The notes beneath the pieces were generated by a model. The model was given only the letters and a program-made list of their open reading frames with translations. It was not told the origin of the DNA and ran no database searches. The position numbers and the translations under genes are program-made. Shown here piece by piece: positions 1-64,000 of a stretch of DNA of 64,000 nt. The DNA comes from Deuterostichococcus epilithicus (lineage: Eukaryota > Chlorophyta > Trebouxiophyceae > Prasiolales > Stichococcaceae), in the NCBI GenBank assembly GCA_033439295.1, contig JAVTLE010000003.1, forward strand, positions 2,294,001 through 2,358,000, read 5' to 3'. Every line of letters starts with the position of its first letter. Positions within the stretch are counted from its first letter, which is position 1.

Positions 1-313
1 CGACGGATGGTCCAAATGCACTGGGCACCCGACCTTTGCACCTTTCGTGGCCATCGCAAGATGTTTGCGATTCATCCACATGGGCGGGAACCGAGCAGGG
101 ACCCGTCGGCAGCGGGCGCGGAGCGACTCTGGCCGGCCAGCATACGACAACCCTGCAGCAACCACTGACTCCACCTCGTGCGGGGCGCGCAGCACCCAGC
201 CTCAGCAGCTGTCCCTCTTGGCGACTCTTGGGGCAACTCTGGGACCTTTCGGCGGCTGTTCACCTGTTTGCGCACCCTAAACCCTGATACTATGCAGGTT
301 TTTGTTTCTCAAC

Positions 314-3300
314 TCACCGCTCCTCCTCCCAGTAGGCGTCCATGACGGGCTGCTCGAACTCCTCACAGATGACGACGCCCTCGATGGCGGGCACACTGCG
401 GCCGCCGCGGATGTCGAAGCCCGCCATTGCGTGCGCGAAGTCGACGCCCAGCCCCCGGCACACTGCAGCCATGCGCGGGTAGCGCAGGTGCACCGTGCCT
501 GCGGGGTGTGTTGCGGAGGGCATCGGAGGGCATCGTGACCCTGAGCAAGAGAGCACCTCGTCCGGTGTGTCTGCCGCTGCATCAGTCCGCCGCCAGGCGC
601 AGGCGGCACAGGCACAGCGTGCAATCCCAGAGTTTGTTGAGGGGAATTCCCAGAAATGCCTGCAGAGGCCGCAGCAGGAGCCCTATCGAGTTCGAAGATC
701 GTTTTGCTCCATACACCGAAGGAATGCTGCAGCGCGCCGGCACTGACACACAGCCCGTGACAGCAAGTGCGCCTGGGCGGTCATCACGCTGAGGGTGCAG
801 GGCAGCCCGGTAGAGCCGCCGATCGGCCTGACAGTATGCCACGCACAGGCTGCTGGTGACAGCAGCGTGTTTGGGCCATGATGAGCGCCTGCAGCATCGC
901 TATGAGAGCCTGAAGCGCGGCACAAGGCCGCACATGGCAGGAGGACACAGCCAGGACCGAGCCGCATCGCTTCGCACCTGCCGGCAGCTGCGAGGCGTAG
1001 GGCGGCACATTGACATTGCCGCGCTCATTCTTGGGCACGACTCCGTCGACGGCCACCGCCGGCGCCCATGCAGCCGTCTGCCACTCGCCGTACAGCCGGG
1101 TGACGCCCTCCCCGCCGCCCTTTTTACCCCCCTCCTCCTCCTCGAACGCGCTGGCCGGCGGCGCAAACTGTGTGCGCAGGGCTAAAAGGCGTCACGAGGC
1201 TGGGGGGGGTCGCAGCAGGTTCGCCAGCTTCCGAAAGAGAGGCGGCCTGTCAGATGCGCGGCTGTGCTCAACTCCGCAGCCTCTCGCCCTGGCGTCTGCA
1301 GCCTGCCGCTCGGCACACACGACCACGGCTCTCGACGTCCAGACACTCTCCAGCTGCACGAGCCATGAGATATCAGGCCTCTAGGGACCCACCCTGGTCG
1401 TTCTCCAGGTCTAGGGGCGGAGTCCAAGTTGCTCGCCTTGCAGCTGCCCTGTCCCACGCCTATGGCAGGGCGCAGCAGCGCTTTGCGGTGACGTCAGACG
1501 CAGTTTTCGCAGGAGGGGTCTGGAAACTCAAATCCATAAGCCCTGGCATCTACAGCCCACCTCCTCGTCCTCAAGGTCCAGGGGCTGGTCCCTGCCCGAC
1601 GGCTTGTAGCCGCGCTTTTTAACTTCTTTGGCAGGACGCGGCAGCTCCTCTGGCAGCACCTCTCGCCCGCTCTTCATCTTCCACGCCTCCGCGGTGTGCA
1701 GCTCCGCCAGGTGCTCCCGCAGGTAGTAGGCCTCGCCCCTGCTACAGAGAGGTTCCGAAGCAGTAGTGAGACAAGTTAATTGCAGGCTGGCAGTGGAGCC
1801 GTCTCTTGCCTGGGAGCCGTCCCTTGTCTGCTGATGAGCAGGCAGAGGCGCAACTAAGCTACATCAGATGTTTCTCCGCAGACAAGAAACATCTGATGTG
1901 TGCATGTTTGCAGCTCTGCCCGCTGCTGCTGCAAGCAGTGTGCCACAGCCCTCTCAGAGAGGTGCTGCAGCTCCTGAAAGCAGGCAGCTCGGGCTTTCGT
2001 CAAAAGCCATTTTCAGCAATTTCTCGGTACTCCGAATTCTCAGCGCTAGCTACAGTAGGCACATAGTGCTGCCCGCTGACCACCCTCCCTAGAAATAAAT
2101 ACTAATACAAACAGCATCAAAGGAGGCATGACAAGCATGGAAATGTTGACCGAGCGCTCTCCAAAGGCTGAGAACCTGCACAACAGCTCCCTTGTGCAGG
2201 CTGATGCTCTCAAGGGCCAGCGCGCAGGTAGCGCGGCACGTGGGGCCAGCTTCTTGTCTGCAAGTGATGTGTTTGTCTACAATTCTATGGTCTAGAGCCA
2301 AGAGCCAAAAACCAGAAACTGCCGCGCGCCTGTGCAGGCCGACGCTCTTGGTGCCGGGCGCCAGCGCGCTGTAGCGCGGCACATGGCGGTGCAGCACGTA
2401 CAGCGGGTGTTTCTTGAAGCCTTCCAAAGTGGTTGGCAGCGCTGCCCGGTCGCGGACCGCCTGCTCCCCTAGCTCGGCGTCCTCCCTGTAGCATAACAGT
2501 GTCCGTGCTGAAGCACGCATTTGGGGGAAATCCCTGCAGGGTGGCCAGCAGCGTCTGTCCGTTTGCGGAACCCCAACTGCTCCCCCAGCTCCGCATGATG
2601 TCCTCCCTATCGCAAAAGCAGTACGTATGGACAAGCATTGAAGCCGATATCCGATCAGCCCCCTGCCACACGGCCAGCGGTGCAATGTGTACTAGGGTGT
2701 CGGCGCAGGCGCAGGCTGTGACGGTGGGTCGAGCCTCATTGACAGGACATCGGTGCACCCAAGTCGCTGCTTTGCAAGGTCTCCGAGCCACATGTTCGTT
2801 TCGGGTGCCTGCTTGCTGGTGAGCACGCCTGGCAGTGCATTGCCTGCCGTGATCAGGCACAGCTGCTCCGCACCTGACGGCCCGCATCTCCTGTGCGCTC
2901 ATGGACGCCTTAGCAGCCTTCTTGAGGCGCCGAGCCAAGTCCCCGCCATCACCATGCGCCACCTGCAAGTTCGCACAAAGAGTTTGGATCACCATGCAGA
3001 GTGCTTCGCACGGGCAGCCTCCGTGCCGCCATGGCTGTGCACCACCGGCAAGCTCGCAACGACGAAGGCGTGTGCATCCCTGTGCAGAATGTCTCTGGCA
3101 GGACACCCTGCCGCCCCGGCTGCCCACCACCTGCCATTGGTGCTGCAAAGGCTGCCTGCCCAGCTGCTGCGCACGGTGCCGCCCACAGTGCTGGATGTCC
3201 GGTAGAGGTCAACGCGGGCGGGGCACATGATCAGAAGATGGCGCGGCTTGGCAGCGTGAGCTGCGGTGGACAGTGCCATGCTGGGTAGGAGACGCCCCTG

Positions 3301-6300
3301 CAGTGCAGGGACGCCTGACGGCCGCACCCGCATGCCTGCCGTCAGCAGGCTGCTGCCGGTCTGCCCGCCGCCCCCGACGCCGCCTCCCAGGGGCCCTGGG
3401 CCGCTGCCGTCAGCCACGGCAGCCGGCAGCCGCGCGGCGACCTCGCGGCTGCGCAGCGGCCGCAGCGTCTGTTCCCACCAGCCGCCGACGCGCCACTTCT
3501 CCACCGCCAGCAGCGACGGCACATACCTGGACGATGAACACACGAAAGACTCAAGATGACATAACCTCTCATCTCACAGCCTGCTGACTCCGGCATGTAT
3601 TCGCGAGTGGCACGCGGGAATGAGGAAGGCAAGCCGGGCCGGGCTAGACTGTCTGCTGCAGATGTGGACGATGTGGCCAGATGCAGCAACGGCAGAGGGA
3701 ACTCTGAAACCTCCCCGAGCCAGGCTCCAACAGGGGATCTTGATGAACCAGACCATGCCCACAGGCCACTTGGGAACTCACAGCTGCAGTGATGAATTTG
3801 GGTGTCCAACACAAAAGAGGAGAAGGCTGGCAGCCCGCACCTTTGGGTGACGTCCTTGGCGCCGCCATTCGCAAAGGCCACCACGTAAGCCAGCGGCACC
3901 ACTCCCGACACCGCCTCGCCCACCTGAAGGCCAGCCGAGAGTGATTGACAGAAAAAACAAAATAATCTTTCATGATGCGAAAAATCAAGGTCGTCGTGTC
4001 TGGCGCAGGCACTTTCCGCCAGTAACAAAGACGTCTGCGACCACCCGGCCTGCGCACAAGACTGATGGCGATGTGCAGCACAACGCAACTGAACCGGATA
4101 GCGGCAACCAAAAGCAATGCTGAAGTTCGAAAGACGCTCGGGAAGCTGACGACAGTTGGGAATTTCCTCACCTAGAAAAAGCAACGAGCGTCAACCAGCA
4201 CGCAACAGGCAGGGAGCAGACCCGGCGCCGCCTGTTGCACCAGCCGCTTACAGGGCGCAATGCCTGACCCATATTCACCCGCATCATCATGTTGCAGCCA
4301 GCGACACGGAGCAAGTACAAGGCGGGGTGACAGACCTTGTGGGGCTCGTCGCACCAGCCGTCTACAGGGTGCACTGCCGCCCAGCGCCCTGTGTCCGAGG
4401 GACCGCAGTAGACTTCCGCCCAGGTGGCGCCGCCGCCCGCGGCGGCGCGTGCCGCGCTCCTGCCGCGCCCCCAGGCGACACCAGTCTATTTGTGAGGGAC
4501 ACAGACCACGTTTCGCAAGAGTTGCAGCCCTCCGGGTTTGTGTTGCATGTGTGATCGCCCTGCAGCCGAGCTTGCGCACCGTCGAACGAGCCCGGTCTGT
4601 GCTGCGCCCGTGCGAGGCGGCACCGGGGGTGGTACACACAACGGCAGCACAGCTGCTTGGCGTGGCGTCTTGACAGCAGCAAGGGGCGGCAAGCAGGTCA
4701 GACCGCAGCAACAGCACATATTTACAACGAACCACCTGCTGGCGTCCGAGCGACGCAGGCGGTGGTGGCCCAGACGCCGCGCCGCCGATATCCAGGTCCC
4801 GGCTGGCTGACGCTGCGCCGGTGGCCATCATCTGCGCGATCAGCAGCCTGAGTAGACTCGCATTCACTTGCACGCAGGAACAGCGCTGCAGTGCCGGCGA
4901 GCACTGTTGATTGCACCTCCTCTGAGATGCATGGTGCTTGCAAGGGTGCCTGCCAAATATCAGACAGACAGAACGCTTGAGCCCACCCACAGACAGCCCC
5001 CAGCGTCTGCCCCTGGAACCATGACTGCAATGAGCAGCCTGCAGCGCAGGGGTTGCCACCCACCGCCATGGCCAGCTGCTGCTCGAACTCGTCGTCGCCT
5101 CGCCGGCGCCGGCTGCTTTCGGAGCGGAGCAGGCTCGGACCCTCGTCTGCGGCGCCTGCCGGCTGCTGGGCCTCCTCCTGGCCCTTGCGCTTCCTGCCCC
5201 TGCCGCCGCCTCTGCCGCCATCGCGCCCGCCGCCGCGCCCGCCGCGTGGTGCTGCCGGCCCCACAGCGCCTGCTGCCGCTTCGCTGCCGGACGCCGCGCC
5301 CGCCGCTGCTTTGCCGCCAGGGACCGCGGCAGCGGCTTTGGCGGGCCGCCGCCCGGGCTGCTGCGCCAGCTGGCGCTTCTGAGACGGCAACGAGGGCTTG
5401 CGGCCTTTGCCAGATGGAGAGTCCCTATCGACCCCGGGCCGCAGCGGCAGCGGCTCCAGCGCCCTGCGCAGGCGAGCCGCCAAGCTGAACTCACATGCAA
5501 AATTGCAGCCGACTGCAGTGCAATCCAGTATGCATGCAACGGTTTCGCACATCACGAGCTGCCTGAATGCTGATGCAGCCTTGCACGGCATGTGGCTCAC
5601 ACGACGGAGCCACGAGCAGCAATAAAAGGTCGGTTGGGAACTTGATGCTGTAGTTCAGGCACAAAACAGTCGAAGCAGTGGGGAAAGAGGCTCGACCATT
5701 TGAAGTGCAGCACCTCGTCAGGCGCACGAGGCAGCCGGCCGCACGCAGGAGCGCCACGAGGAGCACAGCCAGCTCCTCGGGGGCGCCCTCCCGCTGCGCC
5801 GCCGCTTCCTGCAGCCGCTCCAGCAGCGACACCAGCCCGACGGCGCCGCCGCCGCCGCCGCGCCGCCGCAGCGCCGTCGGCAGATCGTCTGGCAGCTCCG
5901 GCTCCTGAGCCATGGAACAAGGTGCTTCGTTATATCGACCAGCCGTTCAACTCCTGACGGTTGATCTGAGCTGAGGATCCTGGGCCGGCGGGGTGACCTT
6001 GGCGTGCAGAAGCGTGTGGCGGCGGCTCCTTCTGACAATGGCACCTTAGAGGCTGCACCATGATCATTGTGCTGGAGTTTGCAGCACGATGTGAAGGTGC
6101 AGTGATCAAGGTGCCAGTGTGCTGCAACCTCCAGCCCCATGAACAGCACGAACAGCACGAACCTCTTGCGACCGGCATGCAGCAACTGTCCGGCGTGCAG
6201 ACAGGCCGTCATCGGTCAGTCAACGAACTGGGTCGAGGAGATGTCGTGCAGGTTTGATGGCACAGTTCATTTCAGAGGACCTTCTCCAAAAGATGTGCTT

Positions 6301-8482
6301 GCTGGCTCCGCGGCAGAGCGCAATTTCCTTGGCGGATGATATCAGTATCAGAAGGTCTCTGCCGCAGCGCGCGGCACAAGCACATAGTGGTTCGACTTGC
6401 AAACACATTGCCGCAAGCCTCCCATTACACACAGCCGCCGTGCAACGCATTCAGCCCACGCTGCCAGCAGTTTGCGGGGCCGCACCTCGGCACTGGGCGG
6501 CGCCAGCCGGAAGGTGCCGCGGAACCAGGCAAGGAGCGGCGGCAGCCCCTCCAGCGGCACCCCCGGCGGCGCTGCCGAGTCTGTCGGGAGCGGCGCATCG
6601 CCGGCGAGCGACAGCATCAGCGCCTGCGGAGGGATGACAGCATAATGTTGATTACTATGGAGCTCCGTGTCGCAGGTGCGGCATTGATGGGGGCAGTTCC
6701 ACGGGTTGGCAGTCCCACGGGTTGGACCAGTGGACGGTCAGCTGGCAGCAGCACAACCGAGTGCCAGTGAGGCGACGACGTCAGGATCGGCGGCGCACGC
6801 ATGCCCCGGTGCGGGACTCCCTCTTCCTGACACCCAACATGCATCTGCTTTGCACTGAGCGTGTGCTGATCTGCCATCAGAAGAGTGGGCACGGCACTCG
6901 AAACGATGCAAGGTCCCCAGATCGGAGGGTTTCACGAGGAATGTGACCTGAAGCATGGGGTCGCCTGCCGCCCGATCTAGTAGCAGCCCGCGGCCCAACA
7001 AGAAAAGCAGGTTCGCCTGGTGCAGCATCGCCGCATACTGGCGGTCGGCTGTGGTTACTGCCGCCCGCTTACGTCTTCCTGCTTCCGCTGCCTCTCCGCT
7101 GCCGCCGCCGGCCCCGCCGCCACCACGCTGCAGCTGAAACTCCACATCGCCAGAGGCAGCCGCCGCCGGCTGCGCGGCCGCAGCATCCTCCCAGTCGTTG
7201 CTGTCGTCCTGTATGTCCGGGTGCAGAGTGGCCGTCAGAGCCTGAAAGGCACTCCGCTTGAGGGGCCGGACCGCACGCTCAATGCGTCCTGCCTGTTGTG
7301 GCTATGTCAGTCAGCCTTCCCGCTCACCCATGAGTTTTCATCCATGGGCCCTTGCAGCATGACGCGCCAGGCTGAGCCGTTGCAACCACAGTTGCACAGT
7401 GCCACGGACTCACACGAACGCAGGCTCTGGCCTCGTGTTCTGAGCGACCCACCTGCCACTGCTGCGCCGCTGCAGCGGCTTCCGCCGCCTCCGCCGCCAC
7501 CGCCGCCGCCACCTCGTCATCACTGTCCATAGCCTGCGCCGCCGCCGTGGCGAAGGGGTCCCCTCTGCCGCCGTCGAAGCCCCCGCCTGCGCCGCCGGGG
7601 GCGGCCCCTTGCTCCGGCAGTGGCCGCTGGACACCGCCCGCCGCGTCCGGCCGGTGCTCCCGCTGAGCCGCGCTCAACGCTGCAGCGCCACCCTGTAGCA
7701 TGAGCGTTGTGCAATCAGGAACCTTCCCTGCCCACGGCTCCGAGAGTGCCAGCCGGAAGGTAATATCAACTGCTCAGGTCGGGACGCACTGGAAGGCGCC
7801 TGCTCCAGAGCAAGCGCGTCTGACCATGCCTGCCGCCACAGCACCAAGGCATGCAACTGGGTGCATGGGCGCGCGTCCGGAGCAGGGTCGACCCTCTAAC
7901 TGTCCGGCAAAAGGTCTGTCTCAGTTCTGGTGGGCGTGAGGCGTCAGCAAATACATTACAAACCTGAGCGGCGCGCGCCGGCGCGGTCTTCCGCCCGCGG
8001 CGCCCGCCCGCACGGTCCAGCAGCGCGCCCACGGCAGCGTTGCTGACGCCCGACAGCGTGCCTGGAGTTGCGCATCCCACACGTGGGCCAGCACTGGCAG
8101 GACGGGGCAATCGTGCAAGCCTGGCGGGCTGCCGTGTGGTCAGTGGCACCGGGCCGGTAGGCATAGGGGGAGTCAGCGGTGATCACGGTCTGCGACCCTG
8201 CTGCTGTTTTTCCGCAGCATGCATTCGATCGACGGCAATCTGCAGTCTGCAGTTCTTGGCAGCTGTCCCTTCAGCTGGCTGGCAGCCAGCCAGCTGGGAG
8301 ATGAGCGGACCCTGTGGGATTAGTCCATGAAACTTGCACCAATTGCCTGTGTTCATATGCCTACACTACAAGCACAATTGTCTCTGGCACATGCCTGTAG
8401 TCCGGGAATGCTCACCATCAGCGGCCAGCTTCGCAGCACGCTCAGCACCGTCTTGCAAGTCCCGCTTGTTGCGAGGCGGCAT
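314..8482 (-). CDS. RAD4: XPC/RAD4 DNA-damage recognition protein (multi-exon; 3' end may lie outside the window)
   Basis: This gene encodes the nucleotide-excision-repair damage sensor XPC/Rad4, a nuclear protein that binds distorted DNA with RAD23 and centrin. The start is taken at 8480-8482 (MPPRNKRDLQ, basic). Exons near 7.5, 7.1-6.95 and 6.6 kb give the N-terminal part with HQANLLFLLGRGLLLD. Exons near 5.9-5.7 and 5.5-5.07 kb give the transglutaminase-like fold (EELAVLLVALLRAAG, LEPLPLRPG), a basic low-complexity insert and the diagnostic DDEFEQQLAMA. Later exons carry WAEVYC...WAAVHPVDGWCDEP, AYVVAFANGGAKDVT, WWEQTLRPL, BHD1 (LPTTLEGFKKHPLYVLHRH), BHD2 (about 1750-1550) and BHD3 (RLYGEWQTAAW, VPKNERGNVNV, GGRSVPAIEGVVICEEF). 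After WEEER, a GTGAGT donor overlaps an in-frame TGA at 314-316, so the short C-terminal tail is either absent or lies to the left. The exon ending at 2330 seems to use a GC donor. Family assignment is firm; exact exon edges are approximate. Confidence 0.95.
2191..2246 (-). repeat. Degenerate copy of the XPC BHD1 exon end, inside the next intron
   Basis: About 56 bp aligns with the 3' end of the BHD1 exon and its splice site at 2330-2387, about 139 bp away in the same orientation. Shared blocks include TGTGCAGGC, GCCAGCGCGC and TAGCGCGGCAC on the plus strand. Small gaps and substitutions break the reading frame, so it reads as an old local duplication and not as an alternative exon. Confidence 0.7.
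2520..2617 (-). repeat. Degenerate copy of the XPC BHD1 exon start and acceptor, inside the preceding intron
   Basis: This stretch resembles the acceptor and first part of the BHD1 exon at about 2411-2497. The shared order on the plus strand is GGCCAGCAGCG, CTGCTCCC, AGCTC and GTCCTCCCT. The copy is diverged and gapped. With the copy at 2191-2246 it flanks the real exon on both sides. Confidence 0.55.
4208..4264 (-). repeat. Degenerate copy of the XPC 'WCDEP' exon edge, inside the intron
   Basis: This 57-bp segment aligns without length change to 4322-4378, which holds the end of the HPVDGWCDEPHK exon plus its donor. Both share GCACCAGCCG and TACAGGG on the plus strand and are offset by exactly 114 bp. 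The copy no longer encodes the conserved residues in frame. Confidence 0.7.
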
Positions 8483-9277
8483 CTGTCCACCCGCCCCCAG
8501 CGACGTCAAAAAGGCTTTGAAGAAGCATCATCAAACATCACAACGTGTCTTGCTGCGCTTCGCGGCACTGGTAAAGGAAAGTGAATCATCATTTGGTGCA
8601 GAAACGTTTATCACATTGGCCAGCGGGCAGGGGCGTCAGCTGCATGCAGAATGCCTTGATTGGAAGCCCTGTTCTGACGATCTGCATTGTTGAAGCGCAC
8701 GAATAGCGGAGGCTAAGACAGCATGTTTCACTAGGTCTGAGTAGGTGGACTTTGTCACCTAACCTCCAAGGGATACTGTGACGAGCTGGCTGGTGAGCAG
8801 TGCGCCTGTCACGGTTTCAACCACGAGGCACTGCCAACAATTTCAATGCTCTGACTCGGGCAGTTCAACGGCGCCCGTCTGCTTTGAAACCTAGGTAGAT
8901 ACCACCTCCAAATCATTGTGCCATGGCGAAAGCGGCAATCGGTGGTGCTTTTGTAGGCGTATGGCCCGATGCCTCGCAGCACGGCGCATTGCGCCTGTGT
9001 GATCCAGGCCTTCCGCGTTGCCGCGGCATGAGGCCCATTGCGCCCGTCAACATGTGAATTGACCCCGTCCCCAAGCACCCCCGCCGAGCCTCGCACGCGG
9101 CGGACGCCGGCATCAGGCAGAGCCGGAGCTCCCGCCAGCACTGGAAGGTTTCCCATGCGAGGTGGTCGCCATTGCGGGCGCACGCCAAGATACGCCGTCG
9201 CATCATTGGGACCGGCTAGTGTGGCTCGTCCTCCTCTTCGACCGCCTGCCGCAGGCTGCCATTCCGCATGGCGGTGC
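8483..9277. other. Intergenic: upstream of XPC, downstream of the Cys-rich GPI-type gene
   Basis: The two neighbouring genes are transcribed in the same direction (minus). The stretch should hold the 3' UTR of the upstream gene and the XPC promoter. No conserved coding exon, tandem repeat or clear promoter element was recognised. Confidence 0.5.
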
Positions 9278-11737
9278 TCACGCCATAATGACGACGGCAA
9301 TAATTGCCGCCAGCGCCGCAGCGGCCAGCGCTGAGGGGACGGCCTGAGATAGAGAAAAATGAGGAGCTCAACACTGCAAGTCAAGGTTTGATACTGCTTG
9401 TGTGGGGTGGGACTGCAGGCAGCAGCCTTAGCACAGCTGGCCTGCTGGCACGCATGCTGCGGCTAACGCTGCATAAGGTGCATGACCTTTGGCAGACAGA
9501 GTACGCTGCTTGCAGTGGACGGGGGCCGATGCGATCGAGGCTTGTCCGCAGGCAGCTCTTTGGGAGCGTGTGTGAGCACCAAACCCTGCTGCAGCAAACT
9601 AATGCACTGGGGCGGACTGGGAGCGCATTTGAGATTGCATATGCGCCTCAAAGGAAGCCTGGAGAGGCGGTGCACCTTCAGGGAAGCGGCCTGAGGCGCC
9701 GGCGCCGTGCCGGGGCTGGTGGCTGGACCCAGAAAGTCAGTGCCGCCGCTGCCCAGGCCGCTGCCCGTGGCTGGCGCGCTTGCTGGCGAGGTTGCAGACG
9801 CGATGCACGTCGACAACGTCGTGGCCCTGCCACACAAAGATGAAGTCATCGATTCCATTCCAGGATCCTGTGGCAGTCTGCCCATGATGCGGGGATCAAA
9901 GCGGCAGCCAACGAGATGCAGCTGGGCAGTCTTGAAGCCCTCTATAGCTGCATCAGCATTGGCGCGAGCAAAGGCGGCTTGAACGATGGAATTTAGATGC
10001 TGGCTTACACCTCCAGAACGGCAGCTGCGCTCGCACGTCAACGAAAGCAGCTCAATCAGCATGGGGCCTTCCGCATACTACAGAACTGTCAGGCTGGACT
10101 GACTGGCCAACTTCTTTAAAAGGTCACAGGGTTGTGACTACCCAGAAAGGCGAACCGAGATCGTCTGGGCGCACCAGGGGGCGCTGAGCGTGCCGAAGGT
10201 GTTGCGGCATGTTGCCGGGATGGCCTCCAGCGCCGCCGAACACTGTGTCCCGCAATTCGTTGCCGTGGCATTGGCTCCTGTGTGTGTGTCAGCAAGAGGG
10301 GCAGAGTTGAACTCACTGTGACTATGGCAATTCGTCTCCGACTGGCAGCAGCAGGATGCTGCCATCTGAGTGCCCGCCGCCAGGAACATCACATGCACGC
10401 AGCTTTGTCTGTAGGGACAGATGGTCGACCGTGCGAGAAGCAAACCCACCTGTCTGGCAGGTGTCCAGGCCCAGCAGCGTCGTGGCGTTGACAGCCGCCG
10501 TTTTTGTGCACGGGAACAGGGTGTTGTACTTCTGGAGTGCCGCTGCGCGGCGGGCGGCGGCAATGGCGCCCGCATTGCACTTGTTCGCGATGGTTGTCAG
10601 TTGCTGCGAACAGGCCAGCCAGGACACCGTCGGTAGTAGTCGTCGTGCAGGCAGGAAGGCCCCCGCAAGCGGGGAGATCGATGCTTGGGCTTGGCGCAAC
10701 GGCAACAGGTATCAGATGATGCCTATTGCAGGTGAGCACAGCCCAACCGGAGGCACATCATGCGGCGGGTCTCTCGCAATGTCGACAGCAGCCCACCTCC
10801 TGGATGTACGTGCCGGTGGCCTGCCCACTGAGACAGCCTGCACAAGCCACGGAAGAGTGGCCGGTCAACAGGTTTCCCAGCTTCAGATCTGCTGAGAAAG
10901 GGTCACCATGCAGGGACACTAGGCGCAGACATCGCAGCAGGCACTCACTCTGCACGGATGCGCTGTTCCACACGGCGATACAGGCCGTGGCGCAGTACTG
11001 CAGGAGCACCGAGGTATGAGTCAGGTGTGAAGTTCAGCGGGTGGCCATGATCCCCCTTCAGCAGCCCAGGCGACGGTCCACCAAGCCGACCCAGGCTGAT
11101 CACTAGCTGCATACTTTGCTGCTGCTACAAAATACACGTTGGCAGTCCGGTGGCGCCACCAGGCCGTCACGGCCGGCACTCGGGGCGTCACAGGCAACGC
11201 GCATTTGGCGCTGACGCAGCGGCATAAAACTATGGATGCTACAAAGACATGGATTTCAAGCGCATGCAGCCGCATCGGCACCCTTAACGGCCCTTGAGTC
11301 CGCGAGTCGCCTCGCCCTCTAAACCGACAGCTGCTGCTGGTCGGGCGGCCATGCGGGCTCCCCAGATCCGAACAGGCGCCGGTGTGCAGCCTTTGAGACC
11401 AAGTACGGCATCTGTGCTGCGCGGCCAACGACTTGACAGATCCCGGTTCAGCGTTCGCGCTGCGAACTTATGCATCGCGGATAGGCTCGCTCACCGAGGT
11501 GGTGTTGCCAAGCGGTGTGAGGATGCAGTTGCCACCGCATGCTGCCGGAGCAGCCTGCAGGCAGAACTCTCGCTCGCACAGGTCGGTGGGCACGTCTATG
11601 TTGGTGGCAATGGCAGCGTCGGGACCTGGCGCCGATGCAGGAGCCAAGCCACCGAGGCCCAAGCCCGTCTGCGCCGCGACCGCCGGCAACATTGCGGCCA
11701 AAGCCGCCAGAGCAAGCAGAAGCCGCATCTCGACCAT
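9278..11737 (-). CDS. Secreted cysteine-rich protein with predicted GPI-anchor tail, unknown function
   Basis: The start at 11737 gives a clear signal peptide (RLLLALAALAAMLPAVAAQ). Downstream exons encode a Cys-rich ectodomain: LCEREFCLQAAPAACGGNC, YCATACIAVW, VACAGCLSG, NKCNAGAIAAARRAA, a segment with LFPCTK and LGLDTC, and NCGTQCSAALEAIPATC. A Ser/Ala/Pro/Gly linker follows (TSPASAPATGSG, SPGTAPAP), like arabinogalactan/Hyp-rich glycomodules. The last exon encodes only a hydrophobic tail (AVPSALAAAALAAIIAVV) ending in TGA at 9278-9280. Signal peptide, Cys-rich domain, Pro/Ser linker and hydrophobic C-terminus together suggest a GPI-anchored surface or cell-wall protein. I cannot name a family, and internal exon edges are approximate. 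Alternatively the tail could be a single transmembrane helix. Confidence 0.72.
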
Positions 11738-12659
11738 GTTGGCTGATCCTCCGCACGGCTGACTGTCGATGCCGGGCCTCAGCGCTCGGTCGGGTGCAAG
11801 GCTAAACCCTTGCGGAGGTCACTCTCAGGGAGGAGCAGGAACAAGGAATCCCTCTTGCGGTTGGTCTGGCGGCAGCTTGCTGTCGGACCGAACCAATCAC
11901 CTGTCAAGCCCTTCACAGCGTCATCGCTGTGATCCCCTTGGGTTTCTGGGGAACAGCGGATCGTGGTCTGAGACCCGCGCGCGTCCATACCTAACCTCCT
12001 GCTCCGCCAACCGCGCGCGGTTGCTGATGTACCTAGCAACCGCTCTGTGGCGGGGTGCAAGAACGAGGGGCCCCGAACGAGGCACGGGGGAACGAGGCAC
12101 GCCTTCTCCTTTCAAGTGCATCCACACAACCCTCCATGCTGTACGGGGCCACACAACATCGTCGCGCATGGCGGAGTATGCCCAGCACACCTCGGGCCTA
12201 TCTGCGCGGCAAGGCGGCAGGGCTACTAGCAGCTGTTGCTACCTGGAGTCATGCTGCTGCAACGGCTGCCAAGCAGTGCTGCCCGGAGAACTGGGCAACG
12301 TTTGCAAAGCCCTTGAAATGCGTTCGGATGGCTCTTGTATCATCCGGGCCTCGTATGTCCGCCGCGGCACTGCCGCCTGCTACATATCGCTTCCTAGCAT
12401 TGTGCTTCACGATCACCTTTGCAGATGTCGCCAGAAGCAGTCCTCGCATAGTGCCTTCGACGATCACCTGTTCAGCTGTCGCAAGATGCAGTGGGCAAGC
12501 TGTCGTTTTCGAGCATTGGAGCTGCATCTCTTGCAACCCTACCAGCTGCCCATTTGCCAATGTTTCTAGGCGTGCTGCAGGGCCAAGATGAATGGTCTTG
12601 TGCCAGATGGAGCAGAGCTCGCCAAGAAGCCAACAGTGCAACTTGCTTTTCAGCATGGC
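11738..12659. other. Intergenic: promoter side of the GPI-type gene and 3' side of the next minus gene
   Basis: Open frames here show no family similarity and look like GC-rich chance frames. No repeat or RNA gene was recognised. Confidence 0.45.
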
Positions 12660-13734
12660 CTACAGCCATGACGCGGCGCCGCCGCTGCGCCGACGTGCTG
12701 GCGATGCAGCAGCACTGGCGCCCCGAGCGCGGGCGCCACAGCGGCGGCCCTCGACCGTCGCCTCGCCGGCGAGCACCACGGCCGCCGCCGCAGCCACTGG
12801 GGCGCTGGCATCCGCGCTGCCAGCGGCTGCTGCGCGCCGCCGCCGCCGCTCCGGCGTTGCGGCACCGCTGCCGCACGGGTACCCCCGCAGCAGCGGCGCT
12901 TGGGAGTGACTGTGCCCCCGCCGCCCCTCCTGCCCTGCCGTATTCGGGGGCGCCCAGCGGCTGCCGCCATTGATGCTGTACCTCATGGCATTGCTGCCCG
13001 CGCTGCTGGCTGCCACAGAGTGGCGGCTGCCGGCGGCTCCCATATTGCCGGCGCCCCAGCAACCGCTTGAAGCGGCATAATGGTACCCCTGCTCAAAGGC
13101 GGCGTCAAAGTCGCTGCCGGCAGCGGAGGCGCCGCCGCCAAAGCGGGAGTCGGTGGCGCTGAACCCTGAGGCCTCCGAGGCATAGCCGTCCCAGCCGCCC
13201 ATCGCGTGCGACGATGAGCGGCGCATGCCGCCGCCGCCGCCGCTGCGCAGCGCGCGGTCGAAACGCCTTGCCACGCTGTCGTATCTGCAGGGAGCATGAC
13301 CAAACACCCCCATCATGCCATTGTCCTGCCCCTGCTGCTTCCATGACGAAGCTCATTGTCTGTCTCGCTTGTGACGCGCATCGAGATGCTAGGCAATGCG
13401 CCTCGGGTCCCGTCAATGTGGACGCTGCAGAAGCAGCTGGTCCATCCGTGCTATCGAGGGCCATCCTTGGTCATCAGCCCAGTGCGCACCCGATCTCGGA
13501 CGGTGCGCGGCGGCCGGGCCGCATGTGGCGAGGGTGCGGCGCCGGCGAGCTGAGGCGTGAGGCGTCGCCGCTGACCAGGAAGTCGGCAATGCGCTCGTTC
13601 TGCTGCTCCAGGGTGCGCATCTGCAGTGGGAGCCGCCATCTTGGTTTTCGCATTCTTGAAATACCGGGGCACACCAGGCAACCGGGCACTCGATGCAGCA
13701 GCCTCTGCAGTCTTCGTCGTGAATCACAGCAGTA

Positions 13735-13769
<35 letters not shown>

Positions 13770-16739
13770 AGCATTCTCTGCTGCCGCTGCTGCTAGCATG
13801 GCTCGGGCTCCGTAAGCAGGCAGGGGCTCGCTGCCTTTCCAGCGAACTTGCAGCAGCCATACACGCATTGCAGCACTCGTTGCGGCCGCGCGCTTTACCC
13901 GATCGCGCAGCTCAGCGGTGGTGGCCAGGAACGCATGCAGCAGTGCCGACTGCGGGTCGGCATCGCCTGCCGGTGGCAGCGTCACGTCAGCGCCCGCCCA
14001 CTCTGAGGCTGTTGTGCCGACCACACTCGGCGGGCACCTACAAAGTCATTAATGCAAGCTCTCAAGTGGGACTCGAAGAAGGGTCCTCCATGGAGAAAAG
14101 GAGTGAAATGCAGGGTAATTTACAAATGCTATGACAATATCATCAAAAGCAGCACTGATTCATGAGCAGCACTGATACATGAGAAGATATGATATGAGCA
14201 TTTGCTGCACGGGGCAGGCGGCCTCGCCGCTTGTAGAGCCTTTTCACGCAGGCGCCACTGCTCCGGACCGCGCCCTGAATCAGCTTCCATGGGCTTCCTT
14301 GGCGTGAAAGGAGCCACTAGCGCCTGCGGCTGTCACGTCCAGGGTTGGGGCCATGTCATGGCAGCGCACCTGGGGCTGACGGGCTGGCTGCAGGCAGCAG
14401 CATCAGCCACCCAGCCGGCCGCCTTGGCAACAGCGGCCGCCACGTCGTCCGCCGGTGTGCCGCACCCGACCGAGCCTGCAGCACCATGCGCTCTGGGTCA
14501 AAAGCACGATGCTGTTCGACAGGTGCACAGGTGGGATGCAGCTCATCCGCAGCACTCTTGGCAGCCATGCCTGCCAGGGTCAGCCTGCAGCACCGCACGC
14601 TGCGGCTGGACCGACGCAAACGGTGTCTTTGATCTTCGCCGCTGACCTGGCGAGCAGGCCAGGACCGTGCGGCACAGCGGCTGCGGCCCGACCGCCGCGG
14701 CCGCCGGCCCGCCGTCGTACAGCGGATTGGCATGCACCGATGACGCGGCCGGGCTGCCCGGCACCGCCGGCGTGCTTCTGCCTGAGTGCCGCCCCCCCTC
14801 GCGGCGCCACTGTGTGCCGCTCAGCTGTGTTGGCCGCTGTCCCAGCGACGCCGCCTGTGGCCAGGCTTCATACAATCGTTGTTAAATGCAACGTCGCAAA
14901 TACTTGACACGTTCGTCAGGCGCACATGAGCAATGCTGGGGCGCATGCCCCAGCACAGTGGCAGGACGAAAGCCCCTGCGGGAGGCTGCACATAGCCTCC
15001 GTCTGGGGGCAGCCACGACCACGAAAAGCCCACCTCACTGTGTGCCGCTGTTGACGCGCGTGACTCAGCCGACAGATGCACGCCGCCACTCGCGGGCTGC
15101 CTGCCGGCTTGCGAGGGCGGCGCCCCAAAATCCTGCCTGCCCAGCTCTGCGCCTGCGATGCACTCCAGCGGGAACAAGGCATCAGCAATGCGACCAGCAG
15201 CAGAGCGAAGGGACACACTCAACCATTGAACCGTCGGACAAGCTTAATGCTCTGTCGCGCTGAGGCCTTGCACAGATGCAGTCCTGCTGCAGAGAACAGC
15301 AAATGGTAGGGAAAGGGCGGCAAAGGTCGCAGACCTGAGGCGCCGCCATCCAACAGGCTGGCAGCGGCCAGCTCCTGGCGCGCACACACCATCAGCCGCC
15401 CCTCCGGCACCGCTGTCATTGCTGGCCTCGCGCCTGCAGTCGTGGCAAGTCGGAAGATGTCGCATTAGAGCATCCGACCCAAAAGCAAAATCTGTATTGC
15501 TGCATCAGCCATCTCCCTTCCAAGCCCAGCTAGATGCACATGAAACATCGCAAGTGGTCTGTGACACAAGCCAAATTCAAGATTATTGCACACCGGAGCC
15601 GCGACGCCGGCGTTTGAGCTCCTCCTGCCGCTGCTGGAACGCTTTGAAGGCCTCGATGCCGCAGGCGCGCGCCCGCATCTCAGCGGCGGACACGGCGGCT
15701 GCGGCGCTGAGCGGCGGCCGACCGGCCGAAGGCTTCGGCGCTGCGGCCGTCGCTGGAGCTTCCGGCGGCGCGCGCGCCCCCACCGCGGGCTTGAGTGCGG
15801 CCGAGGCTGCAGCAATCGGCTGTGGCCTGCGGGCTGCGGGCCGTGCGGCCGATGCGTCGCCGGCGTAACGCCGCACGAGGCTGCTCACCGTTGGCAAGGC
15901 CTTAGTGTCCACAGCTGGGCTGCGGGTTCCAGGACTGGCGGCGGATGCAGGGGGAGCGGCGGCGGGCTTCGGCATGCAGCCGCCGTCGCTGGCAGCCGGC
16001 TTCGTGACTGCTGCCCCCGCGCTGCTCGCAGGCGTGGGGGCAGATGACGCCTTCCCTGCGGGTCCCGTGGCAGACCTGCGCTGGGCGCTGGCGGGCATAG
16101 CTGGTTGCCTTGCCGTCGACACAGCCGCCTTCGGCTTCTTCTCGGGGCTGCAGGCATTGCTGCCGGCCGCCAGCAAGGTGAGCGGCGTGCGGCCGCCCTT
16201 GCGCAGGCCTGCGCACCAGCCGATCGGGTTGCCACTTGCTGGGCAAAGGACTCCTCCCTGGGGTCAGGCCACAACTGTGAGTTTGTCGCTGTGTTTTAGC
16301 GCGTTGCTGCAGTTGCTGATGTCAACGGGTAGCCACCTGAAGCCCTCTTCGTCCTGCGAGGGGAGTTGTGCCGTGACGTTTTCGCGTGCTCGAGTCCAGG
16401 CCTCATCGACGGCGCCTGCGGAGGACGTCAAAGCACCTGCTGAATCGAGAGCGTGGGTCTGGCAAAAGTGTCAGCGATCGCTCCCCCCTCGGGGAGTGCA
16501 TTCGAGACTAGCTGCCGGCACACGACAGCTCGTCAATTCACTGACTCAAGCGGACCACAACTCGTCCGCGAGGACAAAAAGCCTCGAAGTTCGAGATAGT
16601 GTGCTCTCAGAGCAGCAACGAGTAGCCGCACCTCTGATGGCGATGCTGCGACCTCTTTGCCGTTCTCATTGCCGGGCGTTCCCGTTGGAGCCAGGGGATC
16701 GACGCCGGCAGCAGGCGTCGTAGGGCCCAGCACCGTCAT
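12660..16739 (-). CDS. Unrecognised Ala/Pro-rich basic protein with short helical/coiled segments
   Basis: Exons were linked by frame and splice consensus. The first begins at 16739 (MTVLGPTTPAAGVDPLAP) and ends at a GTGCGG donor. The next carries DEAWTRARENVTAQLPSQ. A long exon at about 16210-15600 is Ala/Pro/Ser-rich, ending in a basic helical stretch (IEAFKAFQQRQEELKRRRR). Further likely exons carry GRIADALFPLECIAG, HAFLATTAELRDRVKRA and MRTLEQQNERIADFLVSGD. The last exon (YDSVARRFDRALRSGGGGG, then Gly/Ser/Ala/Arg-rich) stops at 12660. The heptad-like pieces and basic regions would fit a cytoskeletal or scaffold protein, but I do not recognise the family. Exons between 15.5 and 13.9 kb are the least certain. 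It is head-to-head with the O-methyltransferase gene. Confidence 0.6.
13736..13769. repeat. (CTG)n trinucleotide microsatellite
   Basis: About eleven CTG units run without interruption. They lie inside the minus-strand gene between exons carrying ELRDRVKRA and MRTLEQQNER. Whether the repeat is intronic or encodes poly-Ala on the minus strand could not be decided. Confidence 0.9.
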
Positions 16740-17087
16740 GCTGATGCAGTTCAGAGCCGAGTTACAAGCATCGGCCTACTTGGCCAACACGCCCACGCTG
16801 CACGCAAACTCCAGCATTCAAGTTCAAAGTTCGCAGCTGTCGAGGGCGCACGCAAAACCCTGCAAACGATGAGCAAAGTTCGCTGGCACGGCTGACGTGG
16901 CAATGGAGGACATGGCCTGCTTGAGGTCGCACAGCGAGAAGTTGTTTTGTTGACATCTGTGGCGACAAATAAGATACTTCAAAAGAGTCCCGAAGCTGGC
17001 ACCCTCGTGCGATTGATGCAAGGTCCAGCGTCTCAATTTCTGACACTAGTTCATCGAGTGCAACCCCGGAATGACAGCTTGAGAAAG
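16740..17087. promoter_or_regulatory. Short bidirectional intergenic region
   Basis: These 348 bp separate two divergently read start codons (16739 minus, 17088 plus), so both promoters must lie here or in 5' UTRs. No TATA box or named element was identified. Confidence 0.45.
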
Positions 17088-20000
17088 ATGAATTGCCATG
17101 CCAGACCTCTCAAATTACAATTGGATGCGACTCTACACGTATCGTGCCGTGTGCTGCCCTGCCGGCGCCAACTCAGGCAGTGCTTCAACCTGAGACAGTG
17201 CCGCAGCGCACAGCTGTCGCAGAGGTGCAGACCACTTGTTTCTTCAGCCATCAAGGAGGAAAGAGAGGATCAAGAAGGTGCACGCTTGACTTTCTACACC
17301 AGCAGAGTTGCAGCAGCGCTGATGCAGGGTGCAAACATGCAAACATGCCCGCATGCTCATGCGCTGACTACACCGCTGGAGCATGTTGTGTGCCCTCTGA
17401 GACCGTTCTTCGCCTCGCACAGGGCTGTATGACAAGGACATCGACCGCTGGAACAAGCGCCAGCTCGAGGATGAGCTGCGGGACCCCAGGAACTTCGTGG
17501 AGTGAGCCCAACCACGTGCAGCACGCTGAAACAGCGCTGAAAGCTTGTCGATCGCTGTGCGCACGCTGCTGTGGCGAGTCTCCGTGTTGGGTCATTTATT
17601 GTTGAGCGCTGATGCCGACAGGTACCTTGTACCACGGCCGGTACGACGGCTACTTCTTGGCGCGGCCGCGGTGTCCTGCCTCATCGCATCCGCGCTGGCA
17701 GTCACGCAGCTCATCCAGGTATACACTGCACTCGACATCCCTGCCACAAGCGCGAGGTATAACGTGGAGCTGAGCAGTGTGTGACCTCGTTTCAGCCAAG
17801 CTGGTCGGTTGGAGAGGGTCGAACTGCAAGCGGCCTTGCAAGTGACAGCTCTGCCGGCACAGGACGCCTCTCTGGGCTTACCCATTGCCGGCGGTGACAC
17901 GGCAAAGACGCTGGCGATAGACCTGGCCGGCTTTGCGTCGTTCGGGGCGCTGTTCTCGCGGGAGGCCACTGCGCGCGAGCGCCGCATCGTGCAGCGGCAG
18001 CAGGTGGGATCCTCCGTCGCGTCCAGTCTGAGCCAGCTAGCGGATGGCATGTCGAGACGATGCATCACGCTGTCTCGATGTCGGTTTCCCTGCCGATCTG
18101 TTTCCAGCAGCTCTTGCATCATTTGACTCCAGTTCACCCTCCATTTTTCCCCATTTCGGCGCCATGCACAATGGCGACGTCGCACCCGGTCACCATGCTG
18201 CGGCAGTGGGTGCACGACCCTGCGTGGCCGTGGCACGGCGTGTCTGGCCATTGCAGGAGCGAACCACACACGCACGACCGGCGCAAGGGCTGAGTCGTGT
18301 GTCGGAAACCGGCGCAGCTGCGGGAGAAGCAGATCGCGTTTGGCGACCGGGACGTGTACTACAATGACGAGGGGCGCAAGATGTCGCGCCTGCGGGAGGT
18401 GGATGCCGACTGGGTCCTGCGGCGGCTGCAGCGCTGGGGCCAGCGCGACAACATGCCCTTCATCGGGCCGAAGAAGGTGCGCCCGGCGCACAGTTCAAGG
18501 TGTCGGATGTTCGGCTGCGGCGCTGGGTCAGCAAGGGGAACGAACGAGAGCCTTTTGGGCCAGCGCGGCAGTGTGCCCTCCATCGGCTCCTGGAAGGCGG
18601 ACGAAGGGAGATGCTGACTGGGTGCCGCGGCAGCTGCAGCGCTGAGGCCCGCTCCACAAACATGCCCTTCGTCGGTCTGAAGCATGCGAGGTGGGCTCAT
18701 GGCCCTGGGCTTGGGCGCTCAGCGGCACACACTCGCTGGTAGTTTGCGGGCGTCCATTGTCGCGGGGATGGCAGCGGCAGCCGCCTGTTGATGGGGCGTG
18801 GAGACGCGGGAGGGAGGGGAGGGCTGGCCCCTCGCTGCAATCCTCGTGCTGTGTGCCTTGCCCTTCCGATGCACTGATCGCCTCTCGGCCCTGCTCCCAT
18901 CCCCCGTCCCCCGCAGCCACGCCACCACCCAAACGCCTGCATGCTTCACCAGTAATGCCATTTCTGATGACAATGCACACCTCCACCGACAGGGCGCTGT
19001 CCTGCAGCGGCTGGTGCAAGAGGCTGCGCCCATGAGCGCGGTGGAGGTCGGCGGCATGTGCGGCTACTCCGCAATCCTGATGGCGCAGGCGCTGCCGCCG
19101 GGTGAGCCACCGGCTGCAGCCGGCCATTGCGCTGAGATTGGTCTTATCTAGATCCACACGTGCAGGATGTGGCGCCTGCTACCAAGCGCCGTTGCAGCGG
19201 CGGTAGGCAGACGCGACCCCTCTGACCCATCCTCGGAAGCGCATAAGGGTGGCAGCGCCCCTCGAATGACATTCGTCTGCGCAGAATTGGACCTCGTATT
19301 GCACTGGGCCTCGGCGTTGGACGCTGAGCGATCGTTTGTTGATTGAACTAACCGGCACACACACCTACTCGTGGCTACATAGGTGTGGCATGCGCACGCA
19401 TGAGGCGTGGGCGTGAAAAGCCGGCCGTCTGCAAGTGCGCAGCCAGGCGCTTGCCGCCCCGGCGGGCGGCAGGCTGCTGGGGGCAGCCTCGAGGAAGTAG
19501 GGTGGGGAACAAAGGGGGTGGAAGTACCAGGAGGCAGGCGCTCACCGGAAGGTTTAGGGTTTAGGAGCTGCATGCGCAACGCCGCCGGTCAGGCATGCCA
19601 TCGCACGCGACGCGTGTTTGCAGCTGACGGGCAGATGTTGCGTGTGTGCAGGCGCAAAGCTGGTGAGTTTGGAAAAGGACTGGAAGTGGGCGCTCGCGGG
19701 TAAGCGGTTCCTGTGGCAGGCGCGCGGCGGGCGGCCCGACAGCGGCATGGAAGCGGTCGACATGCGGATAGGAGACGCCATCCGCGAGCTGCCCAGGCTA
19801 CAGGTACGGGCCCGCGGAGCCAGGGCTCATTGGTCTTTCGCAGCGTCACACGGTGGCTCGGGTGAATGCCTAGGGGGGTGTGTAAGGGCAGCAGCGCCAG
19901 CTTTGAGGTTCACCTTGCAGACCACGGAGGAGGGTCTGCGGGAGCTGTGTGCATCTCCACAGGCCCGCGCGCGGATTGCAGCCTGTAGGGATGTGATGTG

Positions 20001-20428
20001 TGCGGCGGTTGACGCTTGGCGCTGAAGGGTGGGGCGCCCAAACCGGCACAATGGCACACCTAAAGCCTAAACCCTGCAGGTGGCCGTCGCGCCTTGCGGT
20101 CCGGCCAGACGCCCGAGAGAGTCTCTCGACCACGCCCCTTATGCATTCCGCCTGGGTGTTTCCCGCGCAGGGGCGCATCGACTTCCTGTTCATCGACGGG
20201 CTGCCGCGCGAGTATCTGGACTATTTGAAAGCGGCAGAGCCGCGGCTGGCGCCGGGCGCCGTCGTCGTCGCGGACAACGCGGGCGTGTTCGCGGACGGCG
20301 GGCTGAAACCCTACCTCGAGTACGTGCGAGGCAGCGGGAAGTACGAGTCGCGGTTCGAGGCGTCCACCCTGGAGTGGCGGGACGATGTCCCCGATGGCCT
20401 GGAGGTGTCAACATTCCTTGGGGCTTGA
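17088..20428 (+). CDS. Membrane-anchored class I O-methyltransferase (catechol/caffeoyl-CoA type), plastid-type N-terminus
   Basis: Eight exons join in frame: 17088-17277, 17423-17501, 17622-17718, about 17815-18003, 18318-18476, 18993-19101, 19652-19803 and 20171-20428, giving about 410 residues. The N-terminus is Arg/Cys/Ser/Leu-rich and nearly free of acids, like a transit peptide. Then come DRWNKRQLEDELRDP and a transmembrane helix (LLLGAAAVSCLIASALAV). A conserved linker (FGDRDVYYNDEGRKMSRL) precedes the Rossmann methyltransferase core: SAM motif I VEVGGMCGYSAIL, VSLEKD, IDFLFIDGLPREYL and GAVVVADNA, ending VRGSGKYESRFEAS. The FIDG Asp and ADN Asp-Asn match the Mg2+ ligands of catechol O-methyltransferase. 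It probably methylates a phenolic or other hydroxyl at a plastid membrane; the substrate is unknown. The exon 4 acceptor is the least certain edge. Confidence 0.88.
18510..18690 (+). repeat. Two degenerate copies of the preceding O-methyltransferase exon, inside its intron
   Basis: The end of exon 18318-18476 (DADWVLRRLQRWGQ...NMPFIGPKK) is echoed twice downstream. Copy 1 spans about 18510-18597 (GGGCCAGCGCG, CCATCGGC). Copy 2 spans about 18610-18690 (GACTGGGTGCCGCGGCAGC, ACATGCCCTTC). Copy 2 has an in-frame TGA where the exon has TGG and an altered donor, so neither looks usable as an alternative exon. Confidence 0.8.
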
Positions 20429-21516
20429 CAGCAAGTTTAAGCGGCAGAGGTCGTGACAGCACGTTTGACTTCTGAGAGGGAACTGCAGTGATGAGAGCGT
20501 GCGGCGGCCCACAAAGAGAATCTAACTAAGTAATGTTTCAGAGATAACACAGGTGTGTTGTGCCTGGATTGAAGTGAGGCTACATTGGCCGGCAGTCCGG
20601 TGGTCATCACGGCCTGTGCTGCTGTTCGATGTGTCCGGAGAGGTCGAGTGAGTGGGAGATCTTTGCATGTAATATGGCATGCACGTTTCAAAGCAAAGAA
20701 GGGGAGGGTAATCGCTGTACTACAATGCGGCCAGGATTCTGGAAGTGGGGGATGCGTGATGGCGCATGATGCAGGGTTGTGCAGCGCAGGGGTGGGATCG
20801 AAGGTGCTGCAACAATTACCGGTTGACTGCCTGACAGTGTACACACAGGCCGCGGCCACCAATCATTTTGTCATGGCCGCAGCATCCTCCCTACCAAGTG
20901 CTCAATGCCGCCAAGTGCTCAATCCCACAATGCTGGAAACAAACGAGACCTCGCATCCTCATCTGATCCCGGTCTCGCGGCGGCACGCCCCGCCCGCCAG
21001 CAGAGACCCTCAGTCACCTAACCCGAGAGCCCGGTCAAATTGCGTTGAAATTGTCAAACGAGGGATCACAGCAGCCCCGCCTGCAGCGCTGTTGGGCAGA
21101 GGAGGACCCCGCTGCAGGCGCAAGGGATCCCGGCAAGGGGGCGACAGGGGCGCGACAGCTCCCTGACGGCCGGGGCGGGCGTCGGCCGGCAGTCCCGAGC
21201 GCCGGCGCCCGCGATCACCCCCCAGCAGAGCGGCCCGAGCACGCAAAACTATCGTCAATTCCTGTCCGGCAGAGCGCCGCGTCACGCCTCAAATTTCGTT
21301 CCACTCCACCTAGCCGCTACACGGCACGTCAACACGCTCCTGAGCGACACATGTGGGCCACCTCCCCCTGATCCTGAGCGTAGCACACACTGCTACTCTG
21401 GCCTTGTCCCCGGCTCCATCCCAGCAGCAGAAATTTCCGCCATGCATTTCCCCTGAAACCCGCCAGGCCCCGGCCTGGCCCCTGCCCTGCCCATGTCCTG
21501 CCGCGGACGCAACCGC
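20429..21516. other. Convergent intergenic region
   Basis: The 3' ends of the O-methyltransferase (plus) and the long disordered gene (minus) face each other. Only 3' UTR sequence is expected. No conserved frame or repeat was recognised. Confidence 0.5.
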
Positions 21517-24500
21517 TCAATGCGCCCGCCCGTTGGAGCGGCTGCCGCCGGCACGGCTGCCGTGAGTGCGGGCAGCCCTGGGCGACGCAGCGGCGGTGCC
21601 GGAGGCGCTGCCGGCCGTGCTGATGTCGTCGTCCCATGACGGCTTCGACCTGTGGCGCGATGAGGAGGCAGCGGCGGCGCCCCCGCCGCCGGCTGCACGG
21701 CTGCTGCCGCCGCCGGCATGGCCGCCGGCGCCTCGGCCGCTGGCGCCATTGCTNNTGGCGCTGCCGCCGCTGCGGCTCCGGCGGTGGCCGTCGCCGGTTG
21801 TGGACGCCGTACCGCCTCGCGGCTTGAGCGGCGGCGGCGGCCCAGCGCGGCCAGACGCCAGGCGTGACCCCAGGGTGTCATAGTCAAACTGCAGCGCGAA
21901 CGCGACACTGGTCAGGTGAGGAACACGGCTGACATCAGAGACGGCGTCGACAACTGCAGCGAAGCGGCTGTATGACAGAGCGGCTGTTCATGGTCGCAGG
22001 CATCATGGTCACACAGATCCAGAGCGGCAACAGCAGTGCAGCGCATACCCACAGGCATGGCAAACCGGTCGCAATGGGGCCTGTTTCAAGACACGCTTTT
22101 CAGAGTGGCGGCTCCATCACAAGCCCTCTACTGCGCTTTTCCCTAACGGAAGCACCTGCTTCCGGCCAGTCGCAAGGGTGCACGGCTCCAACACAAGCCT
22201 CTGCTGGCGTTTTCCCCGACAGAGGAACCGTCGTCCAGCCGGCCGTAAGGTGGCAGTGCCGAGCCCTACCTTGGCAGCGGCCGCCCGCGCGGCCGCGCGA
22301 GCGGCAGAGCCGCCGCCGCCTCCGCCTCCGCCTGAGCGCCCGAGGCTGCCGGCGCGCGGTTGCCGTTGACGGACTCCGCCGCCGGCGCGGCGCCGCGCCG
22401 TCGGCGCCGCGGCCGCGGGGTGCGTCGCCAGCAGCTGCTTCAGCGATGCGACCGTGTCCACCACCTGCACAAGACAAGCGAGGCATCCCTGTCAGGCACG
22501 AGCCTCCAGGGGCGGGTGACGACAGGCTGAGTGCGTCATGAGGGGGGTGCGCCCGGGCAGGGGGTCGGCGAGCGATCCAGCTCCTGCTGTGCTCAGTGCC
22601 TGCCGTGGCTGACAGGATGGCTGCTGGCTTCTGACCCTTGAAGGAGATCTCACTGACCAGCGGCACACAAACCCTGACACTGGTAACAGCCCCTCGGGTG
22701 ACCTGTTTTCCGTGTCTCAAGGTGATGTCGCGCCTGTTGTTCAGTCTCTTCTCTCTCCTCTCCTCTCACACCAGCCAGTCTCCCCGCACACCCAGCTAGT
22801 CTGCCCGAAAGAAACTATCCCCCTTCGGCTCGCCCTCGTGCGAAGCCGATGACCCAGAACATTTCGTGAACACCAAACCCTCAGATGGATCGGAGGAAGG
22901 AGGAAGGAGTTTGCACCTGTAGGAAGTTGTCTTCCTGTGGCGGCTCCCCCTTGTCCGGGCTGAAGGTAACCCTGCGCCCCAGGCGCCGCCCCGACGCCGT
23001 GCTGCCGCCGGCCTCGCTGGCCGCCAGCGCCGAGCCCCCCTTGTCGTCATCCGCCGCGGCCTGCATCACACCGACATGTGTGACGTCGCAAGTATGTCAG
23101 AGACACATGACGACAGCATTGTGCGCGGCATCTGGGCGCGGTCGTCCAGGTGTTTTCAGTGATGAGCGCTGTAGCGGTGCAGTGGGAGACGGAACTGTGA
23201 CATGTGTCAGATGCGCCCGTGATCGGACCAATGCACATGCGTTGGCGGGTGCAGGCCGCCACATGTGCTATGAAAAGGACACGACGAAGCACTGGCGTGC
23301 TGCCAACTGCGTCCTGCCAGCCGGCCATGAAAGAGCCTCTCGGCGCGGTCAGCCCAGCAGCGCAGGCACTACAGAGCAGGCTAGCACGCTTGCAAGTGGT
23401 CGTTGGACCGCTCACACCACGCGCAGCAGCCCGTGGACGGGGCGGCGTCCGCACAGGGCTGGGTGCAAAGGCCGACTCACGTCGCCGGCGCGGCCGCCGA
23501 TGGGCATGGGCGCAATGCCCGAGCCGCCGATGCCGCCGCCGCGCCCGGGCACAATGTTGACGGCCGCCGCAGTGCGCCCCGACCGGCGCGAGGACGGCGG
23601 CGAGGCGCCGCGNNGGCGGCCGCCGCCGCCTCGGCGATGTGCTGCTCCAGCCGCATCTGCTGCATGCTCAGCTTCTCCAGGCGTCGCTGCAGCTGCGCCC
23701 GCCGTTCCTGCGAGTATTGTCCATGGGTCGGTGTCTTGACACCAGTGGTTCCAGTTTCGCGCCAGCTTCCTGCGGCGGCTGCTGCAGCTGCACCCGCCGC
23801 TCTTGCGGATGCAGCCCAGTACCCAGAGGACCAGTGGAGTCTGCTTGGCATGGCATACACGTGCGGCAGTCGGGCATCAAGCCGCAGTGGCGACATTTTA
23901 AGTAAGGGCCCCCAGACGATGCAGTGCCTGGAAAGGAAAAGTCTAAACCCTGACTTCAGGCACACCTGCAGGCGGCCGACGTCGGGCGCGGTGCGCGGAG
24001 ACACGGGGCCCTCCTCGCCACCGCCGCCGCGCCNGGCGCGCGCGTCCGCCGCCGCAGCGGTGACGGCGCCGAGGCTCGCCTCTGTCTCGGCGCGCATCGC
24101 CTGCACCTTCTCCCGTAGCTGCCGCATCTGCTGCACCTGCGTTCGAGCCGGCGCGGATGGCAGCCCGTCAAGAGCAGCCGGGGACAGGAGCAAGCAGGCT
24201 GCGCAGCAGTTTCTGCATGTGTGTGCGCACAGTCGCCTTCGATGTGGACCGATGCAAAGCCCAGCTGCAGCAGCGCACCCCACTTCACGGAGGAGCAGCA
24301 GACCTCAGCGACCGGTGTTTGTGACTGATGTCACACCCGCCACTGGCGGAGAAAACGCACAGTAATGCACTTGTTCTTCCATCAGACTGTGTTCTTCTAC
24401 CGTGCTGCAGACACTCGGCACCAGCTGCCTGCTTGAAGAGGAAGGTGCAAACCCTTCCTGCGGCATGCGATGCAGTACCTGGGCGCCAGGCGAGGGCCGA

Positions 24501-27500
24501 GTTTTGCCGCTGGAGTTGGAAGACCCATCCGCCGGCGGCTCGAAACCTGCGGCGCCGCCACCGGCCCGCTGCGCGGCGGCTGGCGACAGGGGGCTGAGGT
24601 CGGCGCTGCCGTACATCCCGTCGCCGCTGCGGCGCAGCCTGCAGCCGAGGCAGCGTTGGCGCTCAGGGCTCAGGGCGATGGAAGGCATGGGAAAAGTCGC
24701 ATTGAGGGGGTGAGCGCCATGACCAGGCCTGGACCCCTGCTGCGGCGCCCTGCTGAGGAGTTTGCTCGAGGATGGCTGGCACAGATGGCGCTGCCGCCGC
24801 ATCCGGCTGCGGCCGACCTGCCATGGCGGCGGCAATGGCGGCCCAGGGGTTGACGGTAACCGTGGTGCTCAAGACGATCCATGCCCCAGCAAGCCGGCCT
24901 TACCTGTCCGGCGTGCTGAAGGAGTCGCTCGAGCCGCCGCGGTGGTGGGCGCGGCCGCTGCCGGGCGACGACAGGTCCGCCAGCTCAGAGGACGTGATGC
25001 TCCAGGAGCCAGAGCCGGAAGACAGGGAGTCGCCGCGGAAGAGTGCCGAGCCGCCGGGCGCCCGCGCCGGCGAAAGCGGCCGCTGCATGCCTGCAACATG
25101 TCATTGAGATGCTTCAGGTGCAGGGTTGACACACGCTTCAAGTGCAGGAGGCGGAGCGCCAAGGGCAAATGGCTCCGCATGGGCCCACAGGGCGAGGAAG
25201 CTGGATGCAGCAGCGAGGCTTCAGTCCGGCAGCAGCAGCCGGTGCCGGAGCACCCTGGCTCTGGCTGTCGCTCCAAGCCGCGACCGCTGAGCTTCAGATG
25301 CGGAGGCCTCGAAGCTGGGGATTGCCCCCGATGCCGCCCCCACCGGCGCGCCATGAGACTCGCGACAAGCCACCGCTCCGTGAAAACCTAGACCCTGAAT
25401 GTAAGCGGCGCACCTCGAGCGACCTCGCGATAGTCGCGCACGCGGCTGCTGGCGCCGCTGGCGCCGCTGCCGCAGGAGGAGGCGCTGTCCAGGCTGTCCA
25501 GGCTGGCGGTGCTGCCGCCGCGGCGGAAGCGCTGCAGCCCCCCTGGAGCGGGGCTGCCGCTGGCCCACAGGTCCGCGGCGAGCGCATCCGACGGCTCGCC
25601 CTCTGCGCCGAGACCGCACACATGGCATCTCAGATAGGCTACATTGGCTGCATTCAGTCCAATACGTGGATCGGGATGGGCGTCGGTGGGTCAGTAGAGC
25701 GCTTCATGTCTGCTGCACTATCTGGAGCGCGGCAGTGAGGGCGACGCCGGCGTCTGGTGATGTGAGGACCGGCGCGGGGGCGGCACATGCGGCATCACGG
25801 CCCAAGTGCAGACTGCAGCAGCCATTTCGAATTGGCGGTGATCGCAATGACCCCTTGGGCTCGCGGGTTGGACTGTGCGCACCCGCGAGCGAGGCGAGGC
25901 TGCCGACGCTGTCCATGCTGGTCAGGCTGCCGCTGGAGCCGTCGCGCCGGTGGTGCCGCCTGCTGCGGGGCCCGGGCGAGCGGCTCAGCGCCGTCGGATC
26001 GCCGTCCCTGCAAAGTGCACAGAGTGAGCGGCGTTCAAAGTGATGGTCGGCATTGCTCTCCCTCGTTCTGCGATGCTTGTTCTCGAGAGTGACGCTCGGG
26101 GTCGATTCCGGGCAGGCCTCCGACCCCGTCAGGGACATGGCCCGGCCTCTGAATGCGTGTTCAAACTCCAACAGCGCATCGCAAAGTGTGCTGAAGCGGG
26201 TAAGGGCAAGCGTAATTCCAAGCTGACATGACAGGGGCCGCTGGCCTGCCTCGCCAACCTGCTGACACACAGAGGGGCCTGTGTCGCAGCTGCCGCCGTG
26301 CCTTCCTGGGGGCGCCTATGTGGCGCATTACCCTCTCAAGCTGCCAGTTTGACAACAGATGACGAGTCTCCCATGCTTCGATCGAGGGAAGTGCCAAGAC
26401 GTCCGTCAGAGCCTGGTTACCGGGCTGAACTCGTAGTAACCCACCTGCTGGACGCCGCACTGGAGGCCAGGCTGGCGCCGCTGCCTGCGCGCCGCAGAGC
26501 GGGCCGCAGCGGCGGCGGCGATAGCTCCGCATCGTACGGGTCCACATGCTCGTAGCCCCGCACCTGCAGTCACGTCGGTCGGCCACTCAGCTATCAGAAC
26601 GCTCAAGATGACTGCATGTGGCCTGGGGCTTTCAGGTGCCCAGCATGCAGAGCCATACGTCCGCAGACAGCCGCACACACAAAGTTCCTCCGTATGTGTC
26701 GATTCCAGTCCTCAACCTGCCAGGGCGAGCAATGACGGTCTTGCTGCTGTGCACAGATGCCAGAACACCGCTGTCTGGGACAAGGTTGCAGCAGAGCAGC
26801 CATTGCTGCCCTGGTAGGACTACCCGAGCGGGTCGTCGATGAACAGCAGGCAGGCGCACATGCATGCTGGCGACGGAGGGCGCCGCTGAGCGGCAAGAGG
26901 CTGTGCATGAAACCCTGTACCCTAAACCAGGCAGGCGCACATGCATGCTGGCGACGGAGGATGCCGCCGAGCGGCGGGAGGCGGTGCTGCGGGCGGAGCC
27001 CACGCTGGAGACGCTGGCGGCGCTGCTGCCGCTGCGCCGGTGCCGCCGCCGGTCCGGCGCTGGCTGCACGGCCGGGAGCAGCACGTGCGAGTCATTGGAG
27101 GCTCCATGTGGCAGCAGCTTGGCTAGAGAGGGTTGCTGGGCACTGACTGGAAGCATGGTCTGGCGGCATGCTTCCTGGCTCAGGCTGCCGGCGGAGGCAG
27201 GCTCCAGCATGCAGGGTATGTGCCCGAGCACCAATCGGCTCAATTTTCCGGACGAGAGACAGCACTTGTGCGGCACCTCATGCTCATGCAAGCTGCGGCC
27301 CTCACCTGCTCATCGCGGTGGCGGCTGCCGCTGACGCTGCCCGCCTGGCTGCCCGCTGCGCTGGGGGCACGGCGCACGCCGCGGGGCGACAGAGCCGCCG
27401 GCACGTCTTTCACCGGCGGCGGCGGCCGCGGGCGGCGCTCGGGGCTGCCCTTCCGGCCGCGCTCCGGGCTGCCAGAGGCCGCTGGTTCCCCATCGACGCG

Positions 27501-28925
27501 CCTGTCAGGCGAGGCCCGCCCCTTGCTGGGGCTGGCCCTGCGCTTGTCCGAGTTCTGCGGCGCCCTCCCGGCAGCGGCTAGGCCATTGTCCGCCGCCGAA
27601 ACGGGCCCGTCGGCCGAGCGGCGGCCGCTGCCGGTCCTGCCACGGGCTGACGTGTCGCCGACAGGTTGCTGGGCTGCATCGCCGGCAATGCCAAGGCGCA
27701 GGCCCGGCGCCGCGGCGGCGTTGTTGGCACTGTCATCCGCCACCTCCACCCGGCGAGCGGTGCCGGCAGACTTATCGTCGTCGCCCAGTGCTGCAGGCGC
27801 GCCGGCGCAGCAGCTGAACAGCCTGGCAGGCTTCTTCAGTTGCCGTCCCCGGGTCTGCGGCGGCGGCGGCGGCAGCCGCTTGGTCGCGGCTGTCGCCTGC
27901 ATTGGCGTCGGGTTGGGCGCCGCCTCGGGCAGGACCTTTGGCGGTGCTGGCAGCGACTGCGAAGCAGCAGCTGCTGGCGCCGGCGCTGCTTTGCCCGAGG
28001 CCGGCTGGGGGGCTGACTGCACCGCGTTGGCCCCGAAGGCAGACGGCTTGGCGCCGTCTTGCTGCGGACTCGTGGCAGGGCTGATCTCTGGCAGGCTGGC
28101 TGACGAGTGGGCAGGCGGCGCCGCAGGCACTGGCGGCGGCGCCTGTGCGGCAACCTTTGAAGTGGCTGCGGCGGGAGCTGGGGTCGACGTGACTGAGACA
28201 GGAGAGGTCACCGCCGCAGTTGGCGGCGTGATCCGCGCCGCCGCAGTCGCGGGGGACAACTTGGCAACGGGCGTCAGCGGCGGCTCCGAGATCGGCGCCT
28301 CCCGGCGGCTGCTGACCGGGGTGATGACCTCCTCTGTGAGCGCGCCGCCGCTGTTGGAGCGGCTGTCGACAGAGATGGCGACCGTGCTGCCGCGCTCCCA
28401 GTCGATTGCCTCCATGCTGCCCTTCTCTGACACCGTGGGGCTGCGCGCCTGCCGGCCGGTCGCGGGCTTGCCGGCGCCGCGGCCGCCGCGGCCGGTTGGC
28501 GGCGCGGGGCGCACAGGCGGCTGCAGGCCCCGCCCGCGTGCAGCCGCGCCCTGCGCGCCCGTCGGCGGCGGCCGCCGACGTGCGACAGCTGTCGCAGAGC
28601 CGGCGGGCGGCCGGGCGCCAGGCCTGCCGGCGGCACTGGCGCCGCGGGCCCCAGCCTGCCCAGCGCGCGCCGCCATGTGGCCGTTCGTCAGAGGCCGGGC
28701 ACCATTCGATGGTGCTACAGCGGCGGCGACGGGCCTGCCGGCGGCTTCCGGATTGGCGGGCAGCGGCTTGGGCTTGGCTGCAGCGGGCTGGGGGGATACC
28801 CGGGATGCGATCTCCTGAGGTAGCTGCACCAGCTGGTCATCGAGGGTCGTGTCAACGGACTTGCCGCTTGCCGGGCTACCGTTGGCAGACTTGAAGCGGT
28901 TGAAAAGGCCGCCGCCAACTACCAT
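21517..28925 (-). CDS. Very long, mostly disordered Ser/Pro/Ala/Arg-rich protein with coiled coils, unknown function
   Basis: The first coding exon (ATG at 28925, MVVGGGLFNRFKSANGSP) is about 1.6 kb of low-complexity Ala/Pro/Ser sequence ending SRHRDEQ at a GTGAGG donor. Five smaller exons follow, each with a related motif: HRRSGSSAASVSSVGSARS, LRRAGSGASLASSAASS, HRRDGSSGSLTSMDSVGSL, FRRGGSTASLDSLDSASS and HRGGSSDSFSTPD. Two coiled-coil segments come next (QVQQMRQLREKVQAMRAE; RRAQLQRRLEKLSMQQMRLE), then GRRLGRRVTFSPDKGEPPQ, VVDTVASLKQLLATHP and a last exon with FALQFDYDTLGSRLASG, stopping at 21517. Undetermined bases at 21754-21755, 23613-23614 and 24034 fall in exons. The RRxGS blocks look like basophilic-kinase or 14-3-3 sites. 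A cytoskeletal adaptor or scaffold is one guess; the family is not recognised. Confidence 0.7.
26847..26905 (-). repeat. Nearly identical copy of an exon-donor edge inside the intron
   Basis: 26847-26905 repeats 26928-26986 with an 81-bp offset. The first 33 bp, which hold GCACATGCATGCTGGCGACG, are identical and the rest is only slightly diverged. The downstream member is the end of the exon ending SSVASMH plus its donor, so the duplication is recent. A telomere-like CCCTAAACC lies between the two copies. Confidence 0.85.
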
Positions 28926-30768
28926 GCCGGCTGAGGCTGCCTTTGCGGGTAGTCGGTGCTGCCTGCCAGCTGCCCGCCGCTGCGGATCACTGCGCGCGTC
29001 AGGCGCCGCTGCAGGACACACGCATGCCGGCGAGCCTGTTCGCAAGCTTGACTGACAGCCCTGTGCGCAACACAGCCATGGACTCAGGGCACCGCTTGCG
29101 GTGACGGTCTTGCAGTGTTAGACCTAAGCGATGGAACAGCGCGCCTGTCTGTGAAAGCAGCGCGACTCGAACCCTACATAGGGACCGTGTGGGGGCTACT
29201 GTTATCTGACCTCCAGCGCTCAAGCACAGGCAGAGCTTACATGCGCCCGCGCCTACTCTTGTCAGCCTGATGCAAGCTGGCTACTTGCTGGCTCGCCTCC
29301 GATCACCGACCAACAGCATGCTGCGCTACGACTCGCGCGCGATTTGCCGGCCAGGGTGTGCAGCGTGGGCGACGCTGGGCCGGCCTGTGCACTAGTAATG
29401 CTGTCGCCTCAACACACGGTCGCGAGCCACCTGGCGCTATCCGGAAGCAGGCTTTCGGCAGCGCGGCCGGGTCTGCTTCGTCGATACGCGGACGCGTCTT
29501 GATTGACTGCCGACCGGCATGCATACACATGTCGAGCAGGCCGGCTGCAGGAGCGGTCCGAACCGGGCGGCCGCGGTTTGAGCCGATTGCGACCAGCATG
29601 ACCGTGGCAATTGTTTGCGTGAGACTGAGCTGGCAAAACGCTGCACATCGGCACATCTGTGCGGATCAGCAGGTAGCTTACCTGTGCTGACGCTCGTCAG
29701 CGCGCCCAGGCCGCCCCAGGCAGGTGCGTCGCAGCAGGTTGATCGTGGTGACGGGCGCCCCTATGCTACCCTTCGATGCCGCCCCGATACGTATGGTTGC
29801 TGCGAGTGGCTTCGGATTGTTAGATGTGCACCACTCGAGTCGTGGCGGTCACGGAGCAAAAAAAACCTCAAGGCTTTGATGCGCAAGCAGCGAGGTGAGT
29901 CACGTGGCGGCGTTGGGGATAGTGCGTCGCAGAGACGCTCCTTCGGATCGCACAGTGTCAACGCGGCGGCTTGGATCACTGCAGACCGATCAGCGGCCAT
30001 GGTTTTGTGCACACCTCATCTGTGTCAGCCTCGGCTTTCTCGGCGCTCGGCCCTGAGTGTGTGGCCCACCCCCGGCGTGACACCCGCTACTGGGCTGCTG
30101 CGGTGATCGGCGGCGACTGTGAGGCGCTACGCTAGCTAGACTCACCGGCTGGCTGCCTGCGGCTCGGTAAAGCGCGGTGATACTTTCATCTGGCGCGAGA
30201 TTAGCGCCCCTGGAAGTCGATCTCCCGCTTGGATCCCCGTGACTCTGTGGCGGGAGCAAGCAGGACCATCCGCTGCCATGGCATAGAAATTTGGATCCAT
30301 GCCTTGTCCATCTGTGAAGGCTCTGTAGTAGAACTCTTGCTAAGGACCAGCAGCCCTCTTCGAACCGGACCACACCGCAAAGCTAATTGAAGGGCGCGTC
30401 AGCTGAAAGCGTCATGCAAATTGCTGGTGCAGCTCAAATCATTCGCGGGCTGCACAGATTAAACCACATCAGTGCGCCATGCAGGTCAGTGCATTCCTAC
30501 ACTCGACGGCGCGAAGCTGGTGATCGTCTCAATGAGGCGCCAGCCCACGGTTGATATAACCAGGGTTGCCAACAACTTCAGCGATGTCCCTCATGCTGCG
30601 CATGTTCTCTGCTTCGCAGGGCGCTCTCCAGGACGGGTGCTCCAGCGTCGGGAAGGCAGCAGCTTGGACCTAAACAGGTAGCTTGCGACCCCGGTCCGGT
30701 CACCCTGAACCCTCCCCACTGCACCCACTCTTCTAACGGTGAAACCTGTATCGTCTTAACGTGCGCAG
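28926..30768. other. Divergent intergenic region between the disordered gene and fibrillin
   Basis: About 1.8 kb lies between first recognised exons read in opposite directions. It should hold both promoters, 5' UTRs and perhaps the missing first exon of the fibrillin gene. A short Met-rich frame at 30584 (MSLMLRMFSASQGALQ) could be part of that exon, but it meets a stop before the nearest donor in phase. Nothing else was recognised. Confidence 0.45.
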
Positions 30769-33444
30769 GTCGCACGCACATGCGCGAACAGCCGCTTGCA
30801 CTCGCCGGCAGCACCGCAGCAGCCGCGGCGCGCATTGGTGACGGCAGCACAGCCAGAGGTAATTGCGTGCTTGCAGTGCCTTCCCCGGACGTTGCCCCCT
30901 CATCAGCGCTCCGACTACCAGACGTCGCGATCAGCCAAGAGACTTTGCCGCCAACATGCCGCCGCCAAGCTACGGCTGCCGCCCGCAGCAGTTCACTGCT
31001 GGCACTGACCTCAAGCAACGCAGCTGAGGGCGCACGACTGGCACGCATCCTGCGCTGCAGACTGCTCACATTCGCACATTCGGGCACATGTCTACAACAT
31101 GGGCGCTTTGCAGGGCGTCGACCCAAATGCTGGGGACCAGACGCCGCTGGAGAAGCAGGCTGGCCTTTTTGAGGCGCCACCGGCGGGCACCACGCCGCAC
31201 GCGGGTGCTGCGCCGGGCGCCTCGACGGCGTCGTCGGCCGCAGCGCCAGCAGAGCCCGAGGGCCCCTCTGCAGAGGAGCTGAAGGTGAGCAGCGCCCCTG
31301 CCGGCAGGCGGCTTGCCTTGCGTGGAGCGAGGACTGAACTGCGCCCGCCATGCTGCCCTACTCGTCCGGAATACTTGTCAAAACCAGGCGTTGTGCACCT
31401 GGAGGGACATCAGCAGCAGCAGCTGCTCAGAGGTCGCTTGCGCAGCGGCCGCGGCAGTCCGCGGCCCGGGCACCCTACATGGCCTGCCCGGATCTCCATG
31501 CATAGAGCATTGGCCCTGCCACCCCGGCAGGCAATGCTGCTGGACTCGCTGTACGGCACGGAGCGGGGGCTGTCGGCTTCCTCGGAGCTGCGCGGCGAGA
31601 TCAGCGAGCTCATCACGCAGCTGGAGGCGGCCAACCCCTCGCAGGCAGTTGAGGTGAGGGCACTCGCTGGTCAGCGTGCTGCCTGTTGTGTGAGGGAGGA
31701 TCCTGGTTGCACGGCCAGACGTGAGGGGGAAGCATCATCCGGCTTCAGGCAGCCGGCCCATTGCGTCCTGCTGAGGGAGCGACGCCGCCACCCAGCGCTG
31801 TGGCACCTGCGGCGGTGCAGGCAGAGGCATGGGTCCAACGGGCATGGTTCCGGACCACGTGGGCAGCTGGAAGCTGTGCGCATGGGTGCCATCGGAGGGG
31901 GCGAGCCACCTGCAGTTTGGGGGCCCAGGATCCACCTGCTGCCAACCATTGACAAGATTTTTTGCACATCTTCTCTGACGTGCTCTTGCAGGATGACAAG
32001 CTCAGCGGCGAGTGGAAGCTTGTCTACACCTCCAACAGCGAGCTGTTTGCGCTGCTGGCCATCAGCAAGCTGCCGTTCGTGACGGTCGGCGACATCACCC
32101 AGACCATCGACGCCGCCGCCGGCACCGTCACCAACAAGGCGCGTCGCGTTGCTCCCGCAATCCGAAGCTCGCAGCATTGCAAGAAATGCTCCGGAGAGTC
32201 TGCCGACATTCAGCAAGCCAAACCAACTCGATGCTTGTCAGTCAGCGGTGCACAGCCTGCCATTCATCGGCTGCCGGCCGTCGCTTTGGTCCGACCTCGG
32301 CCCCACCTGCGCAGCACGGAAGGTCCATTTGTGCGGCTTCATAAACCCTCGTGTCGTGAACCCCCATGTCATGAACCCTGATGTCTCCGAACCTGCAGGT
32401 GGCGCTCATGGACAGCGTGACACGGACATCTTTCTCCTCCACCGCCAACTTCGAAGTCCGCAGCCCCAAGCTGCTGAACGTGCGCACCGCGCCACACTGC
32501 AAGTCCAAGGGGACGCCCCTGCACGCTAGAGGCCGGGCACAGCGGGACGGACGTCGTCTAGACTGCAGGTGCAAGCTGTGGAGATGGCACCACACAGGGA
32601 AGGGGTGTACGCGTCACGCTGCCGGGGGCGCTCCTGAGCAGCGCTCCTCGTGCGCGCTGCAGATCAAGTTCGTGCGGGGGGCGCTGGCGACGCCGCAGCT
32701 GCTGGCGGACATCGACCTGCCCCAGTCCGTCAGCCTGCTTGGCCAGACGGTGGACCTGACCAACCTGCGCGACGCGCTGGCGCCGGCGCGCCGCGGCCTG
32801 CAGGGCGCCATCTCGCAGGTACTATTTCAGGGTTTAGGGTCCCCTGAAGCCTCCGCGCAGTCGTACTCGTCTCGGCTTCGGAGTTATCCAGGCACACTGC
32901 CTCCGCTTCGAATGGGCACTGCATGACCTGCACATGTGGACGTGCTCAACTTATTTTTGTTTCGACTCACGCTGGGGCCGCCTGCAAGCGCATTGCACTT
33001 GCAGCAGAGCTGGCGAATCTGAAACCCACACAATCGCTTGGACGCAAGCGCCGCTGTGCCTGTGGCGCAGGCCGCCTCATTCCTGTCGCGGCAGCCGGAC
33101 CTCAGCTTCGACATCCCGGAGCAGGCGCGTGCCGAGTCGTGGCTGCTCACCACATTCCTGGACGAGGTGAGTCTTGCTGGCGACGGATAACTGCGCCGCG
33201 ATCTGCGCTGTGCATCGTCAGGTGTGGCGGCGGCAGATGCCCTTGCACGCTCATTTCGCTGGTTCTCTCCTGCCTCTGCTTCCAGGAAGCAGTGCTGGAT
33301 GCGTGTGTCCTTCCTTGGCATTGCAGGACACCCGCGTGGCGCGTGGCGATGGCGGCAGCGTCTTCGTGCTCGTTAAGGAGCCGGGCTCCGCATCGACCGC
33401 CGGCGACGGCTACTCCAATACGGCAGCGGCGCAGAACGGCAACA

Positions 33445-33481
<37 letters not shown>

Positions 33482-33751
33482 CAGCTGGGGTGGCGGCGCC
33501 TGGAAGGNCGATCCCATCCGNANTCGCGCGCCGGCGCCGGCGCCGGCGCCCGCTGGTGACGGCCTCTCCGCCGCCCGGCGGCGCCGGCAAACCCGACCGG
33601 CGCCGGCGGCTACCCCGCCGGCGTCGCGCCGGCGCCGGCGTCCGTGCCGCCGCCGGTCACGCCGCCTGCGGTGGTGCCGCCGCCGGTCACGCCGCCCGCG
33701 ATGAACGTGGACGCACAGATCGAGGGCGGTGGGGACCTGAAGTCGTATTGA
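30769..33751 (+). CDS. Plastid lipid-associated protein (PAP/fibrillin family)
   Basis: Fibrillins are lipocalin-like proteins of plastoglobules and thylakoids. Exons in phase: 30769-30858 (transit-like [26 protein letters not shown]), 31114-31284, 31531-31653 ([20 protein letters not shown]), 31992-32138 ([17 protein letters not shown]), 32399-32479 ([17 protein letters not shown]), 32663-32818 ([15 protein letters not shown]), 33071-33166 ([11 protein letters not shown]) and 33327 onward ([16 protein letters not shown]). These match the full PAP domain in order. The true start codon probably lies in an upstream exon. The exon at 31992 ends at a GC donor (32139-32140). The last exon continues into poly-Gly and Pro-rich repeats and reaches the TGA at 33749-33751 only in a different frame. 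Undetermined bases at 33508, 33521 and 33523 lie between, so an assembly error is likely; a hidden intron is the alternative. Confidence 0.92.
33446..33480 (+). repeat. (GGC)n tract encoding poly-Gly in the fibrillin tail
   Basis: About eleven GGC units follow [10 protein letters not shown] in the last fibrillin exon and precede undetermined bases. This is a likely spot for length error or polymorphism. Confidence 0.85.
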
Positions 33752-35003
33752 GAGGCGCGGCCGCGAGAATGAATGCATGGCCATGGCGACTCTGATTCGC
33801 GGAGCAACGAGACGAAGGATTACGAGCGCTCTGAAAGGGGAGGGAGTGCATTGGATCGTGAAGGGCAGAAGTGAGAAAGGGGTTCTCACTGCGGTGTCTA
33901 GTAGCCAGGCTGGTGTGGCGCATCCATTGAGGCATACCTGGTTGGGGTAGCAAGCTCGCGGCAGTGCAGTCACGACAGTTGCCTGTACCAAGCCGCACCC
34001 ACAGCTGATGGCAGGGACACGATATTTCAGGGTCGATTGATTACCGAAAAACGAATATTGAATTGAGGTGGTCGGACATCTTGGTTCGCAGGAGTTCCGT
34101 GTTCTCATTGTCCGGTGCGGCCCCGGCGGCAGTCTTCGGTCCCAAAGTCGGATGCATTACTGCGATTGTAACATGCTGGTGTGCCGTTCAAATTGCAATC
34201 AGATTTTGAAGCGACTGTGATGAAACGGTGAGGGGCTGGGGGTTGCAGCTGCTCCAGCACCACCATCCCGGTGCAAAAGCACAGGGCGGGTAAAGTTGGA
34301 CTGTCCATGTTTCTTGAACAAGAGCTGGCGGGAGGCATGATGCTCTGTCCAAATGCGCAGCGATTCCGAAATCGTGGAGAGTGCAGCGATTTGGACATCG
34401 CCATCATGTTTGGAGGAACGACACCGTCTGGATTTGTTTCGGTTGTGATGGTTGCCATGGAATCGTGACATACACTCCTGCCGCAGGTACGGTTGATCGA
34501 TGCGCGCAGATTTAACTGGTGGGCGCGCAGTATGAGGATGAGGTTGCAAAGCATTCATTTGCCTGTTCAGGCTGTAACTTGAATTCAGCTGGTGTAATTT
34601 GGAGACCTGGATCTGTGATCTGGCGAACTGCAATCTGACACTGCTGGTGAAGGGCCATTCGTGACGGCAAGGTTGTGGCACTCCATTCCAGACTTCCACC
34701 TACCGCATACTCCATCAACATACAAGGGATTTTTATGCCTGACTGTGCAAACAGACCTCTACCCAAGCAGTTTACGGTCGTCAATCTTCAGTGACTACTA
34801 CAGACTCCTCACGCTGGTTGTGCAAGGCAATATGACTGCTGCGAATGCTAATCGTGGGGAGCCCCTGCATAGGCAGGTGGCGACTGAGGAAAACAACCCG
34901 CCGCCGCCAATCGCAGCTGCTATCGCCCCCTCCCATTGGTGGCACTACAGGCCTCTCCCATAAGCGCCGCTCTGGGAGACGACGCCAATTGTCGTACTGC
35001 GCG
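33752..35003. other. Convergent intergenic region between fibrillin and SAL1
   Basis: The two 3' ends face each other over about 1.25 kb. The stretch is visibly more AT-rich than its surroundings, as expected of 3' UTR or spacer. No conserved coding exon or repeat was recognised. Confidence 0.5.
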
Positions 35004-38000
35004 TCACTGCGGCGGCGACAGCGTCTTTAGCGCCTTGATGATGGCACGATGCAGCGTCGGCGTTGCCGCCACAATGCCGCGGTCCAGGTCGAGCCACCTG
35101 CATCAGCGGCAACGAAAAGTAAGTGCGCCCGCAGCTGTGACACAGCTTGGATTCGCCAGCTCTACGCTGGTAGAGACAACTGACCTCAACATGAGCGGCG
35201 ATGGCGGCGCAGGCCGGCACCCACCTTAAATCCACAGCCTTCAGAGAAAGCAGGAGGCAGGACCTCCAAGAAGCAGGGCTCAGCAATAAGCAGCAGGCGC
35301 GGCGCAGACCTGCCGCGGCTGAAGTCGAGCGGTGCGCCGCCGGCGTCGGAGATTGCGCCGCCGGCCTCCGTCACAATGACGGCGCCGGCGGCGTGGTCCC
35401 AGATCTTCTCCCTGTAGCTGGCTGCCGGGAAGCGCAGGAAGAGCGACGCGTCGCCCCTTGACAGCGCGCCTGGGTCATGCAGTCACATTCGGCTCAATTG
35501 CCAACAGACGGCTGTGCTGCGAGAAAAGTCTCTAAAGACTGAATTCGCCTTCTCCCCCTCAGGCATCTGCCAAGCATGTGTGGGTGTCCCTCCGCCCAGG
35601 CCATCTTCCTGTGGCAGGGTTGACACCACAGCTGGATAGGGCGGTTGACGTCACACACTGTCTGCCGCACTTGCTCCTTGAAGCTCTCCCCCAGGCGACA
35701 GGCTGCCATTTGCCTCACCGTATTTGGCCTGGCTGTCGAGGCGCAGCGGCGCCGCAGTGATGCCGACCGCGTCGCTGAGGCGCCCCGTGAAATCGTGGTC
35801 GGAGTGCTTGCTCTCAAAGGACTCCATGAACCGCGCCTCGCGGAAGTCTGCCGAGTCCGCCACCTGTATCCGCTCCCCGGGGACGCCCTCGCCTACAGCG
35901 CAAGTAAAACGAATCAGGTGTATGGTTCATGATGTAGGGTTAGGGCCGGGGTGCCGGGACAGTCACAGGCAGCAGGTGGCCGGCATGCCCGCCCTGCATT
36001 GAGGTGGCCCAGTTGAAAGGGCCAGCCTGAGTATGCAAAACCAGGTCGGTACTGCCGCGCTACTGCAGGGCAACGTGCTGTGAATGGGCCGGCGCCACGA
36101 TCTCGACACGCAGCGGCGGCAGCAACGGACTGGCTGAACGACCCAGATGCAGCTACAAAGCAAAACCCCTTAGCAGCAAGGAAGCAGGTGCATTCCCGGT
36201 CGACGCTGGCGGCGCAAGCGAGGCTTCTCGCCTGTACAGCCGCTGCCCGCGCGCGCAACCGCTGCCGAGGCCGGCTTACTTGCCGCTACCTTGCCAGAGC
36301 TGCATCGCCGCGGCTGGATGCCCCTCCCAGTCTGCTCACCTGTCAGGGGGCCGACGGCGGCGCCGCAGCCCTGCTGCGCGGTGAACAGCACGCCGATGCC
36401 ATCGCTGCCGACACGGCCCGCCGCCTCGGCGCCGCCGTCGTCAGGCGTCAGCCGCGCGCGGGGCATGTTGGGGCAGCCCAGCACGCCCAGCACCACCTGC
36501 GGAACACAAAACCCATCGCCCACAGCCGCCTGGCGTCAGCCTTCCTCCTCCAGACATTGACACAGAAGGACGATCGCAGAGGTGCAGGTTGCACACAGCT
36601 GGCGGGCAGCCAGGTGATGGCGTCACGCAGCCATCCTGTTCAGCGCCCTGATGCGCCGTGCATCATGCGCCTGCGTGCCTGCCTTGCCGCCGTGGCAAGC
36701 CCGTGTGACCACCGCATGCTCGCCTCGCCCAGCTGCCGGGACTGTCCCCGAGACACTCGGCTCTCACTGAGACGTGGACTGAGCGCATGTCGCTGTCAAA
36801 TGCTTCATGACAGATGCGAATCAAGAAAATCCACCTGGCCGTCCTGCAGCATGCCCAGGCAGATGGCGTACTGCCGCAGGCCGACGAAGCCGCGGGTGCC
36901 GTCTATGGGGTCCAGCACCCAGTGCCGCCCTGAGGCGCCGCCCTCCGAGCCGCCTGTGTCTACGAGCTCCAGCACCTGCGGGTGCGTGTGTAGAAACGCT
37001 TTGCTGTTTCAGCTGTTCAGCTGGAGGCTGACACGGGCAGCTGCGCCGTGGCAGCAGCATGTCCAGATCCGTCCAGGGACTCGGTGGCTCGTAGGAGCTG
37101 AGCAGCGGCCTGGTCCCAGAAGAGTTTGTGCTAGGCCGCACAGGCGCGCTTGACAATCATGCATGCTGTGCGTCCCTCACGCCAGCAAGGGTCGATGCAC
37201 GCATGGTGTCTTGCCGCCCGCCGGCATCCTCACTCAATCATACCAGAGGGCGGCAGCGAGCCCAGACCCATTGCATGGCACACAGTCATGGACGAGACTG
37301 CGCACTGCGAGCGCCGCCTGCTGCCCACACCTGGCCCTCTGTCAGATCGCCTCCAGCGCCCAGTTCCTGTCGCAGCGTGGAGTTCACCAGCTCGGTGATG
37401 CGCGCCGTCATGGCGCCGCCGCCGTCTGCCCTGCAGCAGACCGGTGCCCAGGCGATGAGGCTCAAGAGCGCATGGATTAACAGACTACTCCTCGAGCTGC
37501 TGCCAGGAGTGGAACGGGTGCCAGACGCAACGCCGAAGCGCAAACGGCATATGCCGAGGACGAGGGCGACTGGCTGAGCTCATGCATGCTGCTGCCGCCG
37601 CCGCCACAGGGTTGCACCGCCCAATTTCCCACCTGAGATCTGCAGAGTCCTCCTCCGCGACCATCTGCAGGGGCACGTCCGGGAAGGACTGCCGCAGGCA
37701 CCACGCCACCACCGCCTGCGCGCCTGCAACGTCAGCGGAAGGGCAGCGTTTACGAACTGTCGCGCGTTGGCCGCCGTGCACCATGGTGTCATGTCGTTCA
37801 TTGCATGACCGACACGCGTGAAATATGCAAATCAGGCAACACAGCCCGCTCGCCGTAGTCTGCGATCGTCACGGGCGAGGCATCGTCCTTGGCCGTCTTC
37901 TCTGAGCTCTTCAGCTGCAGCTGCACCGTCTGCGCACGGAAGCAAAGACCTGACTACATGAAGCTGCAGCAGAATAGTCATCGGCAACGCCTACAGAGGT

Positions 38001-38470
38001 TCGTTCGCCCTGAAAAGTCTCTGGTTGTGGCTCTGTGGCGTGTGCGCAGGCGTGTACAGCAGCGAAGCGGCACAGAGCTGCACACCCACCTGGCACAGCT
38101 TGGCTGCCAGGCGCACCGCGCGGCACGCCGCCTCCTGCTCCGCGCCGAATTTGGTCATCTCGGCAGCTGGAGCCGCCTCTGAGGCTGCCTCGCGCGCCGC
38201 TGCTGACACGACAGAGGATAGGGTGGCGGCTTTCGGGGCAGCGACTGCGGCACGATCGATGCGGTGCGGCACGGCGCAGCTAAGCGCAGCTGTTGCCTGA
38301 GATTTTTTGACACTCGGCTGCAGGTGCAGCAGGCGAGAAGTTGATGGTGCGAGCCTAGATTCAGTAACCTGGCGGAGAGCGCCCATCAGCTGGCCAACCC
38401 GGCACGACGGCAATGCGCAGCGCGACAGACATACACGGAACGCAATGGCTGCTGGCCTGCGATCGATCAA
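35004..38470 (-). CDS. SAL1: 3'(2'),5'-bisphosphate nucleotidase (SAL1/HAL2 family), plastid-type N-terminus
   Basis: The enzyme converts 3'-phosphoadenosine 5'-phosphate to AMP and can act on inositol phosphates. In plants it controls PAP retrograde stress signalling. Exon 1 runs from 38470, or from the inner Met at 38386 (MGALRQVTESRLAPSTSRLL), and is transit-peptide-like before MTKFGAEQEAACRAVRLAAK. Later exons carry DDASPVTIADYGE, FPDVPLQMVAEEDSADLR (metal-binding Glu pair), HWVLDPIDGTRGFVGLRQYA, GVLGCPNMPRARL, the HAL2-specific ESKHSDHDFTGRLSDAV with DSQAKYG, and IWDHAAGAVIVTEAGG. The last exon (DRGIVAATPTLHRAIIKAL) ends with TGA at 35004-35006. All three IMPase-fold metal motifs (EE, DPIDGT, WDxAAG) are intact, so activity is expected. 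The choice between the two Met starts is open. Confidence 0.94.
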
Positions 38471-38844
38471 TGCTCACTGCCTCACTGCCGCAGTTTTGGC
38501 CGCTGTGCGCTGTCTCGCTATACACAGATACCTAGGCTTGAAAAGGGCGTCCGACGTGGCAGTGATGCCGTAAACGTATGGCGACCACCTTGCACGCCCC
38601 TGCCAGAAAGAAGGGTTTTATGGTCACGTCTTGCTAGCAGAGCGCAGAGCGCAGAGGTTCAGAGCGTGGGGCCTGCCAGACAATAAGCTAGTTCTGAAAA
38701 AGCTTGCAGAGGCTTGTCTGGGAGCACCACGGAGCAGCGAGCTGGGTGCACTGACATAGGTGCAACCAAGTCTACAACTGGAAAGTGAGAGAACAGCATA
38801 GTAGCATAACAGCGTGCGGCGCGAGCAGACCAGCGGCGGGCGCC
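38471..38844. promoter_or_regulatory. Bidirectional intergenic region between SAL1 and SNW1/SKIP
   Basis: The divergent start codons at 38470 (minus) and 38845 (plus) are only 374 bp apart, so the two genes must share or abut promoters. No specific element was identified. Confidence 0.5.
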
Positions 38845-41800
38845 ATGGCCGCGGTTGGTCTCCTGTCCTCACTTCCCGCGCCGAAGAGGGAGTACGCAGC
38901 TCCGGAGCCAGCTGCACCATCAAAGCCAGCTCCGACTGCTGCCGGGCCGCGCATCACGGCAGAGGCGCCGCCCTACGGCTCCGCGGAGCGTCGGCACTAT
39001 GTGCCCAGGCGACCGTCCGACTTTGGCGATGGTGGTGCCTTCCCAGAGGTGATTTTGACAAAAGTCACTTGTGCTGCATCCACCTGCCAGGACGTGCTGA
39101 CAACCTTCTTTATTGTTATCTCCTCAAACTGCGTTCCTGCATGTCACAACTATCGCACCGGCATGCGGGATGCTGCCCCTGCCTTTCGGCTGCGCTCAAA
39201 AGTGCTGCCGCACCCGCGCGACAGGTGCACCTGCCGCAGTTCCCGCGCAACATGGGGCGCAAGGACAAGGCGGCAGCGAGCGGCGGCACGTTGGCGCTGG
39301 CGGTCGGCCCCAGCGGCGGCGCCAGTTACGACGCCATTGTGAAGCAGGGCGCGAACCGCGACAAGTGGGTCGCCAGTGACCACTCAGCGCTGGTGCCCAA
39401 GCTGGACAGCCTGAAGGACGAGGTAAGGAGTTTGGGGCCAATTCAGCTGGCCTGTGGCTGCTTGATCATCACGCCTCGATGCCAGGTGCGCCATGGCCAG
39501 GCAGCCTTGCGGAGGGCGCGCCGTATGCCTGGTCTCGCGGCGGCCGTGCAACGTGTGCAGACACATAACCTACAATGGGTCCTTGGGGGAGTGTTCGCAT
39601 CAGCACGCGCTCAATGTCTTCTGACAGCACTGCAACTCTTGTGTTTTCCGCCCTGCAGATGGCGCGGCCAGACGAGGAGGAGCTGGAAAAGACCAAGGCA
39701 GAGACCGCGGCGGCGCTCGGGCTGGTGGTCACCAACAAGATCGCGGCGTCGCAGCCCAAGAACCTGCCACAGCAGCCGGGGGCGCCCACATACATCAAGT
39801 ACACGCCCACGCAGCAGGGGCCCCAGTACAACAGCGGCGCCGCTCAGCGCATCATCAAGATGCAGGTGGGATGCTCGCCATCCTCTGACCAGCTGCATCC
39901 TGCCGCTCTGGTGGCAGTTGTGGCACCGTCTCGCAGCCTGAAGGTTGTCCGCATGCTGCCGGGGCTCGTCACATATACTTGGGTCTCGACTTGGGTCTTG
40001 TGTGTGCAGTGCGGCATGGCATCCCTGGTGGACCTGTGTTTGAGTGCCACACAGCACAAGCCCTTCACCGCCCGCCTTCCCTGCCGCTCCGCAGGACATG
40101 CCGATCGACCCGATGGAGCCGCCCAAGTTCCGGCACAAGAAGGTGCCGCGCGGCAGCGGCGACCCGCCGGTGCCCATCATGCACTCGCCGCCGCGGGCCA
40201 TCACTGTGAAGGACCAGCAGGACTGGAAGATCCCCCCCTGCATCTCCAACTGGAAGAACCCCAAGGTGAGTCCCTCCTGCGGTGCATCCTGTGGGGCGTC
40301 CTGAACCATATATCAAACATCTGGGTCGCAACACTGCTGAGACCCACCCTGCAATCCCTGCTGGACGAAACCCCAGAGCGCGCGCTCCCTCCCTGAGGCC
40401 AGGGGCAGGCCTCTCAAAACCCGTTCGACCCTCGGAACCTGCAGGGCTGGGAGGGCCCCCGCCCTGCACCTCCAACTGCAGGAACCCCAAGGCGTGCTGC
40501 AACATGGATTCACATGCTCTCCCGTGCGGCTGCAGGGGTACACCATCCCGCTGGACAAGCGGCTGGCGGCGGACGGCCGCGGGCTGCAGGAGGTGCAAAT
40601 CAACGACCAGTTCGCCAAGCTCACGGAGGCGCTGTACGTCGCCGAGTCCAAGGCCCGCGAGGCGGTGGACATGCGGCAGAAGGTGCGGCGGCGGCTCCCG
40701 GCGTCGGCGCCACATGTCGTGACGTGCCGTGCGGCGTGGCGGCAGGATGCTGGGCGCCCGCGTGCGCGTCCGCGTGCGCCGTCCCCACCGCTGAGCGACC
40801 CATCGCGTGCGTGCCCCACGCCCCGAACCCTTGCTGTGCAGGTTGTGCGGGAGCAGAAGCTGCGCGAGAAGGAGGCGAAGGAGGCGGAGCTCCGAGACCT
40901 GGCGGTGCGCGCCCGGCTGGAGCGTGCCGGGGCCGGCGGCAGCGCGGCGCCCGTGCCCGTCGCCGCCCGCGACGAGGGGTGCGTAGGGTTTAGGGTTTAG
41001 GGCCTCGCCTCCCCTGCCCCCTCGCCGCTTCCTGCACCGCTCCCGTGTGTGCGCAGGGGGGTCTGCAGGGTCGCGGGCCCTTGATGGAGCCTGCGGTTTC
41101 GGGCTTGGGTCTGGGGTCCGGGGTCTGGCCTGCATCGAGGCTGCGTCGGCGACGGCTGTGGCGGCTCCGCGCCCCCCCACCGCTGCCCGCAGCGCCTGTC
41201 ATGTCCAGTCATCGGGGTGCTGCACGACCGGGCATCCTGGCCCGGTGGCGCTGCATCACCGACGCGAGCGTGACAGGCTGGTGACCAGGGCTCCAGACCC
41301 CGCACGAGTTTCCAGTGGCTGCCCTCTGATCAAGCACCTCTGATCCAGGTTTGTTGCTGCAGGTACCTGCCGCCGCCGACGGCGGGCGGGGCGCCGCCGG
41401 CGTATGGGGAGGCGAACCGGCCGCCGCCGCCGCCCATGGCCGCGGCGTCGCCGCCGCGCGGCGAGCGGGAGAGCCGCGAGGAGCGGGAGGAGCGGCGCGC
41501 ACGCGAAGAGCTGCGCCGAGAGCGCCAGCGGTGTGCTTCAAAATGCCTTATTCCAAACTGCCTTTTTCTTGTTTGGGCCGACCTCGAAGGTCTTGAGGCT
41601 CGCCCCTCTTGGCGCTTGACAGCAGCAGTGCGCTCGCCAGGATCCTTGCGTTCGTTTCATAACTCAAACCTCGAACCTCCTCGCCCTCTTGAGAATGCCC
41701 AAGCATGGCAGGAGCTGCAGCGCGACCGCAAGGCGCTGCGCCGCGATCGCCAGCAGAGAGTTGAGGTTGGAGCGCCCCAGCTGCACCTGGACCAGCGTGC

Positions 41801-44189
41801 GTGCCGTCGAACTGCCGCTGTGGGAGCCCATATGGGGGGGGACTGACGGTGCCGCGAGCGCCCGGGGGCGACTGACGGTGCCGCGAGCGCCAGCCAGCGC
41901 CACGCTCAGCCAATGGTGCATTGTCAAGGAAAAGGCAGCATCGCCAGCGCCGTACTTGAGACATGACTGTGACACCCTGCTCTGCTGCATGGCCTGCGCA
42001 GCAGCGGGGTGCCGCAGTCCAGTGGGGGAGCCTGCCGATGCCATTCCGTGCCTCCAAACCTCCACACGACTCGTCTGGCACCTTGTGCACGCCGTCGTGG
42101 CCTCCGCCTGCCTCAAACCCTGCACCAACCATGTTGCAGATCGGTGCACTGCACTTCTGCAGCGAGCTAGAGTGCGGGAAGTCTGGGTGGAACCGCCGGA
42201 CACCGGGACGCCGTGGTCGATGGAAAGCGCAAGCCACTTGTCCAACATGATTTGTGCACCAGTTTACGGTTCTGCGATTCCCGCAGCGAGCGGGAGCGCG
42301 AGCGGCGGCTGGAGTCGCGGGACGCGCACGGCGGCAAGCGCTCCAAGCTCACGCGCGACCGCGACCGCGACATCTCCGAGAAGGTCGCCCTGGGGCAGGT
42401 GCGGGCCTGCGGCTCCAACTGTGAGGGTGAAAATATACTTCTGCACCCGCGGCACTGGGCCGACAGCAGCGCCGGGCGCCAGCGCCCCGCCCGGGTGTTG
42501 ATGCGGGTGTGCGGCCATGACTGCCCAATTTGTCAGTAAGGCAACTGCTGAAGGGCCGTCACGCAGGCAATCTGCAGCCCTTCCTGGCACCGGTGGCGTC
42601 TGCGTGTGATCAGAGTCAGGTGGTTACAGCAATGCAGCTGGCGATGGCTCCGATGTCGTCTGGACACGTGCCACCTCCAGGCAACAGTCTTCGCAGGGCC
42701 TAAGGGGCGCAGGCCAAGCCGACTTTGCGGGCTGGATGGCAGGTGCATGGCTGGGTCGAGGTGTTCGTGTGCCATTCAATGCACTGGTACTTGAGGGCAG
42801 GCAGTCCTCAGACAACGAAGAGCATATCCGATTCAGCAGCAGCCGCGCCACTCTGTGCAGGCTAAGGTTGGGGACGGCGGCGAGGCTATGCACGGCCAGT
42901 GGCTGTTGAAGCACATGATCCTATTTCCTGGTGCTTGTCATGGTTGAGCCCGATCCTCCTCTCTCCGATCGCCGAGGTGGTGCGCAGCAGCTGGCCGTGC
43001 GCCGCATGGCCAGCAGGCGTCGTGTCGAGCAGGCGGGCGGCTCCTGGTCCCCTCCGCCAGTGCGATCGTCACCGGGCTGTCATCGAAAGACAAAGGACAA
43101 ACCCCGCTGTGGGCGCGCGCTGCAGGCCAAGGTCGCGGGCGGCGGCGAGGCGATGTACGACCAGCGGCTGTTCAACCAGGAGGGCGGCATGGGGCACGGC
43201 CTGGTGGCGGAAGACTCGTACAACCTGTACGACAAGCCCATGTTTGCGGACCGCGGCACGGGGCAGCACCGCGCCAAGGCGGCCGCCGACGACGAGGACG
43301 GTGCGCAATTCCCCGGGTGTTCGCGTCTCGTGACGGCAGAGCGACAGCAGGGGATCCCAGTCTTGATGTTGTAGACTCGTGCTCCGGGTCGCAGGCGCCG
43401 CTGCCTGCCCACAGGAGCGATACCTACGCAGCCGTGCCGCCAGCGACGGCCGCGCCGCTGCGGCGGCTCCGCCCTTCGCCCGCATCCGCGCCCGTCGGGA
43501 CACGGAGTCCCGGGAAGCTGAAAGCGACGTTCCGTCCTCTCCGCGCAGGCGACGCCGACGGCGAGAACGCGCGGCGCTTCCGCCCTGACAAGGGCTTCCA
43601 CGGAGTGGACTACTCCGCGGCGGCGCAGGCGGCGGGCGACGGGCAGCCGGTGCAGTTTGAGCGGGACGCCCCAGAGGCCGACCCCTTCGGCCTGGACCAG
43701 TTTCTCACAGACGTGAGCGTCTTCTCACTCCTCCATGCGCCCTGCAGCACCTTTCCAGTCCTGTTCTCGGTCTCTTGCCTTCACTCCTGTTGTCTGCGTG
43801 TTCCGGAAACAGCCCGATCGGCATCTGCTACTACATGCAACATCATCGGGCGCATGCACCTGGGTTCGCCTTTCCTCGCATGCCATCACGCCGTCCCGCC
43901 GTGCCGCGCGGGTACGCAGCGGCAAGGGGAGGAAAGGCGGCACGCTGGACAACACTGGCGTCGGCGGCGCGAATGGCCAAGTTTGAGCTGCATGAAGGCG
44001 CATCTTGTGTGCTGATGCTGAAATGCCCGGATTGCACAGGTGCGGAGTGGCAAAGGGAAGAAGGGCGGCGCGCTGGATAGCATCGGCAAGGGCGGTGCGA
44101 TGGGCGCCGGCGGTGGTGGCGGCTCCTACGATGATTACGCCGGCAGCGGCTCCTCACGCCGCATGGACTTCCAACCTGGGCGCAATTGA
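38845..44189 (+). CDS. SKIP: SNW domain splicing factor / transcription coactivator (SNW1, SKIP, Prp45)
   Basis: SNW1/SKIP is a nuclear core component of the activated spliceosome (NTC-related) and a transcriptional coregulator. The start at 38845 gives MAAVGLLSSLPAPKREYAAP, followed by PPYGSAERRHYVPRRPSDFG. Successive exons carry HLPQFPRNMGR, SYDAIVKQGANRDKWV, GAPTYIKYTPTQQG, MDPPKF-like MEPPKFRHKKVPRGSGDPPV and the hallmark CISNWKNPKGYTIPLDKRLA. Then come QINDQFAKLTEALYVAE, a charged RE/KE helix, RSKLTRDRDRDISEKVALG, GGEAMYDQRLFNQEGGMGHG, ADPFGLDQFL and a Gly-rich plant-type C-terminus (SGKGKKGGALDSIGKGG) ending at TGA 44187-44189. Eleven exons or so; order and content match the plant SKIP family along the whole length. 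The intron at 41532-42277 holds a weak echo of the preceding exon end (about 41708-41755) and a 28-bp tandem repeat. Confidence 0.96.
41836..41891. repeat. 2 x 28-bp tandem repeat in an SNW1 intron
   Basis: Two adjacent near-identical units share the core ACTGACGGTGCCGCGAGCGC. It lies mid-intron and has no evident coding role. Confidence 0.85.
43912..43977 (+). repeat. Degenerate copy of the last SNW1 exon start, in the intron just upstream
   Basis: The stretch parallels 44040-44105 with a 128-bp offset. It would encode RSGKGRKGGTLDNTGVGG against RSGKGKKGGALDSIGKGG in the real exon. The real exon follows a normal CACAG acceptor. The copy has none at the matching place and runs into a stop soon after, so a fossil exon duplicate is more likely than a mutually exclusive exon. 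Confidence 0.75.
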
Positions 44190-44195
44190 GCTGAA

Positions 44196-44222
44196 GCGGC
44201 GGCGGCGGCGGCGGCGGCGGCG
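44196..44222 (+). repeat. (GGC)n microsatellite in presumed SNW1 3' UTR
   Basis: Nine consecutive GGC units start seven bases after the SNW1 stop codon. Confidence 0.9.
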
Positions 44223-45142
44223 TAGTGCCAGCAGCCACTCCCGCCGGGGTTGGCGGCCGGGCCTAATTGATTTGGCGCTGCTGCGGCGGCTGATCGCCCT
44301 TCGGCAAACTGCATAGCAGCGATGGCAGCTGCAGCAGTGGCTGCAGCTGTGGCGGCGGCGGCGCCCGCTGTATGGGCATCCAGGCCGACCGCAACTGAGC
44401 CAGCCTTCAGGCGGTGTGGCAAGGCGGCAGTGGTGCCGGTGGCTCGTTTGTGCCGCATCGACGTGCAGGCCGGGTGCCGCTGACGCATGAGCGGTGGCGG
44501 TTGTCAGCTGCGGCGAGTGCGTTCCGCCCCGACCAGCCGGTGGCGGCAGGAACAAACGGCTTTGGAACCCGCTTTGATGGGCGGACGGGCGGCTGATGGG
44601 TCGCCTGGAGAGCTCCCCACGCTGCTGCCGGCCGCTTGCCGCATGTGTTGCAGCTGCGGCCGGTGTGCTAGCTGCCTGCATGGTGCCTAAGGTTGTGCAC
44701 GCTGCGCCGTGAGTGGCTGGCGCCCACGACGTCCCTGAGGCCGGCTCCCTGAGCTCGCGGAGCAGCACAAAGGTAGCCGCTGGAGCTGGTCTGGTGGCTA
44801 AGCCGGGTGCCTCACTGCCAGGAAGGTCGCGGTTGCAGGGTCTCCGCTGTCCCCAGCTGGTGGATGCCCAGTCCGGGTGGTGCTGGCTACATGATTGTAC
44901 CTGACCTGATAGAAGGGCAGGCTCAGCGCCAGCCATGAATCTGGGGGTTTCTGCCAACTTGTTCTTTCAACTTTTGGTGACATCAGTTGCAAAGCACGCA
45001 AAGGCAGTTCACTATCTGGTCTGGTCAGTGACGACAGTCGTGGCACATATCAAAGCCACACCACACTCCACATCGAGCCGATAAAATGTGCAAGAAAGGC
45101 CCTGCCACGGCGACTTGGCACACTGGCCACAAGAAACACAAC

Positions 45143-45236
45143 CTCGCTGAATACCTGAATACAACAGACATCTCTGATGTCCAGAAATTCTCGCTGTATA
45201 CCTGAACACAACAAACATCTCTAATCTCCAGAAACT
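45143..45236. repeat. 2 x 47-bp tandem duplication
   Basis: Two adjacent units begin CTCGCTGAATACCTGAATAC and CTCGCTGTATACCTGAACAC and both continue through ACATCTCT and CCAGAAA. They differ at a handful of positions. The repeat is intergenic. Confidence 0.9.
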
Positions 45237-45372
45237 CACCTGCAGTCCATTCCGCCATAGACTCTCGAGAAGCAGGGCGCTGGGACCTGCCTCTGGCAGC
45301 TTTTAACACATACTCAGCGACCTGATGCCTTCCATGCGCCCTTTCCGAATGCGCTTCACCAATTTCTTAATG

Positions 45373-48300
45373 CTAAAGCTGCGTCACCGTTGGCAGCCGC
45401 TCGGCACCATCCCCGTAGATGTCCCACTGCGGCAGCGACCCCCAGCACCGCTGGAACGCAGGGCTGACCAGCACTTCGTGCGGCGATGGTGCCGCAAATT
45501 GGTCGTCCAGCCACCGCTGCGCCATGCCAAACAGGTTGATCTGCTTTGGCGCCGGCGCGGGTGCCAGGGTGGCCGCCGAGCCCGCCGCCGGCAGCGGGGC
45601 GGTGGCGGGCGCTTCTGCTGCAGCAGCCTTCCTTGCCAACAACTGTGCGACCTCGTCGTCGAACTGGTGCTTTGCGGCCGACTCCTCGTGCGGCCGGTGC
45701 ACCATGTACGCCCGCGGATGCACGATATACCTGCAGCAGTTCAGGGTTTATTGGCGGAAGGCGTTGCCCGGGAACGTTTTGTCACAGATGTTTCGCATGG
45801 TCCCTCAGGAGAAGGGTGACGGCCTTTGCTACATGTAAAACAACACGCCGCAAGGGCATTTGATGCGCTTCAAAAGCCCCAGTTGCGGCCAGGCGGCAGC
45901 CCGGGGCAGCAACACGCCAGGAGGTGGCGCCACAACTGGGCGTTGACGCACCTGAAGCCCAGGTCGTTCACCAGGATGTGCAGGTGCTGCAGCTTGTTCT
46001 TGCCATACCCTGCGCAGATGTGACACGTGACCTGGCTCGTCGACTTGGTGAGGACGGCCATTGAGCGCTAAAGCCTCAAGCCAGCATCTGGGTGTGGCTG
46101 AGCAGTTCACGTGGCATGGGCGACCAGGTTCGCCACAGGCATGTTGATGCCGCCGCCTTTGCTTTGAACGCCTTCGGGACCATCAAACAAGGCTTTTGCG
46201 GCTCATTACCTCTGTAGCGCACGTCGAAGACGCCAACATCTCGCCGCCTTCCGATCCACCACGGCTCAAACCTGCGGCAGCATCGATGCTGACATCACAC
46301 CCTGATCAATAGCAGCTATCAGATGGTGTATGCGTATCTTGTGTAGAAGCAGTGTGGCCCTTCATTCCTGAGTTTATGTGTGGCAGCAGCAACCGGCTGA
46401 GCAGATGAGTGAGTTTGGGCCATAAATCCAGGACCGCACAGCTCGTGGGTGTTTGACAGCTCGTAGCTCTCGTCCGCAGTCGTCCACCGGGTGAAGTTGG
46501 TGTCTGTGTGTGCCGGATCAAAGCCGCCCTGGAGGCAGACACACCCGTGTTGCATTTGGCACCGGGGTCATGGATGGTTAGGAGCAGGATTGGGTCAAGC
46601 TTTCGTGACCATCAAGGTCGGGAGGTTGACCAACGAGCAAGCAAGCAAGCAAGCCAGCAAGCAAGCCAGCAAGCCAGCAAGCAAGCAGCGGCGGCAACCT
46701 GCAGGAAGTAGCGGAAGCCCTCGCCATCCCACAGCGCCGTCGCTGCCGCCTTGCCGCCTGCGCAACAGCCACGGACACTGTGTGCGCTTCTGACAGGCCG
46801 CCACATCAACAAGAATGGGAGTGCTGACGCCGGGGATCAGGGCTGCTGCTGCGGGCGAGTCCGGCAGCGGGGCGCCTGCCGCAGTGCAGCACAGTTTCCT
46901 CGCCCAGATCGCAGGCCCTGTGCTTGGTGCGTTCCTCTCCCCTCTTGGCAAGCGGCGAGCTGTGCTGCTTCCACTTTCGAGTCGGCACCCAGCATCCAAA
47001 CGGGAGCTTGACAACGGGACAGCTCTGAGACAGAAGAGGGTTTCAACACCCTGAGTCCCACCTTCGGCGGCCTGCACTGCCCAGTCCATGACCCAGGTCT
47101 GAAAGGTCGGGACCACCACCAGCCGCCGGTGATCCGTCATCTGCAGCAGCTCCTGATACCTGCACACGAAGGCGAAAGCATGTCTGAGATATCTTGAGGA
47201 GATGCTGAGGAGATGCTGAGGGCATCTGGGGGCGTTGGAGGTCCGGGCGGTCATAGCTGGGAAGCGCACAGCAGCAACAAGCGTCCGCATGTGGCGCCAA
47301 TGCTTGCAGCTGAACAGGCCAGCGGCGTGGTCCGACAGATGCAAGGAGCAGCGGGTGTGCGGCCCCGTGGGATTCCGGGATTGCAATAGCGACAGGCGCA
47401 CCTCTGTGTGTCATTGACGATGGCGGCAAGGTCGGTGCCGATGAGCATGTCCAGGTCTCCCAGCATGACCAATTCCGTCTCCGCCGCCAGCAGCGCCAGA
47501 TTCCGCAGGCTGTTGATCTGCAGGGTAGCAGAGCAGTCGAGCTTGGCGCTATCCAATCCGCTGGTGCTGCACCAAAGTGTTGCAGGTCCGTAGGGAGGGA
47601 CACATAGGGTGCGGCTGCAAGCGCAAGGCGCTGCAGGGTTTAGGGTTTAGGGCAGGTCCGCCCTGCTGTTGGCCAAGCGGTGCGCGCTGCCGCAAAACGA
47701 GGGAACAGGAATATGCTGTGATGCTCACCGGAAACAGTTTGGCGGCGGTGGCGTCCTGCAGCTGCTCCGACACCACCAGCACGTCCATCTGGCAGGCGCC
47801 TAAGTCCTCCAGCCTGCGATGCAAACGGGCAGTTTGTCTGTTCGAACCTGTGCTCACTGGGGCATGGGTGCGCCATCAGGCTGGCGACGTCAGACTACCA
47901 CGGCGAAGACGCAACACCAGGGCACCCTGAGACGCGATTGCAGCCCCGCGCACCTGTCGTGCTCGGCCTTGATGGCCGCGACATCCGCGGCTATCTTGGC
48001 CTCCGCACCCGCATCACCCGCCAGCACGCCCACATAGTAGGCGAGCGACATCGCGGAGCCCCAGGAGCGGCACAGCGCATCCAGCATGGGCTGCCGGCTG
48101 ACGGTGGCGATGACAAACATGGTGACGGCTGTCGCCGCGCGCGGCTGGGCGCTGCGGAACACCGCCTCCACCTCCAGCCTGCATGCGGCGGCGGTCAGGC
48201 AGGAGATGAAGGTCTGAACGATACTGGCACTCAGGGTCCAGTGTCACTGCAGCGGCAGCGGCAGCGGCTGCGGCAGCATCAGAACGGCCCTCGAGGCACC

Positions 48301-49707
48301 GCCCACAATGTGGTTCTGTCGATGTATTCTTCCGCAGCTCTGCAGGATGCGGCATTGCGTTGCCAGGTCTGGCGCCTCACCTGGCCGGCCGCGCATGCAT
48401 GAAGTCATCCACGCTGAAGGGTTTGCCCGCGTGTGGCTCCTTCATACAAGACTCCAGGTCCACTGTGCGGTCTGCTGTTTGTTTGCTTGTCTGGCTGCTG
48501 TTCCTCTGCCCACGGTGTGTTGATGCCTTCTTGAGCGGCATTCCCAGCGGCGCAATCCGCTGCTCTCGATTGCTGTGCTTGCTGCTCCACTGCCTCTGCG
48601 GCGGCGGTCGTGACGGCTTTGCTGACGCCTCCCCGGCTGCTGTCCTCGTTGTCGCCTCACCACCAGCCGCCGCATTGTCATCACTGTTGCTGCCGGCTGC
48701 GGCGTGGCCGTTGCTGACGCTCCTTTCTGCCAACGCCTGGCCAGTGGCGTCTGTCATTGATCCGTTGCCTGCTGTGGATGCTGTACCCGCATCGTCATCA
48801 CTGCCACTGCCGTCCGCTGCACCGCTGTCGTGGCTGTGGCTCTCGGCGGGTACCTTACCGGCTGCTGCTGCAGTCAACTGCCTGTAAGCTGGGGAGTCCG
48901 CGCCTGCAGTGTCGCTGCTGCCGCTGCCATTGCTCTCTGCTGTGCTTTCGCTGATGCCATTGCCGCCAGCGGCGTTGTTGGCTGGCAGCGCAGAGTGCCG
49001 CAGAAACGCCTGCCGCCACGGCCGCAGGCCCCCCGCCGAGCTGTGCACCACGCCTTGCGAGACGCCACCAAACAGGCCCCTGGCCCCGTGGCTGAGCCCG
49101 GGCAGGCCATACAACAGCAGGCACAGGCCTGCACGTCAGCACGATCTGCCGTCAAGCGAATGTTACACCGCACCATCTGGGACAGCCCCTGAATCCACCG
49201 CGGAGACTTCAATCGAGCCGCCGATTGCAGGCTGCACGCGGTGCTCGGGCATTTGCTGCCAAGCTATCTAAGCCTCTGCCAGCCTGAAAGGTGGGCCGGG
49301 ACAGCCTTGCGCCGCAGCGGCACTGCAGCCAAATCTAGAGAGCATCAATGCTTCAAGTGTAACGATCGTTGGATCGTCACGATGCCAGGCAATCGATCAC
49401 GAGCGCAGCATCCTCGCTGTTAGCACAAGGGGAGAGCGCCGGCAGCGCAGTGCTTCCATGAACTGCCGATGCTGGGCAGGTATCACCACCCCGATGCGAA
49501 ACCGCTTGCAGCGAGTACTACAAGCAGTCGGGTGTCCGGCCTACCTAGCAGTAAGGCGGCGGGAATCAGTCCATTGCGCACGATGGAGGACGCTGTCCAC
49601 TCTCGGCCGGTGCCAGCCTTCAATGCCGCCTCGGGAACGCTGGCGCTGACGGTTGACAGCACCGGCACCCACTCTTTGCCGGAATTGGGTCTCGCATCAA
49701 GCCGCAT
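45373..49707 (-). CDS. GT49 (LARGE/B4GAT1-type) glycosyltransferase, paralog A
   Basis: This is a type II Golgi-type membrane glycosyltransferase. Exon 1 (49707-49545, phase 1) joins 49128 to make a signal-anchor helix (NGLIPAALLLGLCLLLYGL). A long Ser/Asn/Ala-rich stem follows, ending KPFSVDDFMHARPAR. Catalytic exons then carry VFVIATVSRQ-like FVIATVSRQPMLDALCRSWG, INSLRNLALLAAETELVMLG with the DLD nucleotide-sugar/metal motif, HRRLVVVPTFQTW, FDPAHTDTNFTRW, FEPWWIGRR, GYGKNKLQHLHI and HPRAYMVHRPH, stopping at 45373. The block from TNFTRW through FEPW, GYGKNK and a His-Pro-His-like end matches the second domain of LARGE (TNFAKW, FEPYVVVRR, GFGWNK, MIHMPHAPS). Donor and acceptor sugars are unknown; cell-wall or glycoprotein glycan synthesis is likely. 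Confidence 0.88.
46636..46687 (-). repeat. AAGC/CAGC tetranucleotide microsatellite beside a splice donor of GT49 paralog A
   Basis: About thirteen four-base units of AAGC with CAGC variants lie at the 5' end of the intron that follows the exon ending FRYFLQ on the minus strand. It is close enough to the donor to affect splice-site pairing, which is speculative. Confidence 0.9.
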
Positions 49708-50431
49708 GCGGATGTGCGGATAGCCGGCAGTGTCGATGCAGCCGCTTGCACAGCTGGGAGATCCGCCTGCTACGCTCTCAAGGCAGGCCGCCGGCCTGCA
49801 GGCAGCTTGCCTGCATTCCTCCAGCAGTAGAACTTACGCGTAACAGTGGTGGCACGATCGCAGTGCAGCACGGCAGTGCTTTGTGCGGAAGGGGAATGCG
49901 AGTGGATTTCACGGTGATAATGACGCTAGGCCGCGAGAAGGGGTGCCGCCGCCCTCCAACGGTGACATAAGGCTCAAGAGGCATCTATGGCGACTGGCGC
50001 CTTCAGATCCTGCAGCGCAGGCACAACAGCTGTTACCCGTACGGGGCAAGGGCATCATTTTGACCTAAGCTACCTCAAGTACTGTTAAAGTCAAGACATG
50101 TGGGGTGTGGTTGTGTCATGCATATAAGTTGACAAACTGCGCCGAGAGCCGTCCATCCGTCCAGACCCACTGCGTCCCTTTCTTCGTGGTGTTGAGGCTT
50201 CAACATCCCAGAGTCACAAGACTTGCAACCTCTGCGACACATGCCGTGGCCGCAATGGGGCCAGGCTGCCGCTGGCGGTCAGGCAGGCGGCTGTAGAGAT
50301 CGTTAAGTAGCTGACATGATCTAAGGCTGCACTGGCAGCGTCGTCGAACTCATTTGCTGTGGCTACCATATGCAGCACATTCAGTGCCGCCGATATGGTA
50401 AACCTCCCCCACTGCAGTAGCATTGTCGATG
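49708..50431. other. Intergenic between GT49 paralogs A and B
   Basis: The stretch is upstream of paralog A and downstream of paralog B (both minus). A short inverted repeat-like AACGATCGTT occurs just to the left, at about 49362. No coding exon or clear promoter element was recognised. Confidence 0.45.
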
Positions 50432-53400
50432 TCAAGATCCAACATTCATCGCAACCTTGGATCCTGTCAAGGTGACACTGGTCACGGTGGCGACCGGCTC
50501 CCCCTCCGGCCCAAACACATCCCAGTGCGCCAGCTGGTCGCGACATCGCCGGAACGCCGGCATTACCAGCGCCTTGTACTTGTCATGCGCCTTCCACTGC
50601 TCCGCAAACCAGTCATCTGTCTTCTTGAAGACGCTGAAGTCGTGCTGCGCGGGCGTCGCCGCTGCGGCCGATGCCTGTGCGGGCGATGCCTGGCCCAAGT
50701 CGTCAAGGAATTGCTTCTTGGCGGGCGACGCCGGGTGTGGGCGGTGCACCAGGAAAGCGCGCGGGTGCACCACGTAACTGCGGCAGCAGGGCACAGCTCA
50801 CTCATCTCGATCATCAACTGCAAGCGCCAGCAGCGGCTTTGGGGCAACAGCAGAGGCGTCGGCAGGGTGCGCGGACGGACTGCAATTGTCAAGATCCGAC
50901 AGGCCACATGGTGATGCACCTGAACTTGAGAAGTTGCAGTGAGGCCTGGAGTTGCTGGACCTTGTTCTTGCCTGTGCCCAACAGGACAAGGTTCAACATC
51001 AGCGCTCCACAATGCGGCCAGCACCCATGCTACCTAATTCAGCCAGTTCGTGGCACCACCGGCGTACCGTAGCCGCGGTAGCGCACGTCCCACACGGGCA
51101 CCTCACTGCGCCGTGCGATCCACCACGGCTCGAAGCTGCGTGGGTGGTGCAACGCTCGACGTGTCAGTGGGGAAGCACCTCCGTTGCCAGAAATTCGCGG
51201 AAGTGCGCCTCATGCAGTGGCAGTGCGACCGCACGTTGCTGACAATTGTCAGACTTTCATTGGGGTGTGACAACGATCCGCTTTGACGCACCTGGCGTAC
51301 GTCTCCTCGAGAAGGTAGGCCTCCGTGGTGGTGACCCACTTGGGAAAATTGGTGGCTTCGTGCGCCGGGTCGTAGCCGCCCTGCATCCCTCGAACCAAAC
51401 ACAATCGAGACCTGGTTCAACGGCAACTGTGAGGCAGCGATGTGGGCGACAGCGGTTGGCATTACGAGAGGCATCGGTTCTCAGGTACGCGCCGGTGCTG
51501 CATGCAGGTCCGCCTGTCAAGTTCGGGCATGCAGGTTGCTTGACAGCGAAGAGCTGCACCTGGAGGAAATAGCGGAAGCGCGGCGTGCCGTCCCACAGCT
51601 GCGCGGCAACCGCCTTGCCGCCTGCATCCACAAGGAAAAGTAGTCCCTTGAGTTGGCTGTGCGCATGGGCACGCAAAGTCAGTTTGATCGCCAGGTTTGC
51701 ATCTCTTGCAAGTGCAGGTCAGCTGGGCTGCTCTCGGGTGCCGAGAACCTTGGCACGTCACCGCATGGCATCTGCACGTGCCACAACTAACCTGACGCGG
51801 CCTTGAGAGCGGTCTCCAGACTGTCCGTCTCGAAAGCGGGCACAACGACCAGCCGCCTGCCCTCTGTCAGATGCAGCAGCTCCTGATACCTGGGGCACTA
51901 GGGCGGCAGTCAGTATTGGCGCTGTTGCTGAAAAGGCTGCCTCGTTGCCCAGACACAGCAGGACCTGGTTTCACATCGCTTCTGCAGAATGCACATGCTT
52001 TGAACCCACTCACACAGGGCACAGAAAGGCTGAGCAAACGCACTGGACGGGGTCGGCAGCTGCGGTGGCGAGGCCAGCGCCGGCGAGCAGGTCCAGGTCG
52101 CCCAGCATGACCAGCTCCGTGCGCGCCGCCAGCAGCGCCAGGTCGCGCAGCGCGTTAATAGGGAACAGCTTGAGGGCGGCGGCGTCCGCCAGACGCTCGG
52201 AGACGACGAGCACGTCCAGTTGGCAGGCACGTGCCGCCTCCAGCCTGCTGCACGAGCTGGCAATGTTGAGCAGCTGACGAAGTGCAGACCCAGGGTAGTA
52301 GGTTATGGCGCAGACAGAGACAACCTCAAGCAGGCTGCTGCAGCATGATGGATGTGGCAGGCGGCAGGAGAGCAGCGCCGGGCAACGAGACAAGAACTTC
52401 GCGGTGCACACAGCAGCAAGGGTGGTTGATGCCGAGCAAGACTTCAGTGCAGTTAAAGTCACACCTTTCAAACTCATCCTTGACGGCTGCTGTCGCGTTG
52501 GCTATAACGGTAGCACCGGTGGGGTCGTCCGCGAGCACGCCCACGTACACTGCCAGGGAGATGACGGAGCCGTAGGACTCGCACATGCCGGCAATCATGG
52601 CCTGCCGGCTGAGGGTGGCGGTGACAAGCATGGTGACCGCGGTAGGCTTCCGTGGCAGCCGGCTGTTTAAGGCGGCCTCAACCTTCAGCCTGCAAGTAGC
52701 GATGCGTGTTGGAATTGAAACCTCAGCCTGGATGTCCTGCTGTCATGGGATCCTTCCCTGCAAGGCTCATCTGCAGGCAGCTCCTGACCAGGCAGCTGAG
52801 AGAATGAGCTTTCTGCTGGAAGCATCGGGCACAGGCTTATATAGTGCAACGTATGTTGAGCTTCCACAGTGCTAGCAGCGTCCTACCAGCAAAGCTGAAA
52901 GGTCACCTAGCAGGGCGGGCGTGCAAAAAGTCGTCGACGGTGAAGGGCTTGTCGGCGCCGTGCACCTTCAGGCACGCCGCCATGTCGACCGGCACCTGCG
53001 CCTGCTCTGCCCCCGCCAGGATGGCGGCAATAGCAGCGTCCTCAGTAGTTGAGGGCTTGCTTGGGGTGGACGAGGTGCTGTTGCTGTCGTGGCTGCTTTC
53101 TAGTAGTGAAGAGCTGCTTCTGCTGTTGCTGCTGCTGCTGTTGGTACGTTTGCTGGTTGCAGATGCACCTTGCTGTGCAAGGCTGTCTAGTGCCGCCGCC
53201 GTTGCAGGCTCAGCGGCAGCAGGCTTGTACAAGGACCGCTGCTGCTGCGCCGTTAGGTCGTCACGTTCGCTGATATGTTCGTTTACCATTCGCGGCGCCA
53301 GATGCTTGTCGAGCGGCTCGGTGACCAGAGCCTCTGGCGCAGCCTGCAGGCGCACAGCAAGCAGAGGCCGCTGCTGCATCAGCACTGCCGAGGCTGCCAC

Positions 53401-53855
53401 GCGGGCGGCGGCCTGAGCACTGGCGAGGCTGCGGCCGAGGACTGCCGCATCTGCAGGGGGCTGGATCCCAAGGGAAGGCGCATCCATGAGCAGGTACAGC
53501 CCTGCACATGAAGAAAGGATTGGTGACGAGTCAACCGTGAAAACAAGCTGAAGCCAGGGGATGTTTTTTGTCCATTATGAGGGAAACTTGTGATGTGCTG
53601 ATGTGTGCTAAAACACCACTGCAAAGCCTTGAATCTCTCGGATACCATTCACTTACATAATAGAGGTGAAGATTGAAGGAGAAAACTTTCCAAGCGAAGC
53701 ATACCGAGCATAAACATGGCAGGGAGGATGCCGAAGAGAACGATGGGGGATGCGGCAGAACACCGACGATGTGCGCTGCCACCGTTTGCTGAGCCCGCCG
53801 ATTGCGTTCGGGTGAACGTCGGCAGATCGTAGAGAGGATTCATCACGTCGGTCAC
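50432..53855 (-). CDS. GT49 (LARGE/B4GAT1-type) glycosyltransferase, paralog B
   Basis: The start at 53855 gives MTDVMNPLYDLPTFTRTQS, then a signal-anchor helix split by a phase-1 intron (SPIVLFGILPAMFMLG + LYLLMDAP), the same position as in paralog A. The stem is Ala/Ser/Gln-rich, with a Ser/Asn run, ending KPFTVDDFLHARPAR. Catalytic exons carry VTATLSRQAMIAGMCESYG, INALRDLALLAARTELVMLG with DLD, GRRLVVVPAFETD, GGYDPAHEATNFPKW, FEPWWIARRSEVPVWDVRYR, GKNKVQQLQ (with an intron after GYG) and HPRAFLVHRPHPAS. The C-terminus ends HWDVFGPEGEPVATVTSV and stops at 50432. All family motifs are present in order and no in-frame stop was seen. It is divergently arranged with paralog C across about 0.9 kb. 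Confidence 0.88.
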
Positions 53856-54732
53856 GAAAGAAAACTGGCTGCCTGTGCTTCACGACACGAGCATTCAGAT
53901 CGACGAGCTGCGAAAGAGTGGCAGTGGCACGTCCTGCGCTTTGCATATTCTTGTGCAGGTTGCGGCCTTGAAACGATCCTTTGACCATTCGAGTATCATT
54001 CTCCGTGCGTCACCTGGACTATGCGGGTGTCGGACTGCCGCCTGCACCTGTCGATCGGAGCCGCAGTCGATGACCCGGCTACAGCCGCAGCACCTCGCAA
54101 AGACCCAAAGAGGGCAATCGGGCAGCTTAATTTCTATGAACTCACTGGAAATGGAACTGCAGCTCGCGTCGAGCCTTGAGACTTCCGCCTGCGTCCATGT
54201 CCATGTCCAGGTTTTACATACCCGAGATCTCTCGGAGATCTCGAGACACTCCTCTCAGCCTTCGCCGACAGTTGGGCGGACACTCCCGAGGAACAACTTT
54301 GCACGGGAGCCTCAAGAAACGTTTGCATCGCCTGGGCTGCTTTCCTCAGTCCACAAGCAAATCGTACGCACATTTGCAACGTTCACGGCGTGTACGTACG
54401 GTGATATTAGGCCTCTGTTTGGCAGCGACGTCACCGATGACGCCCTTCCTTTGGCCTCGAGCACGCAATGACATCTACATGGTCGCTGAAATCGGCATGT
54501 GAGAACCTGTAGCTTGCCGCCAAGGCAACCAACTCAGACTGCGCTGCCATTATTGTCTGATGTGGCCACAGCCCTACTTCCAACATCCAAACAGCCAGAC
54601 CAGCTGGCAGCCGCAGCCCGACATGATCGGAGTCCATAATTTTCTGTGTCACCAAGTCCGTCTTTTGCTGGCGCATCAGCGCCGCAGCGGCCTCATTCAG
54701 CGCATCACCTCGTCACCTACAGCCGCCACGGC
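53856..54732. promoter_or_regulatory. Divergent intergenic region between GT49 paralogs B and C
   Basis: The stretch separates divergent start codons at 53855 (minus) and 54733 (plus). It contains a perfect inverted repeat at 54223-54243. No TATA-like box was chosen with confidence. Confidence 0.4.
54223..54243. repeat. Perfect 9-bp inverted repeat with 3-bp spacer
   Basis: Arms CGAGATCTC and GAGATCTCG flank TCG. It lies midway between divergent GT49 genes and could be a protein-binding palindrome or a chance hairpin. Confidence 0.7.
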
Positions 54733-57700
54733 ATGACAGCGGCGGCGCACAGGCGTTGCTGCGCCACTGCACTGCTGCCTTTTCTGGCAGTCCTCGCGAT
54801 GTACCTGATCCTGGGTGCTCTGACGCTGCGCCCTTCGGGGCGCAGCAGCTCAATAGCCCTGCTTCTTTCTCCGACGCCGGCAGCCGTCTAAACAGCAAGC
54901 CGTGCAGCTGCGACGGGCGGTGCAGCAGCAGCGGCTGCCGCATGTCGAGGCGGCAGAATGGACCGACGCGCCGGCGGGGCAAGATCACAGCGCTGCTAGC
55001 CACAGCCGGGCTGGTCACGGCGTGCAGACTGCTCGGCAGACTGCAGCGCATGGAGCAGCACAGCAGCGGCCTCGCTGACGTGATCAGCGCAGCTTGGCTT
55101 GCCGCTGGTAGCATAGCACATGGGCCACTGTCGCGAGCAAAGCTCGGCGCCACTGCAAGGACCGTGGGTGAGGAGCTCACTGCCTGTATGGCCGAATAGG
55201 TAGACGGTCCCGCTTCGCTGTTCACCGCCGTCGACGACTTCTACATCGCAGGCCCGCCAGGTGAGCCTGTAAGTAGTTGGTTGCACCGACAGCTCTGATG
55301 CGAGGTTCTCGTGCCTGCTACTGCGCAGCTGTAGCATCAGGTGTCCTGGGAGACTCCATGCAAAGCGTGCATTCAGCGCAGCACTACAGCAGACGAGGCC
55401 AAGAACCCAGTGCATCACGTGCGAGTGATATGTCGCCCAGGCCCGCGAACGCTGCCTTTGAAGCTAGATCTTCCTGCTGACTGACAAGCTGTTTCCTGCT
55501 GCTGCCATCGGAGGCTGCACGTTGAGTCCGTGCACCGCAGCCGGCTGCCGCGGCGGCGGGGCTTGGTCACAATGATGCTCACTGCGACGCCCGATCGGCT
55601 GCACATGCTGGACGACCTGTGCCTCTCGTGGCCCTTCGCTGTTTCCGCCGCCTTGTATGTCAGCATCTCTGACGGCAATGATGTGGCGGGGGCGACTCAG
55701 GCGGCGGTGCAATCAGTCTTCGCCAGGTAGCCACTTTCTGTTGCTCGCTGCAGGCATAGGAACGTAAACAAGACTCACAGCTGCATGCCGCAAGGTCGGT
55801 CGTGGGAAGCTTTGCTGAGTGGCCGGCGCCGCAGGGTCGAGGCGCTGCAAGCGTACCAACTGGACATTGCGTTGTATTCAGAGCGCTTCACAGAGGAGGT
55901 GCAGGCGCTATTCCCCAATCAATGCGCTTCGGAACCAGGTGCGCAATATTGGGATTGAGGCGCTTGTTTGGCGGTGGACCTTTGCTTGTCTGCATCACAC
56001 ATGTTCCCCATCTTGGACATCTGCCGTCGACCAGTCAAGTCCATGATTCGCACTCAAAATTGGCGATTGTGATGTGTGTTGCGCAGGCGCTGCTCATGGC
56101 GTCGATGGATCTGGTGATGTTCTGCAATATAGATTTGCTGATCGGCAGTAACCTTGGCCAGGCGCTGGCAGACCCCAGGCAGTGAGGCCATACTTGATAA
56201 TCGACATCTCTCTGGCTGCAATCCTGCGAGCTCATGACTGCTTGGTGGGCCGTCATTGCTTGCTGTCAATCTGAGCCGCCCAAGGCGCCGTGGGAGGCTG
56301 ACACACTGCTAATGGGCTCCACAACCTGAACCAGGTTTGAGGAGATACAAGCGCTGGCAGGCGCCAACAAGATGATCATCATTCCCGCTTTCAAGAGCAG
56401 ACACCCCGAGGTGGCACAGCAAGCAGCTGCAGGTAGGTACGCACATCATGCTGTTGACTGTGTTAGCCACCACCATCTGAAGGTGGCCTTGCTGCATCCT
56501 TGCAATGGCGTGCAGACCTGGCCGCACACTGTGACCGCAGCGATGTCCAGCCCGCTGGCAGCTTGAGACAGCAGCACTGGGAATTCGAACAGGACTGAGT
56601 GCTGACGTGAACTGGCTATGCATGCAGGCAGCAAGGAGGCGGTGGCTTCGATGTGGAAAGAAGATGGGTCTGGGAACCTGAGGTTTTTCCAACAGGGAAA
56701 GTTTCCCAAGGGTCATGGCGGCACGAACTTCACCAAATGGCTGACTGCCGCCGCGCCCTACAAGGGCGATCATAACAGCAGGCAGGCATGGTTCGTTCGG
56801 CGCAGCAGAAAATGGTTGCAATTTCTTGCATGTGAATGAGCTCCTGGCAGATGCTTCCTTTCTGCAAAACCGAGCAGTGCTGCTCGAAGCTCATCAGTTT
56901 TCTGATGCTGCTCATTTCTTGCAGTAGAGCTTTCGAGCCCTGGTGCATCATGTCACGGCGGCACTTTGTGCATTTGACACAGCGTACAGGGGGTACGGCC
57001 GAAACAAGGTATGCTGCGCGTGAATGCTCGTTGACGATTGGGAATGTTTGCAGCTCGGGCATCCTGGTCCTCATTGTAATCCATTTTTCCTCCACCAGGC
57101 GACTGCAGTAAGTAATCTGCCTTCCTCCATCACCACCCCCTGACCTGTGTTGCTGTCGTCTGCAACAGGTGCAGCAGCTGCACGCCCAGGTGCACATACA
57201 CAACTCCAGGTGCTGTTTCTATCTTCTCTTTGGAATGCACAGCATCATAGTGCCGTCGGCAGCACAGATTGCCGCACTGATGTCGCGTGGTGTATTGTTC
57301 ACTCAAGTGTGAGAACTTGGGAGCATCGTAATGCATGGCCAGGCATACCACAGTTTAATGGTGACCGGCGGCACTGATTAATGCATATAGCTTGCTCTGC
57401 AGCTTTGGGGTGCATCCCAGGGGGTTCATGGTCCACCGACCTCATGCAGCATCACCTGCCAGGAGCAGGCAAGGCGTAAAGACTGCGTCATAACTGAGAC
57501 TCATGTGTGCGCTGTCAGCAGGCTGCTCGACTCTCCAGACGCAGACGTCAGTTGCAGAGGCAGTTGTTCAAGGGCCGATGTGCTGCGGCGCCTAGGTTCG
57601 ACAGTCATGTGAACCAGTGGAAGCAGGAGCGTTTCAACATCTACGAGCAGGCAGAGGGCCTTTTCCGGGAGCAGGTGCAACAGATGACGGGTTTCCGGCT

Positions 57701-57770
57701 GCTGGTGACCACCGGCTACAAGCGAAGCCTCCAGACGCTGTCGTGGTGGAAGGTGTGTCGATTTGCATAG
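54733..57770 (+). pseudogene. GT49 glycosyltransferase paralog C, probably decaying
   Basis: The start gives a signal anchor (LLPFLAVLAMYLILG) as in the neighbours, and later exons follow the paralog order: LTACMAE, FTAVDDFYIAGPPG, VTMMLTATPDRLHMLDDLCL, YQLDIALYSERFTEEVQALF, LVMFCNIDLLIGSNLGQAL, NKMIIIPAFKSR, GHGGTNFTKWLTAAAPYK, FEPWCIMSRR, GYGRNK, FDSHVNQWKQERFN and SLQTLSWWK, stop about 57770. Compared with paralogs A, B and D it shows an in-frame TAG at 55197-55199 between LTACMAE and the conserved exon end, one extra A near 55916 (FPINALRN context), one missing base near 56972 before DTAYRGYGRNK, and no recognisable HPRAxxxHRPH motif. The first two exons could not be joined in frame. Sequencing error could explain one change but hardly all. 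Confidence 0.75.
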
Positions 57771-58529
57771 TTCTGCATCAGGTTCATTTGATGATCGCAA
57801 TGATCACCATGCGAAAAAGCCTTCATGAGTCCTGCAGATTCAAGTGGCTACTTGTTGCGCGTTCCAATGTCGATGTGCTGGATGAACCAGATGCATTTGT
57901 GGCACACAAATCTGGTGCAGGGTGTGCCTGAGGCAGTCGACACTGTCACGCCCCTTGCAATGGCTTGATACGGCCAGTGGCCGGCGGCAGCCGCCAGCCT
58001 ACGTTCTGCCATGCGGCCACTGTGAGTTGAGGAGGTCATCACCATTTCGCAGTGGTCGCGCGTGATTGCCCGGTATGTGCTGGTTGAAGTGCGGGGCAGG
58101 CATGTATGTGCCCTCGAAGTATTGTGAACTCCATTGACGAAGACAGCGGATCAAACAATGAAGCTTGCGAGGTTCTCCAATACGTACGTGTTTTTTTAGT
58201 ACGGTGCGCCGCTCGAACAAGCAGGCTCACTTATTTATTCACTGATGGAACGATCTCACAACACCCAGAAGTCATTGCCGGGTTTCACGCAACCATCAGA
58301 CTCTACTTCAATACTTCGAATAGTTCCGATCTCACTTCGAATGATAGTAATTGAGGATCCAGGCAACATAATGAATAGATCATACAGCCGAAATTTGAGT
58401 AAGACCCTCGGCCGCTGCGCAACCGATGCAGTCATTCCAGCCTGGCGGAAGTGACCACTCTGACACTGAAGCAACTGCATCGTGGAGTCGATGCTTGCCT
58501 TTCAGAAGTAGGCTCGGACCCGGCAGCAG
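57771..58529. other. Convergent intergenic region between GT49 paralogs C and D
   Basis: The 3' ends face each other. A frame carrying DVLDEPDAFVAHKSG at about 57868-57915 vaguely recalls the family's PxAFxxH motif but lies after the apparent C-terminus. Nothing else was recognised. Confidence 0.4.
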
Positions 58530-61500
58530 CTAAGAGTGCTCGCCGTCAATCGATGTGACGACAGGCATCGGCTCGCCATTGACGCCATAGACCTGCCACC
58601 ACGACAGCGCCATCCGGCAGCGCTGGAAGCCTGGAGATACCAGCGGCCTGAACCTACGATGATGTGGCAGCGACAACATGCTTAATCCGACAGGAGGGCA
58701 AGAAAAGGGGTTTTGCAGAGCCAGTGTTATCGTTGCTGGCAGCACCACTCAAAGGTGGCACCTGTGCCAGGTTAGCGGGCAAACTTGGCGCCACTGATGC
58801 AAGACTGATTGGCTGTATGTCTGTGGCTTGCCAGCAGCACTGTTGCAACCTCAAATTGTCAAAGTATGCTTTACTGCTCCCTTGAGTTTCACCTGAACTT
58901 GACAGTGCCAGAGTGGAACCGTAACAGCCAAGCAGCCTACATCGTCTGATGCCGGACCTGTTGCCAGCAGCCTTCTGAGCTTCGAAGAACATGCTCGTCG
59001 CCGAGAAGACGTTTGGCTCGCGGCTGCCGGCATTGCCAGCCACCGCTTCCTCAGCCGCCATCGCAGCCGCGGGGTCCGCACCGGCGGCAACGGCGGCTGA
59101 CGCTTTGGCGGCAATGGTCTCCCCACCCAGAAAGTTTTTGCGCGCTGCACTGCTGCCGTGCGGCCGGTGGATCATGTAGCCCAGATGGTGCACCATGAAC
59201 CTGGAGGCACAACAGCAGAAGCCTGGGACCCAAGCTGCACCTTTGTTTCTGGCCTCCTCAGCGCAGGCTTGCAATGCCACCGCTGGACGTGCTTGATGCA
59301 GTACGCACACACGGCATTTGACTTTTCGGGAATGAAGCAGGGTTGTGATCAGCACGCTGGCAAGCTTGTATACACAGCAGGACGATCAGAGAGGACCGCA
59401 CCGGAAGCCCATGGTGTGTGTGTGCATGTGGATGTGCTGTATCTTGTTGCGGCCATAACCGCGGAACCTGTCAAGCCAGCAGTCAGCAGGCCTCGGCTGG
59501 CAGACAAGGTTGCAGGCTTGCTTCGGACGTATGAAATCCCGTGAAACACGTTTAGATGAGACCGTCATGAGGCCTGGATGTGCATCAGAAATGCATACCT
59601 CACATCAAAGAATCCCAGCGCCGGCCGGTACAGGAGAGCCCATGGCTCATACCTGCAGGCATGCATCGGCAGCCCCATCAGCTTGTGCCAAGAACGCTTG
59701 TCCTTGTAGTGGCACCAGTCAGGACCTGCACAAAGAGTGCACACGTGTGACGCCAGCCCATAGGAGACCCATAGGCATGGAAGCTCGAGCTGATGCGTGC
59801 CGCCAATGGAGTAGGCGCACATTTTGCTGTGGCAGATGTGCACCTTTCATGCGGCTGCTCGACGACGTAGGGCTCTGCGGCCGTGGCCCATCGTTCGTAT
59901 TCGGTGCTGTTGTGCAGCGTCGCAACCCTCTTGGCCTTGAAGCCCCGTGCCCTGCCCTGCCGCAAGTATGACGCCGCAACCTTCTTGCCGCCTGCAGATT
60001 GCCGAAAACAGATGTCGAAGGTGCTCACACCTACTGTGGGGTTTCTCGGGTGTCAAACCGAGACTGCGGCAGTAGGGATGCTTGGCCTTCTTCTGTGTGC
60101 TCTGTATTGCTTTGCCGCATGTCCTGCATTCAGAGATTTACCTCGTTCGTGAGGTATTACAGACAAGATGCAAATGCCCCACCAGAAAGTCTTCTGATCC
60201 GCTCCGAGCTCCAGGCTGCTCAAGCAGCATCGCCGAGTCGGGCTGCTTGACTATACAGTCATGGCTGCGACGCCTGGCGGCATGGGGCCTGACGCTTGGC
60301 GCACCTTTGGCGCTCCTGCGGGCGTCCTCGTCTCGATCCACCTCCAGCACAGGTATGACCAGCAGGACCCTCTGCTTGCACAGCTCCAGTGCTTGTTGGT
60401 ACCTGCGACATACGCGGGCTGTCATTGTTTGCAGTGCATCGCGGCAGCAGGCAAGCTGCATCGCTATGCACTCTGACCTTGTGCTCTGTATTGCAAGATT
60501 TTCTGCTGAAAACTGTGCAACGGGCGGATTGCAGTCGAGAGCAGCATGAACTGCACAGACAAACATGCGCCAACGTTTTCTGGAGCTGGTCGGCTCCACC
60601 TGTTCTCAGGACCTTTGGTTCGGAGGTCTTGCTTGCACACATAAGGAAGTTGTCGCTCGAGAGCGCTCAGGTATGTCACATCAGCTCAAACATGAGACGG
60701 GCACTGTTGCCACAGCGGCGTAGTGGCAAGAGTTAGCCATCGCAGCCACCAAATCGGCGCGGCGCGCAAAGTGAACCTGCTTCAGAATGCTGGCGCTCAG
60801 ATTATTGCTCAGCAGATCAGGTCAAGGCTGAAGCTGAAGCAGGGGACCTCAAGAGAGCAAACTCACTGGCGCGGCTCCATCATCGCCGCCACAAGGCTGA
60901 CGCCCATCAACAGGTCTACGTCGGCCAGCAGCACCAGCGGCGTTCGTGCCAGCAGCATCGCAGCATTGCGCAATGCGTTGATGGGGAACAGCACCTCGGC
61001 GTCTGCTGCTACCAGCTCCGAGTAGACCAGAATGTCCGCGCGGCAGCGCCTCAAGGCCTCAAGCCTGGAGGAGACGTGGTGTGCTCGGTAAGGATGTCAA
61101 GGGATTGTCGACATCAACACGCGTTTCAACGCCATAATCCTGGCTGGTCTAAGAATTTCTGCTGTTGCTGCTGCCGAGAAATGCAGAGTGTCGCCTTCTC
61201 CAGCTTTTGCGGGCTGGCAGAACCAGGCGACACTGACATCAGAGCAGGTAGTGTGTCCAGCAGAATGACGCTCACCCTGCAAAGGCCTGCCTGACGCGTG
61301 ACACCTCTGTCGCCACGACCTCCTCCGACGGCATCTGCCCATCCACCACAGCGACATAGTATGCCACGGACACGGGCCCTGGCCACGATACGCACAGGCC
61401 CTGCAGCGCACAGGCACCGACAATCAAGGGTGATGAAGACATCAACTGCACATCTGCATGCCTTAAGCATATGGAATCCCTCGTGTCTGCATCGCAGACG

Positions 61501-62555
61501 GTGTTGTCGATCACTTTCGACAGTGAAAGTGGTGCATCATGCACGAAAGAAGAGGTAAAGCTGGGCCCGAGCGCACTTTGAGCAGCCGCAGCTTCTGAGC
61601 CGTGGCAGTCAGCGTGGCGGTCACGCCAGCTGGGCCTGAGCTCTGCGGCAAGCGACTGTGGAATGCTGCCTCTACCTTCAGCCTGCATTCATGAACAGCG
61701 GAGTGACAGGTGTATATTATAGCTTTTGTGGCCAACGAAACTTGAACGTTTGCAAAGGCATGCTGCCATCAAGACGCTTGCAGGGTTGCACGTACATACA
61801 TTAACAGCATGTCGACCGGACGCCGCGCCTGGCCTTGCGCGCTGTCGTCTGCTGCAGATTCGATTCAGAGGCGTTCTGGGCAGACCGATCTGATTGTGCA
61901 CACAGCACCATGCCGACAGCAGCCGCACCTGCCGGGTTGAGACTGCAGGAAGTTGCCGACGGTGAAGGGCACAGTGTCGGCGTCCTCCGCCATGCATGCT
62001 GTCAGGTTCACGGCCTCCGGGTCCCACTCATGCTGCCCTCGGTACGCCGGGCTGTATGTTTCTGGTGTCGTTGCTGCGTCCTCCGGAGCGCCTCCCTCTA
62101 CTGCTGCGGCGGCTATAAGTCCTTCCTGCTGATGTGTGTGCCGCCGCTGCTGTGGCTCATCCGCCAGCGGCCGCTTCGAGGCCGCCGCGCCCAGGTGCGG
62201 CTGAGAGTCGTCAACTGCATGGTGGCACTGGCAAAGACTGGGTAGATGACCGAATGTTTCTTGCAAAGACAATCATAAGCGCAGATGAAGCGTCCTTGCA
62301 TACTCATGTGCAGCGGCTACATAAGCAATACACTTGTGGATGCTTCACGCGTGAGTAGTATCGCTGGTAACACAAAGGTTCACCTTCCCCAGCAGCAGGA
62401 TTCGGAAGCCTCGGCATGACAAGGCCAATATCCAGTGCGCGCTGCGGCCTGCCCGGCGGCACGCCGACCGTGGCGAAAGCTGCAACCCCCACGAGAGACA
62501 ACACGAGAAATGCTATCGCTGGTGACCTGCACGAGTGCAAACAGCACCTCATCAC
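58530..62555 (-). CDS. GT49 (LARGE/B4GAT1-type) glycosyltransferase, paralog D
   Basis: The start at 62555 gives MMRCCLHSCRSPAIAF with a signal-anchor helix (AFLVLSLVGVAAFATVGV). A short stem exon ends NLTACMAEDADTVPFTVGNF. Later exons carry VTATLTATAQKLRLLK, GLCVSWPGPVSVAYYVAVV, ADILVYSELVAADAEVLFP, INALRNAAMLLARTPLVLLA with DVDLL (DxD), QRVLLVIPVLEVDRDED, GGKKVAASYLRQGR, YERWATAAEPYVVEQPHE, YEPWALLYRPALGFFDVR, GYGRNKIQHIHMH and HLGYMIHRPHGSS. The last exon (SPGFQRCRMALSWWQVYGVN) stops at 58530. It has diverged more than A and B: TNFxxW is replaced by TEYERW, and the catalytic Asp pair is DVD. No in-frame stop was seen. It is likely active, with different specificity possible. Confidence 0.85.
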
Positions 62556-63505
62556 CTACTACCTGCTGCCCTGCTGCTGCAGTGAAACCCGACATGCATA
62601 GCATGATCAATGGTGCGTGAGGGTCTTGGAGGCTCGGTTATTGGACTAGTTATGGCACCGAGTGAGCGCCAGCAACGCGCCTGCGCAATCCTCGTCGGTT
62701 GAAATCCCAGGTGCATTGCGACATTCGGTGTGCAGCACCACAAGCGCCCGGTCAATGCCAGGCCGGCCAATCTCGGTGTTGCTTGGGTACAAGAGACCGA
62801 CTTGCGCTGAAAAATGAGACCTAAGGCAGAGCTTCGAGCTGCACAGGTTTGCTGAGGCTGCTCTGGCTGAAATGTCCGGCGACAGCAGGCGCCCAAACAA
62901 CTTGCCGGATACGAGTCGCCTGCCTGCAAGTGCGCTGATCAACAATCGGCAGTAAGGCTATGATCCGCTAATGAGGAATTGCATACTGCTGCAAATTCGG
63001 ATCCTGCTGCACCTTGTCCACACTTCGCGGTCGCCAGGTGGCCTAAATCTCGGCACTTCCGACAACGCGGCCGGACGGCGTCGTCCTTCCGTCCGATCCT
63101 ATGTAAGACGGTATGACAGGCCGCGTCAACAAGTGCGCTCGCATGCCTGAAAGGTTGCCTGCACGCTAGCTGCACGCGAAAGGGCCGCCAGGTGTCGGTA
63201 TTAGTAACTGATGTACGTAAGATTGCTGCTTTCGTCAGCCCTTTCCGACAGGAGGACGCAGTTGCTACTTCCCGGCTCACGGTCCGTCCTACAGGAGCCC
63301 ATCCCTCAGCCACAACCGCGTTTCATCATCAGCATTCATGTATAGGACGCGGCGGTCTTTCTTGCGGACACGTAATCTAGTCCACTTTCGAGTCAAGCAC
63401 CACTGACTGCAGGGAGTCGCACTGCCTACAGCAGCGTCAATCCCCGCTCGCCCAGGCTGACCTGCAACAGCATATTCACGAAACTACGATCCACCGACGC
63501 CCGAG
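62556..63505. other. Divergent intergenic region
   Basis: The stretch lies between divergent starts at 62555 (minus) and 63506 (plus) and should hold both promoters. No conserved frame or repeat was recognised. Confidence 0.45.
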
Positions 63506-64000
63506 ATGGCCGCAGCGGGCGCGCGGGCGACCGCCCGCGAGTTGGCGGCTGCGCTGCTCGGCGCAGCGCGCAGCGAGCTCGGCCTGCCGCCGCAGCTGGA
63601 CGAGGAGGATGTTGTGCAGTACCTCCTGGCCCGTCTGGGCTATGTATGCGTCGAGGACGATGCCGAAGAGCCGGCGCTGACGGCGGACCCCGAGGCAGCG
63701 GCGATAACGGCGGCGCACCTGAAGGACGGTGGCGGCGGCTCCGAGGAGGAGGATGAGGATGAGGAGGAGGAGGAGGAGGAGGAGCTGGAGGACCAAGACG
63801 GGGAGGCAGCAGCTGAGGTGAGGCCCTTTGCCCTGTGTTGCGGCAATGCCTGTGCGTCAACAGCCGTGGTGGTGTGCCCAAGGCGAAAGCAGCCCGCCAC
63901 GGCTGCGGCCTGCTTCGGGATGCAGACTTGGTCGTGATGCCTGTCAACGCAACGAGTCCTACTGGTCGACACTGAGCCGTCTGCCTTGCAGGAACGGCCG
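63506..64000 (+). CDS. First exons of an unrecognised protein with a long acidic run (continues past window)
   Basis: The ATG at 63506 opens a 104-codon exon ending at a GTGAGG donor (63817/63818). The next exon begins at 63992 after TTGCAG and runs off the window. The N-terminus is helical (ARELAAALLGAARSELGL), then LDEEDVVQYLLARLGYV, reminiscent of short helical N-terminal modules of ABCF or poly(A)-binding Zn-finger proteins, but too short to call. An acidic low-complexity stretch of about 25 Glu/Asp follows. Function is not assigned. Confidence 0.65.

Follow-up and report, generated by a model that had tools for sequence, protein, structure and literature searches.

The window, the whole 64-kb stretch of Deuterostichococcus epilithicus DNA analysed here, carries genes for XPC, an O-methyltransferase, a disordered protein (at 26.9 kb) and SNW1. 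Five predicted protein pieces were sent to Pfam, and three returned families: Rad4 BHD_1-3 (XPC), SKIP_SNW (SNW1) and Methyltransf_3/24. No family was returned for the piece from the 26.9-kb gene, nor for one from the gene fused to XPC by the gene finder. As the initial annotation had noticed, all four named genes hold echoes of an exon edge in direct orientation (Table 1), and the same is seen beyond the window. The arms in the window measure about 50 to 85 bp, in agreement with the 50 to 100 bp given there. The distance between copies, put at 80 to 210 bp, proved right in order of size, the measured range of 81 to 265 bp being slightly wider. The O-methyltransferase (score 82), 26.9-kb (90) and SNW1 43.1-kb (66) pairs are strong, and the three XPC pairs, with scores of 40 to 41 close to the background limit, are individually weak.

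Table 1. Exon edges, their copies and the sequence between them (d, distance between copies), with the tandem arrays of the sampled contigs in the last three lines
Locus	Feature	Position	Strand	Identity	d (bp)	Score	Remark
XPC	Copy of exon 2330-2485 END, downstream intron	2193..2243	-	77%	138	41	over 57 columns
XPC	Copied real exon END	2331..2386	-				gene finder; Rad4 BHD_1 match spans protein on both sides of exon end
XPC	Copy of exon 2330-2485 START with acceptor, upstream intron	2548..2622	-	73%	112	40	
XPC	Copy of exon 4336-4485 END with 42 bp of intron	4181..4264	-	71%	113	41	
O-methyltransferase	Copied real END of exon 18318-18476	18402..18473	+				gene finder; Methyltransf_3/24 in same predicted gene
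O-methyltransferase	Spacer between copies	18474..18609	+				single-copy; 46.8 Mb searched, self-match only
O-methyltransferase	Weaker extra copy of exon END, within spacer	18557..18597	+	76%			to 18437-18477
O-methyltransferase	Copy of exon END, downstream intron	18610..18682	+	84%	208	82	
Disordered protein	Copy of exon 26941-27063 END with 13 bp of intron	26847..26906	-	90%	81	90	
Disordered protein	Spacer between copies, degenerate telomere repeats	26907..26927	-				read from sequence
Disordered protein	Copied real exon END with donor	26928..26987	-				gene finder
SNW1	Copied real END of exon 40095-40265	40213..40266	+				gene finder; SKIP_SNW match spans protein on both sides of edge
SNW1	Weaker middle (third) copy of exon END	40343..40377	+	71%			to 40232-40266
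SNW1	Copy of exon END, downstream intron	40437..40492	+	82%	224	59	
SNW1	Copy of exon 43126-43300 START with acceptor, upstream intron	42856..42913	+	83%	265	66	
SNW1	Spacer ahead of real exon START	42914..43120	+				single-copy; 46.8 Mb searched, self-match only
SNW1	Copied real exon START	43121..43178	+				gene finder
SNW1	Copy of exon 44040-44112 START, upstream intron	43911..43972	+	76%	128	49	
SNW1	Copied real exon START	44039..44100	+				gene finder
C4:40349	Tandem array, exon tail with intron head			93%			three copies at 120 bp
C1:19393	Tandem array, exon tail with intron head			81%			three copies at 104 bp
C9:4648	Tandem array, exon tail with intron head			72%			

The frequency of such echoes was explored in 264 kb of sequence, comprising the window and 200 kb from six other contigs. 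At a score of at least 40 and a spacing of 30 to 600 bp, 52 local direct repeat pairs were found against one inverted pair, and far-offset controls at +2, +4, +6 and +8 kb gave 1, 4, 1 and 0 direct pairs. The biggest class, with 30 of the 52 direct pairs, joins an exon edge to the intron beside it. Exon edges were taken from the output of a self-trained gene finder, which makes known errors (766 edges and 383 introns). At a score of at least 30, 31 of the 766 edges, about 1 in 25 or about 4%, matched the intron that they touch, compared with 4 of 15,320 random-intron pairings, none of the 766 edges in reversed orientation, and 1 of 692 introns on the opposite side of the exon. Both kinds of edge contribute, with 14 of 383 exon ends matched in their downstream intron and 17 of 383 exon starts in their upstream intron. 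The initial annotation had made its proposal depend on an excess of matches to the own intron over those to random introns, and this excess is what was observed. The echoes are thus confirmed as real and as extending past the window.

The copies share a layout of exon, copied stretch (X), spacer, X and old intron, mirrored at acceptors. They are direct and specific to their own edge; X tends to stop at the junction, and the intronic copy decays. X takes in about 30 to 85 bp at the edge of the exon and in most cases includes the splice site. The facing arm end lies at most 6 bp from the exon edge in 17 of 27 pairs and at most 15 bp in 22 of 27, compared with 3.7 and 8.5 under random placement; in three of the 27 (C4:886, C4:1030 and C4:31856) X sits 25 to 41 bp inside the exon. 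A spacer of 21 to 322 bp is present in 27 of the 30 exon-intron pairs, the other three being tandem arrays. Tandem genomic duplication, which the initial annotation had named as a proposed route of intron gain, therefore fits these three arrays only, spacers being mostly unlike their flanks. Among non-tandem pairs, 27 are exon-intron and 2 intron-intron, introns covering 142 kb and exons 81 kb, and at the looser limit (score of at least 30) the numbers are 48 and 6. Detection is itself biased toward exon-intron pairs, by a simulated factor of about 1.6 if exons are assumed to evolve at a quarter of the neutral rate.

Telomere-type tracts (TTTAGGG) adjoin splice sites in this genome and are oriented outward from the exon. 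The repeat TTTAGGGTTTAGGG makes up the end arrays of contigs C1 and C3 and also lies within contigs, with 619 hits in total and none for the reversed control. Two of the youngest pairs have spacers of telomere-like filler, and at one locus (L042) such sequence follows both copies, which suits a tandem unit better. As general spacer content the tracts were rejected: they occur in 2 of 31 spacers, a number reached in 148 of 500 random draws of edge-abutting windows. Flanking copies accompany 2 of 20 fetched donor-adjacent tracts, compared with 7 of 383 donor edges (P 0.05). A single heptamer near a donor is only slightly out of the ordinary, being present in 11 introns where other heptamers of equal composition reach at most 8; the signal resides in tracts at least about two units long. 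A causal tie between tracts and duplications is only suggestive.

The initial annotation had linked the copies to intron growth or intron gain. Growth is supported; for gain, the two candidates among 383 introns did not hold. These came from matching exon ends with the last 70 bp of the intron (2 of 383 at a score of at least 30); exon starts matched against the first 70 bp gave none of 383 at that score. At C1:35875, what looked like a new intron of 90 bp is a gene-finder error in a gene for ribosomal protein S19e, whose last exon lies about 375 bp downstream. The exon there matches S19e in Pfam up to position 122 of 137, and a short downstream exon of 20 aa, which gave no Pfam match alone, could supply the remainder. 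In the second candidate the echo stops 44 bp short of the acceptor.

Several explanations of the layout were weighed. Plain tandem duplication of exon tail and intron head is conceivable but rather doubtful for most pairs: the intron part would decay up to twice as fast and come to look like a spacer, while selection on one copy would keep the exon part recognisable. Such duplication would account for own-edge specificity, for the three arrays and for the intron-intron pairs, in which the spacer is 10 bp or less in 5 of 5, and L042 agrees with it. A residue of the intron part is, however, absent: similarity on the same diagonal beside the arms stayed at or below z 3 in 27 of 28 spaced pairs (mean z 0.05 on the left and -0.24 on the right), by a test with low power for spacers of 21 to 33 bp. 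The exception, C4:19989, reached z 3.7 on the left. Even the 10 exon-intron pairs of 85 to 93% identity, in which divergence of the intron part could be no more than about double, all gave z 1.7 or less. Spacers in most tested pairs are not recognisable as copies of their flanks. Moreover, at five of the seven loci with three copies the spacers do not resemble one another (z -1.4 to 1.4), the other two loci being the young arrays, and the telomere-like filler of the two young pairs also speaks against decayed tandem units. On the beside-arm test these units are disfavoured for most pairs, C4:19989 excepted, and retained for the three arrays.

An arrangement of X, insert and X at a preferred place is also that of a target-site duplication, but a mobile element or introner inserted by splice sites with a very long duplication of this kind is highly improbable. 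Among the four spacers searched no multi-copy family was found, each occurring once in the genome; spacer size varies from 21 to 322 bp; and copies of 30 to 85 bp far exceed the 3 to 9 bp of introner target-site duplications given in PMC9860276. Scarcely more plausible is the notion that the copies are functional, as alternative exon ends, decoy splice sites or duplicated-exon remnants kept for regulation. In many copies the corresponding position still has GT or AG, and 16 of 27 have neither stop nor frameshift; against this, the reading frame is broken in the other 11, the copied splice site scores below the real one in 20 of 23 (several projected sites being rough or masked), and the matches span exon edges and not whole exons. 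Identity of the copies ranges from 93% down to about 71%, with mismatch frequencies of 0.138, 0.160 and 0.202 at the three codon positions, peaking at position 3. An artefact, whether of chance or composition in GC-rich coding sequence or of the gene finder, has a negligible probability. The G+C content is 58 to 63% in the blocks and 69% in predicted exons, some pairs score close to the limit, and the gene finder errs, but the controls are near zero, exon edges match specifically the intron that they adjoin, and Pfam domains are found in three of the four window genes and in two of three further exons (C1:35875, C1:19393 and C4:40349). Chance and composition are ruled out by the inverted, far-offset and random-intron controls.

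The initial annotation had suggested that one common mechanism, acting over short range, duplicates exon edges together with their splice sites and could make introns longer; such a process is supported across the sampled contigs. The explanation that we prefer, with about an even chance of being correct, is that short direct duplications arise recurrently across splice junctions through error-prone repair or re-synthesis at exon edges, with filler. The process may begin with a staggered break at the edge of an exon, which is repaired or re-synthesised with errors. The 3' end that runs out of the exon at the splice site would pick up filler, sometimes of telomere-type repeats, re-join 30 to 85 bp back within the exon, and then be copied out into the old intron. 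The first copy on the donor side, or the last on the acceptor side, would still splice, so the gene would survive; the remaining copy and the filler would turn intronic, and the duplication would be tolerated since splicing removes the extra copy. The outcome would be a longer intron with a replaced splice-site context, and no new intron. Direct repeats flanking a non-homologous insert are what staggered-break repair with filler predicts, and they were found here (52 direct pairs against 1 inverted, no strong similarity beside the arms in 27 of 28 spaced pairs, and 4 of 4 searched spacers single-copy). Some observations run counter to the repair explanation: random breakage predicts many pairs in intron interiors, almost none of which are seen, so that the process would have to be aimed at exon edges; at the birth of a duplication the old splice site, still undamaged, should compete; an X lying 25 to 41 bp inside the exon is not predicted by the layout; and the residue at C4:19989, L042, the three arrays and the occurrence of telomere tracts in only 2 of 31 spacers also stand against it.

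A more specific version, which we regard as unlikely, makes splice junctions a preferred target of breakage and repair. Broken exon ends would be capped outward in the manner of telomerase (TTTAGGG leaving donors and CCCTAAA arriving at acceptors), re-joining with an overhang would duplicate the edge, telomere DNA would supply splice context, and introns would grow from their ends. RNA:DNA hybrids of spliced mRNA would end exactly at exon edges, which is a possible reason for edge targeting.

These results suggest that introns here lengthen via short local duplications across splice sites. Intron lengthening and end replacement are little documented. Fossils of earlier edges persist at about 4% of the sampled edges, at identities from 93% to about 71%, so that a single genome allows the process to be traced stepwise. 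True targeting of exon edges would mean that DNA damage or repair must sense the exon structure of the transcript, and splicing and genome change would then be connected in a new way; the tracts at splice sites offer a concrete handle for testing this idea.

None of the titles found in literature searches names exon-edge copies with telomere tracts. Introners likewise reshape introns genome-wide and are reported chiefly from fast-evolving lineages, green algae among them (PMC9860276), whereas the four spacers searched here are single-copy and hold no repeated element. Telomere repeats placed inside chromosomes are shared with the mammalian interstitial telomeric insertions, which carry a duplication at 6 of 130 rodent and 4 of 25 primate loci (Table 1 of PMC2246262); those lie at break sites, whereas the tracts here adjoin splice sites in outward orientation. 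The Daphnia intron gains with short direct repeats, attributed in PMC3443670 to insertion during staggered double-strand-break repair, also place an insert between direct repeats, but here the repeats are of about 30 to 85 bp and the inserts lie at existing exon edges. The duplication model of intron gain, as reviewed in PMC3443670, has in common with our case a local direct duplication that includes splice-site sequence, with the extra copy spliced out. In that model, however, the duplication falls within an exon and creates a new intron, whereas here an existing edge is duplicated, most copies are split by unrelated sequence, and no precise gain was confirmed. The potato RdRp gene (PMC4974935) offers one recent case of a tandem duplication across an intron-exon boundary that yielded a new intron. 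It shares with our copies a boundary-spanning duplication that inherits splice signals, but here about 30 edges in 264 kb are affected, mostly with spacers, and the introns are longer and not new.

Exon edges were compared with the introns that they touch by aligning up to 60 bases of each edge to its own intron; the controls were random introns matched in length, the own intron in reversed form, and the intron flanking the same exon at its opposite end. Among 383 introns of at least 60 bp lying between exons of at least 40 bp, 14 donor edges and 17 acceptor edges matched their own intron (score of at least 30), versus 0 and 4 of 7,660, respectively, for random introns, 0 of 766 for reversed introns, and 0 (donor) and 1 (acceptor) of 346 for other-side introns. 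A copy that is specific to the intron touched can thus be detected for approximately 4% of exon edges. The excess over random introns is the outcome on which the pattern described in the initial annotation, echoes in at least four genes of the window, had been made to depend. The specificity argues against random nearby pasting of exon pieces and for copies arising by events that span the exon edge.

The sample consisted of the window (contig C3, 2294001-2358000), 150 kb from contigs C1, C4, and C5, and 50 kb from C6, C9, and C12, i.e., 264 kb or ~0.6% of the genome (46.8 Mb, 21 contigs). A self-trained hidden Markov gene finder, run without protein evidence, predicted 494 exons and 458 introns (median, 244 bp), with the splice consensus CAG|GTGCG (donor) and TGCAG|G (acceptor). 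Pfam families were recognized in three of five predicted pieces from the window (Rad4 BHD_1-3, SKIP_SNW, and Methyltransf_3/24) and, outside it, in two of four exon pieces (S19e and IF3_N). The gene finder fused neighboring genes and misplaced at least one acceptor. The predicted O-methyltransferase protein (window 17125-20448) has a weak match to DUF3493 (Low psii accumulation1/Rep27) near its N terminus, under the curated cutoff, and its gene is possibly two joined genes. The XPC exon at 2330-2485 has the predicted donor CAG|GCGCGC (window 2320-2332, minus strand), and a GC-AG intron may follow it.

Banded local alignment of each stretch against its own neighborhood (score of at least 40, distance of 30 to 600 bp) gave 52 direct pairs versus 1 inverted pair in the 264 kb; far-offset controls at 2, 4, 6, and 8 kb gave 1, 4, 1, and 0 direct pairs. 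The 52 comprise 27 exon-intron pairs with a spacer, 3 tandem exon-intron, 11 exon-exon, 5 intron-intron, 3 exon-intergenic, and 3 intergenic pairs. The window is not special, since it holds 8 of the 27 spaced exon-intron pairs in 64 kb, with 19 in the remaining 200 kb. The exon start is copied upstream in 16 of these pairs and the exon end downstream in 11. A splice junction lies within 6 bp of the facing arm end in 17, where random placement gives 3.7 (maximum of 8 in 300 trials). The copied stretch begins 25 to 41 bp inside the exon at C4:886, C4:1030, and C4:31856, and it includes 25 bp of intron at C5:14256 and 42 bp at window position 4181. Among nontandem pairs, 27 are exon-intron and 2 are intron-intron, with a simulated detection bias of ~1.6-fold toward the former.

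Tandem duplication, mentioned in the initial annotation as a proposed route of intron gain, should leave arm flanks that still match if the unit is made of exon tail and intron head. Three loci carry tandem arrays, namely, C4:40349 and C1:19393 (three copies each) and C9:4648. Across 28 spaced pairs (26 exon-intron and 2 exon-intergenic; spacers of 15 to 300 bp), flank similarity was absent on average (mean z, 0.05 left and −0.24 right), with C4:19989 as the sole exception (left z, 3.7). In the 10 exon-intron pairs of 85 to 93% identity, flank z was at most 1.7, a comparison of low power where spacers are short. At the seven three-copy loci, spacers match in two young arrays (z of 29 and 9.7) and are unlike each other in the five older ones (z of −1.4 to 1.4), and whole-genome searches with four of the spacers recovered nothing beyond the spacer itself. 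Taken together, these observations favor duplication with filler as the origin of most pairs, with tandem duplication behind a smaller number. The sparing of intron interiors is explained by neither, and every model considered, including the favored one, lacks a targeting step.

The C1:19393 array (L003, C1 block near 19393-19643) is a tandem triplicate of an exon tail in a gene encoding IF3_N (translation initiation factor IF-3). At L011:349-642, exon tail and intron head form three nearly identical tandem copies, a very young event; its exon may resemble an SR splicing factor, but a 37-residue piece of it gave no Pfam match.

The intronic copies show decay, with a frameshift or stop in 11 of 27, and mismatches at codon positions 1, 2, and 3 number 61/443, 71/444, and 89/440. 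The suggestion that such duplications could drive intron growth or gain is supported for growth. The intron-birth signature of tandem duplication occurs in 2 of 383 introns, and both candidates for gain were rejected. The predicted 90-bp intron at C1:35875 is a gene-finder error, since the S19e sequence runs on into a later exon, and at SNW1 40265 the copy stops 44 bp short of the acceptor.

In two of the youngest pairs, the spacer reads as degenerate TTTAGGG repeats (window 26907-26927 and C1 block 35933-35964). TTTAGGG arrays occur at chromosome ends, and the exact double unit is also found inside contigs. On C3:2616291-2618009, telomere-repeat blocks lie at 2616291 and 2616528, with another from 2617787 up to the contig end. 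The 264 kb contain 20 tracts of score 11 or more, versus 0 in one dinucleotide shuffle and 1 to 7 for six control units. All 13 tracts of score 13 or more are intronic; 7 follow a donor at no more than 15 bp in sense orientation, and 3 precede an acceptor at no more than 20 bp in antisense orientation, by cutoffs picked after the list was seen. At window 276-298, just past the last predicted XPC exon, CCTAAACCCT is followed by TGCAGG.

Intronic TTTAGGG tracts of about two units or more in the window
Window position	Placement
19550-19565	
20058-20075	
32824-32840	Directly after donor
40983-41002	Directly after donor
47634-47652	

Genome-wide pattern counts agree in direction with this orientation. 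After donor-like AGGTGNG there were 64 sense versus 31 antisense rows (62 tracts, P = 0.002). Before acceptor-like TGCAGG there were 84 antisense versus 33 sense rows, of which at least 10 of the 84 are the same places as donor sense rows and 3 of the 33 are one tract; the bias after removing overlaps is 74 versus 31 (P = 3 × 10−5). About half of AGGTGNG sites (134/287) are predicted donors. Coding-like sequence lies upstream of 17 of 20 fetched donor-type tract matches, and of 93% of predicted donors versus 17% of other AGGTGNG sites. Selection for splicing could also preserve the G-strand surroundings of donors and the C-strand surroundings of acceptors. Regarding a link to the duplications, a copied exon end lies beyond the tract in 2 of the 20 fetched matches (loci L042 and L044) versus 7 of 383 donor edges (score of at least 50; P = 0.05), and direct flanks (score of at least 40) occur at 5 of 39 tracts of the first sample, two of them in one tandem array, versus 2.4% of positions drawn at random from introns. 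A tract is present in only 2 of 31 spacers, a number reached by 50 of 500 draws when windows were placed at random in introns and by 148 of 500 when they abutted exon edges, and at L042 each of the two copies is followed by telomere-like sequence. Telomere capping thus offers a lead rather than an account of the entire set.

In the mechanism that we propose, a 3′ end would leave the exon at the splice junction, acquire filler, re-join 30 to 85 bp back, and then be copied out again. This would account for the layout, the direction, the own-edge rule, and the outward telomere orientation; its break, enzyme, and targeting step are inferred, and RNA:DNA hybrids of spliced mRNA enter as speculation. 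The proposed process resembles intron gain by tandem duplication, staggered-break insertion, and mammalian interstitial telomere insertion. It differs from these in acting at existing edges, with long repeats and with spacers unrelated to the flanks.
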